From Oscillospiraceae bacterium (lineage in GTDB: Bacteria > Bacillota > Clostridia > Oscillospirales > Acutalibacteraceae): a stretch of DNA of 60,709 bases. How positions within the stretch are numbered: position 1 is the first letter of the stretch; every line of letters begins with the position of its first letter. The stretch is taken from contig SVPF01000009.1 in the NCBI GenBank assembly GCA_015066005.1, positions 1 to 60,709 of the forward strand, given 5' to 3'. Positions 1 through 60,709 of this stretch are shown in pieces. The notes beneath the pieces were generated by a model that made no database searches, was not told where the DNA came from, and worked only from the letters and a program-made list of their open reading frames with translations. A program made the position numbers and the translations under genes.

Positions 1-170
1 CACCTCCCTCATCAGATGGAGGCTGACTGCCGTATATACGGCAGTAGGGCATCTTTGCAAAAGGTAGATTATTCGATGGACTTTCAGTCCCGCCAGTAAC
101 AGCGGCTTATAGCCGTAGAGCAAACTATCAGCTAAGCCAGTAGTCATGATTGTATATTAAAAAAATTTTT
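1..170. repeat. Edge of intergenic repeat with several hairpins
   Basis: The first 25 bases match the module end at about 49751-49772 (CCACCTCCCTCATCAG followed by ATGGAGG), so the window opens inside an intergenic repeat. Short palindromes follow: ACTGCCGTATATACGGCAGT at 29-48, GGACTTTCAGTCC around 79-91, and CGGCTTATAGCCG around 104-116. No coding sequence is visible here. Whether the hairpin chain belongs to the same element as the first 25 bases cannot be judged because the left part is cut off. Confidence 0.5.
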
Positions 171-190
171 AAAAAATCACAAGAACACTA

Positions 191-219
191 TTGACAATCA
201 CTTGACCGTGTGGTATTAT
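191..219 (+). promoter_or_regulatory. Sigma-A promoter of the DUF1836-YuaF-FloT genes
   Basis: TTGACA at 191-196 and TATTAT at 214-219 are separated by 17 bp. TGTGGT and ACCACA (about 209-214 and 230-235) form an interrupted inverted repeat around the -10 region, a possible operator. Confidence 0.7.
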
Positions 220-251
220 AATAACACACACCACAGAATTGGGGGAATAAG

Positions 252-806
252 ATGACCAAGAAATATCCCGGAACGACGATAGAGGTTCTTGCAATGCAAA
301 AAGGCAGTTCAAGGGTGCTGTTTGACGGCATATTTGCCGCAGGGGGCATTACACTTTCTCAGGTTTCGAATATGACCGGGCTTGAGCCGTACCTTATTCA
401 AAACTGGGTTAAGCGAAAATTCGTCAGTTCCCCGGTTAAAAAATTATATTCAAGGCAGCAATTTGCCCGAATTATTATCATAAATATGTTAAGGGAATCC
501 TTGCAGATCGAATCCATCTGTAATCTTATACAGATAATAGGTGGCGAGGTTGACAATGATTTTGACGACCTTATAAAAGATAACGAGCTTTACCATAGGT
601 ATTGTGATATGATTTGTGACGGCGAAATTGATGCGTCTGATAAATCGGCTGTGTTGGAAGCGGCGCTTAATGCCGCGGACGGCTTTAAAGAAAAAAATCC
701 CGCTGAAAAGCAAAAGCTTGTAAGAATATTGCAAATTATGTTTTATGCGCATACAGCGGCGAAGCTTCGTGACTCGGCTAAAGAGTTGTTATCTACTTTG
801 CAATAA
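252..806 (+). CDS. DUF1836 domain protein
   Basis: This 184-residue cytoplasmic protein has the features of the DUF1836 family: an N-terminal segment reading like a MerR-type winged helix, with NWVKRKFVSSP and YSRQQFARIIIIN near residues 50-77, followed by an all-helical region. Family members are putative DNA-binding regulators of unknown target. The start at 252 follows a GGGGGAATAAG ribosome site and a consensus promoter. It lies 24 bp upstream of the YuaF-like gene, so it probably shares its transcript and may regulate it; that is inference from position. Confidence 0.8.
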   Translation: MTKKYPGTTIEVLAMQKGSSRVLFDGIFAAGGITLSQVSNMTGLEPYLIQNWVKRKFVSSPVKKLYSRQQFARIIIINMLRESLQIESICNLIQIIGGEVDNDFDDLIKDNELYHRYCDMICDGEIDASDKSAVLEAALNAADGFKEKNPAEKQKLVRILQIMFYAHTAAKLRDSAKELLSTLQ

Positions 807-830
807 TATTTAAGAAGGGGGTAAAGGTAA

Positions 831-1463
831 ATGTTTTTAGTTGAATGGTGGAATTCTTTAGGCTTGGTAACGCAAATTTTTTATTGCATCGCTGTTCCTG
901 CGACATTGGTGTTGCTTATACAAACAATACTGATGTTTTTTGGTATAGACGATGGTGTGGACGGCGACGTTGAATTTGATGCGCCCGATGCAGATTTCGA
1001 CGGCGACGGAATAGGCGACGACTTCGATATGGATATTGACGACGTGGCGGGACTTGAAAGCTTACATATTTTCACCGTCAGAGGAATTATTGCATTCTTT
1101 GTCATATTCGGTTGGGTTGGCGTCGTAATGCAGTCGGCGGATATAAACCTGGCTATCACTTTGATTGTTGCCACAATTTGCGGCTTTGCTATTATGGTGC
1201 TTATAGCATACTTATTTAAACTTGTTATGCGCCTTAAGAGCAATGGAACTGCCGATAACCGCAATGCTTTGGGAAAAGCAGGAAAAGTATATCTCACAAT
1301 ACCGCCCTCACGCTCGGGCGAGGGCAAGGTCAACATAATGCTGCAGGGCGCTTATGTTGAACGAAACGCAGTTACCGACGAAACTGAAGCTATCCCTACC
1401 GGTTGCGAAATAATCGTTATCGGCACCAGTGGACAGACAAGTTTGGTCGTTAAACGAAAATAA
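831..1463 (+). CDS. yuaF: NfeD/YuaF-like membrane protein
   Basis: The 210-residue protein has one N-terminal membrane helix (about 13-38), an acidic Asp/Gly-rich loop (about 40-75, DGDVEFDAPDADFDGDG), two further helices (about 83-133) and a C-terminal OB-fold-like domain (about 145-210) typical of short NfeD proteins. In Bacillus the equivalent YuaF is encoded just before flotillin YuaG/FloT and acts with it in membrane microdomains; the same order is seen here with a 21 bp gap. The ribosome site is AAGGGGGTAAAGG. The Asp-rich loop could bind divalent cations, which is speculative. Confidence 0.8.
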   Translation: MFLVEWWNSLGLVTQIFYCIAVPATLVLLIQTILMFFGIDDGVDGDVEFDAPDADFDGDGIGDDFDMDIDDVAGLESLHIFTVRGIIAFFVIFGWVGVVMQSADINLAITLIVATICGFAIMVLIAYLFKLVMRLKSNGTADNRNALGKAGKVYLTIPPSRSGEGKVNIMLQGAYVERNAVTDETEAIPTGCEIIVIGTSGQTSLVVKRK

Positions 1464-1484
1464 ATAAAAACGGAGGAAAAATTT

Positions 1485-2921
1485 ATGAACCCTGGAATCA
1501 TCTTTTTAGTATCTGCAATTGTACTCGTTATTGTATCCTTTATAGTATGGATATGCTCACGATACAAAAAATGTCCTTCTGACAAAATTATGGTAGTTTA
1601 TGGTTCTATTGGTAAAAACGGCGACGGTTCTAACCGCAGTGCAAAGTGTATTCACGGTGGTGCAGAATTTATTATTCCTGTTTTCCAGTCCTATGCTTAT
1701 TTGGACCTTACTCCTATTTCTATTCAGGTTGACCTTAAAAACGCACTTTCAAAGCAAAACATCCGTATTGACGTTCCTTCAAGATTTACGGTTGGTATTT
1801 CTACCGAACCCGGTGTTATGCAAAATGCTGCAGAACGTCTTTTAGGACTCAAGCTTGCTGAAATACAAGAGCTTTCTAAGGATATTATCTTCGGTCAGTT
1901 GCGTCTTATCATTGCAACAATGGATATTGAAGAAATTAACACCAACCGTGATAAATTCCTAGCAGCAGTAAGCGAAAACGTTGAAAGTGAACTTAAAAAA
2001 ATCGGTCTTCGCCTTATTAACGTAAACGTTACCGACATCAGCGATGAATCGGGCTATATTGCCGCTTTAGGTAAAGAAGCCGCTGCAAAGGCAATTAACG
2101 ACGCTAAGAAGAGCGTTGCCGAGCAGGATAGAGAAGGTTCTATCGGTGAAGCAAATGCTAAGAAGGAACAAAGAATTGAAGTTTCTAAGGCCGATTCACT
2201 TGCAATTGAAGGTGAAAACGAAGCCAAGATGAAGATTGCAATGTCTGATGCGGCACTCAGAGAAAAGGAAGCCGAAGCGCTTAAAATTGCAACAACCGCT
2301 GAAAAAACTCAGGCGGCTAAAGCATTGGAAGAATCTTATGCGGCTGAACAGGCGGCAGAAAGAGCAAGACGCGATAAGGAACAGGCAACCTTGGAAGCCG
2401 ATATTATCGTACGTGCCGAAGCCAGAAAGCGTGAATTAGAGCTTGCTGCTGAAGCTGAAGCTGAACAAATCCGCAGAAAAGCACAGGGTGAAGCTGATGC
2501 TATCTACGCTAAAATGGAAGCTGAAGCACGCGGTGCTGAAGAAATTCTTAAAAAGCAGGCAGCAGGTTTTGCAGAGGTTGTTAAATCCGCAGGCGGCGAT
2601 GCAGATGCCGCACTTAAGCTTCTTATTGCCGATAAGCTTGAAGACCTTATGCGTGTTCAGGTTGACGCTATCAAGAATATTAAGATTGACAAGGTTACTG
2701 TTTGGGACGGCGGTCAAGGTGGCGACGGTAAAACCTCAACAGCAAACTTTATTTCGGGTATGATGAAGTCTGTGCCCCCTCTTGATGAGGTATTTGCAAT
2801 GGCAGGTATGCAGTTGCCCACACTTTTAGGTCAAAAGCTTTCCGAAACGGAAGTAGTTTCAAATGAACCTGTTGTAATAGAAAATGAAGTTGTTGCTGAT
2901 GTAGAAGCAGCTGCAGAATAA
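1485..2921 (+). CDS. floT: Flotillin-like SPFH protein
   Basis: This 478-residue flotillin has a single N-terminal membrane anchor (about 5-25), an SPFH/Band-7 domain (about 35-210) and a long Ala/Glu/Lys-rich coiled coil (about 210-360) containing the repeated EAxA-type heptads characteristic of flotillins. The C-terminal part has the flotillin PPLDEVFAMAGMQLP-type tail. Flotillins scaffold ordered membrane domains and assemble large oligomers. The start is preceded by GGAGGAAAAATTT. Codon use is strongly biased, suggesting high expression. It closes the transcription unit, followed directly by a hairpin terminator. Confidence 0.93.
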   Translation: MNPGIIFLVSAIVLVIVSFIVWICSRYKKCPSDKIMVVYGSIGKNGDGSNRSAKCIHGGAEFIIPVFQSYAYLDLTPISIQVDLKNALSKQNIRIDVPSRFTVGISTEPGVMQNAAERLLGLKLAEIQELSKDIIFGQLRLIIATMDIEEINTNRDKFLAAVSENVESELKKIGLRLINVNVTDISDESGYIAALGKEAAAKAINDAKKSVAEQDREGSIGEANAKKEQRIEVSKADSLAIEGENEAKMKIAMSDAALREKEAEALKIATTAEKTQAAKALEESYAAEQAAERARRDKEQATLEADIIVRAEARKRELELAAEAEAEQIRRKAQGEADAIYAKMEAEARGAEEILKKQAAGFAEVVKSAGGDADAALKLLIADKLEDLMRVQVDAIKNIKIDKVTVWDGGQGGDGKTSTANFISGMMKSVPPLDEVFAMAGMQLPTLLGQKLSETEVVSNEPVVIENEVVADVEAAAE

Positions 2922-2938
2922 TTTATTAGCTTAATTAA

Positions 2939-2968
2939 AAAACCTCGGAAGAAATTCCGAGGTTTTTT
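2939..2968 (+). terminator. Rho-independent terminator after floT
   Basis: AACCTCGGAA and TTCCGAGGTT form a perfect 10 bp stem with a GAAA loop, followed by TTTT. Confidence 0.9.
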
Positions 2969-2970
2969 GC

Positions 2971-3129
2971 AAATTGGGGTTTAGCGCACAGACTATATTG
3001 ATATTTTGTAGGGACAGGCCTCCCGGACTGTCCGCAAATAAAGTCGGGTTTTAACGGGCAGTCGAGGACGCCTGCCCCTACGAATTCTTAATGTGGTTTG
3101 TGCTTCATTAGCCCTACAAACTATAATTT
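2971..3129 (-). repeat. Composite intergenic repeat, copy E1
   Basis: The element runs from AAATTGGGGTTTAGCGC to CCTACAAACTATAATTT, so it is reversed relative to the copies at 24132, 31050, 43477 and 60464. An inner 74-bp module at 3008-3081 begins GTAGGGACAGGC and ends GCCTGCCCCTAC. Flanking words such as GAAGCACAAAC (reversed here) are shared with the copy at 43477-43714. No ORF is present. Confidence 0.75.
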
Positions 3130-3164
3130 AAAAATCTATTTACATACGCACTTTTATTGTGTGG

Positions 3165-3193
3165 TTGCGAAAGATATTGTATTATGTTATAAT
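3165..3193 (+). promoter_or_regulatory. Promoter of the AAA ATPase gene
   Basis: TTGCGA at 3165-3170 and TATAAT at 3188-3193 are 17 bp apart. The -10 box lies inside the longer possible reading frame, which fixes the translation start at 3210. Confidence 0.75.
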
Positions 3194-3209
3194 CTTTTCG
3201 GTGATAAGT

Positions 3210-3968
3210 ATGACCAATTCTAAATATATAAGTAAAATATTGTTTGATAATAAGCTAAACAAAGCTTCTTATTTAAACAATTTGCCCATTATAAAATATT
3301 TAGCCAAGGAAAAGGAGCTTTCCTTTAATGCCGACGTTACGTTTTTTGTTGGTGAAAACGGAACGGGTAAATCCACCTTGCTTGAAGCTATTGCGGTGGC
3401 TTACGGCTTTAATGCCGAGGGCGGCTCGAAAAATTTTAACTTTTCAACTAACGCAACCCATTCCGAGCTTTGTGAGCATATAGAAATTGCAAAACGCGGC
3501 TATGCAAGGGACGGCTTTTTTCTTCGCGCCGAAAGTCTTTATAACGTTGCAACCAATATTGATGATATGGACAAGCTTCCCTCCTTCGATGCGCCGATAA
3601 TCGGAGGGTACGGCGGTGTGTCGTTACATAACCAATCCCACGGGGAAAGCTTTTTATCAATTGTTCAAAACCGCTTTTTCGGTAACGGACTTTATATTTT
3701 AGACGAACCTGAAGCGGCATTGTCACCTATGCGTCTTTTGACCTTAATGGCTGAAATAAATGAATTGGTAAAAAAAGATTCACAGTTTATAATTGCAACC
3801 CATTCACCTATTCTTATGACCTTTCCCAACGCCGAAATTTTAGAATTTTCGGCTGGCGGAATTAAAAGGGTGGAATATCAGGATACCGAACATTTTCAAA
3901 TTACCAAAAGCTTTTTGGAAAATCCCGAAAAAATGCTCGGCTATTTATTAAATGATAATGAAAAATAA
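3210..3968 (+). CDS. AAA family ATPase (ABC-like, stand-alone)
   Basis: A 252-residue soluble ATPase with Walker A (FVGENGTGKSTLLEA, near residues 46-60), an ABC-signature-like SHGESFL segment, Walker B LYILDEPEAALSP and a switch histidine in IIATHSPIL. This is the compact SMC/RecF-like ATPase fold found as a stand-alone predicted ATPase, with no membrane domain nearby. The function is unknown. A start at 3159 would precede the promoter, so ATG 3210 behind GGTGAT is chosen. It converges on udk across a shared terminator. Confidence 0.82.
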   Translation: MTNSKYISKILFDNKLNKASYLNNLPIIKYLAKEKELSFNADVTFFVGENGTGKSTLLEAIAVAYGFNAEGGSKNFNFSTNATHSELCEHIEIAKRGYARDGFFLRAESLYNVATNIDDMDKLPSFDAPIIGGYGGVSLHNQSHGESFLSIVQNRFFGNGLYILDEPEAALSPMRLLTLMAEINELVKKDSQFIIATHSPILMTFPNAEILEFSAGGIKRVEYQDTEHFQITKSFLENPEKMLGYLLNDNEK

Positions 3969-3996
3969 AACCGATTGCATAAAAGGCGATCGGTTT
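3968..3996. terminator. Bidirectional terminator between ATPase and udk
   Basis: AAACCGAT and ATCGGTTT form a stem between two convergent genes; T-rich sequence lies on both strands. Confidence 0.75.
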
Positions 3997-4001
3997 CATT
4001 T

Positions 4002-4625
4002 TTATATTTCTTTGTGCTTTTTCAGTATTCGTTCAATTTGAGTTTTAACCAAAATAAAGGCTTGTTCATTTTTGCCGCCGTTCAAAATAATATCGGCAAA
4101 TACACGCGTGGGTTTAACGTAGGTGTTGTGCATGGGCTTTACAGTAGTTAAATATTGGTCAATAACACTGTCAAGGTCGCGGCCACGTTCCTGCATATCG
4201 CGTTTCGCACGGCGTAAAATACGTTCATCAGCATCGGTTTCAACATAAATTTTAAGGTCCATACAATCGCGTAAGGCAGGGTCGTGAAAAATTAAAATAC
4301 CGTCAATTAAAATAATCGGACGGGGCTTAATTTCGGTAACCCTGCTGCTGCGGGTGTGCTGTGAAAAATCATACACGGGGCACAGCGCTGTCTTGCCGTT
4401 TTTTAGCTCTTCCAAATGGTGTACCATAAGGTCAAATTCCAGTGCTTCGGGTGCATCATAATTAAGGTGTGCGCGCTCTTCTAAAGGTAATTCATCATGC
4501 GGTAGGTAGTAATTGTCACAGCTTATAAGTGAAATATGGTCGGGAAAGGCTTCCTTCAAACGCTGTGCAAAGGTTGATTTACCCGAACCGCTGCCGCCTG
4601 CAATGCCTATAATATATGGTTTCAT
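4002..4625 (-). CDS. udk: Uridine kinase
   Basis: This 207-residue protein is full length for uridine/cytidine kinase (EC 2.7.1.48), which phosphorylates uridine to UMP in pyrimidine salvage. The P-loop GIAGGSGSGKSTF is at residues 7-19, followed by SCDNYYLP, the base-recognition segment LNYDAPEALEFD, VYDFSQHTR and ILIDGILIFHDPAL. The start follows AGGAGCGCATAAT. It is monocistronic with its own promoter. Confidence 0.93.
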   Translation of the reverse strand: MKPYIIGIAGGSGSGKSTFAQRLKEAFPDHISLISCDNYYLPHDELPLEERAHLNYDAPEALEFDLMVHHLEELKNGKTALCPVYDFSQHTRSSRVTEIKPRPIILIDGILIFHDPALRDCMDLKIYVETDADERILRRAKRDMQERGRDLDSVIDQYLTTVKPMHNTYVKPTRVFADIILNGGKNEQAFILVKTQIERILKKHKEI

Positions 4626-4668
4626 ATTATGCGCTCCTAATAAATTTTTAACTGTCCTATACGCAATT

Positions 4669-4698
4669 ATTATATATTAGAATACGCAGGGGTGTCAA
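4669..4698 (-). promoter_or_regulatory. Promoter of udk
   Basis: On the minus strand TTGACA (4698-4693) and TATAAT (4674-4669) are separated by 18 bp. Confidence 0.7.
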
Positions 4699-4727
4699 GC
4701 GGCTGTGCGTTTTTCTTTACAGTTTTC

Positions 4728-4877
4728 CTATTTGCCTGTAAAATACACTATGCTTGCAAAAATCACTTCGCCAATATAAGCGCTGCTTAATGCAATATAT
4801 ACACCGTAGATTTTCAAATCTTGAGGCAAAACGGCAAACAAAATGTAAGCGAAGTAATTAAGGGATACGGAATTTAA
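4728..4877 (-). pseudogene. C-terminal remnant of a membrane transporter (MATE-like)
   Basis: On the minus strand 49 codons read without a stop and end at TAG (4730-4728). They encode two hydrophobic segments, FAYILFAVLPQDL and VYIALSSAYIGEVIFASIVYF, which resemble the last helix pair of multidrug (MATE-type) transporters. There is no start codon or ribosome site, and an in-frame stop lies just upstream. It therefore looks like the tail of a decayed gene. The MATE assignment is a guess from residue pattern; an intact MATE gene lies at 29181-30548. Confidence 0.35.
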
Positions 4878-4883
4878 TTTTTA

Positions 4884-4917
4884 AACACCCATTTGGTTAT
4901 TGCCGAATAGGTGTTTT
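4884..4917. other. Hairpin in the gap before the 5002 gene
   Basis: AACACC and GGTGTT are separated by about 20 bases, followed by TTTGTATTG. It could be a weak terminator. The remaining bases to 5001 include a possible extended -10 (TGTTAGAAT) upstream of the gene at 5002; nothing else is recognised in the 4626-5001 gap apart from the remnant listed separately. Confidence 0.35.
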
Positions 4918-5001
4918 GTATTGCTTTTTCATAATTCTTATGTTAGAATTTGAAGGTAGGCTTAAATAACCAATTTTTAAGTATATTTTGGGGGTATAAA
5001 A

Positions 5002-5973
5002 ATGGAAAAATCAGGCGGAAAAATATTTTTAAACATAGTAAAAATACTGTTGAGCATATTTTTAAGCGGGCTTTTTGTTATAGTAGCCTTTGTGTTTCCC
5101 GTTTATTATGCGACGGTGGGTATGGTTAAGCCTGACAGCGTTGTAAAGGTTGTTCAAAATATTGACTTTGTTGAAATTTTGAAGGAATCGAAAGAATTTA
5201 ATGCCACGATGAATGAGCTTGGCTTGGATATTCAAACCGTTGATGAAATTATAAAAAGTGATGCGGTTGGCAATTTTCTTGAAGGCTTTGCAGGTATTGT
5301 GACCGATGTTGTGATAAGCGGCAATCCTGAGGATTTCAGCATAGATGCTTTAAAGGATATGGCTGAAAACCATATTGATGATATTGCCGCAGTTTTAGAT
5401 GAAAACCTCGATACGCCAATTAAAAAAGAGGATGTTCAAGGCGTTTTGAATGAAATTATTGATAATAATTCCGATGCAATTAAAGAAACCGTAGCCGAAT
5501 TTACTGCTGATAATCCCGCAGCAAATGTTTATAGAACGGTGCAAAAAACTTTAACACTTCCCGTTATTATAATTGTTACTTTAACTTTAATTGTAATTTT
5601 AGGGTTAATTTACCTCTTGCGTGCTAAAAAATATGGCGGCTTTATTTGGCTTGCGGTTGATTCGGGTATAGTTATGCTTATGCTTGCCGTTGCCGCCATT
5701 ATAATAAACAGCGGCCTTTTCAGCTTTGTAATTGCCGAAATGCCAAGCGCGCTTTCAAATGTTGCGGCTTCGGCCTTGGGCATAATTACAACTAAGCTTA
5801 TAATTGCAATTGCGGTTTTATTTGTTATTGTTGCAGCTTCAATTACAGCGTTTATTTTGTTAAGAAAAAATGCAAAGCGTAAATTGGCTGCAGCAGTAGA
5901 GGAAGCCCCTGCGGTTGAGGAGACCCCCGCAGCAGAGGAAGCCGAAATTACCGATGAAGCTATAACCGAATAG
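5002..5973 (+). CDS. Membrane protein of unknown function with acidic tail
   Basis: I do not recognise the family. The 323-residue protein has an N-terminal membrane helix (about 10-35), a predicted extracytoplasmic, helical, acidic region (about 40-180) with a conserved-looking DIAAVLDENLDTPIKKEDV stretch, then three hydrophobic segments (about 187-208, 213-235 and 250-287). A Lys/Arg-rich patch and an Ala/Glu/Pro-rich cytoplasmic tail (VEEAPAVEETPAAEEAE) follow. The start follows GGGGGTATAAAA. It is monocistronic between a weak hairpin and a strong terminator. Confidence 0.7.
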   Translation: MEKSGGKIFLNIVKILLSIFLSGLFVIVAFVFPVYYATVGMVKPDSVVKVVQNIDFVEILKESKEFNATMNELGLDIQTVDEIIKSDAVGNFLEGFAGIVTDVVISGNPEDFSIDALKDMAENHIDDIAAVLDENLDTPIKKEDVQGVLNEIIDNNSDAIKETVAEFTADNPAANVYRTVQKTLTLPVIIIVTLTLIVILGLIYLLRAKKYGGFIWLAVDSGIVMLMLAVAAIIINSGLFSFVIAEMPSALSNVAASALGIITTKLIIAIAVLFVIVAASITAFILLRKNAKRKLAAAVEEAPAVEETPAAEEAEITDEAITE

Positions 5974-5986
5974 GGCTTATAATATG

Positions 5987-6017
5987 AAAACCGACTGTAT
6001 TAAATACGGTCGGTTTT
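5987..6017 (+). terminator. Terminator after the 5002 gene
   Basis: AAAACCGAC pairs with GTCGGTTTT around a 13-base loop, followed by ATATTG. Confidence 0.75.
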
Positions 6018-6020
6018 ATA

Positions 6021-6049
6021 TTGCAAAAAAATTAATGTTGTGCTATACT
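6021..6049 (+). promoter_or_regulatory. Promoter of the MFS gene
   Basis: TTGCAA (6021-6026) and TATACT (6044-6049) with a 17 bp spacer. It overlaps an in-frame ATG at 6040, so translation must begin further down. Confidence 0.7.
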
Positions 6050-6081
6050 TTGTGGGCAATAAATGTATTAGAGGTGTTATT

Positions 6082-7315
6082 GTGTCACCAAAAATTAAAA
6101 TGCTTAAGTATGCCTGCTATACCGCAAACCTTACAATGTCGGTAGTGGGTAATTTATCGCCCGTTTTGTTTTTGACCTTCAGGTCACTTTACGGTATATC
6201 CTATTCTCTTTTGGGTTTGCTGGTTTTAGTCAATTTTGTAACCCAGCTTACAATTGACCTTATTTTTTCCTTCTTTTCACACAGGTTTAATATTCCTAAA
6301 ACGGTTAAAGCAATACCAGTTATTGCCGCGTGCGGCTTTTTAGTTTATGCTTTGTGGCCATTTGTTTTCCCCAATAGCGTATATGTGGGTCTTGTAACAG
6401 GTACAATAATTTTTTCCTTTGCAAGCGGACTAAATGAGGTGCTTATAAGCCCTGTAATTGCTACAATTCCTGCCGACGACCCCGACCGTGAAATGAGCAA
6501 GCTTCATTCGGTCTATGCCTGGGGTGTTGTAGCGGTTGTGGCAATAAGCACATTGTTTTTACTTGCCTTCGGTAACCAAAATTGGCAATGGCTTGTATTT
6601 ATTTTTACACTTGTGCCAATTGTTTCGGCTGTTATGTTTTTTAAAACCGAAATTCCCCAAATGGAAACACCCGAACGTGCTTCGGGGGCGGTAAAAATGC
6701 TTAAAAACAGTGGCGTTTGGCTTTGTGTGTCAGCTATATTTTTAGGTGGCGCCGCAGAATGCACTATGGCGCAATGGTGCTCGGGCTATATTGAAAAGGC
6801 GCTTGGCATATCTAAAGTGTGGGGCGACCTTTTGGGTGTGGCAATGTTTGCATTAACGCTGGGGCTTGGGCGCACACTTTATGCAAAACGCGGAAAAAAT
6901 ATTGAAAGGGTTTTAACTTTAGGCGCAGTTGGCGCTACTGTATGCTATATTATAGCGGCGGTTTCAAGCATTTCGTGGGTTGGTCTTGCGGCCTGTGCCT
7001 TTACGGGCTTTTGCGTTTCAATGCTGTGGCCGGGCAATTTGGTTGTGGCGTCAAGCCGCTTCACGCAGGGCGGGGGTATTTATCTACGCCTTAATGGCGG
7101 CAGGCGGTGACCTTGGGGCTTCGGTTGCACCACAGCTTGTTGGCATAATAACCGATTTTGTAATTGCTTTTCCAAAAGCAGAAGGGCTTGCACAAGCCTT
7201 AAGCCTTACGCCAGAACAGCTTGGTATGAAGGCGGGTATGCTTTTTGGCGCAATTTTCCCGCTTTTAGCAATTTTTGTTTATTTAAGATTTTTAAAAACT
7301 AAAAAGATAAAATAA
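6082..7315 (+). pseudogene. MFS transporter interrupted by a +1 frameshift
   Basis: Together two reading frames encode one roughly 410-residue major facilitator superfamily transporter with about 12 hydrophobic segments. The first frame starts at GTG 6082 (ribosome site AGAGGTG, downstream of the promoter) and runs to about 7070, where it would read SSRFTQGG. It then goes off into a short nonsense tail ending at 7110. The second frame continues naturally as VFIYALMAAGGDLGASVAP to 7315. Removing one G from the G5 run in GCGGGGGTATT (about 7072-7076) restores a continuous protein. The substrate is unknown; the helix count and the GGDLG-type loop suggest a sugar or drug carrier. The defect could be real, phase-variable, or a sequencing error in a homopolymer. 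Confidence 0.8.
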
Positions 7316-7319
7316 AAAT

Positions 7320-7353
7320 TATTCCCTGTTGGTGTTCCAACGGGGAATTTTTT
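7320..7353 (+). terminator. Terminator after the MFS gene
   Basis: AATTCCCTGTTGG and CCAACGGGGAATT form a long stem followed by TTTTT. Confidence 0.85.
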
Positions 7354-7390
7354 GTTTTAAACCGACATATTCATAAAGAGTAGAAGCAGA

Positions 7391-7445
7391 ATTATCGATA
7401 AACGATAAAATAATTATTGACAAACGATAATTATTGTGCTAATAT
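7391..7445 (+). promoter_or_regulatory. Promoter with repeated AACGATAA operator-like motifs
   Basis: A near-consensus promoter, TTGACA (7417-7422), 17 bp, TAATAT (7440-7445), is overlaid by AACGATAA at 7401-7408 and again at 7423-7430, exactly 22 bp apart. A related palindrome TTATCGATAA lies at 7392-7401. Two helical turns between sites suggests binding of a dimeric or cooperative regulator, plausibly the small XRE protein encoded two genes later. Confidence 0.65.
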
Positions 7446-7479
7446 GTGAATGTAAAATAATGTAAAGCGAGGAAAAAAT

Positions 7480-7947
7480 ATGTGGAACAGAAGACGGTCG
7501 GTCACACTTTCAATTGTGGTTTGCTTTGTTTTGGCGGCGGTGCTGCTAATACTTGCAATATTTGGTCCGTTCATTTTTAAGCTTTATATGACAGCCTATC
7601 GTGGCTTCAGGCCCGACGGTCAGGCTATGCACGATTTAAGCCGTACCTTTGCGCTCTGCTTTTATCCCTGTTCGGTTTTTGCGGGCATAATTCTTTACTC
7701 GCTTTTAAGGCTGCTTTTCAACATAAAGCGTGATGATGTGTTTATAGCTCAAAACGTCACTATGCTTAGAATCGTTTCTTGGTGCTGTGTTGCTATTGCA
7801 GTTATAACCTTCGTGGGCGCCTTCTTTTATATGCCCTTTGGTTTTGTGGCCTTGGCGGGCGGCTTTGTCGGTATGCTGCTTCGCGTGCTTAAAAATGTTA
7901 TGCAGTCAGCCGTGACGCTTCGTGAAGAAAACGATTTAACTATATAA
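7480..7947 (+). CDS. DUF2975 membrane protein
   Basis: A 155-residue protein with four hydrophobic segments (about 8-32, 55-78, 95-115, 120-138) and the CFYPCSVFAG and FIAQNVTMLRIVSWCC motifs matching DUF2975. Such genes are regularly paired with a small XRE regulator, as seen 12 bp downstream. A paralogue lies at 32532-32954. The function is unknown; the pairing suggests a membrane protein whose level is set by its neighbour. The ribosome site is GCGAGGAAAAAAT. Confidence 0.75.
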   Translation: MWNRRRSVTLSIVVCFVLAAVLLILAIFGPFIFKLYMTAYRGFRPDGQAMHDLSRTFALCFYPCSVFAGIILYSLLRLLFNIKRDDVFIAQNVTMLRIVSWCCVAIAVITFVGAFFYMPFGFVALAGGFVGMLLRVLKNVMQSAVTLREENDLTI

Positions 7948-7959
7948 GGGGGTCTTTAT

Positions 7960-8169
7960 GTGATTGAAATAAACTTGGATATTATTCTGGCCACCCGAAG
8001 AATGACCTCGCTTGAGCTGGCCGAAAAAATCGGAATAACGCAGGCAAACCTTTCGGTTTTAAAAACGGGCAAGGCGCGCGCCGTGCGGTTTTCTACCCTT
8101 GAAAGCATTTGTGAGGCGCTTGACTGTCAACCGGGCGATATTATTAAATATATTCCGAATAAGGAGTGA
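7960..8169 (+). CDS. Small XRE-family regulator (YozG-like)
   Basis: This 69-residue protein is almost entirely one helix-turn-helix: MTSLELAEKIGITQANLSVLKTG followed by RFSTLESICEALDCQPGDII. It fits the minimal Cro/C1-type regulators that accompany DUF2975 genes. It starts at GTG 7960 behind AAGGGGGTCTTT; an overlapping ATG at 7958 is immediately followed by TGA. It probably autoregulates the upstream promoter with the AACGATAA repeats. Confidence 0.85.
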   Translation: MIEINLDIILATRRMTSLELAEKIGITQANLSVLKTGKARAVRFSTLESICEALDCQPGDIIKYIPNKE

Positions 8170-8175
8170 TTTTTT

Positions 8176-9771
8176 ATGACTGAAAATATTGTTAATGAAA
8201 TTAAAGAAAACGAAAACGCTAATGCTGAAGTAAAGAGCGAAAAGTATTTCCCTATTACTAAGCGCGACACGGCATTTGCGGTGCTTTTTGCAATTGCATC
8301 GGTTTTGTTTGCGGGGCTTGGTCTTTTCGGCGGCTTCCGTGTGGGTTATACAGTATCGGCCGTTTTAAGCCTTATTGTCGGCACGGTGTATTTGTGGAAC
8401 AAAAACACAAAAATTAAATTTTTCCCATTGCTTTGCGGCATATTATCGTTGGTTTTACCCGCGGTGTTTGCTATAACCTCAAACGGCTCGGTCAGGTTTT
8501 GGTCGCTTGTGGCAAACGCGCTAACCTCAATGGCTTGGTTTGGTTCACTGGTTGATTTGGGCGACTTCGGCGGTGATTTGGAGCTTGTTCGTAACTTTTT
8601 TCACCAAATAATTTTTGGAATGTTTGGTAAGCTTCCCAAAAGCATAGCCTCTCTCTTTGCTGCTAAAAGTCAGCGTAAAAGCGGCTTTGGTAAAGCACTT
8701 TTAGGCATACTTTTGGCCATTCCCGTTTTAATGGTTGTAATACCTCTTTTAATTTCGTCCGATGTGGCCTTTGCGGGCTTTATTACAAGCTTTTTTGAAA
8801 ATATTTCGCTTACAATTTTTAAGGTTATTGTTGGTTTAATAATTACCCCATTTGTAATTGCATACTGCTTTGCCCTTAAAAACAGTGAGAAAAAAGAATA
8901 TACACCAAGCAAGTTTGCAGGCATTGATAATACTATTGTTATATCGTTTTTATCGGTAATTTCAATTTGTTATTTAGCTTATTTGTTTTCACAGCTTGCA
9001 TATTTCTTTAGTGCCTTTAAAGGCTTTTTGCCCGAAGGGTACGAATTCAATGTTTCAACCTATGCCCGCCGCGGCTTTTTTGAAATGTCGGCAATTGCGG
9101 CAATAAACTTTTTAATAATTTTCGGCACATTACTGCTTTCAAGAAAGAAAAACAAAAAAATGTGCATGCCGTCACGCCTTATTTGCCTATTTATAAGTGT
9201 GTTTACCCTTATTATAATTGTAACTGCAATTTCAAAAATGGTGCTTTATATTCAGGGCTTTGGTATGACCCGTCTTCGCATAACTACAAGCGCCTTTATG
9301 GTTTTTCTGGGTATTGTATTTTTAAGTGTAATTTTAAGGCTGTTTATTGCGCGGGTTAAGGTTTTGCGGGTTGCACTTGTTACGGCAAGCACTGTGCTTT
9401 TAATACTTGGTGTTGTCAACGTTGACCACGTGGTAGCGGCTTATAATTATCACGCCTACCGAAACGATGTTTTAGAAACCATTGATGTTGAAACCATTTA
9501 CAACCTTGGGGACGAGGGTGTGCCTTACCTTGTAAAGCTTTTGGAAGAGGATGACAATGTTGACCTGCTTGTAACCAGCCGTGAATATATAACAAGGGCA
9601 ATACGCAACACCTATTATGAAACCGAATACGATTATGAAACCGGCACTTATAAAATATTGGGTAAGCGGTATGATAAGCCCGAAAATTTCGGAATTTACC
9701 GTATGAAAGCGTATAATGTGTTGGATGATTTCATAGCAGAAAATTATTCAACCTACGAAATAGAAGAATAA
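8176..9771 (+). CDS. DUF4153/DUF4173 multi-pass membrane protein
   Basis: A 531-residue protein with a charged cytoplasmic N-terminus (about 1-30), roughly ten membrane helices (about 33-420) and a hydrophilic C-terminal domain of about 100 residues. The segment GFLPEGYEFNVSTYARRGFFE followed by a helix matches DUF4173. The C-terminal VETIYNLGDEGVPYLVKLLE resembles a HEAT-like helical pair. It is the last gene of the DUF2975-XRE operon, 6 bp downstream of the regulator. The function is unknown. Confidence 0.72.
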   Translation: MTENIVNEIKENENANAEVKSEKYFPITKRDTAFAVLFAIASVLFAGLGLFGGFRVGYTVSAVLSLIVGTVYLWNKNTKIKFFPLLCGILSLVLPAVFAITSNGSVRFWSLVANALTSMAWFGSLVDLGDFGGDLELVRNFFHQIIFGMFGKLPKSIASLFAAKSQRKSGFGKALLGILLAIPVLMVVIPLLISSDVAFAGFITSFFENISLTIFKVIVGLIITPFVIAYCFALKNSEKKEYTPSKFAGIDNTIVISFLSVISICYLAYLFSQLAYFFSAFKGFLPEGYEFNVSTYARRGFFEMSAIAAINFLIIFGTLLLSRKKNKKMCMPSRLICLFISVFTLIIIVTAISKMVLYIQGFGMTRLRITTSAFMVFLGIVFLSVILRLFIARVKVLRVALVTASTVLLILGVVNVDHVVAAYNYHAYRNDVLETIDVETIYNLGDEGVPYLVKLLEEDDNVDLLVTSREYITRAIRNTYYETEYDYETGTYKILGKRYDKPENFGIYRMKAYNVLDDFIAENYSTYEIEE

Positions 9772-9774
9772 GCA

Positions 9775-9804
9775 AAACCGACCGCTTTTACAGGCGGTCG
9801 GTTT
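9775..9804 (+). terminator. Terminator after the DUF4173 gene
   Basis: AAACCGACCGC and GCGGTCGGTTT form an 11 bp stem, followed by ACTTTTTT. Confidence 0.85.
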
Positions 9805-9969
9805 ACTTTTTTAACAAGCTAAAATAATCTTTTCAAGAGAAAATGCCGGTGGCTATTGCTTTTTATGAAATAATGTAGTATTATATAATAGAATATGACT
9901 GATGACCGTCCGAATGCAAATCCCCACGGCCGAGGCATCAGTTTTTTGCGTTTATTGGAGGGAAGGCCT

Positions 9970-10497
9970 TTGGGTGCATTTATGCGCGGTTATAGGATTT
10001 TTGTAAGCATTGTTGCCGCAATTGCTTTGGTTATGGTACTGCTTATAGCAGGCGTGCGGCTTATCGGTCTTACACCCTATACCGTTATTTCGGGCTCTAT
10101 GGAGCCTGTCTACCACGTGGGGTCGGTAATCTATGTTAAAAAGGCACAGCCTGAAAAGCTAAAGGTGAAGGACCCTATAACCTTTTACCTTGACGGTGCT
10201 ACGGTTACCCACCGCATAATCGAAATTGAAAACACTGAAAACGGCCTGCGCTTTTACACTAAGGGCGACGCTAATAACACCGCCGACGGTGGCTTTGTTA
10301 CACCCGATGAAATAATCGGTGTTCCTGTTTTACACATTCCGGTTTTGGGGTACATATTTAACTTTGTTCAGCATCCACCCGGGCTTTATATTGTTGTTGG
10401 TGTAGTGCTGCTGTTGGTTATTCTTTCCTTCCTTCAGCCCGATGATGAGCCCGAGCAAAAGCAAGAACAACAAGAAGAAAAAACAACGTCTGTTTAA
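9970..10497 (+). CDS. sipW: Signal peptidase I, ER/SipW type
   Basis: A 175-residue membrane protease with an N-terminal helix (about 8-32), the Ser box ISGSMEP, the segment VTHRIIEI in which His replaces the bacterial Lys as catalytic base, KGDANNTADG and a C-terminal helix. This is the Ser/His archaeal-eukaryotic type called SipW in Bacillus, where it cleaves TasA and TapA. TTG 9970 is preferred because GGAGGG lies 7 bp upstream. An in-frame ATG at 9895 starts at the expected transcription start next to a TATAAT box (9884-9889) and has no ribosome site. It heads the operon of SipW-type substrates to 17818. Confidence 0.88.
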   Translation: MGAFMRGYRIFVSIVAAIALVMVLLIAGVRLIGLTPYTVISGSMEPVYHVGSVIYVKKAQPEKLKVKDPITFYLDGATVTHRIIEIENTENGLRFYTKGDANNTADGGFVTPDEIIGVPVLHIPVLGYIFNFVQHPPGLYIVVGVVLLLVILSFLQPDDEPEQKQEQQEEKTTSV

Positions 10498-10548
10498 CAC
10501 CTTGGTGTTTTACATAAAAAAGTAAATAATTTTTTGGAGGTACAAAAA

Positions 10549-11313
10549 ATGAATAAAAAACTAATCAGAAACATAATTGTCCTTACCCTTGCGGCTGTAG
10601 TGCTTGTAACCACCACAGTTTTCACAACTATGGCTTACTTGCTTTCTACTGCAAAGGTATCAAACGTATTTACCGTTGGTAATGTTGCTATCGAAATGTT
10701 TGAAACCGCAGTAGGCCCCGATGGTAAACAACCTGTAGGCTATAATCCTAATGCCAAGAAAACAGCTGATACTAACTCTTACCATATTTTGCCCGGTGAA
10801 ACCTACTGGAAGGACCCTACCGTTTACATAAAGGCCGGTAGTGCTGACACCTTGCTTTTTGTTAAGGCAAGAAACCAAATTGCTAATATTGAAACTACCG
10901 AAGCAGGCAAAACCATGAAGGACCAAATGGAAGAAAACGGTTGGAGACGTGTTGCTCAAACCTCTATCGGTGACTGGATTTATGTATATGCAGGCGAGAA
11001 TTTTGATTATAATAATTCAGACAATTTTGCTCAGATTATTATCCCCAAAGCTACAGAAGATACGCCAATAGACCTTTTCCAAACCTTTACAATTGATAAG
11101 GCATGCAACGAGGAAGCATACAAGCTTGCACAGGGTGCTGCTGTTACAATTACCGCTTATGCAATTCAGGGTGGTACCTTCCACGATGATAATAACAATG
11201 TTTCTAAGCAAAATGTGGTTGATGCTTGGAATGCTATTGTAGATAAGGTTGCATACGAAGCTGGTAATAAAATCAGTTCGTCGGATATTTACGTTCCTCA
11301 ACAGTCAAATTAA
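10549..11313 (+). CDS. TasA/CalY-like SipW-dependent secreted protein 1
   Basis: A 254-residue exported protein whose signal helix (about 6-30) ends in VFTTMAYLLSTA, followed by VSNVFTVGNVAIEM. The AY...N.FT.GNV pattern is the hallmark of SipW substrates such as TasA and camelysin (CalY). Later come LPGETYWKDPTVYI and a beta-rich domain, as in fibre-forming TasA subunits. The start at 10549 is chosen because GGAGGT lies 8 bp before it. It lies 51 bp after sipW and is probably its substrate. Confidence 0.85.
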   Translation: MNKKLIRNIIVLTLAAVVLVTTTVFTTMAYLLSTAKVSNVFTVGNVAIEMFETAVGPDGKQPVGYNPNAKKTADTNSYHILPGETYWKDPTVYIKAGSADTLLFVKARNQIANIETTEAGKTMKDQMEENGWRRVAQTSIGDWIYVYAGENFDYNNSDNFAQIIIPKATEDTPIDLFQTFTIDKACNEEAYKLAQGAAVTITAYAIQGGTFHDDNNNVSKQNVVDAWNAIVDKVAYEAGNKISSSDIYVPQQSN

Positions 11314-11351
11314 AGTAAATTAAATTTAAATAAACAAAAGGTGGTGAGGCA

Positions 11352-11900
11352 ATGAAAAAAAGGACAAGCCTTTCAATACTTATTGTTTTTTTATGTGTGT
11401 TATTTATTGGGGTTGGTACAACCTTTGCTTATATCATTGCCACCACCCACGAATTAGTAAACACATTTACTATTGGCGAAATTGAGCTAACCTTAACCGA
11501 AACCACGGGTAACAGCTTTAAGCTTATACCCGGGGTTACCCACAAAAAAGACCCTACGGTTACGGTTAAAAAGGGCAGTGAGGACTGCTGGCTTTTCATT
11601 AAAGCCGACCCTTCGGCCGACCTTTATATGTATGCCGATTATGCAATTGATGACGGCTGGATAGATTTAGAGGGCGAGGCAGGGGTTTATTACCGCAAGG
11701 TTTACGAAGCCAAAACCGACACGGCTTTTCCTGTTATTAAGGATAATACCGTAACCATTCTTGAGGACTTAACCGAAGAGGAACTAAGCTTTATAAGAAT
11801 TAAGCCAACCTTAAAATTCAAGGCTTATGCCGTTCAGATGGACGGCTTTAACACACCCGATGACGCTTGGGATGCCGTTATTGTGGAGAAAGGGGAGTAG
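11352..11900 (+). CDS. SipW-dependent secreted protein 2
   Basis: A 182-residue protein with signal helix (about 5-27) ending GTTFAYIIATTHEL, then VNTFTIGEIELTL, the SipW-substrate pattern. It carries the LIPGVTHKKDPTVTV segment also seen in the other members, followed by a beta-strand-rich domain (WLFIKADPS, FKAYAVQMDGF). It is shorter than TasA, and a minor fibre subunit or a TapA-like assembly factor is possible. It follows the first substrate by 38 bp with an AGGTGGTGAGGC ribosome site. Confidence 0.82.
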   Translation: MKKRTSLSILIVFLCVLFIGVGTTFAYIIATTHELVNTFTIGEIELTLTETTGNSFKLIPGVTHKKDPTVTVKKGSEDCWLFIKADPSADLYMYADYAIDDGWIDLEGEAGVYYRKVYEAKTDTAFPVIKDNTVTILEDLTEEELSFIRIKPTLKFKAYAVQMDGFNTPDDAWDAVIVEKGE

Positions 11901-11903
11901 CGT

Positions 11904-12653
11904 GTGAAAAAACTAAAAATAAATTTAGCTGTAAGCATTGTACTCCTCGGGGTATTGACGGTGCTTTTTGTGGCAACAACCTTTGCCTATTTTACTGATA
12001 ATAAGCGCTTGAATACATCCACAATTACAGCAGGTAATGTTGAAATTGTTCTTTCCGAAGCGGCAGTTAAGCGGGATGAGGTTGGTAATCTTGTTAAGGA
12101 TGCCGCCGTTCCGAGAATATTTGGCGGTAGCGGTAACGAGATACATAACTACGGCGAAATTTATCCTTCGCAAAGCATTTATAAGGACCCTACCATTAAA
12201 AATATCGGTACCGATGCCGCGTGGGTGGCTTTCAAGGTTACCGTTAAGGATGGCGGCGGTGATATAAGAAAAATAATGGGCTACACACACAGTAACCACA
12301 TTGATTTTCATGTTCTGTTTAGCGGCGGTTTGCTTGCCGAAACGGCACGTATTGGTGTGTGGAACGGCTTTGAAAGGGTAATCTATAACGATAATTACGC
12401 TATGGTACAGGTTGGAAGCCCCGCGAAAGATAAGTATGAATTTTACTTTTTCCTTCTCAACCCGCTTCCCAAGGGTGAAAGCGTAACGGTTTTTGACACT
12501 ATGAAAATTCCTGCCGAATGGAATAACGGTGAAATGCAGGAGCTTTCCGAGCTTGTTTTAGATGTAGAAGCCTTTGGTGTTCAAAAGTTTAATTTTGAAA
12601 CCTGCTTTGACGCTATGACAACCGCTTTACCCGAATATTTTACTTTTAACTAA
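11904..12653 (+). CDS. SipW-dependent secreted protein 3
   Basis: A 249-residue exported protein starting at GTG 11904, 3 bp after the preceding stop and behind AAGGGGAGTAG, so it is tightly coupled. The signal helix ends VATTFAYFTDN, followed by STITAGNVEIVLSEA. It has the shared SIYKDPTIKNIGTDAAWVAF strand and a beta-rich body ending VEAFGVQKFNF. It is a TasA/CalY-type candidate fibre subunit. Confidence 0.83.
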   Translation: MKKLKINLAVSIVLLGVLTVLFVATTFAYFTDNKRLNTSTITAGNVEIVLSEAAVKRDEVGNLVKDAAVPRIFGGSGNEIHNYGEIYPSQSIYKDPTIKNIGTDAAWVAFKVTVKDGGGDIRKIMGYTHSNHIDFHVLFSGGLLAETARIGVWNGFERVIYNDNYAMVQVGSPAKDKYEFYFFLLNPLPKGESVTVFDTMKIPAEWNNGEMQELSELVLDVEAFGVQKFNFETCFDAMTTALPEYFTFN

Positions 12654-12687
12654 ACTTTAAAAAATTATAGAAAGGTGGTGTGACACA

Positions 12688-15600
12688 ATGAATATTAAAG
12701 AACTGTTTTTAAAAATTAAGGTTAGAAAAACGGTAGCCGTTATTATGGCTGCTGTAATTTTGGTTACCACAATTTCGGCAGTGTCACACCTCACTTCTTT
12801 TGCAAACGAGGTTGCAGCGCCCTATATTATGCTTGACGGCGAACGGGTAGAGGAGGTTGTGCTCCGCGAGGATGCAAAGCTTAGACTTTACGCAATTTCG
12901 CCCGGTGGCGAGGGCAGCTTTAACTGGCAAATTGCCCACCCGAATAACAATGATATTTGGGTGAATATTGACGGTGCAGGCACCGAAGGTCTTTGGCTTA
13001 CTGCGGCGCTTGTTTCAAGCATGAGTAACGATTACGGTGAATCAAGGCTTCGTTGCAGGGTGGTAACAGGCGGTAATGAAAGCTTTACCGCACCCCTTAA
13101 GGTTACCCTTTCTTACAACACCGAAACCGATAAAACCGAATCTACCATTTCGGGCAAGCCACGCAAATTTAAAATGGCGGCCCGCACTGCAGCAGGTGAG
13201 CATATCACCTATTCGGTAGTAATTAACTATATTTTCCCCGATAATACAATTGCGTTTGAACCATACGGCGCTACAATCGCAAAGGGTGATGATTTTACCG
13301 ACCCTGTTGAATCACCCGAAATTGTTGGCTACGAGCCATTTTATTGGGTTGGAAGTGAATATGTTTCGGCTAAATTTGTTTACCCCGAAATTTACGACAT
13401 TCAACAAAACGTAACAATTGATGTTATTTACGAGCCTGCAATGGTTGATTTCTTTATTCACCATCACAAGCAGGATATTTATGACGATAATTATTCGGTT
13501 ACACCTGACGAGGTTACAAACGGCAAAGCGCCCACAGGTACATTGGTGGGTGACGGTCTTGCCTTTACCGAGGAACAATGGCCGGGCTTTAAGCCCTTGG
13601 CTTATGAAAGGCTTGAGGTGGCGGCCGACTCAAGTACCGCGATTGAAATCAGGTACGACCGCAAATATTATTTGATAGATTTTGATATGAACGGCGGTTA
13701 CGGCGCTGAGCCTGTTTACACCAGGTTTGAAGCCACGGTTGGCACTAATACACCAACCCGCCACGGTTATATTTTCGACGGCTGGGAGCTTGTGTCCTAC
13801 GGCGGAAACACCCCCACTGCCGAACAAAAGTCCATTTACGACATAAATGGAAAAACCATTTCCGTTCCTGCGGCCAACCTTACCTATAAGGCAAGGTGGA
13901 TTGTTGGCGAAACCAAGTATACTATGGTATTCTGGTGCGAAAACGCCGACGATGACGGCTATAGCTATTGGGGCCATTTGGATAATATTTCAGCCATGTC
14001 GGGCGATGTGGTAAACGCGCGCGATTTGATTGATCAGGTTGACGGAATTGAAAATGAGGCTTACTTTGAATTCAACACTCAAAAGAGTGATAAAGGTATA
14101 GTTGTTGAAGGCGACGGCTCTACCGTTGTTAACGCATATTACACCCGCAAAATGTACACCATAACCTTTAAGGCTGCGGGTAAGTGTGCCATTGAAGAAA
14201 ATCACCAGCATAATGACGCTTGCTACGAGGCTATTTGCGGTCGCGCTCACATTCACGATGAAGGCTGTGTATCAACCCTTGTTTGTACAATACCGCAGCA
14301 TACCGCACATACAAATGAATGTATTATTTGCGGTAAGTCTACACACATTCACGGTGGCGAGGGCTGTCAGTGTAATAAGACCGAGCATACACATACAGCG
14401 AGCTGTTGGAATAATGTGGGAAGCGCTACAAGCAGACCGAGCAGTGCACCTAATAACCCCGAAAACGGTTATATTTATTATCGCTACAGCTTTTTCTACA
14501 GCAATTATTATATTTATCTATACGGTACATGGTATTACTACAACGGCGAGGATGTTTATTCGGGCTTAGTGGTAGACCCCGACTGTAGCAAGGAAGAGCA
14601 CACCCACGGTGTTGACTGTGACTGTGACACCGAGGAGCATACCCACGGTGATTCCTGCTATAAGGATGTCATTCATACCCATAACGAAGAATGCTACACC
14701 TATTCCTGCGGTGAGGATAATCATGTCCATGTGGATGATTGCTACAGACTTATTTGCAGTCAGCCTGTAAATCATACACATTCAAGCAACTGCAACAGCG
14801 CAAGGCAAACCAATACCGTAAAGCTTGTAAAGGAAAAATACGGTCATTCACTTGGTGAAATTTGGCCTATAACCGATGCTAACGGCGTGGTTTATAACAG
14901 CGGTCAGCGTTGGACACCTTCATCATCCTCCTTCTACAGTGAGGTTTTGGTGTATATATCTCAAATGCCACCTGATGATTTTACCCTTACGCTTTCAACC
15001 TCCTCGGCCGATACCTACACAATGAAATATTATATGCAGGTTTTGGACGGCGAGCCGTATCAAACAAGCTATAACGGATATAATTATATACTTGGTCACG
15101 AAATTGTTGCAAAATATAACTTTGTTACCGAGGATGAAGACTTTTTTGACATAAAGGGCTTTTATCAGTACGCTTCAAACCCAGGCTTTAGCTCGGGTAA
15201 AATTGATACTAACGGCGGTGAGGTTAAGTTTTACTATAACCGCATTACCGACCATAAGCTTGAATTTAACAACAACGGTCAGGTTTTAAATGATAAAATG
15301 GTTTACGGTATTCCTTACGGAAGTCTGTTAACCAAATATAATTTCACACCCGATTACCCCACAAATCTTGAACCGGGTGCATATCAGTTCAGTGGGTGGT
15401 ACACCTCTCCCGGTTGCTTTGACGGTACCGAGGTTGACTGGAATACCATCACCATGAGCGAGGGCGATATGATGCTTTACGCTAAGTGGAGTCCTACGGT
15501 TCATAATGTAAGGGTGTTCTTAACCGCTGATAAGAATGTTCAAATTGGCGAAACCATAACGGTACCTCACGGCAATTTTGCCACCGAACCCGTTGGCTCG

Positions 15601-17253
15601 GTTACAAACGGAAGCTTTATTTTCCAAGGCTGGTTTTATATGGATGGCGGCACCGAAAAGGCCTTCGTTTTCAGGGGAATTCCCATAACTAAGGATATGG
15701 ATGTATATGCCAAGTGGGGCTCACACGTTGAGGTGGATTATAAGGTTTATTACAAGCTTAAGGGTACAGATACCGATGTTGCTGACCCAACTATCAGCAC
15801 ATCAATTGCGGGTAATAACAAAACCTTTGAGGCAAAAGCGGGCGACCAGCTTTACGAAGCATATCGCACGGGCTATTATCCCAATGTAAGCAGCCACACC
15901 GTTACAATGAGCGTAACGGGCGACCACACCTTTACCTTCTGGTATGATTATGTTGAATCGGTACCGTATAAGGTAATGTATGTTGATGAATTGGGCAATA
16001 ATGTTGCTGACCCTGTAATTGTGTGGGAAAATCGTTTATCGGTTGTTACCGAAACATTTGTAAGGGTTGAAAAGAAAATGCCTGATGCTTATCAAAAGCG
16101 TTTGGTGCTTACCTCTACGGGTGTTGACACCGACAATGACGGTGTTTTTGATAACAATGTTATTGTGTTTTACTACAGCAGTGATGAAGAGCACGCCTAT
16201 TATCGTGTTGTGCATCACATTCAAAATCTGGACGGCATAACCTACCGTGAATACCGTTCGGAAGAAAAGGTGGGCGAAATCGGCACCGCCTACACCATAA
16301 AGGCAATTACACTTACCGGCTTTAAGTATGTGGCCTCTAAAACCGAGGTTGTGGGTGCACAGCCCATACTTACTGAGGACACGGTATCCGCAACCTTAAG
16401 CGCGGAAGGCTTGCTTATTAACCTTTACTATGACCGCGATACTGTTAAATATCTTGTTCAGTATGTGGATAGTGATTATAATCCGCTTCAGGATGATAAA
16501 ATCGGTGAGGGGGTTTTCGGTGCACAGATATTGGAATATGCACCCGACCTTACTGATAGCGGTTATAGCTTGGTAAGCGAAAATCTTAAAATGCTCACAC
16601 TTTCGGCAGTTGCTGAAAGAAATGTTATCATATTTATGTATGAGGAAATTACCGCCAATATTAAATATGAAATAATCGGTCCCGCAAACTGCGGCACCTT
16701 GGTTCCTCAAGCCGAAAATATCAAGGCGGTTTCGGGCGTTGCAAAGGGCACGCTTCCAACCGCAAGTGAAGGCTTTGCCTTTGCAGGCTGGTATCTGGAT
16801 GCGGCGTGCACGGAGCCTGTAGAAGCAGCGCTTGTTGGGGCAAACGGTAAATTCGTTCCCGAAAAGCAGGGCAGTATTTGGAAGGACAGTACATATTACG
16901 CCAAATTTAACGCCCTTAAAACCGACCTTACAATTAAAATGAATTCGGTACCCATTTCCGATATTGACCAAGCCTTCCTGTTTACTGTAAAGGGTAAGGC
17001 AGGAAGTGATACCGAAAAAATAAACCTCACCGTTTCGGTAACGGGCAACGGTTCGGTCACAATTACCGACCTTCCCGTAGGTGAATACACCGTTACCTAC
17101 CATAATGCATGGGCTTGGCGCTTTAAAAGGCAGGACTTCGTAACCACAGTTGAGCTTGAATATAACGACGGTTCGAACCAGCTTTTATATTCCGCTTCAA
17201 AAACCAATGATAAGTGGCTTGACGGTCAGCACAGCGTTAACAACATTTTTTAA
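12688..17253 (+). CDS. Large secreted repeat protein with His/Cys-rich block
   Basis: A 1521-residue secreted protein. After a signal helix (about 13-37) come an Ig-like N-terminal region (about 40-150), InlB B-type beta-grasp repeats (about 330-410, 860-1010, with FDGWE, FSGWYT, FQGWFY and YAKW motifs), a His/Cys-rich block (about 500-710) with about ten H-x-H-x3-C units such as HTHGDSCY and HTHNEECY, MucBP-like repeats (about 1010-1330) and a Cna-B/SpaA-like C-terminal domain ending at VNNIF. No LPXTG signal or C-terminal helix is present, so anchoring is unexplained; it may be held by the TasA-like fibres. It lies inside the SipW operon, with a ribosome site AAGGTGGTG. Confidence 0.82.
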   Translation: MNIKELFLKIKVRKTVAVIMAAVILVTTISAVSHLTSFANEVAAPYIMLDGERVEEVVLREDAKLRLYAISPGGEGSFNWQIAHPNNNDIWVNIDGAGTEGLWLTAALVSSMSNDYGESRLRCRVVTGGNESFTAPLKVTLSYNTETDKTESTISGKPRKFKMAARTAAGEHITYSVVINYIFPDNTIAFEPYGATIAKGDDFTDPVESPEIVGYEPFYWVGSEYVSAKFVYPEIYDIQQNVTIDVIYEPAMVDFFIHHHKQDIYDDNYSVTPDEVTNGKAPTGTLVGDGLAFTEEQWPGFKPLAYERLEVAADSSTAIEIRYDRKYYLIDFDMNGGYGAEPVYTRFEATVGTNTPTRHGYIFDGWELVSYGGNTPTAEQKSIYDINGKTISVPAANLTYKARWIVGETKYTMVFWCENADDDGYSYWGHLDNISAMSGDVVNARDLIDQVDGIENEAYFEFNTQKSDKGIVVEGDGSTVVNAYYTRKMYTITFKAAGKCAIEENHQHNDACYEAICGRAHIHDEGCVSTLVCTIPQHTAHTNECIICGKSTHIHGGEGCQCNKTEHTHTASCWNNVGSATSRPSSAPNNPENGYIYYRYSFFYSNYYIYLYGTWYYYNGEDVYSGLVVDPDCSKEEHTHGVDCDCDTEEHTHGDSCYKDVIHTHNEECYTYSCGEDNHVHVDDCYRLICSQPVNHTHSSNCNSARQTNTVKLVKEKYGHSLGEIWPITDANGVVYNSGQRWTPSSSSFYSEVLVYISQMPPDDFTLTLSTSSADTYTMKYYMQVLDGEPYQTSYNGYNYILGHEIVAKYNFVTEDEDFFDIKGFYQYASNPGFSSGKIDTNGGEVKFYYNRITDHKLEFNNNGQVLNDKMVYGIPYGSLLTKYNFTPDYPTNLEPGAYQFSGWYTSPGCFDGTEVDWNTITMSEGDMMLYAKWSPTVHNVRVFLTADKNVQIGETITVPHGNFATEPVGSVTNGSFIFQGWFYMDGGTEKAFVFRGIPITKDMDVYAKWGSHVEVDYKVYYKLKGTDTDVADPTISTSIAGNNKTFEAKAGDQLYEAYRTGYYPNVSSHTVTMSVTGDHTFTFWYDYVESVPYKVMYVDELGNNVADPVIVWENRLSVVTETFVRVEKKMPDAYQKRLVLTSTGVDTDNDGVFDNNVIVFYYSSDEEHAYYRVVHHIQNLDGITYREYRSEEKVGEIGTAYTIKAITLTGFKYVASKTEVVGAQPILTEDTVSATLSAEGLLINLYYDRDTVKYLVQYVDSDYNPLQDDKIGEGVFGAQILEYAPDLTDSGYSLVSENLKMLTLSAVAERNVIIFMYEEITANIKYEIIGPANCGTLVPQAENIKAVSGVAKGTLPTASEGFAFAGWYLDAACTEPVEAALVGANGKFVPEKQGSIWKDSTYYAKFNALKTDLTIKMNSVPISDIDQAFLFTVKGKAGSDTEKINLTVSVTGNGSVTITDLPVGEYTVTYHNAWAWRFKRQDFVTTVELEYNDGSNQLLYSASKTNDKWLDGQHSVNNIF

Positions 17254-17269
17254 GAAAGGGTGATTTGCT

Positions 17270-17818
17270 GTGAACAACAAAAAATTGAATAAAGCTACGG
17301 CCTTGCTTGTTGTCGCAGCAGCCTTTTTAATCATTTCGGTTGGCGCAACCCTTGCTTATGTGGCCTATAAAACACCCGAGGTTACTAACGAATTTGAACC
17401 CGTTGCGGTTTCCTGCGCTGTTGAGGAGGAATTCGCAAACGGCGTAAAATCACAGGTTAAGGTTCGTAACACGGGGGATACCACAGCGTTTATAAGGGTG
17501 GCTATTGTTGTTAATTGGGTGAACGATGCCAACGGTACGGTTTTGGCTACCGCCCCAATTGAAGCGCAGGATTATACCCTAACCCTTAATGCTAATGGCT
17601 GGAAAAAGGGTAATGACGGGTACTATTATTATGAAAATCCTGTTAAAATTGACCAAACGACCGATACTCTAATTTCCAGCGCAACGGCCATAAACCAGCC
17701 CGAAGGCTATTCTCTCAGCATTCAGGTGTTAGCTTCTGCTTTGCAGTCTGACCCTAAAAAAGCGGTTGAGCAAAGCTGGGGCGCAACTATAATGGACGGC
17801 GTTTTGGTTCCAAATTAA
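17270..17818 (+). CDS. SipW-dependent secreted protein 4
   Basis: A 182-residue protein starting at GTG 17270 behind AAGAAAGGGTGATTT. The signal helix ends VGATLAYVAYKTPEV, then NEFEPVAVSCAVEEEF, a variant of the SipW pattern. The body (VKVRNTGDTTAFIRVAIV, GWKKGNDGYYYYENPV) resembles the strand order of camelysin/TasA. It is the last gene of the operon, 16 bp after the large protein, and is followed by a terminator. Confidence 0.82.
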   Translation: MNNKKLNKATALLVVAAAFLIISVGATLAYVAYKTPEVTNEFEPVAVSCAVEEEFANGVKSQVKVRNTGDTTAFIRVAIVVNWVNDANGTVLATAPIEAQDYTLTLNANGWKKGNDGYYYYENPVKIDQTTDTLISSATAINQPEGYSLSIQVLASALQSDPKKAVEQSWGATIMDGVLVPN

Positions 17819-17856
17819 AAAACACAAGCAGTCGCATCAAGCGGCTGCTTGTTTTA
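17819..17856 (+). terminator. Terminator of the SipW operon
   Basis: CAAGCAGTCGC pairs with GCGGCTGCTTG (one mismatch), followed by TTTTAT. Confidence 0.85.
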
Positions 17857-17863
17857 TGTGTGG

Positions 17864-17892
17864 TTGAAAATAAAAAGATAGTGTGTTATACT
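17864..17892 (+). promoter_or_regulatory. Promoter of the 17926 gene
   Basis: TTGAAA (17864-17869) and TATACT (17887-17892) with a 17 bp spacer. Confidence 0.7.
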
Positions 17893-17925
17893 GTGTTTAC
17901 TTTAAAAACTTTTTAGGTGGTTAAT

Positions 17926-18867
17926 ATGCAGGAAATTATAAATGACGGCGCTTTAAATGGCATTAAGGCTGAAAAGGCGACAAAAAACCGAAAAAATGTG
18001 GTTTTCGCAATAGTTTATGCGGGGATTATGCTGGTATTATTTGTATGTGCGGGTATGACGATTTCGCTTTTGTCGGAAAATGAAACACTCACGGAAATGC
18101 TGCGCTACTCGTTGGTGACGGCAGGAATTGTGGTGTCAATAAATTTGCCGCTTTTAACAGGCGGTGTGCTTGCAATTCTAACAAAGGGCAAAACCTCGCG
18201 TCTTTATAAGGTTTACACCGTAATAATTGCCATATTCAACATAATCAGTGCCGCAGCTATGTTTTTCGGTATGGGTATTTTATTGAATTCCTTTGTAAAT
18301 CCCATATGGTTTATTTTGGGCGGGCTGGTTTATTGTTTTATGGTTCTTGCGGCCGCTATTGTTCCGCTTTTTAAAAGAAAGCAGCCCGAGGATGATTCCG
18401 TTTCACCCAAAAAACACAACCGAAAAATGCTACTTCTTTTTTGGGTAACGCTGCTTTCTTTTGTGTCGGTCGAGGTTGTGGCTATATTGTTCATAACAGG
18501 TGATAATGTATTCAATAACACCACACCCGATTTGCTTATATGGCTATTCCTTTTGTACTTACCGGGTGCTCTTTTTGGCACCTTGGCATTTGTTTTAAAA
18601 AACGGCTTTGCAACTTTCTTTGCAGTTATAAATCAAATTTTATCAATAGTCTGCATTTTGGCAACCTCACCTATTGTGTTTGCATCATTTTTAGCTTTTT
18701 TCTTTTTACCGCCGGCAGCGGTTATTATGCTTGGTATATGGTTTAATTTTGTGGAAGTGAATCTGTTTTTGTTTTTGTTTGTTTTCCGTCGCAAAAAATT
18801 CCCCAAGAAAGAAAAAGTTACGGCCTTGCCAATGGCTGAAAATCAAGAGGCTGAACAAATTTTGTGA
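17926..18867 (+). CDS. Multi-pass membrane protein, family unknown
   Basis: A 313-residue protein with eight hydrophobic segments arranged as two groups of four separated by a charged loop (KRKQPEDDSVSPKKHNRK, about 150-168). ATG 17926 is chosen because AGGTGG at 17915-17920 sits 5 bp upstream; the in-frame GTG at 17917 is part of that ribosome site. I see no motif that assigns a function. Confidence 0.65.
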   Translation: MQEIINDGALNGIKAEKATKNRKNVVFAIVYAGIMLVLFVCAGMTISLLSENETLTEMLRYSLVTAGIVVSINLPLLTGGVLAILTKGKTSRLYKVYTVIIAIFNIISAAAMFFGMGILLNSFVNPIWFILGGLVYCFMVLAAAIVPLFKRKQPEDDSVSPKKHNRKMLLLFWVTLLSFVSVEVVAILFITGDNVFNNTTPDLLIWLFLLYLPGALFGTLAFVLKNGFATFFAVINQILSIVCILATSPIVFASFLAFFFLPPAAVIMLGIWFNFVEVNLFLFLFVFRRKKFPKKEKVTALPMAENQEAEQIL

Positions 18868-18887
18868 AAAATAAAATATAAAAAATT

Positions 18888-18922
18888 AAAGGCAAGCGGT
18901 TTTACCGCTTGCCTGTTTTGTT
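18888..18922. terminator. Terminator between 17926 gene and the zinc-ribbon gene
   Basis: GGCAAGCGGT and ACCGCTTGCC form a perfect 10 bp stem followed by TGTTTTG; it serves convergent genes. Confidence 0.85.
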
Positions 18923-18934
18923 TTAAATATGTAT

Positions 18935-19732
18935 TTATTTATCGCATAAATGCTTTGAAACAAGTATACTGCAAATTATAAGTGCGGCGGCAAATGCGCC
19001 TTCCGACAAAAAGCCGAATACGCTGCCGTTACTTACGCTGGTAATGGCGGCAATTATTGAAAGCACGGCAAAAATTATTATCCAGGGCTGTGCCTTATTA
19101 ACGCCTACAAAATTTTCTTCACCTGCTTCGGCGCTTTTATAAATTGATTTAATAAGTGCGTGAAGCTTTTTACGGCCTGCAATATTTACTATAAGCATTA
19201 TTACACCCAGTGCAATTAAAATTACGCCAAGGAACATTGCCACGGCCGAAATTAAGGCAAGCACCACGCCTGACAGCATAATCATAGGTCCAAGCTTGTC
19301 GGTAATAAATTCTTCAATGTTTAAACCGCTTAAAAAGGGAAGTCCAAGCATCATTAACGAATATGCAATACCGCTTAATATTACAAAAACCGCAAGAATG
19401 TTTTCAATTACATAAATAGCATAAACCGAACCGCTTATAACCTTAATGTGCTTATGTTCAACAACATTTTTTCTGCCGCCCGCATAGGTAAGCCAAGCAA
19501 AAATTGTTATTAGAAGTGTTAGGGCGTTAAAGCCGCCCGAAAGCATGGTGCAGCCTACACCTGCGGTTAAAAGAATGCACACTATAAAAAACAAATCATC
19601 CTTAATAAAGCTTAGAATTCGTGGGGTGGGGCATATAACCACAGGTTCACTTTCACGGGTGGAGGGCTTACCGCATTTTGGGCAATAAGCAAAGGCCTCC
19701 GGTCTTTCATAATCACAATGTGGGCATTTCAT
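18935..19732 (-). CDS. Zinc-ribbon membrane protein
   Basis: A 265-residue protein beginning with a zinc ribbon (MKCPHCDYERPEAFAYCPKCGKP; Cys at 3, 6, 18 and 21), then seven or so hydrophobic segments. Such zinc-ribbon membrane proteins are common in Clostridia and have no assigned role. It is the second gene after the GDPD gene, 20 bp downstream, with AAAGGAGGAATT as ribosome site. Confidence 0.72.
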   Translation of the reverse strand: MKCPHCDYERPEAFAYCPKCGKPSTRESEPVVICPTPRILSFIKDDLFFIVCILLTAGVGCTMLSGGFNALTLLITIFAWLTYAGGRKNVVEHKHIKVISGSVYAIYVIENILAVFVILSGIAYSLMMLGLPFLSGLNIEEFITDKLGPMIMLSGVVLALISAVAMFLGVILIALGVIMLIVNIAGRKKLHALIKSIYKSAEAGEENFVGVNKAQPWIIIFAVLSIIAAITSVSNGSVFGFLSEGAFAAALIICSILVSKHLCDK

Positions 19733-19752
19733 ATTTATAATTCCTCCTTTAT

Positions 19753-20556
19753 TTAAGGTAAATAATATTCAAAAATCGAAAGCCAGCCTTCCTTTTCAGC
19801 TTCCTTTTGACTTTCCTTTGTTCTAAGTGTCCAGCCCACCATTTGCATTTTCCAAAGCTTTTTGCAAAGTGTGGTGGATAAATTTTTGCGGTGGCCAAAG
19901 TTATACGCTACAAAATCGGGCTTTGTTAAAAAGTTTAAAAGGCTGTTTGTAAGCAAAAGCTTTATAAAAAAGTTCAGCTTATCCTTAGTTTTAAAAAAGT
20001 TCTGGCAAAGCTGACCGCGAATAATTTCGGGGCGGTTTTTCTTAAGCCATAAAATACAGCGCGGGTCAAAGCTTTCAATGCAGTAAGCGCCCTTATAATC
20101 TTTAAGCATATCGGCCGCGGCCTTTGCCAAGGCGGCTTGGTTTTTAAGGGGCTTTAATTCCACAATAATCGGTGCGGCACCGCCATATAAATCAAGCACC
20201 TCTTTAAAGGTGGGGATTGTGTCCTCCCCGTTTTCAAGCCTATAGTTTTTAAGCTCGGCTGTTGTTAAATCCTCAATATTACCCTCGGATCCTGTGGTGC
20301 GCTTTAATGCGCAGTCGTGAATAACGGCTAAATTACCGTCTTTCAAAAGGTGAATATCAAGCTCAATACCGTAGCCCTTTTCCAGTGCTTTACGAAAGGC
20401 GGTCATCGAATTTTCGGCAACACCGTTACCGTGAAGCCCACGGTGTGCATAGTTAAAGCCCTGAAGCTCACTAAGCTTTTTATAACCAACCCTGCCGCGA
20501 ATGGCAAGTAAGTATAAAATAATAAGTAAAACAACTGCAATAGCGGCGTAAAGCAA
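19753..20556 (-). CDS. Glycerophosphodiester phosphodiesterase
   Basis: A GDPD-fold hydrolase (EC 3.1.4.46 family) that releases glycerol-3-phosphate from glycerophosphodiesters. An N-terminal membrane helix (about 1-20) precedes the catalytic barrel with AHRGLHGNGVAENS (catalytic His and Arg), GIELDIHLLKDG (Glu and Asp metal ligands), VIHDCALKRTTG and VELKPL. TTG 20556 is preferred because AAAGGG at 20571-20566 lies 9 bp upstream; the in-frame GTG at 20565 overlaps that site. Membrane anchoring suggests use in lipid or teichoic-acid glycerophosphate recycling. Confidence 0.88.
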   Translation of the reverse strand: MLYAAIAVVLLIILYLLAIRGRVGYKKLSELQGFNYAHRGLHGNGVAENSMTAFRKALEKGYGIELDIHLLKDGNLAVIHDCALKRTTGSEGNIEDLTTAELKNYRLENGEDTIPTFKEVLDLYGGAAPIIVELKPLKNQAALAKAAADMLKDYKGAYCIESFDPRCILWLKKNRPEIIRGQLCQNFFKTKDKLNFFIKLLLTNSLLNFLTKPDFVAYNFGHRKNLSTTLCKKLWKMQMVGWTLRTKESQKEAEKEGWLSIFEYYLP

Positions 20557-20586
20557 AAAAATCACCCTTTTGTTATTTATATAATT

Positions 20587-20615
20587 ATTATAACATTATT
20601 TTTAGTTAAATGCAA
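20587..20615 (-). promoter_or_regulatory. Promoter of the GDPD operon
   Basis: Minus-strand TTGCAT (20615-20610) and TATAAT (20592-20587) with a 17 bp spacer. Confidence 0.72.
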
Positions 20616-20680
20616 TTACATTAAAAGGTGGAGTGTTTTTTTAAATGTCGGCACATAATAATTACAGGAGTTGATCTTTT

Positions 20681-21607
20681 ATGTGTACGGCAGTAAGTTA
20701 TAATAACTGTTTTGGCAGAAATCTTGATTTGGAGCGCGGATATAACGAAAGGGTAATTATAACCCCAAAAAATTACGAATTTAAAATGCGTTGTACTGAG
20801 GATTTCGCACCCCGCTTTGCAATAATAGGTATGGCGGCCGAGGTTAAAGGTTATCCCTTATATTTTGACGGTATGAACGAAAAAGGGCTTTGTATGGCGG
20901 GGCTTAATTTTCCGAATAATGCTATTTACCATTCACTTGATAACAGTAAAATTAATGTTACTCCGTTTGAGTTTATCCCTTATATTTTAGGTAAATGTCA
21001 AACCGTGACTGAAGCATTGGAGCGGCTTTTTAATATAAACCTTGTAAATATAAGCTTCAGTAGTGAATTGCCGCTGTCGCCGCTGCATTGGATAATAAGC
21101 GACAGCAAGCAGTCGGTTACTGTGGAAAGCGTAAAGCAGGGGATAAGGTTTTATAAAAACGCGGTGGGTGTGCTTACCAATAATCCGCCATTTTTAAAGC
21201 AGCTTGAAGGGCTTGAGGGTTATGAAAAGCTTTTTAAACCTCAAATACCTAAAAATAACTCAAGCGACGAATATAGTCTGGGTCTTGATGGGGTGGGTAT
21301 ACCGGGTGATTTTTCCTCAGCGTCCCGTTTTGTAAGGGCGGCATTTATAAAGCACAGGTCCCCTAAAAATTTAGTCCCAAGCGAAGCTGTAAATCAGCTT
21401 TTTCACATTTTATCAAGTGTTGCAATGCCCAAAGGGTGTGTTTTAACCCCGAATGGCGAATGCGAATACACCCGTTATACTTCTTGCTGTGACTGTAAAA
21501 ATGGGAATTATTATTTTACCACCTACGATAGCGGCGAAAAGACAAGGGTGTCTTTAAAGGATTATAATTTGCAAGGGGATAAAATTTATTTGTGCGCGGG
21601 TGTTTGA
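20681..21607 (+). CDS. cbh: Choloylglycine hydrolase family (bile salt hydrolase-like)
   Basis: A 308-residue N-terminal nucleophile hydrolase of the linear amide C-N hydrolase family. After Met removal Cys2 would be the nucleophile. The family residues are in place: Arg13 and Asp16 in FGRNLDLE, Asn76 in AGLNFP, Asn167 in VLTNNPPF and Arg216 in SASRFVRAAF. GLDGVGIPGDFSSASRF strongly resembles Gram-positive bile salt hydrolases (EC 3.5.1.24), which deconjugate glycine- or taurine-linked bile acids. Penicillin V or N-acyl-homoserine-lactone acylase activity is the alternative. There is no signal peptide, so it is cytoplasmic, as usual. The ribosome site is CAGGAGTTGATC. It is monocistronic, which points to a gut habitat. 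Confidence 0.87.
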   Translation: MCTAVSYNNCFGRNLDLERGYNERVIITPKNYEFKMRCTEDFAPRFAIIGMAAEVKGYPLYFDGMNEKGLCMAGLNFPNNAIYHSLDNSKINVTPFEFIPYILGKCQTVTEALERLFNINLVNISFSSELPLSPLHWIISDSKQSVTVESVKQGIRFYKNAVGVLTNNPPFLKQLEGLEGYEKLFKPQIPKNNSSDEYSLGLDGVGIPGDFSSASRFVRAAFIKHRSPKNLVPSEAVNQLFHILSSVAMPKGCVLTPNGECEYTRYTSCCDCKNGNYYFTTYDSGEKTRVSLKDYNLQGDKIYLCAGV

Positions 21608-21690
21608 ATAGAGGTTTATATTCCAATCAAACTTTACAATAAAAACTGATGAAAAATGAATTTGTTGCTTAAAATTAAGGCGTTTTTTGT

Positions 21691-21761
21691 ATTTTGCAAC
21701 TGTTGGTTGCAAAATATTCAATGTAAAGTTGGTTGTTATATGTGAGATAATTTGGTAATAT
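21691..21761 (+). promoter_or_regulatory. 10-bp perfect palindrome and promoter of the XRE-GlmM gene
   Basis: ATTTTGCAAC (21691-21700) and GTTGCAAAAT (21706-21715) are perfect inverted repeats with a 5-base spacer. A promoter TTGTTA (21733-21738), 17 bp, TAATAT (21756-21761) follows. The palindrome may be the operator of the XRE domain encoded downstream. It could also act as a terminator of the hydrolase gene, though there is no T tract after it. Confidence 0.6.
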
Positions 21762-21803
21762 AAGGCGTGATTTTGGCGTATAAAAGATATGAGGTAATTT
21801 ATT

Positions 21804-23423
21804 ATGACTATTGGACAGAAAATAGCACAAATGAGAATGGCAAATGCCGTTTCGCAGGAGCAATTGGCCGAAATTATATCGGTTTCACGGCAATCGGTTT
21901 CCAAATGGGAAATGGACCAGGCAGTTCCGCAAATTGATAAAATACTTTTAATGTGTGATTACTTTAAAATATCGGCCGATGAGCTTTTGCGTGATACTAT
22001 CGAAATCAAAACGGCCGTAAAAAATGATTACAAAAATAAGTACTTCGGTACAGACGGCTTTCGTGGTGAAGCAAATGTGGGACTTACCTCAATGCAGGCC
22101 TATAAGGTTGGTCGATTTTTGGGTTGGTACTATTCTTCATCACTTTCGGGCTGTCAAAAAAAGGGCTATCGCCCTAAGATTGTTATCGGTAAAGATACCC
22201 GCCGTTCAAGCTATATGCTGGAATATTCAATTGTTGCAGGTATTACTGCATCGGGTGCAGATGCATACATGCTTCATGTTACCACCACCCCAAGTGTGTC
22301 CTATGTAACAAGGCTTGACGGGTTTGACTGCGGCATAATGATAACCGCCTCACATAACCCGTTTTACGATAACGGAATTAAGGTTATAAACCGTTTCGGT
22401 GAAAAGCTTGACGACAGCACTACCGCTTATATAGAAGCATATTTAGATGGTGATATGTCGGCATTTGGTGTAAATGATACTGATTTGCCTCTTGCGACTA
22501 AAGAAAGAATCGGCTGTATTGTGGACTATGTTTCGGGTAGAAACCGTTATGTAGGTTATTTAATTTCTTTGGCATCCAATTCCTATAAAAACTTAAAAAT
22601 CGGGCTTGACTGTGCAAACGGTGCCTCGTGGAATATTGCTCCGTCGGTCTTTGGCACTCTCGGTGCACAGCTTCAGGTAATTGGTGACGAGCCTAACGGT
22701 CTTAACGTTAACGAAGGCTGTGGCTCTACCAAAATTGAACGGCTGTGTAAGTTGGTTAAAGAAAACCATTTGGATGTAGGCTTTGCCTTTGACGGTGACT
22801 CTGACCGCTGTCTTGCGGTGGATGAAAACGGCAATATCGTTGACGGCGATGCTATTATGTATATTCTCGGCAAGCGTTTAAAGTCGCGCGGAATGCTTAA
22901 TAACGACACGGTGGTAGCTACCGTTATGTCTAACAGTGGATTTTTTAATTCTCTTAAAGCTGCAGGAATAAAGTGTGAACAAACTGCCGTTGGTGACCGT
23001 TTTGTATACGAATGTATGCAAAATAAGGATTATTCACTCGGTGGTGAACAGTCGGGACATATAATTATTAAGAAATATGCCACTACAGGTGACGGTATTT
23101 TGACTGCAATTATGCTGCTTGAAGAAATTTGCGACAGCAAGCAGCCACTTTCGAAGCTGTGTGATGCGGTATCACTTTACCCGCAGTATATTAAGAATTT
23201 GCGCGTTAAGGATAAGAACTTGACCGTAAAGGATAGCGCAGTGCTTGAAAGTGTTGCTCAGGTTGAAAAGCTTATAAACGGCAACGGTAGGGTACTGCTT
23301 CGCCAAAGCGGAACCGAACCTGTTATTAGAATTATGATTGAAGCCGAAACCGAAGAAAAATGCGTAAGCTTTGCCGATATTATAGCAAATGTAATTATTG
23401 AAAGAGGTTTGACCGTTGAATAA
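21804..23423 (+). CDS. glmM: XRE DNA-binding domain fused to phosphoglucosamine mutase
   Basis: A single 539-residue frame. Residues 1-62 form a classical XRE helix-turn-helix (SQEQLAEIISVSRQSVSKWE, then FKISADELL). From about residue 78 an alpha-D-phosphohexomutase follows: YFGTDGFRG, the phosphoserine loop TASHNP (Ser183), the metal loop DGDSDR (about 330), GGEQSGH and the phosphate-binding RQSGTEP (about 500). GlmM interconverts GlcN-6-P and GlcN-1-P (EC 5.4.2.10). Phosphomannomutase is possible, but YFGTDGFRG and the adjacent acyltransferase gene favour GlmM. No Met or ribosome site exists at the domain border, so the fusion looks genuine. The start follows AGGTAATTTATT. Confidence 0.88.
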   Translation: MTIGQKIAQMRMANAVSQEQLAEIISVSRQSVSKWEMDQAVPQIDKILLMCDYFKISADELLRDTIEIKTAVKNDYKNKYFGTDGFRGEANVGLTSMQAYKVGRFLGWYYSSSLSGCQKKGYRPKIVIGKDTRRSSYMLEYSIVAGITASGADAYMLHVTTTPSVSYVTRLDGFDCGIMITASHNPFYDNGIKVINRFGEKLDDSTTAYIEAYLDGDMSAFGVNDTDLPLATKERIGCIVDYVSGRNRYVGYLISLASNSYKNLKIGLDCANGASWNIAPSVFGTLGAQLQVIGDEPNGLNVNEGCGSTKIERLCKLVKENHLDVGFAFDGDSDRCLAVDENGNIVDGDAIMYILGKRLKSRGMLNNDTVVATVMSNSGFFNSLKAAGIKCEQTAVGDRFVYECMQNKDYSLGGEQSGHIIIKKYATTGDGILTAIMLLEEICDSKQPLSKLCDAVSLYPQYIKNLRVKDKNLTVKDSAVLESVAQVEKLINGNGRVLLRQSGTEPVIRIMIEAETEEKCVSFADIIANVIIERGLTVE

Positions 23424-24078
23424 ATATATTAAAACAAAGGATTTGTTTTCAACACAAAACGAAATTATTAAACCGTTTTTGGAAAAATACGAGTATCCGT
23501 GGGAAGCTTTATCCGATATAAAAAAATATATTAAAGAATTACTTGAAGCCGGAATTGAGGGCTATCATTTCATAGAAAAAGATGTGCTTGTGGGTGAAAA
23601 TGTTAAAATTTATCCCACTGCGGTTATTGAAGGGCCTGTAATTATAGGGTCAAATACCGTTATTCGTCCGGGTGCTTTTTTAAGAGGTAATATTATTATT
23701 GGTGAAAATTGTGTTATAGGCAATTCGACCGAGCTTAAAAATTGCATTTTGTGCAATGGTGTTCAGGTGCCCCATTATAACTATGTTGGTGATTCGGTTT
23801 TAGGTGATAAGGCCCATATGGGTGCGGGTTCAATATGCTCTAACTTTAAGGGCGACGGTTCGAATATCGTTATTCACAGCGATAGCGATTATGCTACAAA
23901 CCTGCGAAAAGTAGGTGCAATGCTGGGTGACGGTGCCGATATTGGCTGCGGAAGCGTTTTAAACCCCGGCACGATAATCGGTAAGGGCACAAGGGTTTAC
24001 CCAATGAACTGCCTCAGGGGAGTTTATCCCGAAAAATGTATTGTAAAGTCAAACGATAATATTGTTGAAATGAAATAA
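23416..24078 (+). CDS. Left-handed beta-helix acyltransferase (GlmU C-domain-like)
   Basis: A 220-residue hexapeptide-repeat protein with isoleucine-patch triplets from about residue 50 to 190 (VLVGENVKIYP, VIIGSNTVIRPG, IIIGENCVIGN, GDGADIGCGSVLNPG). It resembles the acetyltransferase half of GlmU, which converts GlcN-1-P to GlcNAc-1-P. It starts at TTG 23416, overlapping the end of the XRE-GlmM gene by 8 bp, with GAGG 8 bp upstream. The coupling suggests it takes the mutase product. It has no uridylyltransferase domain, so that step would be encoded elsewhere. Confidence 0.78.
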   Translation: MNKYIKTKDLFSTQNEIIKPFLEKYEYPWEALSDIKKYIKELLEAGIEGYHFIEKDVLVGENVKIYPTAVIEGPVIIGSNTVIRPGAFLRGNIIIGENCVIGNSTELKNCILCNGVQVPHYNYVGDSVLGDKAHMGAGSICSNFKGDGSNIVIHSDSDYATNLRKVGAMLGDGADIGCGSVLNPGTIIGKGTRVYPMNCLRGVYPEKCIVKSNDNIVEMK

Positions 24079-24090
24079 AAGCGGTTATTA

Positions 24091-24118
24091 AAGCACCTTC
24101 CATTTGGAAGGTGCTTTT
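24091..24118 (+). terminator. Terminator after the hexapeptide transferase
   Basis: AAGCACCTTCC and GGAAGGTGCTT form an 11 bp stem with an ATTT loop, followed by TTGTTAT. Confidence 0.88.
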
Positions 24119-24131
24119 GTTATATTATTTT

Positions 24132-24307
24132 AAATTATAGTTTATCGCTGCGCGATTAAATAATAAATAAGAAAGAATAAAGAATAAAATCGGTGTCGGC
24201 TTTGCCGACGGATTTATATATTGTGCCGTAGGCATACATTTTTTATTATTTATTATTTTTTCTTTATTCTTTTTTCTTTTGGGCGTTAGCCCCATAAACC
24301 CCAATTT
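24132..24307 (+). repeat. Composite intergenic repeat, copy E2
   Basis: From AAATTATAGTTTATCG to ATAAACCCCAATTT. Inside are GTCGGCTTTGCCGAC and GTGCCGTAGGCAT hairpins and an AT-rich long inverted repeat (AATAATAAATAAGAAAGAAT against TTCTTTATTCTTTTTTCTTT-like sequence). It is nearly identical to 60464-60709 except that a 70-bp module is absent here. No coding sequence. Confidence 0.8.
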
Positions 24308-24384
24308 ATTTTTCCTTCTTATTGCCTTTTGGATAAAAATGTTATATAATATATACTGTATAATTATGCGAAAGAGGTGCGGTA

Positions 24385-24570
24385 ATGGATATACAAATCG
24401 GTGATAAGCTTTTAATGAAGAAAAAGCACCCCTGCGGAAATGATATTTTTACCGTTACCCGCATTGGTATGGACTTTAAGCTTCGGTGTGACGGCTGTGG
24501 CAGGGAATTTATGGTACCGCGCGTCAAGGCTGAAAAAAGTGTAAAGAAAATTATTAAAGGTGAAGAATAG
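24385..24570 (+). CDS. DUF951 small zinc-finger-like protein
   Basis: A 61-residue protein matching DUF951: [20 protein letters not shown] then [16 protein letters not shown]. Three Cys (one in HPCG, two in CDGC) plus the His could bind a metal. The family is often encoded next to prfA or a mechanosensitive channel in Bacillota; its role is unknown. The ribosome site is AAAGAGGTGCGG. The stop overlaps the prfA start by one base. Confidence 0.85.
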
Positions 24571-25646
24571 TGTTTGATAAATTAGAATCGGTTGTAAACC
24601 GCCACGAACAAATCGGTATTGAGCTTACCCGCCCTGATGTTGCATCAGATAACGAGCTATTTCGAAAATTAATGAAGGAATATAGCGACCTTACCCCCAT
24701 TGTTGAAAAATATAAGCAATATGTTTCGGCCAAAAATGCCGAAAAGGAAGCGCTTGAAATTTTAAATGAGCCAAATTTAGATAAGGATTTTAAAGAGCTT
24801 GCTGAGGAAGAGCTTAAAGAGGCAAAGGAAAATATTATTGCTTTTGCTGACGAGCTTAAAATTTTGCTTTTACCCAAGGACCCGAATGATGATAAAAACG
24901 TTATTATTGAAATTCGCGGTGGCGCGGGCGGTGAGGAAGCGGCGCTTTTCGCAGCATCCCTTTACCGTATGTATTCAATGTATGCCGAATCAAAGCGTTG
25001 GCAAATTGAAATTAGCAACGCTAACGAAACCGAGCTTGGCGGTTATAAGGAAATCAGCTTTATGATAGAGGGCAGCGGTGCATATTCTCGCTTTAAATAT
25101 GAAAGCGGTGTTCACCGTGTTCAGCGCGTGCCCGATACCGAAACTCAGGGCCGTATTCATACTTCAACCGTTACGGTTGCGGTGCTTCCCGAAGCTGACG
25201 AGGTCGAGCTTGAAATTAACCCTGCCGACCTTAAAATTGATACCTTCCGTTCAAGCGGTGCGGGTGGTCAGCACATTAACAAGACCTCTTCGGCTATTCG
25301 TGTAACCCACATTCCCACTGGTACGGTTGTTGAATGTCAGGACGAAAGAAGCCAGTTTAAAAATAAGGATAAGGCGCTTCGCATTTTGCGTGCCCGTCTT
25401 TTTGATGAAGAACAAAGAAAGCACGACGAAGCCATTGCATCTGACCGTAAAAGTCAGGTTGGTACAGGTGACAGAAGCGAACGTATCCGTACCTACAACT
25501 ACCCACAAGGCCGTGTAACCGACCATAGAATCGGTTTAACCCTTTATAAATTAGACCAAATTTTAAACGGTGATATTGATGAAATTGTGGATGGACTTAT
25601 CACATATTACCGTACCGAAGCCTTAAAATCAGAGGAAGAAAATTAA
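24570..25646 (+). CDS. prfA: Peptide chain release factor 1
   Basis: A 358-residue release factor. It has [14 protein letters not shown] with the PxT stop-codon recognition motif of RF1 (UAA/UAG) and AGGQHINKT with the universal GGQ that triggers peptidyl-tRNA hydrolysis. The length is standard. GTG 24570 overlaps the DUF951 stop, so it depends on translational coupling with the upstream gene. Confidence 0.96.
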
Positions 25647-25647
25647 A

Positions 25648-26664
25648 ATGGAAACCCTTAGACTTGCAGTAAATAAAACCGAATACCATAAAAGCATTAC
25701 TACCGCTGCCGAAATTTTAAAAAACGGCGGTGTTGTCGGTGTGCCTACCGAAACGGTTTACGGTCTTGCCGCAAGCGCTTACGATAATAATGCCATTAAA
25801 AAGGTTTTTGATGCTAAGGGCAGACCGCAGGACAACCCGTTAATTGTTCATATAAGCGATATGGAAATGCTGAGTGAGGTTGCCGAGGATATACCCCCAA
25901 TTGCGTACACTTTGGCTGAAAGCTTTTGGCCCGGCCCTTTAACAATGGTGCTTCACCGCACCGAAAGGGTGGCGGAAAGTGTTTCGGCGGGATTGCATAC
26001 AGTTGCAGTAAGAATGCCGTCAAACCAAATTGCTCTTGACGTAATTAAAAAAAGCGGGCTACCCCTTGCTGCACCGTCGGCCAATGTTTCGGGCAGACCA
26101 AGTCCTACAACCGCCGCTCATGTTGTTAATGATTTGGACGGTAAAATTGATGCCGTTTTAATGGGTGAGAACTGCGATTTCGGTGTTGAATCGACCGTTA
26201 TTACCCTTGTTGGCCAAACGCCCATACTGCTTCGACCGGGTGCGGTAACCTATGAACAGTTGCTTAAATTTTTACCCACGCTTGAAATTGCCGATGCCGT
26301 TTTAAACGAGCTTAAAAGCGGTGACAAGGCGGAAAGTCCGGGTATGAAATATAAGCATTACGCCCCTAAAACAACTGCTTTTTTGGTTGAAGGCGACAAC
26401 TTTGCCGATTTTGTTAATAAGCAGGAAAATGCGGTAGCGGTTTGCTTTGAGGAAGAATCCAATAATATTAAAATACCAAAGCTTATCTACGGTAGTGTTA
26501 ACGATACATTAAGCCTTGCACATTCAATTTTTGCAGTACTTCGCGAGGTTGATAAATTTGGGGCCGAGCGTGTCTTTATTCACGCCCCCGAAAAAGAGGG
26601 TGTCGGTCTTGCGGTTTATAACCGACTTATCCGCGCGGCCGCATTTAAGGTGATAAAGCTATGA
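25648..26664 (+). CDS. tsaC: Threonylcarbamoyl-AMP synthase (Sua5 type)
   Basis: A 338-residue Sua5-type enzyme that makes threonylcarbamoyl-AMP for the t6A37 modification of ANN-decoding tRNAs. The N-terminal YrdC domain contains GGVVGVPTETVYGLAA, KGRPQDNPLIVH, FWPGPLTMVL, AVRMPSN and APSANVSGRPSPT. The C-terminal Sua5 domain starts near PGMKYKHYAPKT (about 230). It starts one base after the prfA stop. Confidence 0.94.
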   Translation: METLRLAVNKTEYHKSITTAAEILKNGGVVGVPTETVYGLAASAYDNNAIKKVFDAKGRPQDNPLIVHISDMEMLSEVAEDIPPIAYTLAESFWPGPLTMVLHRTERVAESVSAGLHTVAVRMPSNQIALDVIKKSGLPLAAPSANVSGRPSPTTAAHVVNDLDGKIDAVLMGENCDFGVESTVITLVGQTPILLRPGAVTYEQLLKFLPTLEIADAVLNELKSGDKAESPGMKYKHYAPKTTAFLVEGDNFADFVNKQENAVAVCFEEESNNIKIPKLIYGSVNDTLSLAHSIFAVLREVDKFGAERVFIHAPEKEGVGLAVYNRLIRAAAFKVIKL

Positions 26665-27242
26665 GCATTATAGTAGGATTGACAGGTCCCACGGGTGCAG
26701 GCAAAAGCACCGCCTCCGCTCTTTGTGAAAAGCTGGGCGTTAAGCACATTGACTGTGATATTATTGCCCGCAAAGCCACCGAAAAGGGCGAGGAAGGTCT
26801 TTTGGCGGTTGTAAATGCTTTTGGGAACGATATTTTAAATAATGACGGTACCCTAAACCGCAAGGCTTTGGCCGGAAAAGCGTTTAAGGATACCGATAGT
26901 ACCGAACTTTTAAACAAAACCCTTTTACCGATTATTAAAAAAATGGTTTTAAAGGAAATTGATTGTGACAAGGTGCTTTTGGATGCTCCCACACTTTTTG
27001 AAAGCGGTGTGGATGAAATTTGCAGTAAAACAGTAGCGGTTTTATCTGATAAAAAATTACGCTTAAAACGCATTTTGGCTCGTGACAATATTACAACCGA
27101 ACAGGCACTTTTGCGAATAAACGCAGGCAAAAGTGATGATTTTTATAAAGAAAAATGCGATTTTGTAATATACAACAATGTTGACGAGAATACTTTTAAC
27201 AATGACTTTTTAAATCTTTTGAAGGAGATTTTTGAATTATGA
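26661..27242 (+). CDS. coaE: Dephospho-CoA kinase
   Basis: A 193-residue kinase (EC 2.7.1.24) catalysing the last step of coenzyme A synthesis. The P-loop GLTGPTGAGKST is at residues 6-17, then HIDCDIIARKATEKG, LLDAPTLFESG and RILARDNITTEQALLRI. It overlaps tsaC by 4 bp (ATGA) and the aminopeptidase gene by 4 bp, so it is fully embedded in a coupled operon. Confidence 0.94.
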   Translation: MSIIVGLTGPTGAGKSTASALCEKLGVKHIDCDIIARKATEKGEEGLLAVVNAFGNDILNNDGTLNRKALAGKAFKDTDSTELLNKTLLPIIKKMVLKEIDCDKVLLDAPTLFESGVDEICSKTVAVLSDKKLRLKRILARDNITTEQALLRINAGKSDDFYKEKCDFVIYNNVDENTFNNDFLNLLKEIFEL

Positions 27243-28627
27243 GCGATATTAAAGAATTAAAGGAACAGCTTTTTTTAACCAAGAAAAACGGCCGCCTTGT
27301 TGAAGACAGCGTTGTTTTGGCAAAGGCCGATGAATACTGCGAAGGATATAAGGTGTTTCTGGATGCCGCTAAAACCGAGCGCGAAGCCGTAAAGGAAGCT
27401 GTTAAAATGGCCGAAGCTAACGGCTTTGTTCCTTTTGAAAATGGCAAAACCTATAATGTGGGTGACAGGGTTTATTTTAATAACCGCGGCAAGACCGTGG
27501 CTTTTGCGGTTATCGGTAAAGAGCCGATTGAAAACGGTACAAATATTACCGCCGCGCATATCGATTCCCCCCGCCTTGATTTAAAGCCTAACCCCCTTTA
27601 TGAAGACAGCGATTTAGCACTTTTCAAAACCCATTACTATGGCGGTATTAGAAAGTATCAATGGACAGTTATGCCCTTGGCGCTTCACGGTGTGTTTGCC
27701 CTTCGTAATGGTAGTGTTATTGAAGTAAGCCTTGGTGAAAAGGATGACGAGCCCAAGTTTGTTATTGGCGATTTGCTTCCACACCTTTCAAGAGAGCAGG
27801 ACAAACGCACCCTTCACGACGGTATACGCGGTGAAGAGCTTAATGTTTTGGTTGGCAGTCATCCCTTTAAGGATGATGAGGGCAGCGAGCTTGTTAAGCT
27901 TAACATTTTAAAGCTTTTAAACGAAAAATACGGCATTACCGAAGGCGACTTTTTATCGGCCGAGCTTACAATGGTGCCCGCCTTTAAGGCCTGCGACATT
28001 GGCTTTGACCGTTCACTTATCGGCGCTTACGGTCAGGATGACCGTGTTTGCGCATACCCCGCACTTACCGCTATTATGAATGTTAATAATCCCGAAAAAA
28101 CCGCAATTGCCATTTTAGCCGATAAGGAAGAAATCGGCTCCTGCGGTAATACGGGTCTACAGTCCGACTTTTTACGCTTTTTAATCGGTGACCTTGTAAA
28201 AATGCAGGGCGGTGATGCTACCGTGGCACTTCGCAATTCAAAGTGCCTGTCGGCTGATGTTAACGCCGCGCTTGACCCCACCTTCCCCGATGTTATGGAA
28301 CGCAAAAACGCAAGCTTTGTAAACTACGGTGTTGTGGTTACCAAATATACGGGCGCAGGCGGCAAGTCTTCTACAAGTGATGCTTCGGCTGAATTTACTG
28401 CTTTTGTTATGGGGCTTTTAGATAAAGCGGGTATCGTTTGGCAAACGGGCGAGCTCGGCAAGGTTGATATTGGCGGCGGCGGTACCGTTGCAAAATACAT
28501 TGCAAATATGGGTGTGGATGTTATCGACTTGGGTGTTCCCGTGCTTTCAATGCACGCCCCCTTTGAAACCACCGCAAAGTTTGACGTTTATATGTGCTAC
28601 CGCGCAATGTATGAATTTATGAAGTAA
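27239..28627 (+). CDS. M18 family aminopeptidase
   Basis: A 462-residue cytoplasmic metalloaminopeptidase of family M18 (aspartyl or general aminopeptidase I type). Metal-binding and catalytic segments are visible: TAAHIDSPRLDLKP, DKEEIGSCGNTG and VLSMHAPFE near the C-terminus. The length fits the family. It overlaps coaE by ATGA. Its role is peptide turnover. It is the last gene of the DUF951-prfA-tsaC-coaE run. Confidence 0.93.
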   Translation: MSDIKELKEQLFLTKKNGRLVEDSVVLAKADEYCEGYKVFLDAAKTEREAVKEAVKMAEANGFVPFENGKTYNVGDRVYFNNRGKTVAFAVIGKEPIENGTNITAAHIDSPRLDLKPNPLYEDSDLALFKTHYYGGIRKYQWTVMPLALHGVFALRNGSVIEVSLGEKDDEPKFVIGDLLPHLSREQDKRTLHDGIRGEELNVLVGSHPFKDDEGSELVKLNILKLLNEKYGITEGDFLSAELTMVPAFKACDIGFDRSLIGAYGQDDRVCAYPALTAIMNVNNPEKTAIAILADKEEIGSCGNTGLQSDFLRFLIGDLVKMQGGDATVALRNSKCLSADVNAALDPTFPDVMERKNASFVNYGVVVTKYTGAGGKSSTSDASAEFTAFVMGLLDKAGIVWQTGELGKVDIGGGGTVAKYIANMGVDVIDLGVPVLSMHAPFETTAKFDVYMCYRAMYEFMK

Positions 28628-28694
28628 CTTAAATTTCGTTTTCGCATAAAATGTTAATGGTATTTTACCAATAATATTTTAAAGGTGAAGATGT

Positions 28695-28925
28695 ATGTTA
28701 ACTGACAGATGTAATTGTTGTGGTATGGGCTGTCGCTCGAAAGTGACTGCTTGGATAATCGGCATAAGCTTGTTTTTAGTTGCACTTGTTGTCGGCGCAA
28801 TAATCGGCTCGTATTTTTCGGGCTTTGTGCTTGAAAACATTGTAGCAATTGTAATTTTTGGCATAGTTTTATTGCTTGCCGCAATATTTACGGCGCTTTT
28901 CGCACGTTGCAGATGTAATGAATAA
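28695..28925 (+). CDS. Small two-helix membrane protein with cysteine-rich ends
   Basis: A 76-residue protein with two membrane helices (about 18-42 and 46-68) bracketed by Cys clusters, CNCCGMGC at residues 6-13 and CRC at 72-74. I do not recognise it. The cysteine ends would lie on the same side of the membrane and could bind a metal. The ribosome site AAAGGTGAAG supports ATG 28695; an overlapping ATG at 28691 leads straight to a stop. Confidence 0.65.
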   Translation: MLTDRCNCCGMGCRSKVTAWIIGISLFLVALVVGAIIGSYFSGFVLENIVAIVIFGIVLLLAAIFTALFARCRCNE

Positions 28926-28930
28926 ATATA

Positions 28931-28953
28931 AGCCACCCTTTTGGGTGGCTTTG
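28931..28953 (+). terminator. Terminator after the small cysteine-rich protein
   Basis: AGCCACCC and GGGTGGCT form a stem with a TTTT loop, followed by TTGTTT. Confidence 0.8.
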
Positions 28954-28972
28954 TTTAAAGGAAGTTTTGAAA

Positions 28973-29179
28973 ATGAAGTTAGGGAAATACCGTCATTTCA
29001 AGGGTAATGAATATGAGGTTTTGGCAATTGCCAACCACAGCGAAACGCTTGAAAAAATGGTTGTTTATAAAGCTCTTTACGGGGACGGGGAAATTTGGGT
29101 AAGACCCCTTTCAATGTGGGAAGAGGAAATTACCCGTGACGGAAAAACCTTTAAGAGATTTGAGTATATAGGCGAATAA
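28973..29179 (+). CDS. DUF1653 protein
   Basis: A 68-residue protein matching DUF1653: KLGKYRHFKGNEYEVLAIA, ETLEKMVVYKALYGDG, IWVRPLSMWEEEI and FKRFEYIGE. The family is small, beta-rich and of unknown function. ATG 28973 is chosen over the in-frame TTG at 28967 because AAAGGA lies about 10 bp upstream. It is followed after one base by the MATE transporter gene. Confidence 0.85.
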   Translation: MKLGKYRHFKGNEYEVLAIANHSETLEKMVVYKALYGDGEIWVRPLSMWEEEITRDGKTFKRFEYIGE

Positions 29180-29180
29180 A

Positions 29181-30548
29181 ATGAAAGCATTAACAAGTGA
29201 ATTACAACACAAAAAAATGACCGAAACCCCAATAACGCGGCTTTTAATTTCGCTGTCATTACCGTCGGTCGCAAATATGCTGCTGTCCTCCATTTACAAT
29301 ATGGCCGACACATATTTTGTAACAAGCCTTGGGGAGAGTGCTATCGGCGGTGTGGGTATTGTTTTTTCCATACAGTCAATCATTCAGTCGGTAGGCTTTG
29401 GCGTTTCAATGGGAAGTAGCAGTATCGTTTCCCGTAAGCTTGGCGAAAAGGATAATAATGCCGCTAACCGCTTTGCTTCAAGCGCGGTTTTAATGGGGTT
29501 TGTTTTAGGGCTTTTAATTGCAATAATTTGCCTTTTGGTTTTAGACCCGCTGTTATTGCTTATCGGTGCAACCGAAACTATTTTGCCCTTTGCGCGCGAT
29601 TATGCAACCGTAATTTTAATAGCCGCGCCGCTTATGTGCACGTCCTTTGTTTTAGGCCCTCTGCTTCGTGCCGAGGGACGAGCCACCTTTTCAATGCTTG
29701 TCGGTCTTTCGGGCGGGCTTATAAATATGGCGCTTGACCCAATTTTCATTTTTGTTTTCGGCCTTGGTGTAAAGGGCGCCGCAATTGCGACCGCTATTAG
29801 TCAGACAATAAGCTTTTCAATTGCAATGGCATTCTATGTTTTGGGCAAGGGTGTAATTAAGCTTTCACCCAAATTTATAAGCCACAGTCTGCGGGATTAT
29901 TGGCTTATAATTAAAACAGGCGCACCGACGGTGTTCCGCCAAGGTCTTGGCAGTGTCGCAACCACCTTACTGAATGTTCGGGTTAAAATTTACGGCGATG
30001 CCGCCGTTGCGGCAGTAAGCCTTGCAAATAAGGTTTATATATTTATTCGTTCCATTGTTTTAGGTGTGGGACAAGGCTTTCAGCCAATTGCGGGCTATAA
30101 CTATGGCGCAAAACGGCTTGACCGCGTTAAAAAGGTGTTTGTTGCCGCTACAATCTTTGGGTCGGTTGCGGCAGTGCTTGGCGCCCTGCTTTGTGCAACA
30201 GTGCCCCACGGTGTTATGAACCTTTTCGGTGCCAAAAATCCCGAGGTTGCAAAAATCGGCGCAAGACTTTTATTTATGTACGCCTTTGCGCTTCCGCTTC
30301 TCGGGTTTTCGTCTTATGTTAATATGATGTATCAGTCCCTGGGCTTTGTAAAGGGCGCAACCTTTTTGGCTTCCTGCAGGCAGGGTGTGTATTTTATACC
30401 GCTAATTTTATTTTTGCCCTTCTTCTTTAAAATGGACGGCGTTTTAATGACTCAGCCTTTAGCTGATATTTTAACCTTTTTAACTTCAATTCCGTTTTGT
30501 GTTTGGTTTATTAAAAAAATACTTAATACTAAAAAATCACCCGTTTAA
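29181..30548 (+). CDS. MATE family efflux transporter
   Basis: A 455-residue transporter with twelve hydrophobic segments and MATE hallmarks: PSVANMLLSSIYNMADTYFV, SSSIVSRKLGEKD, RAEGRATFSML, NMALDPIFIF, QGFQPIAGYNYGAKR. These proteins export drugs or metabolites using Na+ or H+ gradients; the substrate is unknown. It starts 1 bp after DUF1653. The Na+ gradient made by the Rnf complex could power it, which is inference. Confidence 0.92.
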   Translation: MKALTSELQHKKMTETPITRLLISLSLPSVANMLLSSIYNMADTYFVTSLGESAIGGVGIVFSIQSIIQSVGFGVSMGSSSIVSRKLGEKDNNAANRFASSAVLMGFVLGLLIAIICLLVLDPLLLLIGATETILPFARDYATVILIAAPLMCTSFVLGPLLRAEGRATFSMLVGLSGGLINMALDPIFIFVFGLGVKGAAIATAISQTISFSIAMAFYVLGKGVIKLSPKFISHSLRDYWLIIKTGAPTVFRQGLGSVATTLLNVRVKIYGDAAVAAVSLANKVYIFIRSIVLGVGQGFQPIAGYNYGAKRLDRVKKVFVAATIFGSVAAVLGALLCATVPHGVMNLFGAKNPEVAKIGARLLFMYAFALPLLGFSSYVNMMYQSLGFVKGATFLASCRQGVYFIPLILFLPFFFKMDGVLMTQPLADILTFLTSIPFCVWFIKKILNTKKSPV

Positions 30549-30562
30549 GCGGGTGATTTTTA
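30533..30562. terminator. Bidirectional terminator after the MATE gene
   Basis: AAAATCACCCG and CGGGTGATTTTT form a stem with a short loop, between convergent genes. Confidence 0.88.
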
Positions 30563-31000
30563 CTCTGAACTTTGTTTTATATGTTTTACTTTTTGCCACA
30601 TTGAAACAATTTCCAACACAAATAATGCAAAATAATAAATATTCCAAATAATACTTCCCGGATACCAACTTCCGACAAATATTATCATCGGTATACTGCC
30701 AAAGATTAAAAAGCCTAATATCAGGTTAAAAACGGTGTCTAATTTATAAAAAGCGCGAATAATGCAAAATATGCCATCTATCAGGTAGAAAAACAGGCTT
30801 ATAAAAGCGGCAATATAACTGTAAACCCATAATTCAAACGGTCTGCTGACATCATCGTAGATTGGGTCAAGCGGTACCTTTTCGGGAAATATACTTGCAA
30901 TTGCTAACGTCAGGCTTAAAACGGTTATTATCATACCTAAAAATACAATAGCTTTGGTCAGATATAAAGTGTCTAGCATGTCAATGCGTGTTTTCTTCAC
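30560..31000 (-). CDS. Small membrane protein, family unknown
   Basis: A 146-residue protein with four hydrophobic segments (about 15-37, 55-75, 82-105 and 110-130). GTG 31000 is chosen: it follows GGTGATACC, and a promoter (TTGAAA 31051-31046, TATACT 31028-31023) overlaps the longer frame. I see no functional motif. Confidence 0.6.
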   Translation of the reverse strand: MKKTRIDMLDTLYLTKAIVFLGMIITVLSLTLAIASIFPEKVPLDPIYDDVSRPFELWVYSYIAAFISLFFYLIDGIFCIIRAFYKLDTVFNLILGFLIFGSIPMIIFVGSWYPGSIIWNIYYFALFVLEIVSMWQKVKHIKQSSE

Positions 31001-31022
31001 GGTATCACCAGCCTTTAAAATC

Positions 31023-31051
31023 AGTATAGCAGAGCTATAAAGCTTTTTCAA
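31023..31051 (-). promoter_or_regulatory. Promoter of the 31000 gene
   Basis: Minus-strand TTGAAA and TATACT with a 17 bp spacer. The -35 box touches the left end of composite repeat E3. Confidence 0.7.
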
Positions 31052-31431
31052 GTTATAGTTTATCGCTTGGTTGAATTGGTGGCATATCGTAGGGACAATT
31101 CACGAATTGTCCGTAAATTACAGCTATGTACAGGCGGGCGATTCGTGAATCGCCCCTACAGATACACAATTTAATTTGTACAGTAATTACGAATTACGCA
31201 TTACGAATTACGCATTATTTATGTCGATATATAGCTACGCAATTCGATATTTTTGCTTTATAGCAAAATCGATATGATATAAATCCCTTCTTGTTCCGCA
31301 GAACATATCGAGGTTTTGATGCAGTTTGTTCTTACAAGCTGCTTCAAAAGCATATCGAGTCATTTGTGACATATTGAAAATCCCGAAAGGGATTTATATC
31401 GATGGGCCTTCGGCCCTATAAACCCCAATTT
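31050..31431 (+). repeat. Composite intergenic repeat, copy E3, with three inner modules
   Basis: The element runs from AAGTTATAGTTTATCG to CCCTATAAACCCCAATTT. In order it holds a 71-bp GTAGGGACAATTC...CGCCCCTAC module (31089-31159), an ATTACGAATTACGCATT tandem (about 31186-31218) and a hairpin array (31217-31418, listed separately). It is the longest copy in the window and has no ORF. Confidence 0.75.
31217..31418. repeat. Hairpin array A1 with TCGATAT/ATATCGA spacers
   Basis: Short, mutually unrelated palindromes are joined by a constant word. The left half uses TCGATAT (three times); the right half uses its reverse complement ATATCGA or ATATTGA (four times). Stems include TTTTGCTTTATAGCAAAA, GTTCCGCAGAAC, GTCATTTGTGAC and AAATCCCGAAAGGGATTT. 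GATATAAATCCCTT and AAGGGATTTATATC are also complementary across the array. Confidence 0.7.
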
Positions 31432-31461
31432 TCTTTTTATAATAAATATTAATGTTCTTAT

Positions 31462-31490
31462 TTGACAAAACAAAATGTAAATGGTATAAT
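31462..31490 (+). promoter_or_regulatory. Strong promoter of the tRNA-Arg region
   Basis: TTGACA (31462-31467) and TATAAT (31485-31490) are consensus boxes with a 17 bp spacer, 25 bp before the first tRNA-like unit. Confidence 0.88.
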
Positions 31491-31514
31491 ATGTTGGCAA
31501 TTTAGTATATACTT

Positions 31515-31657
31515 GCCTCTATAGTTAAATGGATATATGAACCTCACCCATTAGCAAAATCAAAGATTTTGAATGGGTACCGAGAACCCTGCGGCTTTAA
31601 GCCGAACGGCCCCCTAAGATGTAAAGCCCTTAGGAGTGGGCCGAAAATTTAATATTT
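31515..31657 (+). repeat. tRNA-Arg-derived repeat unit 1 (damaged)
   Basis: The first 23 bases equal the 5' part of the intact tRNA at 31801 (acceptor strand and D arm, GCCTCTATAGTTAAATGGAT). A two-hairpin module (about 31538-31606) follows, then ACGGCCCCCTAAG, a relic of the anticodon arm, and filler. The T arm is missing, so it cannot mature into a tRNA. The unit is 143 bp long. Confidence 0.85.
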
Positions 31658-31800
31658 GCCTCTATAGTTAAATGGATATATGAACCTCACCCATTAGCAA
31701 AATCAAAGATTTTGAATGGGTACCGAGAACCCTGCGGCTTTAAGCCGAACGGCCCCCTAAGATGTAAAGCCCTTAGGAGAGGGCCGAAAATTTAATATTT
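31658..31800 (+). repeat. tRNA-Arg-derived repeat unit 2 (damaged)
   Basis: A second 143-bp copy in direct tandem with unit 1, nearly identical apart from AGGAGAGGGCC in place of AGGAGTGGGCC near its end. Confidence 0.85.
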
Positions 31801-31875
31801 GCCTCTATAGTTAAATGGATATAACGGCCCCCTCCTAAGGGGCAGTTGCAGGTTCGATTCCTACTAGGGGTGCCA
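31801..31875 (+). tRNA. tRNA-Arg (anticodon CCT), CCA encoded
   Basis: It folds as a cloverleaf: acceptor GCCTCTA with TAGGGGT (two G-T pairs, including G1-T72), D stem GTTA/TAAC, anticodon stem GCCCC/GGGGC with loop CTCCTAA giving anticodon CCT, a T arm GCAGG-TTCGATT-CCTAC with one C-A mismatch, and discriminator G plus CCA. It decodes AGG. It is the third copy of a tandem whose first two copies are damaged. Confidence 0.9.
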
Positions 31876-31908
31876 AAAAACTCTCGTTCTTTTGAACGAG
31901 AGTTTTTT
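31875..31908 (+). terminator. Terminator of the tRNA-Arg transcript
   Basis: AAAAAACTCTCGTTC and GAACGAGAGTTTTTT form a perfect stem with a TTTT loop. Confidence 0.92.
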
Positions 31909-31910
31909 AT

Positions 31911-32106
31911 CCATTGCGAAAGCAATGGCATATCATCACGCGTCTGCGTGTATATCATCAACACGGCAATGCTGTCTTGTATCTCATCACACCTTTAGGC
32001 GTGCATCAAAAATCTTTCGCAATGATGATATACAACTTCTTGCGAAGTTGATGATATGCAATTCCTTGCGGAACTGATGATATACAATGCTTCGCATTGA
32101 TTTCTC
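31911..32106. repeat. Hairpin array A2 with ATATCATCA/TGATGATAT spacers
   Basis: Eight or so short palindromes with unrelated sequence: CATTGCGAAAGCAATG, CGCGTCTGCGTG, CACCTTTAGGCGTG, CTTCTTGCGAAG, TTCCTTGCGGAA, TGCTTCGCA and others. They are joined by ATATCATCA in the left half and TGATGATATACAA in the right half. The last hairpin contributes the -35 box of the next gene. Confidence 0.75.
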
Positions 32107-32125
32107 ACCGCTTTTATGCTATAAT
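32097..32125 (+). promoter_or_regulatory. Promoter of the 32147 gene
   Basis: TTGATT (32097-32102) and TATAAT (32120-32125) with a 17 bp spacer; the -35 lies at the edge of the hairpin array. Confidence 0.7.
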
Positions 32126-32146
32126 ACACAAAAAGGCGGTGATAAT

Positions 32147-32419
32147 TTGCAACCCGGCAAGCCAAAGTTTTGGATACTTTTATCGGCTATTTATCTTGCT
32201 TTTCTATGTGTATTTATATTAATTTACAATCCTACTTTTACAAATATTAAAAATTGTTTTTTACTTATTCCTTTGTATATACCGCTTTTTATTTCTTCAT
32301 ATATAAAGCATAAATATGATGAATGTGCAAATGATGGGATTTGGCAGACAAAGTATTCTTTAATTGCTTCTACGCTTATAGTAGTTGCATTTAAATTTGT
32401 AGCTGAATATTTCAGGTGA
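32147..32419 (+). CDS. Small membrane protein, family unknown
   Basis: A 90-residue protein with three hydrophobic segments (about 7-27, 35-50 and 70-85). The start is taken as TTG 32147 because AAAGGCGGTGAT lies just upstream and the promoter overlaps the longer frame. Nothing functional is recognisable. Its position between a hairpin array and a terminator suggests an accessory gene. Confidence 0.5.
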   Translation: MQPGKPKFWILLSAIYLAFLCVFILIYNPTFTNIKNCFLLIPLYIPLFISSYIKHKYDECANDGIWQTKYSLIASTLIVVAFKFVAEYFR

Positions 32420-32465
32420 ATCCTCGGTTTTTACACAGCCCTTTTCGTATAAGATAGACAAAAAC

Positions 32466-32497
32466 AAAAGTCTGCAGTAAATGCAGACTTTTATTTT
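32466..32497. terminator. Terminator between the 32147 gene and the DUF2975 paralogue
   Basis: AAAAGTCTGC and GCAGACTTTT form a 10 bp stem followed by ATTTTT. Confidence 0.82.
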
Positions 32498-32531
32498 TAA
32501 ATGATATTGAAAAAATTGTCGAATTATGGTA

Positions 32532-32954
32532 TTATTTGTCGGTAAAAAGCTCGTCCGAAATGGACCTAAAGGCAAAAATTATAAGGGCTAAAAACATAAA
32601 GGTTGCCGCAACAATGTAAAAGGGTAGGTAATATCTTCCCGCAATAAGTGTTATTACCGAAATTATAAGGCAGCTTATTGACATATATTTTAAAAGCTTT
32701 AAATTTTGTGCCTTGTTAAAATTTTTTTCCTGAATATTCTTAAGCAGCTTTCTTAAAGCAAGCAAAACAACCGCTGTAAAGGGCGCACAAGGGTAGCAGG
32801 TCACCATCATGGTGGTGGCAAGACTTTCGTGGCGCTGTGCTATTTGAACATACCAGGTAACAAGCCAAGGCAGCATTACTGCAAAGGCAACAAGTATAAC
32901 TAAAAACACGGTGGTAAGAATTATTGAAAATTTAATTGTATCGAGCTTTTTCAT
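32532..32954 (-). CDS. DUF2975-like membrane protein (paralogue)
   Basis: A 140-residue protein with four hydrophobic segments. CYPCAPFTAVVLLALRKLLKNI and FNKAQNLKLLKYMSISC align by eye with the DUF2975 protein at 7480-7947, including the Cys-Tyr-Pro-Cys motif. Unlike that gene it has no XRE partner next to it. The ribosome site is GAGGATTTGTT on the minus strand. Confidence 0.68.
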   Translation of the reverse strand: MKKLDTIKFSIILTTVFLVILVAFAVMLPWLVTWYVQIAQRHESLATTMMVTCYPCAPFTAVVLLALRKLLKNIQEKNFNKAQNLKLLKYMSISCLIISVITLIAGRYYLPFYIVAATFMFLALIIFAFRSISDELFTDK

Positions 32955-33004
32955 AACAAATCCTCCTGATGAGGTTATTATACTATAAATTTTTAAATTT
33001 GTAA

Positions 33005-34543
33005 ATGCTAAATGAGGCGATTACGGTTATTAACTTTTTAAAGAAAAGACCGATGCTGTTTTTAGCCTTGGCTTCGGCCTTGTCGGTCTTACTGATTTAT
33101 TATTCATTTTTTACAGCTATAATATTTTCCGCTTTGTGTATTATTTTAATGTTTGTTTTAAATTATAAAAAGCAAAGCGGTGTTTTAATTTTGTGTGTAT
33201 GTCTTTTGCTTTTAACAATGCTTTCGGCCGCACGCACAATGAACAGAATTGACCGATGTGAAAAGCTTGACGGTATGACCGTTTCGGGCGAATTTTTAGC
33301 CGTAACGGTTTCGGAGAATAAGGCTCAGGAATATTTGTGCGAGGTTGAGGTGCTTGAATGTGAATATTTAAAGCGCGGGGACAGGCTTCAAGCGTTTTAT
33401 ACGGGCCCTAAAATTGAAATGGGGCAGTCCTTTCGGGGTATGGCCAAGGTTAGTAAAATTACAAATGAAATAAGCGTTAAAAGCTTTTATTCCGAGGGTA
33501 TATATTTATTTGCCGACGTATCAAATATTGTGCTGACCGATAATTCCGACTTTGTTTTGTCGGCGGTTAACGGTATTCGCACATATATAAAGAATGAAAT
33601 CTTCAAATATTTTGACAAGAGCGAAGCCGCCACAATGCTTGCGCTTTTAACGGGTGACCGCACCTATTTAAGTGACAGCTTTTACAGCAACATAAAATCC
33701 GCAGGTGTTATGCACGTAATGGTGGTTTCGGGTATGCATCTTTCGATAATAGTTTCCTTTATGCTGCTTGTTGTAAACAAATTTATGTATAATCGCTATT
33801 TAAAGGGTGTAATTATTTTCTTAACCGTTTTAGCGGTTGCGGCGGTATGCGGCTTTACAATATCAATTCAGCGTGCGGGCATAACCTATATTTTGCTTGC
33901 CTTGGCGTTGTTTATCGGTCGGCAAGCAAGACCTGAAAACAGCTTAGGCGCGGCAGTAAGCGCGGTTATTTTGTTTAACCCGTTGTCAATTTTCAGTGTG
34001 GCGTTTCAGCTGTCGGTGCTGTCAACCTTTGGCATTCTTGCAGTAGCGCTGCCCATTACAGAATTTCTAAGCAAAAAGGAAATTATTAAGCATAAGGCGG
34101 TTTTATCGCTTGTGTCGGCGGTGTTAATAACCCTTTCTGCACTTTTGCTTACCCTGCCGGTTACAATTTCGGTTTTTGGGTATATTTCAAATATGTCGCT
34201 TGTAACCAACCTTTTAATATCTTATGTAGTAACCTTGGCACTGCACCTTTGCATTTTTGGCTTTTTACTGTTTCCCCTTCGCAGTATTATATTTTATCTT
34301 GCCGCGCTTGTTGTGAAATATATTAATGCTGTTATAAATTATTTCGGCAGTGTTCAGTTTGCGGTTACCGATTTGCCAAAATGGGCGGCTTATTTGTCGG
34401 CAGTAATAATATTTTTAATTTTATTGGGGTTACTTGCTTGTGCAAAGCGGGATAATGTGTTAAAATTGAAAAGTGTTATAAATAAAAAAATCACGGAAGG
34501 CGGTGCAAAGCTAAAATGGCCATTTTTAAAGAAGAAGCGTTGA
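33005..34543 (+). CDS. comEC: ComEC/Rec2-type competence membrane protein, no metallo-lactamase domain
   Basis: A 512-residue protein with the ComEC core: N-terminal helices (about 15-75), an OB-like soluble domain (about 80-190), then the Competence domain with LLTGDRTYLS, VMHVMVVSGMHLSIIV and FNPLSIFSVAFQLSVLSTFGIL. Full ComEC proteins are about 700-800 residues and end in a metallo-beta-lactamase nuclease domain, absent here. ComEC forms the inner-membrane DNA channel for transformation. The start at 33005 has only a weak ribosome site. It lies upstream of holA, its usual neighbour in Bacillota. Confidence 0.85.
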   Translation: MLNEAITVINFLKKRPMLFLALASALSVLLIYYSFFTAIIFSALCIILMFVLNYKKQSGVLILCVCLLLLTMLSAARTMNRIDRCEKLDGMTVSGEFLAVTVSENKAQEYLCEVEVLECEYLKRGDRLQAFYTGPKIEMGQSFRGMAKVSKITNEISVKSFYSEGIYLFADVSNIVLTDNSDFVLSAVNGIRTYIKNEIFKYFDKSEAATMLALLTGDRTYLSDSFYSNIKSAGVMHVMVVSGMHLSIIVSFMLLVVNKFMYNRYLKGVIIFLTVLAVAAVCGFTISIQRAGITYILLALALFIGRQARPENSLGAAVSAVILFNPLSIFSVAFQLSVLSTFGILAVALPITEFLSKKEIIKHKAVLSLVSAVLITLSALLLTLPVTISVFGYISNMSLVTNLLISYVVTLALHLCIFGFLLFPLRSIIFYLAALVVKYINAVINYFGSVQFAVTDLPKWAAYLSAVIIFLILLGLLACAKRDNVLKLKSVINKKITEGGAKLKWPFLKKKR

Positions 34544-35565
34544 AAAAGGCAATAAAAACAGGTGATAAAAATGTTTTTATTCTTTTTGGTGATGACGGTT
34601 ATTTGAAAAAGCTTTATATTGAAAAGATTTCAAAGCCCGTTGCCGATTCGGACGATATTTTTAATTACCAGCGCTTCGAGGCGGATTCCTCCTTGCAGGA
34701 GGTTTATGACGCCGTGCAGCAGTTTCCGATGATGAAGGATAAAAAGGTGGTTATTTTAAGGGATTTTGATTATGCCGCCTGCGATGCCGAGGATTATAAA
34801 AAGCTTATTTCCTTAATTGGTGACGTTCCCGAAACAACGGTATTTATTTTGTGGTTTGATGCCCTTTTAATTGAGCTTAAGAAAAACGCAAAATTTGACA
34901 AAATCGTAAAAGCCTGCGATAGCGCAAGGGGTATGGCTGTAAACCTTACTCACCGCGCGGGACATGAGCTTGAAAAAATGCTTAATGACGGTGCACTAAA
35001 GCGGGGCTGTCAGATGGAAAAGGGCGCCGCACGCCTTTTAATTGAAAATGCGGGCGATGATATTAACACCCTTCATAACGAGCTTGAAAAGCTTTGTGCC
35101 TACGCAAACGGCGAGGTAATTACCAGGGAAATGGTGGAAAAGGTTTCGGTCAAAACGGTCGAGTCTGACATTTATGCCCTGGCAAACAAAATTATGAAAT
35201 GCGAGCTTGAGGCCGCTTTTTCCATCTTAGATGACCTTTTCTTTATGAGGGTTGACCCAATTATAATATTAAGCACAATTTCTTCGGTTTATGTTGATAT
35301 GTACCGCTTACTTGCGGGTAGGAGCAAAAATATAAGCGGCAATAAAATTATTGATGATTTCGAATACGGCAACCGTTCGTTTTTAATTGATAATGCCGCC
35401 CTTAATCTGCGCAGGTTTGATTTTAATAAGCTTCAGCTTAGCCTTAAGGCATTGGCCGATGCCGATGTAGCGCTGAAATCCTTCAGCGGTGAAGACCGTG
35501 TAGTGCTTGAAAAGCTTATAATTAAGCTTTCATACATTGCAGTAAAGGGTGAAAGTGTTGATTAA
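34516..35565 (+). CDS. holA: DNA polymerase III subunit delta
   Basis: A 349-residue clamp-loader subunit that opens the beta clamp. It has the AAA+-like N-terminus (VFILFGDDGYLKKLYIEKI), KVVILRDFDY, the middle helical domain (LLIENAGDDINTLHNELEKL) and the C-terminal collar. The length is typical. ATG 34516 overlaps the end of comEC by 28 bp, indicating coupling. Confidence 0.92.
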   Translation: MAIFKEEALKKAIKTGDKNVFILFGDDGYLKKLYIEKISKPVADSDDIFNYQRFEADSSLQEVYDAVQQFPMMKDKKVVILRDFDYAACDAEDYKKLISLIGDVPETTVFILWFDALLIELKKNAKFDKIVKACDSARGMAVNLTHRAGHELEKMLNDGALKRGCQMEKGAARLLIENAGDDINTLHNELEKLCAYANGEVITREMVEKVSVKTVESDIYALANKIMKCELEAAFSILDDLFFMRVDPIIILSTISSVYVDMYRLLAGRSKNISGNKIIDDFEYGNRSFLIDNAALNLRRFDFNKLQLSLKALADADVALKSFSGEDRVVLEKLIIKLSYIAVKGESVD

Positions 35566-36145
35566 GCTTAATATGCCCATTATCGTTGAGGGTAAGTATG
35601 ACAAAATAACCCTTGAAAATGTGGTTGACACCCTTATAATTTCAACCGACGGCTTTCGCATTTTTAAAAATAAAGAAATGTGTGACCTTATTCGCACCCT
35701 TGCCAAAACCAAGGGTGTTATAGTTATGACCGACAGTGACGGCGCAGGGCAGGTTATTCGCAATCACATTAAAAATATTGCGGCTGACGGTAAAATAATA
35801 AATGTTTATGTGCCGCAGCTAAGGGGTAAGGAAAAACGAAAAGCAGCCCCCTCAAAAGAAGGCTTTTTGGGGGTGGAAGGGCTTTCTAAGGCGGTACTGC
35901 AGGAAACCCTTTCAAAATTTGGTATAACCGAAGCGGTTGGGGCTGAAAATAACCGGAAAATCACTAAGGCTGATTTTTACACACTTGGTCTTTCGGGCGG
36001 CGAAAACAGTTATGATAACCGACAAAGGCTTATTTCGGCATTAAATTTGCCGAAAAATCTTTCGGCCACAGCGCTTTTGGATGTGGTAAATACACTATAT
36101 ACATTAGATGAATTTGTTGCAATTGCCGAAAAAGCTTTAAATTAA
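35555..36145 (+). CDS. Toprim-domain protein (RNase M5-like, DUF4093)
   Basis: A roughly 196-residue protein with an N-terminal Toprim fold: PIIVEGKYDKITLE (Glu of the motif), then VIVMTDSDGAGQVIRNHI (the DxD). The rest resembles DUF4093, as in RNase M5-like proteins; RNase M5 trims 5S rRNA precursors. Whether this one has that activity is not shown. GTG 35555 has AAAGG 6 bp upstream and overlaps holA by 11 bp; TTG 35558 is an alternative. There is no rRNA gene nearby. Confidence 0.78.
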   Translation: MLIKLNMPIIVEGKYDKITLENVVDTLIISTDGFRIFKNKEMCDLIRTLAKTKGVIVMTDSDGAGQVIRNHIKNIAADGKIINVYVPQLRGKEKRKAAPSKEGFLGVEGLSKAVLQETLSKFGITEAVGAENNRKITKADFYTLGLSGGENSYDNRQRLISALNLPKNLSATALLDVVNTLYTLDEFVAIAEKALN

Positions 36146-36217
36146 AAATTTGTGTTTTGTTATGGTAAATTTTGTGGTATAATACCGATATGTTTTTTAA
36201 AAAGTGAGGGCAGGGAA

Positions 36218-37702
36218 ATGCAAAAAATCGGGTTTGACAATTCGGAATATATAAAACTTCAATCGCAAAAAATCCGCGACAGGATTGACAGCTTCGGTGA
36301 TAAGCTTTATCTTGAATTCGGCGGTAAGCTTTTTGACGATTTTCACGCCGCGCGCGTGCTTCCCGGCTTCCATCCCGATGCAAAAATTAAAATGCTTTTA
36401 GAGCTTAAGGATGATGCCGAGGTGGTAATTGTCATCAACGCCGACGCTATTGAAAAAAATAAGCGCCGCGGGGATTTGGGCATTACCTACGACCTTGAAA
36501 CCCTTCGCCTTATTGATGCTTTTCGCCAAATCGGTCTTTATGTGGGCAGTGTCGTTATTACCTGCTATGCAGGTCAGCATTCGGCTGCCGCCTTCGAAAA
36601 GCGACTTAATTCCTTGGGCATTAAAACCTACCGCCACTTTTCCATACCTGATTATCCCGCAAACATTCCCTTTATTGTAAGTGATGATGGCTTTGGTAAA
36701 AATGATTATATCGAAACCGAAAGAAAGCTCGTAATTGTTACAGCTCCGGGTCCGGGCAGCGGTAAAATGGCAACCTGCCTTTCTCAGCTTTACCACGAAA
36801 ACAAGCGTGGAGTTAAGGCGGGCTATGCAAAGTTTGAAACCTTCCCTGTGTGGAATTTACCCTTAAAGCATCCCGTAAACGTTGCTTACGAGGCCGCTAC
36901 GGCTGATCTTAATGATGTTAATATGATTGATCCCTTCCATTTGGATGCATATAACGAAATGGCGGTAAACTATAACCGCGATATTGAAATTTTCCCCGTT
37001 TTAAATGCCATTTTGGAAACTATAATGGGTCAGTCACCCTACAAAAGCCCTACTGATATGGGGGTTAATATGGCAGGCTTTGCCATTACTGATGATGCGG
37101 CCGTATGCGATGCCGCCAAGCAGGAAATTATCCGCCGTTACTATGCTGCAATGACAAACGTTACTCAGGGCATGAGTGATATGTCGGCCGCTGCTAAAAT
37201 TGAACTTTTAATGAAGCAGGTGGGTGTTACCGTTTCCGACCGAAAGGTTGTTGCGGCTGCCTTGGAAAAGGCCGAATTAACGGGTCTGCCTGCTGTTGCA
37301 CTTCAGCTTCCGAACGGCAAAATTGTTACGGGTAAGACCTCAAGCCTTTTGGGTGCATCTTCGGCGTTATTGTTAAATTCGCTTAAGGTGCTTGCAGGTA
37401 TTCCCGATGATATTGACTTAATTTCATCCACGATTATTGAGCCTGTACAAAAGCTTAAAACCGAAATTATGGGCAACCATAACCCCCGCCTTCATACTGA
37501 CGAGGTGCTTGAAGCTCTGTCAATTTGTGCGGTTACAAGCGATGTGGCAAAAAAAGCATTGCAGGAAGCGCACAGCTTAAAGGGCTGTGAAGCGCACTCC
37601 TCGGTAATACTTTCCCGTGTGGATGAAGATGTTTTTCGTAAGCTTGGTGTTAATATCACATTTGAACCCAAATATCAGACAAAAAAATTATACCATAACT
37701 AA
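36218..37702 (+). CDS. DUF1846 family protein
   Basis: A 494-residue cytoplasmic protein matching DUF1846 (UPF0371) over its whole length: GFDNSEYIKLQSQKIRDRI, LYLEFGGKLFDDFHAARVLPGF, YAGQHSAAAFEKRL, VTAPGPGSGKMATCLSQLYHE (a phosphate-binding-loop-like segment near residue 178) and LHTDEVLEALSICAVT. The function is not established. The start at 36218 follows GAGGGCAGGGAA; a TATAAT box at 36178-36183 lies upstream. It is monocistronic. Confidence 0.9.
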   Translation: MQKIGFDNSEYIKLQSQKIRDRIDSFGDKLYLEFGGKLFDDFHAARVLPGFHPDAKIKMLLELKDDAEVVIVINADAIEKNKRRGDLGITYDLETLRLIDAFRQIGLYVGSVVITCYAGQHSAAAFEKRLNSLGIKTYRHFSIPDYPANIPFIVSDDGFGKNDYIETERKLVIVTAPGPGSGKMATCLSQLYHENKRGVKAGYAKFETFPVWNLPLKHPVNVAYEAATADLNDVNMIDPFHLDAYNEMAVNYNRDIEIFPVLNAILETIMGQSPYKSPTDMGVNMAGFAITDDAAVCDAAKQEIIRRYYAAMTNVTQGMSDMSAAAKIELLMKQVGVTVSDRKVVAAALEKAELTGLPAVALQLPNGKIVTGKTSSLLGASSALLLNSLKVLAGIPDDIDLISSTIIEPVQKLKTEIMGNHNPRLHTDEVLEALSICAVTSDVAKKALQEAHSLKGCEAHSSVILSRVDEDVFRKLGVNITFEPKYQTKKLYHN

Positions 37703-37707
37703 AATAG

Positions 37708-37734
37708 TTGCCCATTCATTTGAATGGGCAATTT
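37708..37734 (+). terminator. Terminator after the DUF1846 gene
   Basis: TTGCCCATTC and GAATGGGCAA form a perfect 10 bp stem followed by TTTATT. Confidence 0.85.
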
Positions 37735-37826
37735 ATTATAGTTAAAATTTTATCTGAATTTGTGCAAAATATACAAAATTCGACAAAAACATTTTATAAG
37801 AATTTTGGATTTTTAACAAAAAATAC

Positions 37827-37894
37827 TTGAAAAAATTGTGGTTTGCTTGTATAATATATTCGGTATTTCATACCTTTGGTGAAAACCAAGGGTA
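37827..37894 (+). promoter_or_regulatory. Promoter and leader hairpin of the glg operon
   Basis: TTGAAA (37827-37832) and TATAAT (37850-37855) with a 17 bp spacer. In the leader, TACCTTTGG and CCAAGGGTA (37871-37894) pair around TGAAAA, about 25 bases before the start codon. The hairpin may affect mRNA stability or be a protein-binding site. Confidence 0.65.
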
Positions 37895-37919
37895 AATTTC
37901 ACAGAATGGAGTGTTACAA

Positions 37920-39134
37920 TTGAAAAGTAAAAAATGCGTAGCCATGCTTCTGGCCGGCGGTCAGGGCAGCAGGTTAGGTGTACTTACCGGAAAAATTGCA
38001 AAACCCGCGGTGCCTTATGGCGGAAAGTACAGGATTATTGACTTTCCTCTTTCAAACTGCACCAACTCGGGTATTGATACGGTTGGTATTTTAACACAGT
38101 ACAAACCGCTTGAGCTTAACGATTATGTTGGCTCGGGCAAAGCGTGGGATTTGGACCGTCTTGACGGCGGTGTACATATTTTGCCACCTTATCAAAGCCA
38201 GCAGGGTGGCGATTGGTACAAGGGTACCGCAAATGCCATTTATCAAAATCTTTCGTTTATTGAACGCTACAACCCTGAATATGTTTTAATCCTATCGGGC
38301 GACCATATTTATAAAATGGATTATTCCGATATGTTAAATCAGCATATTGAAAGTGGCGCGGGCTGTACAATTGCCGTTTTGGATGTTTCTTTGGAAGAGG
38401 CAAGCCGTTTCGGTATTATGAACACCAACCCCGACGGTACAATTTACGAATTTGAAGAAAAGCCAAAGGTTCCCAAAAGCACATTGGCTTCAATGGGTAT
38501 TTATATCTTTGACTGGGAAAAGCTTCGCTATTATCTTACCGAAGATGAAAAAGACCCCAATTCTTCAAACGACTTCGGCAAAAACATTATTCCTGCTATG
38601 CTTGGCGCGGGTGAGCTTTTAAAGGTTTACCGCTTTAACGATTATTGGAAGGATGTTGGTACGGTTGATTCTCTTTGGGATGCTAACCTTGACCTTTTGA
38701 ATCCCAATCTTAATCTTGATTTGGCCGACAAGAATTGGAAGATTTATTCCAAAACCACTGGCACATCTCCGCAGTATATTTCTGACACGGCAAAGGTTGA
38801 AAATTCACTTATTACCGACGGTTGTGAAATCTACGGCGATGTTGACTATTCAATTTTATTTAAGGATGTTACTGTTGAGGAAGGCGCAAAGGTCGACTAT
38901 TCACTCGTTATGCCCGGTGCCGTAATTAAAAAGGGCGCAAAGGTTCGCTATGCAATTATTGCTGAAAATGTAGTAGTTGAAGAAGGCGCAACCGTTGGTG
39001 GTGACCCCGCTGTTGTGGGTAACGAAAATTGGGGTATTACCGTTATTGGTGACAACCTTACAGTTGGCAAAAACGCTGATGTTTCGGCCAACAAAATGAT
39101 AACCGAAAATGTTGAGGAGGGTGCAAAAATATGA
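37920..39134 (+). CDS. glgC: Glucose-1-phosphate adenylyltransferase, catalytic subunit
   Basis: This enzyme (EC 2.7.7.27) makes ADP-glucose, the donor for glycogen. The nucleotidyltransferase motif [26 protein letters not shown] is intact, with [24 protein letters not shown] and FEEKPK. A C-terminal left-handed beta-helix follows (about 290-400). TTG 37920 is preferred: GGAG at 37908-37911 is 8 bp upstream, while the in-frame GTG at 37911 overlaps it. It overlaps glgD by 4 bp. Confidence 0.94.
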
Positions 39135-40246
39135 GAACTTCATTAGTTGCAGGTATTATCTTTGCTAATGCGGAAGATAATATGCTTAAAAAGTTAACCT
39201 CTAATCGTTCAATGGCATCTGTTCCGTTTGGCGCAAGGTACCGCATTATTGACTTTGCACTTTCTAACCTTGTAAATGCAGGTGTTTCATCGGTTGGTAT
39301 TATCACTAAGGAAAATTACCGTTCGCTTATGGACCATGTAGGCAACGGTGTTGCGTGGGATTTGGACCGTAAAAACGGCGGTTTATATTTGTTGCCGCCC
39401 TACTTATCAAGGGATGTAAGAAAATATACCGACACTGTTGACGCACTTTACGGCGCGATGGATTATATTAACCGCCGCGGCAGTGAATATATTGCTTTGT
39501 GCGATTCTTACGCACTTGCAAATATTGATATTAATGCTGCGGTTAAAAGCCATATTGCAAACGGGGCTGACATTACCGTTGTTTACCATAAGGGTCAGCT
39601 TCCCGAGTCGGCAGGTAAAAAGCTTGTTTTAACCCTTGCTGATGATGGCCGCATTACCAAAATGACAAACTCGCAGGCTGAAGGCGATGCCGCCTACAGT
39701 ATGGGCGTTAGCATTATTAAGCGTGATTTGTTTATTAAAATTGTAAAAGGCGCTTATGAGGAAGAAATTAAAAATTATGAAAAGGATGTTTTGCCAAAGG
39801 CATTATCCACACTGAAGGTTTACGGCTTCGAGCATAAGGGCTTTGTTGCCGTGCTTGATAATACACATACATATTATCAGGCTTCAATGGCACTTCTTGA
39901 TAAGGAAGTAAGAAAGGAGCTCTTTAATAAGGAACGTCCCATTCTTACCAAAACACGTGACGATATGCCTACCCGCTACGGTATTGATGCCGAGGTTAAA
40001 AACTCACTTATTGCTGATGGCTGCATTATTGAAGGCACCGTTAAAAATAGTATTTTGTTCCGTGGCGTTAAGGTGGCTAAGGACGCAGTTATTGAAAACT
40101 GTATTCTTATGCAAGAAACCGTTGTTGAAGAGGAAGCTCAGCTTGACAATGTAATTGCCGATAAAAATTCAGTTATAAGCGAAAAAATGGTGCTTAAGGG
40201 CACACCCGAGCATCACTGCTTTGTAAGAAAGTCACAAATAGTTTAA
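39131..40246 (+). CDS. glgD: GlgD, regulatory/non-canonical ADP-glucose pyrophosphorylase subunit
   Basis: A 371-residue GlgC paralogue. It keeps [15 protein letters not shown] but at the N-terminus has [21 protein letters not shown] instead of the GGxGxRL triphosphate loop. This is the known GlgD pattern in Bacillota, in which GlgD pairs with GlgC and tunes activity. It overlaps the glgC stop (ATGA) and is followed 13 bp later by glgA. Confidence 0.92.
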
Positions 40247-40259
40247 AAGGTGAAAATTT

Positions 40260-41681
40260 ATGAAAGTTTTATTTGCTACAAGTGAAGCTTATCCGTTTGC
40301 AATGTCCGGCGGTCTTGCCGACGTTGCGGGCGCGCTTCCTAAAGCTCTTCGAAAAAGGCTTATTGGCTGCCGCATTATTTTGCCGCTTTATAGTACAATA
40401 AGTGAAGAAATGCGCCAAAAAATGACCTTTGTTTGCAACATTACCGTGCCTGTTGCTTGGCGCAGACAGTACTGTGGTGTGTTTGAAGCACATGTAGACG
40501 GCGTGATTTATTATTTTATTGACAATCAGTATTACTTTAAGCGTGACAACCTTTACGGTTATTACGATGATGCTGAACGCTTTGCGTTTTTCTCTCGCGC
40601 TGTGCTAGAGGTTTTACCACACATCAATTTTATTCCTGATATTATTCACTGTAACGACTGGCAAACAGCTTTAGTTCCCGTTTATCATGATGCTTTCTAT
40701 AAGCAGGATGAGCTTTATAAGGACATTAAAACTGTTTTCACCATTCATAACATTCAGTATCAGGGTAAATACGGCTACGACCTTTATAACGATGTTGTAG
40801 GTCTTCCTAATGAACGCTTCGGCATTTTGCAGTATGAAAACTGCATTAACTTTATGAAGGGTGCAATTCAATGCGCTGACAAAATTACAACCGTTTCGCC
40901 TACATATTCACGCGAAATTCTCGACCCGTACTATTCACACGGGCTTGACGGTATTTTAAGGGAATTCACCTATAAGCTTTGCGGTATTGTAAACGGTATT
41001 GATGTTGATGTTTATAATCCTGAAACCGACCCGCTTATTTATAAAAACTTTAGTGTTGATGATATGTCGGGCAAGGCTGTTAACAAGGCCGAGCTTCAAA
41101 AAGAGCTTGGACTTCCCGTCAGGGATGATGTTCCTGTTATCGGTATAGTAACCCGTCTTGTAAAGCATAAGGGTCTTGACCTTGTGAAGCATGTGTTTGA
41201 AGAGCTTCTACAGGCCGATTTACAGTTTGCAATTTTAGGCAGCGGCGAATGGGAATTTGAAACCTTCTTCCACGAAATGTCACAAAAATATCCCGAAAAG
41301 GTCGGCCTAAAGCTTGGTTTCAAGCCTAAGCTTGCACACTGTATTTATGCCGGCGCTGACATTTTCTTAATGCCCAGTCAAAGCGAGCCCTGCGGTCTTG
41401 CACAAATGGTTGCACTTCGCTATGGCACTATTCCGATTGTTCGTGAAACAGGTGGCCTTAATGACACTATTAAGGACAGTAATGACGGCAAGGGTAACGG
41501 CTTTACCTTCGCAAACTATAACGCACACGAAATGAAGGATACTGTCTGCCGCGCAATCGACGGCTTTAAAAACCGTGAGGGCTGGAGCATTCTTCAAAAT
41601 CGCGCAATGCTGTGCGACAATAGCTGGAAAATCTCGGCTAATGCTTACATAGGTCTTTATAAGGAAATTTGTGTTAAATAA
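40260..41681 (+). CDS. glgA: Glycogen synthase (ADP-glucose type, GT5)
   Basis: A 473-residue GT5 glycosyltransferase (EC 2.4.1.21) that elongates alpha-1,4-glucan. It has an N-terminal starch-synthase domain with SEAYPFAMSGGLADVAGALP, DWQTALVP, KTVFTIHNIQYQG and VNGIDVDVYNP, then a GT-B C-terminal domain with GLDLV, MPSQSEPCGLAQM and RETGGLNDTI. Position 15 is Met where the classical KTGGL motif of E. coli GlgA has Lys15, a notable variation. The ribosome site is AAAAGGTGAAAA. Confidence 0.94.
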   Translation: MKVLFATSEAYPFAMSGGLADVAGALPKALRKRLIGCRIILPLYSTISEEMRQKMTFVCNITVPVAWRRQYCGVFEAHVDGVIYYFIDNQYYFKRDNLYGYYDDAERFAFFSRAVLEVLPHINFIPDIIHCNDWQTALVPVYHDAFYKQDELYKDIKTVFTIHNIQYQGKYGYDLYNDVVGLPNERFGILQYENCINFMKGAIQCADKITTVSPTYSREILDPYYSHGLDGILREFTYKLCGIVNGIDVDVYNPETDPLIYKNFSVDDMSGKAVNKAELQKELGLPVRDDVPVIGIVTRLVKHKGLDLVKHVFEELLQADLQFAILGSGEWEFETFFHEMSQKYPEKVGLKLGFKPKLAHCIYAGADIFLMPSQSEPCGLAQMVALRYGTIPIVRETGGLNDTIKDSNDGKGNGFTFANYNAHEMKDTVCRAIDGFKNREGWSILQNRAMLCDNSWKISANAYIGLYKEICVK

Positions 41682-41685
41682 TTTT

Positions 41686-41718
41686 AAAAAAGGGTTGTTA
41701 TTTTATAACAACCCTTTT
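41686..41718 (+). terminator. Terminator of the glg operon
   Basis: AAAAAAGGGTTGTTA and TAACAACCCTTTT form a stem with a TTTTA-type loop. Confidence 0.87.
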
Positions 41719-41738
41719 ATACTATAATAGGTGATTGT

Positions 41739-42581
41739 ATGTTAGATTATTTGTTAGCTGTGCTTTACGGTGTGGTTGAAGGCATAACCGAATGGCTACC
41801 CATAAGCAGCACGGGCCACCTTATAATTTTGGAAGAGCTTTTACCAATGCAAATTCAAAAAGAGGTTTGGAGCCTTTTTTTAGTTGTAATTCAGCTTGGC
41901 GCAATTTTGGCTACCGTTATTTTGTTTTGGAACAAAATTTGGCCCTTTCAAAAGCCTGACAGGGCGAACGGTGTAAGTATCTTTAAAAAAGAAAGCTGGA
42001 TGCTTTGGTTTAAGGTTGCGGTGGCATCAATTCCGGGGGTTATATTTAAGGTTTTAGGGCTTGACGACATTTGTGATAAATATTTTTATAACGGCTTTGG
42101 TGTTGCAATTGCCCTTGCGGTTTTCGGTGTGGCATTTATTGTAATTGAACGCTTTAACAAACTGCGTGTACCAAAATATAATGACCTTGGCGATATCACC
42201 TTTACCTTGGCAACGTATATAGGTCTTTTTCAGCTTTTGGCGGCCGCCTTCCCCGGCACAAGCCGTTCGGGTGCAACAATAATCGGCGCCTTAATATTGG
42301 GCGCTTCCCGTGTTGCCGCAAGTGAATTCACCTTTGTTTTGGCAATCCCCGCAATGCTCGGTGCAAGCCTTTTTGAATTTAAGGACTTTTTGGAAGCCGA
42401 CGTTGTAATGAATGGCAACGAAATTGCAATTTTAATAATCGGTGTTGCGGTTGCCTTTATTGTTTCGGTTTTGGCAATTAAGTTCCTTATGGGTTACATC
42501 AAAAAGCGTGATTTTACGGTATTCGGTTATTATCGCATAGTGTTGGGTATAATTGTGCTTTTGTATTTTATTTTAAGGTAG
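41739..42581 (+). CDS. uppP: Undecaprenyl-diphosphatase
   Basis: A 280-residue BacA/UppP-type membrane phosphatase (EC 3.6.1.27) that recycles undecaprenyl pyrophosphate for cell-wall synthesis. The two signature regions are present: EGITEWLPISSTGHLII (residues about 13-29) and AAFPGTSRSGATIIGAL (about 168-184). Eight or so helices are visible. The ribosome site is AGGTGATTGT. It is followed 9 bp later by an esterase gene. Confidence 0.95.
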   Translation: MLDYLLAVLYGVVEGITEWLPISSTGHLIILEELLPMQIQKEVWSLFLVVIQLGAILATVILFWNKIWPFQKPDRANGVSIFKKESWMLWFKVAVASIPGVIFKVLGLDDICDKYFYNGFGVAIALAVFGVAFIVIERFNKLRVPKYNDLGDITFTLATYIGLFQLLAAAFPGTSRSGATIIGALILGASRVAASEFTFVLAIPAMLGASLFEFKDFLEADVVMNGNEIAILIIGVAVAFIVSVLAIKFLMGYIKKRDFTVFGYYRIVLGIIVLLYFILR

Positions 42582-42590
42582 GTAAAAATT

Positions 42591-43427
42591 ATGGAAGTTA
42601 ATAAAATTCATTTAAAGGACCATTTTTCATTTTTGGGTGAAAACGGCTGTGATCCGACTCTTACAACCTATATTCAATATAATATGACCCAAATGAAGCA
42701 GGAAAACCGCAAACGCCCAACCCTGCTTATTTGCCCCGGTGGTGGATATTGTATGTGTTCACAAAGGGAAGCTGAACCGATTGCTTTGGCGTTTTTGCCT
42801 CTTGGTGTGAATGCGTTTATACTCAACTATTCGGTTGCACCCCAAAAATTTCCTACACAAATAAGGGAAGTTGCCGCCGCAATGGAGCTTTTGTATGAAA
42901 AGCAGGACGAATGGCACATTGATACCGAAAAAATTACAATAATCGGCTTTTCGGCGGGCGGTCACCTTGCGGCACATTATTCGACAAGCTTTGACATTCC
43001 CGAAGTACGTGAGGTTTTCCCACAGTCCAAATCGGTTAACGGTTCCATTTTGTCTTACCCTGTAATTATTGCTGATAAGGGAATTTGTCACGAAGGCTCG
43101 TTCAGAAGTCTTACAGGTCAGTATCCTTTAGATGAAGAAATATTTAACCGATTCTCGCTTGATAAATGCGTAAGCGAAAAAACGCCCCCTGCGTTTATTT
43201 GGCATACTGCGGCGGACGCTGCTGTGCCCGTTCAAAGCTCACTTTACTATGCCGCGGCGCTTTCAAAATATAAAATTCCCTATGAACTACACATTTACCC
43301 CTTTGGTGGCCACGGTGGCTCAACCTTTGACCATCAAACACAAGACAACCCAAACGAAATTTCAAAATATAACAGCCGCTGGGTAGAAGAAGCGGGCAAA
43401 TGGCTAAAGCTTATGAATTTATTGTAA
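42591..43427 (+). CDS. Alpha/beta hydrolase (BD-FAE/acetyl-esterase-like)
   Basis: A 278-residue esterase-type hydrolase without a signal peptide. The oxyanion segment is ICPGGGYCMCS (about 44-54), the nucleophile elbow is GFSAGGHLAA (Ser near 120), the acid is in HTAADAAVPVQSS and the catalytic His in FGGHGGSTFD. The pattern fits intracellular acetyl-xylan or carbohydrate esterases of the BD-FAE group. It is probably co-transcribed with uppP, although no functional link is evident. Confidence 0.82.
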   Translation: MEVNKIHLKDHFSFLGENGCDPTLTTYIQYNMTQMKQENRKRPTLLICPGGGYCMCSQREAEPIALAFLPLGVNAFILNYSVAPQKFPTQIREVAAAMELLYEKQDEWHIDTEKITIIGFSAGGHLAAHYSTSFDIPEVREVFPQSKSVNGSILSYPVIIADKGICHEGSFRSLTGQYPLDEEIFNRFSLDKCVSEKTPPAFIWHTAADAAVPVQSSLYYAAALSKYKIPYELHIYPFGGHGGSTFDHQTQDNPNEISKYNSRWVEEAGKWLKLMNLL

Positions 43428-43431
43428 AAAC

Positions 43432-43465
43432 AACACGGACTAACTTTTAAGCTAGTCCGTGTTTT
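43432..43465 (+). terminator. Terminator after the esterase gene
   Basis: AACACGGACTA and TAGTCCGTGTT pair around a short loop, followed by TTAAT. Confidence 0.87.
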
Positions 43466-43476
43466 AATATGCTTTC

Positions 43477-43714
43477 AAATTGTAGTTTATCGGGATAATG
43501 AAGCACAAACTATATTAAGAATTTGTAGGGACAGGCCTCCCGGACTGTCCGCAAAAACGTGACAAATCGCTAGTGGGCAATCGGGGACGCTTGCCCCTAC
43601 GAATATACAATTAAATTAATAAAATCAACAATTTTAATCCGTCGCGAAGCGACACCGAACCTCTTCACTATTACCTCTTACTTATTACCTCGTGCAAGCG
43701 CTAAACCCCAATTT
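43477..43714 (+). repeat. Composite intergenic repeat, copy E4
   Basis: It runs from AAATTGTAGTTTATCG to GCGCTAAACCCCAATTT. An inner 76-bp GTAGGGACAGGC...TTGCCCCTAC module lies at 43525-43600, in the opposite orientation to the module of E1 relative to the shared ends. A CGTCGCGAAGCGACA hairpin and a CCTCTTACTTATTACCTC tract follow. No ORF lies in the 43428-43825 gap. Confidence 0.75.
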
Positions 43715-43757
43715 ATATTATTGCTTCGTCGATTTAATGCGAAAAAGCGAATAATTA

Positions 43758-43786
43758 TTGCAATTTTAAAAAGGTTATGTTATACT
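43758..43786 (+). promoter_or_regulatory. Promoter of putP
   Basis: TTGCAA (43758-43763) and TATACT (43781-43786) with a 17 bp spacer. Confidence 0.72.
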
Positions 43787-43825
43787 AGTATAAATATTTT
43801 GAAAATTCAAAGGATGAGATAAGAA

Positions 43826-45370
43826 ATGGAATTGTTAGCATTTTTGCTGTACTTTGCTTTAATGCTTGGTATAGGTATGTTTTTCTTTTTCCGCTCTAAA
43901 AATGAAGGGGAAAAGGAATATTTCTTAGGCGGTCGCTCAATGGGACCCTGGGTAACAGCAATGAGTGCGCAGGCTTCTGATATGTCGGGCTGGTTGCTTA
44001 TGGGCTTCCCCGGAAGTATTTTGGCTTTCGGTATGGGAAAGGTTTGGATTGGTATCGGTCTTGCACTTGGTACGGCAGCCAACTGGATTATTGTTGCAAA
44101 GCGTTTGCGCCGTTTTTCGCGTGCGGCAGGTGATGCTATCACCCTTCCACAGTATTTAACAAATCGTTTTGCATCAAAAAGCTCGGTGCTTAAAATTGTT
44201 TGCGCTATAATATTTTTGATAAGCTTTACAGTATATGTTTCCTCTGCTTTTGTTGCAGGTAAGAATGTTATGTGTGCGGTTATTCCTTGGTTTGCAGGTA
44301 AGGAAATGCTTGCAATGGGAATTTTCGCAACCTTAATTTTGGTTTATACATTCCTTGGTGGCTTCAAAGCAGTTTGCTGGACCGATTTTTTCCAAGGTAT
44401 ATTGATGCTGGTTGCTTTACTTACTGTGCCTATTGTTATGGCGACCGGAAGTTTTGATTCAAGCTTTTCAGGTGCCTTTGCTGACGGCATTACACCCTTT
44501 GGTACAAATCCCTTCGCTGCGGATTGGCGCGATATTGTAACAGGTCTTTCTTGGGGTCTTGGCTATTTTGGTATGCCTCATATAATTGTTAGGTTTATGT
44601 CAATTAAAAAGCCTTCAATGATAAAGAAATCTGCAACTGTTGCAATTATATGGGTTGTTTTAACCTTGGGTGCTGCAATTGCAATCGCAATTCTTGCAAG
44701 AACTTATTTGTTTGCTGACGGAAGCTCCGTGGCTGAAAGTTTACTTCCTGTTGGTGCACAGCAAAACATATTTATTGCTATTGTTCAAAAAATATTCCCC
44801 GGCTTTATTGCAGGTTTGCTTTTAGCTGCAATTGTTGCTGCGGCAATGTCCACTGCGGATTCACAGCTTTTGGTTGCTTCATCCTCTTTTACAAGCGATT
44901 TATATAAACCGCTTATACGCAAGGACAAAGCAAGCGATAAGGAAATCTTGTGGGTTGGCCGTATTGTAGTGCTTGTTGTTTCGGTTGTGGCTTTCTTTAT
45001 TGCAGCCGACGGTATAAATGATGCAAGCAGTTGGTCCAATAGTATTATGGCTATGGTTGAGAATGCTTGGGGCTTGTTTGGTGCTTCCTTTGGTCCCGTT
45101 GTAATTCTTTCACTGTTTTGGCGTCGTTTTAATTATATCGGTGCTTGCACAGGTATTATTGTGGGCGCAGTTGTAGATATTGCTTGGCTCTTGCTGTTTA
45201 CAAATACAATAATCCCTGCCGCAATCACACCTACCGGTATTTATGAAATTTTGCCCGGCTTTGTTGTAGGTGCAGTTGCTGCAGTAATTGCGACACTTGC
45301 TACTAAGGCACCCTCTACCGAGGTTGATGAAATTTTTGCTTCTGCCACCGCAAAGGAAATTGATGACTAA
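43826..45370 (+). CDS. putP: Sodium/proline symporter
   Basis: A 514-residue sodium:solute symporter (SSS family) with about 13 helices. Features match PutP: FLGGRSMGPWVTAMSAQASDMSGWLLMG (residues about 33-60, binding core), LTLPQYLTNRF-like ITLPQYLTNRF, WTDFFQGILM, and AAAMSTADSQLLVASSSF with the Na+-site Ser/Thr. It imports proline with Na+. The ribosome site is AAGGATGAGATAAG. The gene is monocistronic, between two terminators. Confidence 0.93.
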   Translation: MELLAFLLYFALMLGIGMFFFFRSKNEGEKEYFLGGRSMGPWVTAMSAQASDMSGWLLMGFPGSILAFGMGKVWIGIGLALGTAANWIIVAKRLRRFSRAAGDAITLPQYLTNRFASKSSVLKIVCAIIFLISFTVYVSSAFVAGKNVMCAVIPWFAGKEMLAMGIFATLILVYTFLGGFKAVCWTDFFQGILMLVALLTVPIVMATGSFDSSFSGAFADGITPFGTNPFAADWRDIVTGLSWGLGYFGMPHIIVRFMSIKKPSMIKKSATVAIIWVVLTLGAAIAIAILARTYLFADGSSVAESLLPVGAQQNIFIAIVQKIFPGFIAGLLLAAIVAAAMSTADSQLLVASSSFTSDLYKPLIRKDKASDKEILWVGRIVVLVVSVVAFFIAADGINDASSWSNSIMAMVENAWGLFGASFGPVVILSLFWRRFNYIGACTGIIVGAVVDIAWLLLFTNTIIPAAITPTGIYEILPGFVVGAVAAVIATLATKAPSTEVDEIFASATAKEIDD

Positions 45371-45376
45371 AATTTA

Positions 45377-45405
45377 AAGACACGGTTTTTGACCGTGTCT
45401 TTTTT
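45377..45405. terminator. Bidirectional terminator between putP and the pseudouridine synthase
   Basis: AAAGACACGGT and ACCGTGTCTTT form an 11 bp stem followed by TT. Confidence 0.87.
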
Positions 45406-46369
45406 AATATTTCGTATTTGGGAAAAGCTTGTCCACAAACCAGACATCATTTAGCTTAAAGCTTTTGCCCTTTAAATACTCAAGCTCGCCTGCATCGGTT
45501 TTAAAGTCGAAGGTTAATTTATACGAGCAAAGCGCCTGCTTATCAAAGCCAAGCTTTTTATCTTCCTTTAGCTTACCGTATTTGCCGTCGCCTAAAATAG
45601 CGTGGCCTATGGATGCCATATGCGCGCGTATTTGGTGGGTGCGGCCTGTAAGCAGGTCAACCTCTAAAAGTGAAAGGTTGTTTTCACTTGCTAAAACGGT
45701 GTACTTTGTAACAATTGTCAGGTTATTGTCGGTTTTACGGTTAGATAAATAAACCTTGTTTTTATCCTCGTTTTTTTCAAGGTAGCCCGTAAGGGTTGCA
45801 CTTTTTTCCTTCGGTGTGCCGTGTACCACGGTTAAATATTGCTTGCTTATTTCGCGGTATTTAATTTTATCACACAAAATGCGAAGTGCCTCGGCATTTT
45901 TGGCGGCAATAACAATACCTGCTGTATTACGGTCAATGCGGTTTGCAAGGGCAGGGCGGAAGGAAGCCTCATCATCGGGTTTATATTCACCCTTGTTGTA
46001 TAAATAATGCTGAATTCTTGCAATTAGTGTGTCGCCGTATTCGTTTTTATCGGGGTGCACAAGTATGCCTTGCTTTTTGTTAACTAAAATTATGTTTTCA
46101 TCTTCATAAACAATATCAAGCTTTGCAGGGGCGGACAAAAAGTCGTACTTTGGGGCTATAGGGGTAAAAAATTCATCGTTGATGTAAGCTGAAACAACGT
46201 CCCCGACCTGTAGACGTGTGCTAATTTCGGCACGCTTGCCGTTTACCTTAATACGCTTGGTGCGAATGTACTTAAACATCAGCGCAGGCGGAAGGGTGGG
46301 GCAGGCTTTGGTTATGAATTTGTCAAGTCGCTGATTGGCATCGTTTTTGGAAATGGTAAATTCTTTCAT
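45404..46369 (-). CDS. RluA-family pseudouridine synthase with S4 domain
   Basis: A 321-residue enzyme isomerising uridines in large-subunit rRNA or tRNA. An N-terminal S4 domain (DANQRLDKFITKACPTL) precedes the catalytic domain with ANRIDRNTAGIVIAAK, where the Asp of RIDRNTAG is the catalytic residue (HRLDxxTSG in other members), and LLTGRTHQIRAH. It resembles RluC/RluD, but the target cannot be assigned from sequence. The ribosome site is AAGGAGATATA. It is divergent from radC. Confidence 0.9.
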   Translation of the reverse strand: MKEFTISKNDANQRLDKFITKACPTLPPALMFKYIRTKRIKVNGKRAEISTRLQVGDVVSAYINDEFFTPIAPKYDFLSAPAKLDIVYEDENIILVNKKQGILVHPDKNEYGDTLIARIQHYLYNKGEYKPDDEASFRPALANRIDRNTAGIVIAAKNAEALRILCDKIKYREISKQYLTVVHGTPKEKSATLTGYLEKNEDKNKVYLSNRKTDNNLTIVTKYTVLASENNLSLLEVDLLTGRTHQIRAHMASIGHAILGDGKYGKLKEDKKLGFDKQALCSYKLTFDFKTDAGELEYLKGKSFKLNDVWFVDKLFPNTKY

Positions 46370-46439
46370 TATATCTCCTTGAAAAAATATGCAGTATATT
46401 ATATAATTATAATGTTAGACTGTTGAAAGGGGTGTAAAA

Positions 46440-47135
46440 ATGGCGGATAAAAAGGAAAATCCGCATAAGGGCCACCGCAAGCGTATGCGTGAAGAGGCGC
46501 TTAAGGGTTTTGATTCGTTTAACGATGTTCGCCTTTTGGAATTTTTGCTGTTTTACATCATACCCCAAAAGGACACAAACGAGCTTGCTCACGAACTGCT
46601 AAGTGCATTCGGTTCAGTTGCGGGCGTTTTAGATGCCGATGTACACGAGCTTATAAAGTTTAAAGGCATAACCGAAAAGGGCGCCCTGCTTTTAAAATGC
46701 GTAATGCCAATGGCCACACGCTATGGAAAAAGCAAGTATAAGGATAACCATAAGTTTAAAAATATTGATGAAATTGGCGATTATCTTATGGTTAAATACC
46801 AAGGTCTTAAGCATGAAACCTTTGGCGTGCTTTGTCTTGATGCGGCAGGCAAATTAAAAAAGTTTGAGTTTTTAAACGAAGGTAATGCTGCAACAGTGGG
46901 TGTAAGCTTTCGTGAAATTGCAGCAATTGTGTTTAAGCATAACGCACCCTGCGTTCTAATTGTACATAACCATTTTGAAACAGCCCTTCCCAGCAAAGAG
47001 GATATTGAAATGACAAAGGCTGTCAAGGCTTCGCTCAACAGCTTGGGCACAACACTTTTGGATCATATCATCGTTTCGGGTGATGATTATATTTCAATGC
47101 GTCAAACGGCCGAGCTTGCATCAATTTTCAAATAA
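46440..47135 (+). CDS. radC: RadC/YeeS-like JAB-domain protein with variant motif
   Basis: A 231-residue RadC-type protein: an N-terminal helix-hairpin-helix region (ELLSAFGSVAGVLDADVHELIKFKGI) and a JAB/MPN metalloprotease-like domain (about 110-231). The metal motif reads HNHFETALPSKEDI, one residue shorter between HxH and Ser than the usual HNHPSGDPTPSxED and without the SGD. RadC proteins have no settled function despite the name. The ribosome site is AAAGGGGTGTAAAA. Confidence 0.87.
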   Translation: MADKKENPHKGHRKRMREEALKGFDSFNDVRLLEFLLFYIIPQKDTNELAHELLSAFGSVAGVLDADVHELIKFKGITEKGALLLKCVMPMATRYGKSKYKDNHKFKNIDEIGDYLMVKYQGLKHETFGVLCLDAAGKLKKFEFLNEGNAATVGVSFREIAAIVFKHNAPCVLIVHNHFETALPSKEDIEMTKAVKASLNSLGTTLLDHIIVSGDDYISMRQTAELASIFK

Positions 47136-47169
47136 ATTATAACAATACTGCTTAATTGTGTCAATAAAT

Positions 47170-47198
47170 TTGACAAAACAGCTTAAATGCTGTAATAT
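47170..47198 (+). promoter_or_regulatory. Promoter of the CNNM-type gene pair
   Basis: TTGACA (47170-47175) and TAATAT (47193-47198) with a 17 bp spacer. The spacer holds an ACAGC-TTAAAT-GCTGT inverted repeat, a possible operator. Confidence 0.78.
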
Positions 47199-47239
47199 AT
47201 ATGTTACAAAATATTTTTTAATAATAGGAGTTGGTTTTT

Positions 47240-48250
47240 GTGGACGACAGTCCTGCGGGGAATATTATACTTTTCCTTGTACTAATTTTGCTTAGTGCCT
47301 ATTTTTCGGGCACGGAAATTGCTTTAGCATCGGTTAACAAAATACATATGATAAGCAAGGCTTCCAAAGGGGAGCATGCTGCCAAGCGTGTGCTTAAAAT
47401 TTTAGATAATTTTGACGAAGCGCTGTCGGTGCTGCTTATCGGTAATAATATTGTTAACATTGCCTGCGGTACCTTGGCTACCGCAATCACTCTACAATTC
47501 GGTCCCGCCTGGGTAACGGTTGCAACCGCAGTCGCAACGGTGGTTATTTTCGTTTTGGGTGAAATGATACCCAAAAGCTTTGCGCTTTCCTGCAACGAAA
47601 AATTTGCCGAATTTGCATCAGCCTTTTTAATGCCGTTAATGTTTGTTTTAAAACCCATTTCTTTGGTATTTTCGGGTCTTACTGCGCTTGTGTCGCTTCC
47701 GTTTAAAAAGCACACCGAAGCGGTTGAAACCATTACTGAAGAGGAATTGGTTGACATTGTTGAAAACATTTCGGTTGAGGACGGCTTTGATGAGGACAAG
47801 GGTGAGCTTGTTAAATCTGCATTGCATTTTGATAATCGCACTGCACAGGAAATTATGGTAAAGTGGGACGATGTTTTAAAAATTTCCACCACCCTTAAAA
47901 CTCCCGATATTTTAAAGATTGTTAAGGAAACAAAGCATTCGCGAATTCCTGTTATCGATCGTTCGGGTAAGGTGAAGGGCATTTTGCAAATTCGCAAATT
48001 CTTTAAAGCCTATATGCAACGCAAAAACAATGTTATCTTGGCAAGTATTATTGACTATCCGTTTTATGTTAATGCCGATACCGCCATTGATGATGTTTTG
48101 CGTGAAATGAGCGAGCATCGCCGCAATTTAAGTCTTGTTAAGGATGAAAACGGCGAGGTTATCGGTATTCTCACTATTGAGGATATTTTAGAAGAATTAG
48201 TCGGCGAAATCTATGACGAGGACGACATAGGAGGTGCCGATGATGAATAA
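47240..48250 (+). CDS. CNNM/HlyC-type membrane protein with CBS pair, no CorC domain
   Basis: A 336-residue protein with a DUF21/CNNM membrane domain (about 1-175; FSGTEIALASVNK, LLIGNNIVNIACG, LGEMIPKSFAL) and two CBS modules (about 200-325), ending at GEIYDEDDIGGADDE. Family members act in Mg2+ or other cation export. Unlike its neighbour it lacks the C-terminal CorC/HlyC transporter-associated domain. GTG 47240 is chosen because AGGAG lies 10 bp upstream; the in-frame TTG at 47231 touches that site. Confidence 0.85.
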   Translation: MDDSPAGNIILFLVLILLSAYFSGTEIALASVNKIHMISKASKGEHAAKRVLKILDNFDEALSVLLIGNNIVNIACGTLATAITLQFGPAWVTVATAVATVVIFVLGEMIPKSFALSCNEKFAEFASAFLMPLMFVLKPISLVFSGLTALVSLPFKKHTEAVETITEEELVDIVENISVEDGFDEDKGELVKSALHFDNRTAQEIMVKWDDVLKISTTLKTPDILKIVKETKHSRIPVIDRSGKVKGILQIRKFFKAYMQRKNNVILASIIDYPFYVNADTAIDDVLREMSEHRRNLSLVKDENGEVIGILTIEDILEELVGEIYDEDDIGGADDE

Positions 48251-49541
48251 ATGGTATTTACTTATTCCAATTACCTTGCTTTTGGCTGTCGGCGCATTTT
48301 TCTCTGCTACCGAAATTGCGTTTTCATCAGCCAATACCGTAAGGCTTAAAAACCGCAAAAAAAACAGCGGCTCGTTGGGTCATTTGACAGCAATGAAAAT
48401 TTTGGAAAGCTATGACGATTATTTAAGCACGGTTTTAATTGGTAATAACATTGCCAATATGGCAATTTCTTCACTGGCAACCATTATTGTTGTGGATATG
48501 TGGAGCGAAAAATACACCTGGGTGTCCACCTTGGCGGTTACACTTTTGGTGCTTACCTTCGGTGAAATTATACCCAAGGTTTTGGCCAAGCAAATGCCTG
48601 AGGATTTTTGTGTTATGGCCGCTTTACCGATATATATATTATCGTGGATATTAAAACCGCTTAATATTGTTGTTACCGGCTTTGTAAATTTGGTTTCAAA
48701 GCTGTGGCAGTCGGGCGTGAGCGATAGTGAAGCCGTTTCAGAGGATGACTTTGAAAACATAATTGAAATTGTTGAGGACGAGGGCGTTTTGGATGAGGAG
48801 CAATGCGACCTTTTACAAAATGCGCTTGACTTTGACGAGGTGCTGGCTTATGAAATCATTACCCACCGCGTTGATTTGGAAGCGCTTGATATTCGCGACC
48901 CGTATGAAGTAAACATTAAAAAGTGCTGTGAAACAACCTTTTCGCGCCTTCCCGTATTTGAGGATAATGCCGACAATATAATCGGCGTTTTACACCTTAA
49001 CCATTTTTACAAAAAGTTTGTCGAAGGCAAAAAGGTTAACATACGCGAGCTTTTAATTCCTGCAGTAACTGTTCATAAAACCATGCCCCTTCCCGATGTG
49101 CTTGATAAAATGCGTGAAAACAAGCGCCATATGGTTGTCGTGCTTGATGAATACGGCGGCACAATGGGTATTGTAACCATGGAAGATGTTATGGAGCAGC
49201 TTGTTGGTGAAATTTGGGACGAAAATGACGAGATAGAACGCGAGTTCGTTGAGGTGGATGAAAACAAATACGAAGCCGACGGCGATATGCGTGTTTATGA
49301 CTTCTTTGATGAATTTGATATTGACATTGAAGAGGATGAGGATTTCGAGCTTGACAGCGCTACCATAGGCGGTTGGGCACAAACAATGCTTGACGGTGAA
49401 GCCGAAGAGGGCAGTCAGTTTAGCTTTGAAAATTTAGTTATTACCGTTTTACAGGTAGACGGTATAAGAATTGAACGCCTTGGTGTTGAAATTATTCCGC
49501 AGGATGATGAGGAAGACGATACCGAGGAAGAAGACGATTAA
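48240..49541 (+). CDS. CNNM/HlyC-type membrane protein with CBS and CorC domains
   Basis: A 433-residue paralogue of the preceding protein: DUF21/CNNM membrane domain (FSATEIAFSSANT, VLIGNNIANMAIS, FGEIIPKVLA), two CBS modules (about 200-320) and a complete CorC/HlyC domain (about 340-425, with DGDMRVYDFFDEFDID). The acidic tail DDEEDDTEEEDD follows. ATG 48240 (or 48243) overlaps the first gene by about 11 bp, with GGAGG 6 bp upstream. The coupling suggests a heteromeric cation transporter, which is inference. Confidence 0.88.
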   Translation: MMNKWYLLIPITLLLAVGAFFSATEIAFSSANTVRLKNRKKNSGSLGHLTAMKILESYDDYLSTVLIGNNIANMAISSLATIIVVDMWSEKYTWVSTLAVTLLVLTFGEIIPKVLAKQMPEDFCVMAALPIYILSWILKPLNIVVTGFVNLVSKLWQSGVSDSEAVSEDDFENIIEIVEDEGVLDEEQCDLLQNALDFDEVLAYEIITHRVDLEALDIRDPYEVNIKKCCETTFSRLPVFEDNADNIIGVLHLNHFYKKFVEGKKVNIRELLIPAVTVHKTMPLPDVLDKMRENKRHMVVVLDEYGGTMGIVTMEDVMEQLVGEIWDENDEIEREFVEVDENKYEADGDMRVYDFFDEFDIDIEEDEDFELDSATIGGWAQTMLDGEAEEGSQFSFENLVITVLQVDGIRIERLGVEIIPQDDEEDDTEEEDD

Positions 49542-49568
49542 AAAACGCACCCGAAAGGGTGCGTTTTT
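49540..49568 (+). terminator. Terminator after the CNNM pair
   Basis: AAAAACGCACCC and GGGTGCGTTTTT form a perfect stem with a GAAA loop. Confidence 0.92.
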
Positions 49569-49597
49569 AGTATTTAATAACATGCCTATATAAAAAT

Positions 49598-49852
49598 GTT
49601 CAAATTATAGTTTATCGCTTGGTTAAATTATTATATCTTCGGCTCCCTCTGACGAGGGAGCTGTCACGAGGCATGAGTGACTGAGGGAGAGAGAAACCTT
49701 TTAAATAACGTTTTTTTATTCTCTCCCTCCGTCTTTTTGCTTCGCAAAAATCCACCTCCCTCATCAGATGGAGGCACAGATTTTACCATAATTAAGAATT
49801 ACGCATTACGAAGTACGCATTGGGTGTTAGCCCGATAAACTATAATTTGAAC
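49598..49852. repeat. Composite repeat E5 with perfect 20-bp terminal inverted repeats
   Basis: The first 20 bases (49598-49617, GTTCAAATTATAGTTTATCG) are the exact reverse complement of the last 20 (49833-49852). Inside is a large imperfect inverted repeat whose arms are GGCTCCCTCTGACGAGGGAG and CCACCTCCCTCATCAGATGG, plus an ATTACGCATTACGAAGTACG tract. It has MITE architecture with no ORF; no convincing target duplication is visible. It fills the 49542-49861 gap. Confidence 0.85.
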
Positions 49853-49861
49853 AATGTAAAG

Positions 49862-50296
49862 TTAGGCAAGGTTTATTACTGTTTTATTTTTGCGTTTTGC
49901 CTTTTCTGCAAATTGTGCCGCACCACCAAAATTATTTTTAATATATGTAATAACATAATCTGATTTTTCTATCATATAGTTGTTGCGTCTGTGTATGGCA
50001 AATTTTGGCGGAACATTGGTTAAACAATCGGGGAATACTGTATCCGCAAAATCCATATGTTCATAATTTGTATTGTTAGTTGGCAAATATGCTAGTATTA
50101 CATAATATTTAATTTGTGGATATGTTTTCTTTAATTCTTTAAGTGTAAGATAAACAAGTCGGTCAAAGTTGCCTTGATTTCCAACATAAAATGTTGTTAC
50201 GCCGTGTTTTATAATCAATTCTATAATTGTGTTTGCAATAAGCGGTTGAATAATTTCAGAAGTGTTTTTATGACCAAAAAAGGTACAAGCTGACAT
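49862..50296 (-). CDS. SLOG-superfamily protein (YpsA/DUF1273-like)
   Basis: A 144-residue single-domain protein with a Rossmann-like SLOG fold. It begins SACTFFGHKNT (the FxGHR-type phosphate loop), then TTFYVGNQGNFDRLV, YYVILAYLP, RRNNYMIEKSDYVITYI and NFGGAAQFAEKAK. SLOG proteins bind nucleotide-derived ligands, and some act in stress or anti-phage signalling. The ribosome site is GAGGTAAAT. It is divergent from an XRE regulator with operators between them. Confidence 0.8.
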   Translation of the reverse strand: MSACTFFGHKNTSEIIQPLIANTIIELIIKHGVTTFYVGNQGNFDRLVYLTLKELKKTYPQIKYYVILAYLPTNNTNYEHMDFADTVFPDCLTNVPPKFAIHRRNNYMIEKSDYVITYIKNNFGGAAQFAEKAKRKNKTVINLA

Positions 50297-50325
50297 ATTT
50301 ACCTCAGTAATAATATATTTATATA

Positions 50326-50397
50326 TGACATTTAGTGAGTGTCATATATGACCTAATATTAACATATAATTTTCTTAATGACAAGCACTAAATGTCA
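50326..50397. promoter_or_regulatory. Two 19-bp operators between the SLOG and XRE genes
   Basis: TGACATTTAGTGAGTGTCA (50326-50344) and TGACAAGCACTAAATGTCA (50379-50397) are near-identical when one is reverse complemented. Each has TGACA/TGTCA dyad ends, and the centres are 53 bp apart. The first overlaps the -35 region and the second covers the start site of the XRE promoter (TATAAT at 50365-50370). Confidence 0.78.
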
Positions 50398-50411
50398 AAA
50401 GGAGAATGTAT

Positions 50412-50651
50412 ATGTTTATTAACAAGGCCGCTGATGGACTTAATAATGTTTGTGGCAAGAACGTTACTGTTTTTCGCAATAAGTTGGGAATTTCTCAGCG
50501 TGAGCTTGCCGATAAAATGCAATTAGTTGGAATAGATATTGATAAAAATGCCATTCAAAGAATTGAAAGCGGTAAACGTTTTGTCACCGATATTGAAATA
50601 ATTGCTTTCGCAAAGGTGTTTAAAGTGAAAATTGAGGATTTACTAAAATAA
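50412..50651 (+). CDS. XRE-family transcriptional regulator
   Basis: A 79-residue helix-turn-helix protein with NVTVFRNKLGISQRELADKM, AIQRIESGKR and FKVKIEDLLK. ATG 50412 is chosen over ATG 50406 because AAAAGGAG lies 7 bp upstream. It probably binds the two 19-bp operators and controls itself and the divergent SLOG gene. The pair forms a compact two-gene accessory unit. Confidence 0.85.
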   Translation: MFINKAADGLNNVCGKNVTVFRNKLGISQRELADKMQLVGIDIDKNAIQRIESGKRFVTDIEIIAFAKVFKVKIEDLLK

Positions 50652-50679
50652 TTAAAGCGACCCATTGGGGTCGCTTTAA
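50652..50679 (+). terminator. Terminator after the XRE gene
   Basis: TTAAAGCGACCC and GGGTCGCTTTAA form a perfect 12 bp stem with an ATTG-type loop. Confidence 0.87.
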
Positions 50680-50688
50680 AACTTTAAC

Positions 50689-50718
50689 TTGACAAAGCGT
50701 ATTATTTTAAAGTAAACT
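50689..50718 (+). promoter_or_regulatory. Promoter of the coiled-coil membrane protein gene
   Basis: TTGACA (50689-50694) and TAAACT (50713-50718) with an 18 bp spacer. Confidence 0.6.
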
Positions 50719-50770
50719 GATATATATAGTATAGGTATTATACTGTAATAAAAGTTTAGGGGGAAATAAA

Positions 50771-51913
50771 ATGGCAGAATTATGTCATATACTTTGGGAT
50801 GCCGAAGAGGTTGTTAAAAAGATTTCTAAGGCCGAAGGAGAAATTCAGCAACTTGAAAAGGACATTATAAAGCGCAAGGAAGTTATAGCAAACCCCGTAC
50901 CTAAAGATAGTAAGAAAAAAGATGTTATTGGCAAGCACGAGCAAGAGGCAATGGATAAAGAAAATAACCGCTTTATCGCCGAAAGGTCAGCCGCACGTAA
51001 GGGCGCTTACAGGTCGGTTAAGGGCCCGGGTGTTGCTATTAGTATTATTTCATTATTAATAATGGCAGGTCTGCTTTATTTATCAATGCCTGTTTTGGCT
51101 ATTACAATTGGCGGTGCTTATGCTATTTTAACAATTGTTGGTATAGTGGCGTACGCACGCCTACAGGAAAGTGCGCCAATTTGCAAAACCTACAGAACAT
51201 TTGCAATTTTGTGGACTATTGCATCATTTTTAGGTGCTTATGCATCAACCCTTTTAATCCAAATGGAAAAAATGGATATATTACACGCATTGGCTTTTGG
51301 CGCAGGTCTTGGCGCAAGTGCCCTTGGCTCATTAATAAACGTTATTTTAATTTCAAAAGGCTTAAAGGTTCACGCAACTGCCTTTAATGAAAAAGACTTT
51401 TATGATAATAGCGCACTGGTTAAGGAAGCACGCAAGCTTGATGCTGAAGAAGATGCTAAAGCTGAAGCTGATTTAGCTGCTAAAATTGTTAAGCAAAACA
51501 AAGCCAAAATTAAAGAAAACGAGGCTAAAATAGTTGAGCTCAAGGCAAGTCTTCCTGCACTTAATAAGGAACTTGATTCTATCATTGTTTTGCCGCCTAA
51601 ATACCGTGATTTAAATGGTTTGGGTCGTCTTACGGGGTATTATTTAAGCTATAAACAGGAATATGGTAATGACCCAACTGATTTAGACCAGTACATAAGT
51701 TATGTTGAATGGAAAGTAAAAGAACGTGAATGGGAGCGTGAACGTGAAAACGAGCGTGTCCGTAGAGAAGTTGCAAAATCAATTGCGAATACAATATATG
51801 AAGCAAACCGCCGCAATGAAGAAGATATGCGCAGAAGACAGGTTGAGCGTGATTTGAGCGCCGCCAGAAAAGAATTAGAAGAATTAAATAGAACACTTGA
51901 CAAGTTTAAGTAA
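50771..51913 (+). CDS. Coiled-coil membrane protein, family unknown
   Basis: A 380-residue protein: an N-terminal coiled coil (about 12-75), four hydrophobic segments (about 85-200), then a long Lys/Glu/Ala coiled coil (about 215-270), a short conserved-looking module LPPKYRDLNGLGRLTGYYLS, DPTDLDQYISYVEWK, and a highly charged C-terminal helix rich in Arg and Glu (about 320-380). The LPPKYR module resembles one seen in zinc-ribbon/coiled-coil proteins of Clostridia. Both ends are probably cytoplasmic. The ribosome site is TAGGGGGAAATAAA. Its role is unknown. Confidence 0.68.
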   Translation: MAELCHILWDAEEVVKKISKAEGEIQQLEKDIIKRKEVIANPVPKDSKKKDVIGKHEQEAMDKENNRFIAERSAARKGAYRSVKGPGVAISIISLLIMAGLLYLSMPVLAITIGGAYAILTIVGIVAYARLQESAPICKTYRTFAILWTIASFLGAYASTLLIQMEKMDILHALAFGAGLGASALGSLINVILISKGLKVHATAFNEKDFYDNSALVKEARKLDAEEDAKAEADLAAKIVKQNKAKIKENEAKIVELKASLPALNKELDSIIVLPPKYRDLNGLGRLTGYYLSYKQEYGNDPTDLDQYISYVEWKVKEREWERERENERVRREVAKSIANTIYEANRRNEEDMRRRQVERDLSAARKELEELNRTLDKFK

Positions 51914-51930
51914 ATTTAAAAGCACCCGAA

Positions 51931-51959
51931 GAGGCACACTCCGTAAGGAAGTGTGCCTC
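51931..51959 (+). terminator. Hairpin after the coiled-coil gene
   Basis: GAGGCACACT and AGTGTGCCTC form a 10 bp stem. The downstream T tract is poor (AGTTATATTTG), so termination may be weak. Confidence 0.6.
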
Positions 51960-52021
51960 AGTTATATTTGATTTGTATTTTTGGTGGCGAATAATATTAG
52001 ATAATTAACGGAAGTGATAAA

Positions 52022-53158
52022 ATGAGTAAGAAAAGAAAAAACGACTGGAAACAAAATTTATTTACAGTTTTGCTCGGGCTATCTGCTGTAGCCTTTGGCT
52101 TTTGTTTTGCGTTTTATATTGATGAATTTTTTGTTGATAAGGCCACAGGGTCAGACAAGGTATTTATGCTTTTATCGCTACTTATAGGAATGTATGTCAG
52201 TATTTTTGTAAATACAATCATTCACGAGGCGGGACATTTGGTGTTTGGGCTTCTTACGGGATATAAATTCAGTTCCTTCCGTATTCACAATTTAATGTGG
52301 GTAATGGAAAATGATAAGATAAAATTTAAGCGTCATAGTATTGCGGGTACGGCAGGACAATGCCTTATGTCACCTCCCGATATGGTGAACGGCAAATTTC
52401 CTGTTGTGCTTTATAATCTTGGCGGTTGCATTTTTAATTTTATTGTTGCGGTTATTTCGTTTTTGGCTTTTTTTATTTTCAAAAATCAACCGTTTTTTGC
52501 AGTATTTATTTTGGGATTTGGTGTATCGGCTTTAATTCTTGCCGTTTCTAACGGAATACCCCTTAAAACCGCAACGGTTAACAATGATGGTTATAATACG
52601 TTGGATATCACCCGCAACAGCGAGGCAATGAATACGTTTTGGTTGCAATTAAAAATTGTGGAGCAAACCTCAAAGGGTGTGCGGCTTAAGGATATGCCAA
52701 GTGAATGGTTTGAATTTCCGACTGATGACGCAATGCAAAACAGCATGGTTGCCACAAGCGGTGTTTTTACGGCTAATCGGCTTTTGGATGAGCAAAAATT
52801 TGCCGAAGCGGCAGAATGTATATCGCACTTGTTGGAAATAGAAAGCGGCATAGCGGGCATATATCGCAATTTGATAATTTGCGACCGTATTTTTATTGAA
52901 CTTATTGGTGAAAATCGCCGCGAAGCAGTGGGCAGGCTACTCACTAAAGAACAAAAGAAGTTTATGAAGCAAATGAGGAATTTTTTAACTGTGCTTCGCA
53001 CGGAATATGCACTTGCTTTGTTATATGAAGAGGATATTGAAAAAGCAGAGAAAATTAAAGCGGAGTTTGAAAAGCGTTGTAAAACCCACCCATATAAGCC
53101 TGATATTGAATCCGAAAAAGAATTGATAAATATAGCTGATGAAAAATTTAAGGCATAA
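52022..53158 (+). CDS. M50-type membrane zinc metalloprotease
   Basis: A 378-residue protein with helices at about 15-33, 45-70, 130-155 and 158-180. The zinc motif HEAGH sits in the second helix (NTIIHEAGHLVFGLLTG, near residues 66-82), typical of site-2-protease-like M50 enzymes. A helical TPR-like domain follows (about 220-375). The second metal-binding element (usually NxxPxxxLDG) is not obvious; NGIPLKTATVNNDGYNTLD may correspond. It could cleave a membrane regulator or process exported peptides. The start follows GGAAGTGATAAA. Confidence 0.72.
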   Translation: MSKKRKNDWKQNLFTVLLGLSAVAFGFCFAFYIDEFFVDKATGSDKVFMLLSLLIGMYVSIFVNTIIHEAGHLVFGLLTGYKFSSFRIHNLMWVMENDKIKFKRHSIAGTAGQCLMSPPDMVNGKFPVVLYNLGGCIFNFIVAVISFLAFFIFKNQPFFAVFILGFGVSALILAVSNGIPLKTATVNNDGYNTLDITRNSEAMNTFWLQLKIVEQTSKGVRLKDMPSEWFEFPTDDAMQNSMVATSGVFTANRLLDEQKFAEAAECISHLLEIESGIAGIYRNLIICDRIFIELIGENRREAVGRLLTKEQKKFMKQMRNFLTVLRTEYALALLYEEDIEKAEKIKAEFEKRCKTHPYKPDIESEKELINIADEKFKA

Positions 53159-53187
53159 AAAACGGACGAGTGAAAGCTCGTCCGTTT
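53159..53187. terminator. Terminator after the M50 gene, reused downstream
   Basis: AACGGACGAG and CTCGTCCGTT pair around TGAAAG, followed by TAGTTTG. The same stem recurs at 53501-53515 and 53869-53882, where it is split by an insertion. Confidence 0.82.
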
Positions 53188-53210
53188 AGTTTGTGAAATT
53201 AAATATCCAA

Positions 53211-53399
53211 CTATTTTACCTCGGCGTTTTTAATGGCATAATCCAAAAGAATATTAATAAGTTCATTGCGGGAACGGTTAGTATTTTCTGCAAGCTTATC
53301 AAGATTATCAACGGTTTCTTCTTTAATTCTTATAGAAAAAGTTTTGTAACCGTCCTCACCCTTGAGGGACTTTTTGTTAATTATTAGCTTTTTCTCCAT
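53211..53399 (-). CDS. Orphan ribbon-helix-helix (CopG/Arc-type) regulator
   Basis: A 62-residue protein: KTFSIRIKEETVDNLDKLAE and NRSRNELINILLDYAIK form the ribbon-helix-helix fold. Such proteins are often antitoxins or plasmid-type repressors. No toxin gene lies next to it. ATG 53399 has AGGTGAG just upstream. A 14-bp palindrome in front of it is the likely operator. Confidence 0.83.
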   Translation of the reverse strand: MEKKLIINKKSLKGEDGYKTFSIRIKEETVDNLDKLAENTNRSRNELINILLDYAIKNAEVK

Positions 53400-53430
53400 A
53401 ACACTCACCTCAATTGTTATTATGGCTTGA

Positions 53431-53468
53431 TTTATGTTATAAATATATGTTATAATTTATAACATAAA
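53431..53468. promoter_or_regulatory. 14-bp perfect palindrome, likely RHH operator
   Basis: TTTATGTTATAAAT (53431-53444) and ATTTATAACATAAA (53455-53468) are perfect inverted repeats. ATGTTATAA occurs a third time in the centre. A plus-strand promoter, TTGATT with TATAAT at 53451-53456, is embedded in it. Confidence 0.8.
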
Positions 53469-53488
53469 ACGATTGCGCAGGTGATTAT

Positions 53489-53587
53489 ATGAATGAAATA
53501 AACGGACGAGTGAAAAGTCTACTTTTCATAAAGATGATTAAAACCTCGATGAAATTCATCGAGGTTTTTCATATGCTTATCATATAG
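53489..53587 (+). pseudogene. Truncated gene start running into a terminator stem
   Basis: A promoter and a good ribosome site (CAGGTGATT) lead to ATG 53489, but after four codons (MNEI) the frame enters the AACGGACGAG terminator arm. It reads only 32 codons, through a second terminator, to TAG. The body of a gene regulated with the ribbon-helix-helix gene appears to have been deleted. A real 32-residue peptide cannot be excluded. Confidence 0.45.
53540..53569 (+). terminator. Strong hairpin inside the inserted segment
   Basis: AAAACCTCGATGAA and TTCATCGAGGTTTT form a long perfect stem followed by TC; it could stop transcription from the 53456 promoter. Confidence 0.78.
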
Positions 53588-53589
53588 AA

Positions 53590-53868
53590 CCAGCATTGCA
53601 TTTGTAAGTACAAATGCTGCTTTTGGGGTAATACCCAAACCCTTTTAACAACAAACAAGAAAGATAAGTGATATTCTTTGCTGTGCAAAGAGTGATATTT
53701 TCACTTTGCGAAAGTGATATTACTCCCTTTGGTCGTAGTGATATTTTATTCGCCCTAAAAACTGTCCGAAGGACAATATCACTTGGCGAAAGCCAAATAT
53801 AACTGCGAAGCAATAGAACTCGCCTTTGGCGAATAAAACTGGGAGACTTCCTTATGGGAAGTCTCCCA
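53590..53868. repeat. Hairpin array A3 with GTGATATT/AATATCACT spacers
   Basis: Unrelated palindromes (GCATTTGTAAGTACAAATGC, CTTTGCTGTGCAAAG, GTCCGAAGGAC, TGGCGAAAGCCA, CGCCTTTGGCG, GGGAGACTTCC with GGAAGTCTCCC) are joined by AGTGATATT in the left half. In the right half the joints are AATATCACT, AATATAACT, AATAGAACT and AATAAAACT. The array sits in the loop of a split terminator (arms 53501-53515 and 53869-53882). Confidence 0.75.
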
Positions 53869-53886
53869 AGCTCGTCCGTTTTACTA

Positions 53887-55362
53887 TTAAGGGTTTCTGC
53901 CGTAAAGGGTGGTTAAATCGGCAATAATTTTTGAAAGCCAGTCGTTAATGCAGTAGGAATCAATTCGCCAGTTCCAGTTACCGCCCACAACCGATGGGGT
54001 GTTAATGCGGCCGTTACTGTCAAGTGCCAAAATGTCGGGCATCATTAAAATGCAGGTATCACTGCGGGATGCCAAGGCCGCGCGCATCATAGTCCAGTTA
54101 AAGCCGTCATTTCGTTTTGCATTAAAGAATTTTTCGGCGCGTTTAACCTCACTATCACTGGCGCTCATTGTCCAACCGATAATGGTATCATTATCGTGTG
54201 TACCTGTGTAAACCACGCTGTTTTTGGGGTGGTTGTAGGGCAGGTAGTCATTATTGCTGTCACCGTCAAAGGCAAACTGTAAAACCTTCATACCGGGGTA
54301 GCCCGTGCTTTTAAGCAGCTTTTTAACCTGAGGTGTTAAATAACCCAAATCCTCGGCAATAATGGGTAGATTATCGCCAATATCCTTTTTAAATTGGCGG
54401 AATAACGCCATATCAGGTCCCTTAACCCACTTGCCGTTTTTGGCGGTGTTATCCGTTGCGGGAATTGAAAAATACGATTCAAAGCCACGGAAGTGGTCAA
54501 TGCGTACCACGTCGTAAAGCTTTAACGCGTGCTTCATTCGGCTTACCCACCATTTATAATCGTCAGCCTTCATTGTTTTCCAATCGTAAAGGGGGTTACC
54601 CCAAAGCTGACCGTCCTCAGCAAAAGCATCGGGCGGACATCCCGCAACCGATGTCGGCATAAAGCCCTCATCTAGCTGAAACTGTTCGGTGTTTGCCCAA
54701 ACGTCACAAGAATCAAGCGCAACATAAATTGGAATATCGCCAATAATTTTAATGCCGTTTTGGTTAGCATATTCCTTCAGCTTAAACCATTGTTGGCTAA
54801 ATTTAAACTGTAAAAATTTATAAAAGTCAATATCTTCCTTAAGGTCCTTTTCAATTTCAATCAAAGCGGCAGGGTCACGGCGGCGAAGTGTTTGCGGCCA
54901 ATTGTGCCAGTCAGCCTGACTGTTAGCCGTCTTAATTGCCATAAAGCAGGCAAAATCGTTAAGCCAATATCCGTTTTCCTCTAAAAAGCGGTCATATTCG
55001 CTGTCGCTTTTAAAACGATTAAAGGCAAGGCGTAAAAGCTGAAGCCTGTTACTTCCAATTTTTTCGTAATCAACCTTATGTGGATCATTGCCGAAATCGG
55101 CGGTTGAAAATTCTTTTTTAGTTAAAAGCTTTTCATCAATTAAAACCTCAAGGTCAATAAAATAAGGGTTGCCCGCAAAGGCCGAAAACGAGCTGTAGGG
55201 TGAATCACCGTGGCCTGTGGGGGTTAAGGGTAAAATTTGCCAATAGCTTTGCTTTGCTGCCTTTAAAAAATCAACAAAGCGGTAGGCTTCTTTACCAAAG
55301 GTGCCAATACCACCCTCTGACGCGAGGGAAAATATCGGCATTAAAATTCCTGAGCTTCTCAA
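53887..55362 (-). CDS. malQ: 4-alpha-glucanotransferase (amylomaltase)
   Basis: A 491-residue GH77 enzyme (EC 2.4.1.25) that disproportionates malto-oligosaccharides and links glycogen breakdown to glucose release. It has RSSGILMPIFSLAS, GDIPIYVALDS, the catalytic nucleophile Asp in VVRIDHFRGFESY, the acid/base Glu in IAEDLGYLTP and THDNDT. TTG 55362 is preferred: AGAGAGG lies 8 bp upstream and the downstream sequence begins like other MalQ proteins, whereas the longer frame starts inside the Rnf terminator. It fits the glgCDA operon functionally. Confidence 0.92.
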   Translation of the reverse strand: MRSSGILMPIFSLASEGGIGTFGKEAYRFVDFLKAAKQSYWQILPLTPTGHGDSPYSSFSAFAGNPYFIDLEVLIDEKLLTKKEFSTADFGNDPHKVDYEKIGSNRLQLLRLAFNRFKSDSEYDRFLEENGYWLNDFACFMAIKTANSQADWHNWPQTLRRRDPAALIEIEKDLKEDIDFYKFLQFKFSQQWFKLKEYANQNGIKIIGDIPIYVALDSCDVWANTEQFQLDEGFMPTSVAGCPPDAFAEDGQLWGNPLYDWKTMKADDYKWWVSRMKHALKLYDVVRIDHFRGFESYFSIPATDNTAKNGKWVKGPDMALFRQFKKDIGDNLPIIAEDLGYLTPQVKKLLKSTGYPGMKVLQFAFDGDSNNDYLPYNHPKNSVVYTGTHDNDTIIGWTMSASDSEVKRAEKFFNAKRNDGFNWTMMRAALASRSDTCILMMPDILALDSNGRINTPSVVGGNWNWRIDSYCINDWLSKIIADLTTLYGRNP

Positions 55363-55400
55363 AATGGGTGCCTCTCTTCTTACTGTTATAGTAATAAGAT

Positions 55401-55428
55401 TATCCCCCAAAAAATTGGGGGATATACT
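55401..55428 (-). terminator. Terminator of the Rnf operon
   Basis: ATCCCCCAA and TTGGGGGAT pair around a short T-rich loop between rnfB and malQ. On the minus strand it precedes the malQ ribosome site. Confidence 0.8.
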
Positions 55429-55431
55429 ATT

Positions 55432-56208
55432 TTAAATGATAACTTTTCTTTTGCAAACCTCTTTACATTTGCCACAGCCGTCACAAAGTGAGTAATCAAC
55501 CTGCGCAAGATTGTTAATAATTTTAATTGCGCCCTTTTCGCAGGTGCGTTCACACATTGTGCAGGCAATACAGCTGCTTTTACAGCCCTGAACAACGGGT
55601 GCGCCCTTTTCCTTGTTATTGCAAAGCACGGCGGTTTTATAATCCTTAGGTACAAGCTTTATAACGCCCTTAGGACAGGTGTTTACACATTTTCCGCAAC
55701 CAACACAAAGGTCCTTGCAAACGGTAGGGTGGTTATTGTTTACAATAATAGCATTAAAGGGGCAGGCGGCAACACAGTCTAAAAGGCCTAAGCAGCCATA
55801 CTTACATTCAAGCGGACCGCCCTGCAAAAGTGCGGCGGCGGCACAGCTTTGAAGTCCCTCATAGGCGAATGCACGCTTGGTTTTGTCACAGCTGTTATTG
55901 CAGGCCACAAGTGCTAACATTGGGGTAGCAGAAACCTCAACCTTCAAAACCTCGGCAATTTTTTGCGCTGTGGCTTCTCCGCCCGGTGCACAAAGGTTAG
56001 GCTCGGCCTCACCCTTAGCTAAAGCTGCGGCATAGCCGTCACAGCCCGAAAAGCCGCAGGCGCCGCAGTTTGCGCCCGGAAGTGCTTCACGAAGCTGAGC
56101 TTCGGTTTCATCAACGGGAACAGCCATATATTTTGATGCAAAGGAAAGGCCAAGACCGGCAATAAGACCGATAACCGCAATAATTATAACGGGAATTAAA
56201 ATTTCCAT
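55432..56208 (-). CDS. rnfB: Rnf complex subunit RnfB (iron-sulfur)
   Basis: A 258-residue subunit with an N-terminal membrane helix (about 3-25). Next is the RnfB 4Fe-4S signature in LPGANCGACGFSGCDGYA (C-x2-C-x4-C), followed by four ferredoxin-like Cys clusters: CKYGCLGLLDC, CVGCGKCVNTCP, CIACTMCERTC and CDGCGKCKEVC. It receives electrons from reduced ferredoxin. It is the last gene of the operon, 4 bp after rnfA. Confidence 0.95.
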   Translation of the reverse strand: MEILIPVIIIAVIGLIAGLGLSFASKYMAVPVDETEAQLREALPGANCGACGFSGCDGYAAALAKGEAEPNLCAPGGEATAQKIAEVLKVEVSATPMLALVACNNSCDKTKRAFAYEGLQSCAAAALLQGGPLECKYGCLGLLDCVAACPFNAIIVNNNHPTVCKDLCVGCGKCVNTCPKGVIKLVPKDYKTAVLCNNKEKGAPVVQGCKSSCIACTMCERTCEKGAIKIINNLAQVDYSLCDGCGKCKEVCKRKVII

Positions 56209-56212
56209 ATTA

Positions 56213-56794
56213 TCAGCCTCCTATTCCTGCAAAGCCGAGGAATGAAAGGGCAACAATTGCGGCCGAAACAAGCGTAATCGGTAAGCCCTTCATAAATTCG
56301 GGAATGTCGGCGGTTTCAAGTCGTTCGCGCACGCCCGAGAATAAAAGCATAGCCAGCATAAAGCCAAGACCTGCACCAAGCGCATTAAAGAGCGACTGAA
56401 CAAAATTTAAACCGTCGGTAATGTTAAGCATTGTAATACCAAGCACCGCACAGTTGGTGGTAATAAGGGGAAGATAAATACCAAGTGATTTATAAATAGG
56501 CGGTAAGAACTTCTTTAAAACAATTTCCAAAAGCTGAACGATAGCGGCAATTACCAAAATAAACACAATGGTTTCGAGGTAAACGTATTTGGGTGCTAAA
56601 ATATAGGTGTAAATGGGGTGTGTCACCGCAGTTGAAAGCACCATTACCAAAATGACCGCAACGCTCATTGAAAAGGCGGTGTTGGTTTTCTTTGAAACAC
56701 CTAAGAAGGGGCAAATTCCCAAGAACTTTGAAAGCACCATATTGTTGGTTAAAATAGATGCTAATAAAATAGAAGCAATGGTAACCTTATTCAT
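56213..56794 (-). CDS. rnfA: Rnf complex subunit RnfA (membrane)
   Basis: A 193-residue six-helix membrane subunit with LTNNMVLSKFLGICPFLGVSKK and LITTNCAVLGITMLN, the conserved Cys-containing half-helices that hold a membrane 2Fe-2S centre together with RnfE. It overlaps rnfE by 8 bp. It is homologous to NqrE/RsxA. Confidence 0.96.
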   Translation of the reverse strand: MNKVTIASILLASILTNNMVLSKFLGICPFLGVSKKTNTAFSMSVAVILVMVLSTAVTHPIYTYILAPKYVYLETIVFILVIAAIVQLLEIVLKKFLPPIYKSLGIYLPLITTNCAVLGITMLNITDGLNFVQSLFNALGAGLGFMLAMLLFSGVRERLETADIPEFMKGLPITLVSAAIVALSFLGFAGIGG

Positions 56795-57467
56795 TTACAC
56801 ATTCCTGCCTTTCACAAAAGCTTCTTGAAGGACAGCCCTTACAGCCCAAGTGTTCAACAGGCTTTTTACCTGCTTTTTTGGCAAGCGCGTTTGAAACGGC
56901 AACCAAAATACCGAATACAAAGAAGCCACCGGGTGGAAGCAGGAAAATAACCATTGGGTCAATAATTTCGGCAGTTATGGGGAAGGAAAAAATACTTCCT
57001 GCGCCCAATAGCTCACGAATGGCGCCCATAAGGGTTAAAACTGCTGTAAAGCCAATGCCCATTCCCAAACCGTCAAGTGCGGAAAGCACAGGCGCATTTT
57101 TTGAAGCAAACATTTCGGCACGGCCTAAAATAATACAGTTAACAACGATTAGGGGCAAATAAATACCAAGGGATTGGTCAATAGCGGGTAAAAATGCCTT
57201 TACAAGCATTTGCACAACCGACACAAAGCCTGCAATAATTGTAATATATGCAGGAATTCTTACCTTGTCGGGAATAATGTTACGAAGCAAAGAAATAACA
57301 ATATTCGAGCATATAAGTACAAGTGTTGCCGAAACACCCATACCAATGCCGTTTATAGCGGCGGTGGTAACTGCAAGGGTAGGGCAGGTGCCAAGCACCA
57401 AGCGAAGTACGGGGTTTTCCTTTACAAGACCGTTTGTAAGGGTACTGATATATTTATTATTTTTCAT
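56787..57467 (-). CDS. rnfE: Rnf complex subunit RnfE (membrane)
   Basis: A 226-residue membrane subunit with LVLGTCPTLAVTT and LIVVNCIILGRAEMFAS, the counterparts of the RnfA motifs. A C-terminal Cys-rich tail (HLGCKGCPSRSFCERQECVNE) is present, seen in clostridial RnfE but not in all homologues. It overlaps rnfG by 11 bp and rnfA by 8 bp. Confidence 0.95.
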   Translation of the reverse strand: MKNNKYISTLTNGLVKENPVLRLVLGTCPTLAVTTAAINGIGMGVSATLVLICSNIVISLLRNIIPDKVRIPAYITIIAGFVSVVQMLVKAFLPAIDQSLGIYLPLIVVNCIILGRAEMFASKNAPVLSALDGLGMGIGFTAVLTLMGAIRELLGAGSIFSFPITAEIIDPMVIFLLPPGGFFVFGILVAVSNALAKKAGKKPVEHLGCKGCPSRSFCERQECVNE

Positions 57468-58092
57468 CAGTTTTTACCTCCGTTTCGTCAGTGTTGTTTT
57501 CGGGTAGTGGTTTAGGTGTAATTGAAAGCTCCTTAAACTGAGCCAAAGCATCGTTTACAGCAGTCATTACCGCTTTTGAAGTAATGGTTGCGCTGGTAAC
57601 TGTGTCAATATCGGTAATGGCAATTTTACCCGACATACCCTTAAATTGCAAATAAAATTCGGGCTTGCTTGCATTTTGGCCAAGACCGGGGGTTTCGTTG
57701 GAAACATCCAAAACCTTAAGGTTTAAAATTTTACCGTCGGGTCCGATAGCGGTCATAACCGTTACCGAATTTGCACCGCCGTAGCCCTTAGCGGAGGTTT
57801 TAAAGATATATGCAACATCCGCGCCGTCCTTTTGGGCAACATTAAAGGTAATACCCTTCGTGGTTTGTTCGTTAAATTTATCGGCCTTTACAAGCTCTTC
57901 CATAGCGGTCTTGGCGTTTTGTGCTTCAAGCTTTGCAATTTGTTTAACGGTAACCTTGTTGGTAACGGCAAGGGCTAAGGGTATAATTATACAAATGCAA
58001 AGTAAAACAACGGTGGGCTTTACAATAGAATCCTTTTCGTTTTTGAAAAACGCAACAACAGCGTTCCAAATTTTAATAAAAAATTCCTTCAT
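57457..58092 (-). CDS. rnfG: Rnf complex subunit RnfG (FMN-binding)
   Basis: A 211-residue protein with one N-terminal helix (about 25-45) and an extracytoplasmic FMN-binding domain. The segment TDIDTVTSATITSKAV contains the Thr (S-A-T) that carries covalent FMN through a phosphoester bond. It sits between rnfD and rnfE in the usual order. Confidence 0.93.
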   Translation of the reverse strand: MKEFFIKIWNAVVAFFKNEKDSIVKPTVVLLCICIIIPLALAVTNKVTVKQIAKLEAQNAKTAMEELVKADKFNEQTTKGITFNVAQKDGADVAYIFKTSAKGYGGANSVTVMTAIGPDGKILNLKVLDVSNETPGLGQNASKPEFYLQFKGMSGKIAITDIDTVTSATITSKAVMTAVNDALAQFKELSITPKPLPENNTDETEVKTDEK

Positions 58093-58093
58093 A

Positions 58094-59032
58094 TTACTTG
58101 CCCTCCTTTGCTTTCACAAAGCCAAAGGGCTTGCGGGTTGTAAGGCGGTTAATATAAGGCGTTAAAATGTTCATAAGCAAAATTGAATATGAAACACCTT
58201 CGGGTAACGCGCCAAAATATCTTATAATAAAGGTAATAAGGCCGCAGCAAATACCGAAAACAGCCTTGCCCAAGTTTGTTGTGGGGGAGGTGGTATAGTC
58301 GGTAGCCATAAATATTGCGCCAAGCATTAAGCCGCCGCTGAAAACACAAAGGCCAACGTTTTGCCCTGCAATAAGCGAAGCCAGCGCAACGGTACCCACA
58401 AAGCAAACGGGAATAACAGGGTTTATAACCCTGCGAAGCATAAGGTAAAGACCGCCGATAATAAGTAAAAAGGCCGAGGTTTCACCAATGCAGCCGCCCT
58501 GAATACCGAAAAAAGCATCCTTAACGGTAACTGCGCTTGTGGCATCACCGTAAAGGGAAGCTAGGGGTGTAGCGCTGGAAACGGCATCAACAGCAAAGGG
58601 TTCAACATAGCTTGTCATAGCAACGGGAAAGGAAACCATTAGCACAATTCGTGCGGTTATTGCGGGGTTTGCAAAGTTGTGACCAATACCGCCGAAAAGC
58701 TGTTTAACAATAACAATTGCAACAAAGCTGCCGACAACGGCCATCCAAAGCGGAATGGTGCGGGGTAGGTTCATACCTAAAAGAAGACCCGTAACAATTG
58801 CTGAAAGGTCAAAGGCCGACTGCTGCTTTTTGCAAATTATGTTCCACAAAAATTCAAATATAAAGCAGGAAGCAACACAAACTGCCAAAACCAAGGCGGC
58901 GCGCCAACCGAAGATAACACATCCAAAAATGGCGGCAGGAAGTAAAGCGATAATAACATCAAGCATAATTCCCTGTGTTGTGTCGGGGTGGCGAAGATGG
59001 GGGGAAGAGGAAACATTTAAAATTTTATTCAT
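58094..59032 (-). CDS. rnfD: Rnf complex subunit RnfD (membrane, FMN)
   Basis: A 312-residue, about ten-helix subunit with LNVSSSPHLRHPDTTQGIMLDV, GLLLGMNLPRTIPLW, QLFGGIGHNFANPAITAR and AVDAVSSATPLASLYG, where the Thr is the covalent FMN site. It is a core ion-translocating subunit. It starts 1 bp after the rnfC stop. Confidence 0.95.
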   Translation of the reverse strand: MNKILNVSSSPHLRHPDTTQGIMLDVIIALLPAAIFGCVIFGWRAALVLAVCVASCFIFEFLWNIICKKQQSAFDLSAIVTGLLLGMNLPRTIPLWMAVVGSFVAIVIVKQLFGGIGHNFANPAITARIVLMVSFPVAMTSYVEPFAVDAVSSATPLASLYGDATSAVTVKDAFFGIQGGCIGETSAFLLIIGGLYLMLRRVINPVIPVCFVGTVALASLIAGQNVGLCVFSGGLMLGAIFMATDYTTSPTTNLGKAVFGICCGLITFIIRYFGALPEGVSYSILLMNILTPYINRLTTRKPFGFVKAKEGK

Positions 59033-59033
59033 T

Positions 59034-60335
59034 TTATTTTTTCCTCCTTAAAATTGATTTGGCAAGTCGCATTGTTTGGGTAAGCGGGCGTTTTGCGGGG
59101 CACACAAAGGAGCAACAACCGCATTCCATACAATAGCTTACGTTAAGCGAATTTAAATTATCGTAAAGGTTAAAGCTTATAGCCGAATCAACCTTTGCGG
59201 GATAAAGCTTCATTGGACAGGTGTTTGCGCAACGGCCGCAACGAATACAAGCGGTTGTTGCTTCGGGCAGGGCATTTTTCATAACAGTAATGGCATTGTT
59301 GCGTTTTTCAAGCGGTGCTTCGGCCGAAACAACATCAACACCCATCATAGGACCGCCCATAATAATTTCGGAATAATCCTCATCCACACCGACAAAGCTT
59401 AAAATTTCCTTTATGGGTGTGCCAATGGGTGCAATAACATTTTTAGGCTCGCTTACGGCGGTGCCGTCAACGGTAATACGCTTATTAACAAGCGGCATAC
59501 CCGTTTTAATAAAGCGGTAAAGTGTGGCAATACTTGTAATATTCATAACAATACAGCCAACGTCACTGGGAAGCTTGCCTGCAGGTACCTTTCGGCCCGT
59601 TGCCGAATAAATAATAACCTTTTCAGCCCCTTGCGGATATTTTGAAGGCAAGCGCATAAGCTTAACGCTGTCATCGGTGTCGCGTGCATCGGTTGCAATT
59701 TCGTAAAGCTTTTTAATGGCGGCTTCCTTGTTAGATTCCACACAAATTATAGCGTTCGGAATATTCAAAATATCTTTAATAAGGTAAATGCCGTTAATAA
59801 CATCATCGTAATTTTCCATACACTCGCGATAGTCGCTTGTAATGTAAGGCTCACATTCAGCGGCATTGATAACAAGTGTATCTATAACGATGCCTTCCTT
59901 AATTGAAAGCTTAACCCTTGTCGGAAAGCCTGCGCCGCCAAGACCAACAAGACCGCATTTGCCTGCGGCTTCGGCTAAATCGGCCGCGGTGTTAACCTCA
60001 AAGGGTGCAAGGGCTTCATCAGCAGTCATATTACCGTCAGACGTAATTACAACATTGTCCTTATTAACCTTTTTAACAGTGCCCGAAACACTTGAATGTA
60101 CGGGTGCGCTTACAAAGCCGTCGGCTTCGGCAACAAGGGTGCCTACAAACACCTGTTGACCTTCCTCAACAACCGGCTTTGCGGGTGCGCCTATATGCTG
60201 CGAAAAGGGAAGTATAACCTCAGCCACGGGGGGCATAACAACGGTTTCATATTCCGCCGTGTTTTTATAATGGGGTAAATATGCACCCATTAAAGCCTTA
60301 CCCTTTGGCTTTAGTATGGTTTCTTTTTTTTGCAT
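59034..60335 (-). CDS. rnfC: Rnf complex subunit RnfC (NADH/iron-sulfur)
   Basis: A 433-residue peripheral subunit, the NAD+-reducing end of the complex. It has VGLGGAGFPTRVKLS (NADH/FMN-binding region like that of NuoF), a SLBB-type region and two 4Fe-4S motifs, CIRCGRCANTCPMKLYP and CMECGCCSFVCPAKRPL, near the C-terminus. It is the first gene of the operon, with AGGGGGAACCC as ribosome site. The Rnf complex couples ferredoxin:NAD+ oxidoreduction to Na+ or H+ export. Confidence 0.96.
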   Translation of the reverse strand: MQKKETILKPKGKALMGAYLPHYKNTAEYETVVMPPVAEVILPFSQHIGAPAKPVVEEGQQVFVGTLVAEADGFVSAPVHSSVSGTVKKVNKDNVVITSDGNMTADEALAPFEVNTAADLAEAAGKCGLVGLGGAGFPTRVKLSIKEGIVIDTLVINAAECEPYITSDYRECMENYDDVINGIYLIKDILNIPNAIICVESNKEAAIKKLYEIATDARDTDDSVKLMRLPSKYPQGAEKVIIYSATGRKVPAGKLPSDVGCIVMNITSIATLYRFIKTGMPLVNKRITVDGTAVSEPKNVIAPIGTPIKEILSFVGVDEDYSEIIMGGPMMGVDVVSAEAPLEKRNNAITVMKNALPEATTACIRCGRCANTCPMKLYPAKVDSAISFNLYDNLNSLNVSYCMECGCCSFVCPAKRPLTQTMRLAKSILRRKK

Positions 60336-60379
60336 TTGGGTTCCCCCTAAGTAAAATATAAATGTGAATATACATTTTT

Positions 60380-60408
60380 ATTTTACTATATATCACATAA
60401 TTTTTCAA
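60380..60408 (-). promoter_or_regulatory. Promoter of the Rnf operon
   Basis: Minus-strand TTGAAA (60408-60403) and TAAAAT (60385-60380) with a 17 bp spacer. Confidence 0.7.
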
Positions 60409-60463
60409 GTAATTCACCGCAATAAAGTGTGTTATCTTTTTAACAAGAATATCAAGGGGTTTC

Positions 60464-60709
60464 AAATTATAGTTTATCGCTACGCGATTAAATAATAAAT
60501 AAGAAAGAATAAGAACTTGACCCTTTGACAAAATCAGAGATTTTGAAAGGGTGCCCCAAAACCTTGCCACGCATAGCGTGTAAAAGAATAAAATCGGTGT
60601 CGGCTTTGCCGACGGATTTATATATTGTGCCGTAGGCACACATTTTTTATTATTTATTATTTTTTCTTTATTCTTTTTTCTTTTGGGCGTTAGCCCTATA
60701 AACCCCAAT
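60464..60709 (+). repeat. Composite intergenic repeat, copy E6 (runs off the window)
   Basis: Nearly identical to the copy at 24132-24307, from AAATTATAGTTTATCG to ATAAACCCCAAT at the window edge. It carries an extra two-hairpin module at about 60511-60582 (ACCCTTT...AAAGGGT and CACGC ATA GCGTG) that E2 lacks. No ORF. Confidence 0.82.

Follow-up and report, generated by a model that had tools for sequence, protein, structure and literature searches.

Word-and-hairpin arrays in the window

The window, by which we mean the whole 60,709-nt stretch of DNA analysed, carries three arrays in which a constant word alternates with palindromes, the second following a tRNA gene and the third lying beside malQ (Table 1). 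Array 1 holds three copies of TCGATAT (31224, 31244 and 31269), then three in the reverse-complement sense, ATATCGA (31305, 31352 and 31396), with one ATATTGA (31371), and is without one word-palindrome unit that is kept in five sister copies. Array 2 holds two copies of ATATCATCA and then three of TGATGATAT. The left half of array 3 has four GTGATATT words, all exact (53668, 53692, 53714 and 53738), and its right half a single exact AATATCAC (53775) followed by the diverged AATATAAC, AATAGAAC and AATAAAAC (53796, 53812 and 53832). A scan of the window for exact word dyads scored arrays 1 and 2 at 6 and no further place at 5 or more, and none of 12 dinucleotide shuffles of the window gave a word dyad of at least 5. 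The design put forward in the preliminary description, in which a constant word links the palindromes and reverses its orientation at the centre, is thus borne out for arrays 1 and 2; array 3 was missed by the exact scan and its flip is therefore seen only in part, with the left half as described and the right half largely diverged. The limits first given for array 3 (53590-53868) cut into the element, which is flanked by inverted arms at 53500-53510 and 53871-53881.

Table 1. Features at the three arrays, in window positions
Feature	Position	Strand	Basis
Array 1 inner edge ATTATTTATG and adjoining ATTACG-type repeats; common to sisters	31200..31223	-	
Array 1, family A, word TCGATAT; canonical strand minus	31224..31402	-	sister-copy comparison
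Array 1 outer end: P0 hairpin GGGCCTTCGGCCC and conserved edge (TATAAACCCCAATTT)	31403..31431	-	6-copy alignment
tRNA-Arg (CCT), directly upstream of array 2	31801..31875	+	
Array 2 P0, terminator-like hairpin; alike in some sisters behind other tRNAs	31875..31908	+	by eye
Array 2 P1 hairpin CCATTGCGAAAGCAATGG	31911..31928	+	read in sequence
Array 2, family B, word ATATCATCA / TGATGATAT	31930..32083	+	
Promoter-like TTGATT-16-TATAAT, downstream end of array 2	32098..32125	+	read in sequence
Left arm of split host hairpin at array 3 (AAACGGACGAG)	53500..53510	.	
Terminal hairpin of array 3 element (AAAACCTCGATGAA / TTCATCGAGGTTTT)	53540..53568	.	
Array 3 element tail	53570..53667	-	homology to sequence behind IVP stop codon in relatives
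Array 3, family C; canonical strand minus	53668..53839	-	
Array 3 P0 hairpin GGGAGACTTCC..GGAAGTCTCCC	53840..53868	-	
Right arm of split host hairpin at array 3 (CTCGTCCGTTT); adjoins malQ end	53871..53881	.	
malQ, beside right arm of array 3 host hairpin	53887-55410	-	

Folding of each array, proposed in the preliminary description and done here as RNA, placed all three stretches below every shuffle (z of -6.3, -5.4 and -8.0 for arrays 1, 2 and 3; 0/200, 0/200 and 0/100 shuffles folding as well). Across 20 arrays (10 of 30 were incomplete and were set aside; segments of less than 10 nt were dropped, giving n=17 for P2 and n=19 for P3) the word stays the same, whereas the palindromes differ by substitutions that compensate one another. 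A second, alternative pairing covaries as well: the first palindrome (P1) is complementary through its 5' arm to the centre segment, at 6.75 of 7 positions in an array's own combination vs. 4.96 in swapped ones, and in array 2 this complementarity, to the centre segment CTTTCGCAATG, can be read directly in the sequence. The palindromes had been described as random and unrelated; on the contrary, they stand in conserved order in sister copies, and homologous stems covary between distant copies. A CRISPR array was rejected, since the orientation of the word flips and the segments between words are covarying palindromes, so that the earlier likening to a reversed CRISPR holds as an image only. 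A known Rfam RNA was likewise rejected, as a search of the window at gathering score returned tRNA only, and no rRNA.

Copy number and insertion sites

The preliminary description had suggested that related genomes be searched for the pattern and had named a mobile DNA structure among the possible roles. We found word-pair matches to all three families in the window's own genome (G000; 40, 16 and 38 for families A, B and C, vs. 1, 0 and 0 with the words written backwards), and arrays of this design also occur in related species, among them the array-rich relatives G009 (28+26 vs. 0+0 in the control) and G042, where arrays were also inspected. The families are dispersed and multi-copy in this genome and conserved in layout, which fits a mobile structure. 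GATAT, noted earlier in the words of all three arrays, is not essential, as other families use ATGATG, GTGATG, ATGAAG or GTGAAA. Copies stand behind protein genes and several tRNA types, and array sense agrees with the sense of the P0-side gene in 20 of 22 arrays; tRNA-linked loci lie on the strand of the tRNA both for IVP genes (see below; 9/9, from 30 loci scanned) and for family B (6/6, from 7 B loci). This bias could also stem from selection for keeping termination. One family A copy, at C11, is circularly permuted.

We compared 32 array loci of the own genome with the near relative G083, over about 1.12 Mb of about 1.6 Mb, and clean paired flanks were obtained at three only. All three are family C sites that are empty in G083, where they are intact terminator hairpins, and the own-genome copy lies in the loop; at single sites, precise loss rather than gain is also possible. 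Any target-site duplication at the three clean junctions would, by eye, amount to a few bases at most. The neighbouring genes of the malQ locus differ between G000 and G083, so array 3 was assessed by its flank arms rather than by an empty site. With flanks cut by hand, 12 family C copies were scored, and 11 of these, array 3 included, had flanking arms paired at a score of at least 9, vs. 14 of 132 swapped pairs; C13a, C17 and C41 (displayed, unscored), C33b (the same locus as C33a) and the C48 and C50 copies stood outside this count. C33e2 is without arms, and C15 scores via an A/T-rich stretch. By eye and by flank scoring, the C33 copy occupies a hairpin loop, and in the C20 copy this hairpin is intact.

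Other junctions differ in form. Family A has composite ones, its copy at C8 lying behind a terminator and not inside its loop, and the outer end of array 1 is kept in 6/6 aligned subfamily copies (array 1 and five sisters) up to AAATTGGGG, beyond which the sequences are unrelated. None of 22 IVP-bearing copies of the genus had flanking hairpin arms within 450 nt downstream, and insertion into terminator loops is thus shown for IVP-less copies only. Among 30 loci from the phylum, of which 10 were run against Rfam and five (L383, L386, L398-L400) were without usable flanks, distant IVP relatives lie in LSU rRNA (L385, L389 and L394), and one element, L391, sits in a loop of RNase P RNA. Occupancy of an apical loop is therefore observed at the three empty sites, in the 11 of 12 family C copies and at L391; arrays 1 and 2 are outside this demonstration.

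The companion IVP gene

A search for a conserved companion gene, also suggested earlier, led to IVP, the PF05635/TIGR02436 protein family found in rRNA intervening sequences. One element absent from G083 carries an IVP gene between two half-arrays. Of 29 distinct IVP genes drawn from the 30 best hits (two genes were left unscored because their upstream sequence was too short, and L349 and L351 were counted with L334), 14 have a dyad of exact words scoring at least 5 upstream, as do 5 of 839 other ORFs and just 1 of 800 shuffles; the remaining 15 have no exact-word array at this score, some of them showing diverged or other words by eye. A promoter-like box of the TTGATT-16-TATAAT kind stands upstream of the IVP start at 10 of 40 IVP loci (0.56 expected). 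On the IVP tree, word class changes 12 times, vs. a shuffled mean of 25.7 (0/200 shuffles as low), and for most words the class follows the IVP clade; the classes ATGATGT (4 changes, 96/500 shuffles as low) and GTGATGT (3 changes, 500/500) do not follow the tree. These two words are one letter apart.

Five places in G000 match PF05635, none of them on contig C2, and the window copies are thus without IVP. IVP-bearing members of their families were found in the own genome for A (C11) and B (C15), and in relatives for C (L374 and L368). Array 3 is identical to the L374 array at 154 of 185 positions. The tail of its element matches the stretch immediately downstream of the IVP gene in L374 (36.5, shuffle maximum 22.5) and L368 (36.0, shuffle maximum 20.0); in L372 this homology behind the IVP stop codon is absent. 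Matching both sides of the IVP gene in L374, array 3 is an IVP-less derivative of such an element, in the manner of a MITE or other non-autonomous element.

Origin of the arrays and competing explanations

We consider it likely, with a probability of about 0.78, that each array is the structured part of a small mobile element from a family that inserts in the apical loops of hairpins, that complete members of this family also carry the gene for an IVP/S23 four-helix-bundle protein, and that the window copies are IVP-less and non-autonomous. The best reading is that this family is related to rRNA intervening sequences and targets terminators here, and 23S rRNA and RNase P RNA elsewhere in the phylum. 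We reasoned that the array would act as a folded single strand, either RNA or ssDNA, and that the repeated word may be what the cognate IVP binds, since the word is constant within an array whereas the hairpins need only pair; the array-bound IVP would then bring the array to looped hairpins exposed in transcription, and cutting and joining would be done by host enzymes. The earlier guess of a protein-binding scaffold fits the linkage to IVP, protein binding being a prediction. The preliminary description is in this way confirmed in part as an observation and supported in part as an interpretation.

The same folding (z from -5.4 to -8.0), the covarying stems with their mutually exclusive pairing and the frequent agreement with the sense of the upstream gene would also suit a cis-acting RNA leader or 3'-UTR, akin to a riboswitch or attenuator, in which P1 and the centre compete and neighbouring genes are regulated. 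We think this improbable, as copies stand behind protein genes and varied tRNAs and are missing at three orthologous sites, several loci have a promoter-like box between the array and the IVP start, and the window has no Rfam match beyond tRNA at gathering score. Covariation might instead reflect template switching in replication, palindrome correction being a known mutational process, with the fold itself functionless; the palindromes do vary while pairing is retained. However, the long-range complementarity of the P1 arm and the centre is kept too, for which local correction does not readily account, and the words are constant and mostly track IVP, so that we hold this explanation to be unlikely.

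Movement by an enzyme of a known class was weighed in two forms. The REP tetranucleotide and hairpin resemble the word-hairpin units, and a Y1 (RAYT/IS200-type) transposase recognising word and hairpin in ssDNA could move the arrays as REP/REPIN-like units; Y1_Tnp is found in 47 of 80 relatives, G000 among these with 5 matches. Yet the gene adjoining arrays is IVP, and no Y1_Tnp match was found in G042, where arrays were inspected, or in G014, G067 and G075, whose arrays are known from pattern counts only, all from incomplete assemblies. Judged by array-bearing G042, a Y1 transposase is an improbable mover, and we give this explanation very little weight. A retroelement, in which the RNA of the element inserts in an RNA loop and is then reverse transcribed while IVP serves as an Avd-like partner of the reverse transcriptase, would agree with the sense-strand bias and with weak matches of RNase P- and rRNA-site IVPs to the Avd model (E of 2.2e-5 and 6.1e-5, both under the cut-off). 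It also appears unlikely: the three hairpin-class IVPs tested (L374, L009 and L173) had no Avd match at E 0.01, and RVT_1 is present in just 17 of 70 genus genomes, with none in G000 (88% complete) or in G009, G042, G005, G013 and G038. A reverse transcriptase was accordingly rejected as the mover, given these five inspected array-bearing relatives and G000 itself.

The preferred reading, a mobile element family with an IVP-bearing complete form, has counterparts among known systems. The preliminary description held that no feature class fits; a related one is known, the intervening sequences of 23S rRNA that carry an S23/IVP gene, and in Coxiella burnetii the S23p/IVP ORF of such a sequence has heptamer repeats beside it (PMC4990558). 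The rRNA intervening sequences share the protein family, a former hairpin-loop site, short repeats by the ORF and complementary ends; unlike them, the window copies are without an IVP gene, have hairpins between words and are located within or downstream of terminators and not in rRNA, array 3 lying in split terminator-like arms and array 2 behind tRNA-Arg with no rRNA in the window, and some hairpin-array families are present many times in one genome. Cyanobacterial short tandemly repeated repetitive (STRR) heptamers, known from RNase P RNA and tRNA-Leu introns, share the word arrays with the inverse on the other side, and we found a Nostoc plasmid IVP gene flanked by GCGACTT-type heptamers, in an array without palindromes between words. 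REPINs and BIMEs are likewise short, dispersed, non-coding palindromic mobile units that depend on a protein encoded elsewhere, the RAYT; our arrays differ in that the companion is IVP and not a Y1 transposase, in having 6-8 words per array and in loop insertion. Group IIC introns target transcription terminators; here, in contrast, G000 has no RT match, the Rfam result for the window is tRNA only, and insertion is inside the hairpin loop. The Avd protein of DGRs is a related four-helix bundle, with a weak model match for rRNA/RNase P-type IVPs; G000, by contrast, has no RVT_1 match.

A broader proposition, which we regard as evenly poised, is that IVP/S23 elements form a large mobile class that colonises hairpin tips, namely terminators, rRNA and RNase P RNA, and needs for this no more than a four-helix-bundle protein and a code of words, every IVP clade reading its own inverted-array word and IVP-less arrays spreading in trans, and that rRNA intervening sequences, which have been known for decades, and the cyanobacterial heptamer repeats are special cases of it. 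Searches of the PMC open literature, without preprints, gave no title, abstract or passage on hairpin-word arrays or on IVP elements inserted at the loops of terminators, the passages including those of PMC4990558, PMC3936711, PMC11637426 and PMC11270868. PMC4990558 describes both the functionality and the origin of rRNA intervening sequences as unclear and states that no function is known for S23-family proteins. The array elements give a lead on how rRNA intervening sequences might spread, and families with tens of word-pair matches in one genome, a near relative with empty sites, matched forms with and without IVP and a word that mostly tracks IVP make it testable what IVP binds, whether arrays are moved by it in trans and how a loop is selected; movement without an encoded transposase or an encoded reverse transcriptase would, if true, be a surprise.

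Layout, folding and dispersal of the arrays

We read the three arrays of the window (families A, with the word TCGATAT, B and C, respectively) as hairpin-loop-inserting mobile elements related to rRNA intervening sequences (IVS), here without the gene for the 23S rRNA intervening-sequence protein (IVP). The canonical order is P0 - W P1 W P2 W P3 W - centre - W' P4 W' P5 W' P6 W', where W and W' are the word and its reverse complement, P1 to P6 the palindromes and P0 a terminator-like hairpin. When the window was scanned for word dyads (chains of a 6-mer, then chains of its reverse complement), arrays 1 and 2 scored 6 and no other place scored at least 5, as against 0 such places in 12 shuffled windows. 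The constant word flipping at the centre, as claimed in the preliminary description, stands for arrays 1 and 2; in array 3 the right half has mostly diverged (one exact AATATCAC, then AATATAAC, AATAGAAC and AATAAAAC), which is why the exact scan missed it. RNA folding, which the same description had proposed as a check, placed all three arrays far below shuffles (z = -6.3, -5.4 and -8.0 for arrays 1, 2 and 3).

Coordinates of arrays and IVP-associated features
Feature	Location	Remark
Array 1	31224-31402	palindromes and constant word, orientation switch at centre
Array 2	31930-32083	palindromes and constant word, orientation switch at centre
Array 3	53668-53839; element about 53511-53870	palindromes and constant word, orientation switch at centre
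Family A element with IVP gene, contig C11	L029 1411-2051 (G000:C11)	order centre + right half - IVP - left half
Class A RNase P RNA gene, one apical loop of which carries an IVP gene	L391 1229-2003	775 nt
IVP genes no more than a few hundred bases from a tmRNA gene	L396, L405	
Plasmid IVP genes between word arrays and inverse arrays	L406 (Nostoc plasmid), L408 (Treponema plasmid)	

The palindromes had been taken for random and unrelated, a view contradicted by their order, which is identical between sister copies, and by their arms, which covary. In the complete 4+4 family A arrays (20 out of 30, with several near-copies among the 20), Watson-Crick pairs in the five outer palindrome positions, counted with an arm's own partner vs. 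another copy's arm, came to 4.80 vs. 3.84 in P1, 4.24 vs. 2.03 in P2, 3.95 vs. 2.33 in P3, 4.40 vs. 3.08 in P4, 4.95 vs. 3.94 in P5 and 4.65 vs. 1.98 in P6. The terminal segment of the centre is complementary to the P1 5' arm and part of W (e.g. GATATAAATCTC with GAGATTTATATC), and covaries with that arm in family A (6.75 of 7 pairs own vs. 4.96 swapped); in families B and C the complementarity can likewise be made out by eye. The P1 5' arm can pair either within P1 or with the centre, which gives P1 two partners that exclude each other. Pairing of the words, which are invariant, with their inverses would give a ladder of four-way junctions.

All three families are dispersed: the window's own genome (53 contigs totalling 1.97 Mb; completeness 88%) has 40, 16 and 38 matches to the word pairs of A, B and C (controls 1, 0 and 0), and array 1 aligns with five sister copies as one unit with clear edges, itself one word-palindrome step short. 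A search of related genomes bore out the pattern. At least one A match occurred in 66 of 80 relatives, many of them single and possibly of chance origin (controls 0-4 per strand); several relatives lie clearly above control (e.g. G009, 28+26 vs. 0+0), and most displayed arrays run forward and then in reverse, so the central flip recurs. Named genomes yielded at least 120 matching stretches; among the matches listed, many come from unrelated organisms and are probably due to chance, and the 11 of 80 listed stretches that match on both strands are all Clostridia or Oscillospiraceae by title.

Two further repeats lie in the window. A 143-bp unit stands in two tandem copies, 99% identical (31509-31794), each including the 5' portion of the tRNA-Arg (CCT) gene that comes next and, by eye, a disrupted anticodon region; the complete tRNA at 31801-31875 is the third copy. 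A hairpin repeat (GTAGGGACAATTCACGAATTGTCC / GGGCGATTCGTGAATCGCCCCTAC; 31089-31159) adjoins array 1 and also several family A sister copies, and is possibly a separate small mobile repeat.

Insertion sites and orientation

Copies without IVP target hairpin loops. We compared 32 own-genome array loci with a near relative, G083 (malQ 95% identical; roughly 1.12 of 1.6 Mb read), and at three clean family C sites (contigs C8, 384 bp, and C4, 321 bp, and the broken contig ends C35/C36) the relative shows an unbroken terminator hairpin whose loop has four bases (ATAA, GTTC, GAAA), and it is in this loop that our genome carries the element. Flanks just outside 12 family C copies, cut by hand and scored as paired arms, reach a score of 9 in 11 copies vs. 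14/132 swapped pairs, a null raised by A/T tracts; array 3 is among the 11 (AAACGGACGAG / CTCGTCCGTTT), and the C15 copy attains its score via an A/T-rich stretch. By eye, the C33 copy is nested: the hairpin in whose loop it sits is uninterrupted in the C20 copy. This makes gain of the elements likelier than their precise loss, although loss may account for individual sites.

The junctions of family A are harder to read: the C8 family A copy lies behind a terminator at a composite site, and the 640-bp C11 element, absent from G083, is circularly permuted, suggesting either a circular form or tandem copies that recombined. For IVP-bearing copies a search of 22 within 450 nt downstream found no flanking arms, and it is chiefly here that the mechanism proposed below is weak.

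The arrays also have a preferred sense. On their P0 side, 22 of 30 canonical A arrays have a gene no more than 120 nt away; it reads in the array's sense in 20 of the 22, as it does in 11 of the 12 arrays whose other neighbour also reads forward (an IVP gene in 2 of the 12). Upstream tRNAs occur at 9/30 searched IVP loci, 9/9 on the IVP strand, and tRNAs at 6/7 family B loci, 6/6 on the array strand. This bias fits targeting of a transcript or an exposed strand; selection for keeping termination fits it also.

The companion gene

The arrays are linked to IVP genes. Between the C11 half-arrays sits a 126-aa ORF that matches PF05635 23S_rRNA_IVP (E = 1.6e-18) and TIGR02436 four helix bundle protein (2.7e-21), and 57 of 70 genus genomes contain PF05635. 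The 30 best PF05635 hits, one per genome, merged into 29 distinct genes, 14 of which have a word dyad scoring at least 5 in up to 400 nt upstream vs. 5/839 G083 ORFs (at least 150 aa) and 1/800 shuffles; IVP fits the conserved companion gene that the preliminary description had suggested looking for. Some of the remaining 15 have, by eye, diverged or different word types. Upstream words vary (ATGATG, GTGATG, ATGAAG, GTGAAA, TATTCA and others), and family C arrays (GTGATATT) precede IVP, by eye, at loci L368, L372 and L374. In 10/40 IVP genes a TTGA..-TATAAT-like box lies no more than 110 nt upstream of the start (0.56 expected), and array 2 likewise ends in one.

For most words, word class follows IVP clade. 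On a quick-method tree of 42 IVPs, 38 of them word-labelled by hand, word classes change 12 times (minimum 10) vs. 25.7 with shuffled labels (0/200 as low). A branch with SH-aLRT 93 has all nine TCGATAT IVPs, which come from the genus and other named Clostridia MAGs, on the same side; several of their loci were retrieved by that word, and the nine are so uninformative on its frequency among IVP genes. The one-letter variants ATGATGT and GTGATGT mix on the tree, with 4 and 3 changes. Array 3 is identical at 154/185 positions to the array upstream of the L374 IVP, and its tail matches the sequence directly after the IVP stop in L374 (36.5; shuffle maximum 22.5) and L368 (36.0; 20.0), with no match in L372 (12.0 vs. 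shuffle maximum 24.0). Judged by the identity with L374 and the tail matches in L374 and L368, the simplest account of array 3 is that it derives by deletion from an IVP-bearing element.

Elsewhere, AATKCGTAAT-class IVP genes (L334, L351, L352, L363, L365) apparently occupy one conserved place in several species, by eye behind a topoisomerase-like gene. Methyltransferase-like, membrane-protein-like and ion-channel-like genes lie, by eye, downstream of IVP in L368, L371 and L372 and are possible cargo. Two same-family arrays stand in tandem, about 0.5-1.3 kb apart and cassette-like, in L104, L125 and L013/L015, with an IVP gene between those of L104.

Proposed mechanism and IVP elements beyond the genus

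In the published account, the Coxiella IVS is located in helix 45, is cut by RNase III and encodes S23p, with heptamer repeats preceding the ORF; helices hosting such IVS are said to have had a tetraloop, later replaced, and the functionality and origin of the Coxiella IVS are termed unclear (PMC4990558). Reports also place 23S_rRNA_IVP in CPR rRNA insertions (PMC11270868) and in cas loci (PMC3936711). Terminator-loop insertion or hairpin-word arrays were nowhere described in the open-access literature searched. We propose that the cognate IVP would recognise the folded array via its repeated words, that the array would then be brought to a looped hairpin, and that host enzymes would complete the insertion. 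RVT_1 had no match in our genome or in array-bearing G009, G042, G005, G013 and G038, and Y1_Tnp none in G042, so neither seems required, with the reservation that the assemblies are incomplete.

PF05635 occurs in 25 of 119 phylum genomes, and outside the genus IVP often has short-word repeats upstream and their inverse downstream, with no hairpins between. Across 27 loci (25 of 30 fetched phylum loci, including one own-genome locus and one duplicate pair, and two plasmid loci added by choice), upstream/downstream word inverses exceeded the 95% level of swapped pairs in 17, both plasmid loci among them. Rfam placed three of ten such loci in 23S rRNA, two beside tmRNA and one in class A RNase P RNA, where the Infernal alignment puts the copy in an apical loop and in that RNA's sense. 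In two gut scaffolds classed as phage, a terminator-like hairpin, a word-hairpin array and an IVP gene can be made out by eye, in one case behind a tRNA. GCGACTT heptamers flank the IVP gene on the Nostoc plasmid; this and the word arrays beside the Treponema plasmid IVP suggest that the heptamers called STRR in cyanobacteria belong to IVP elements.
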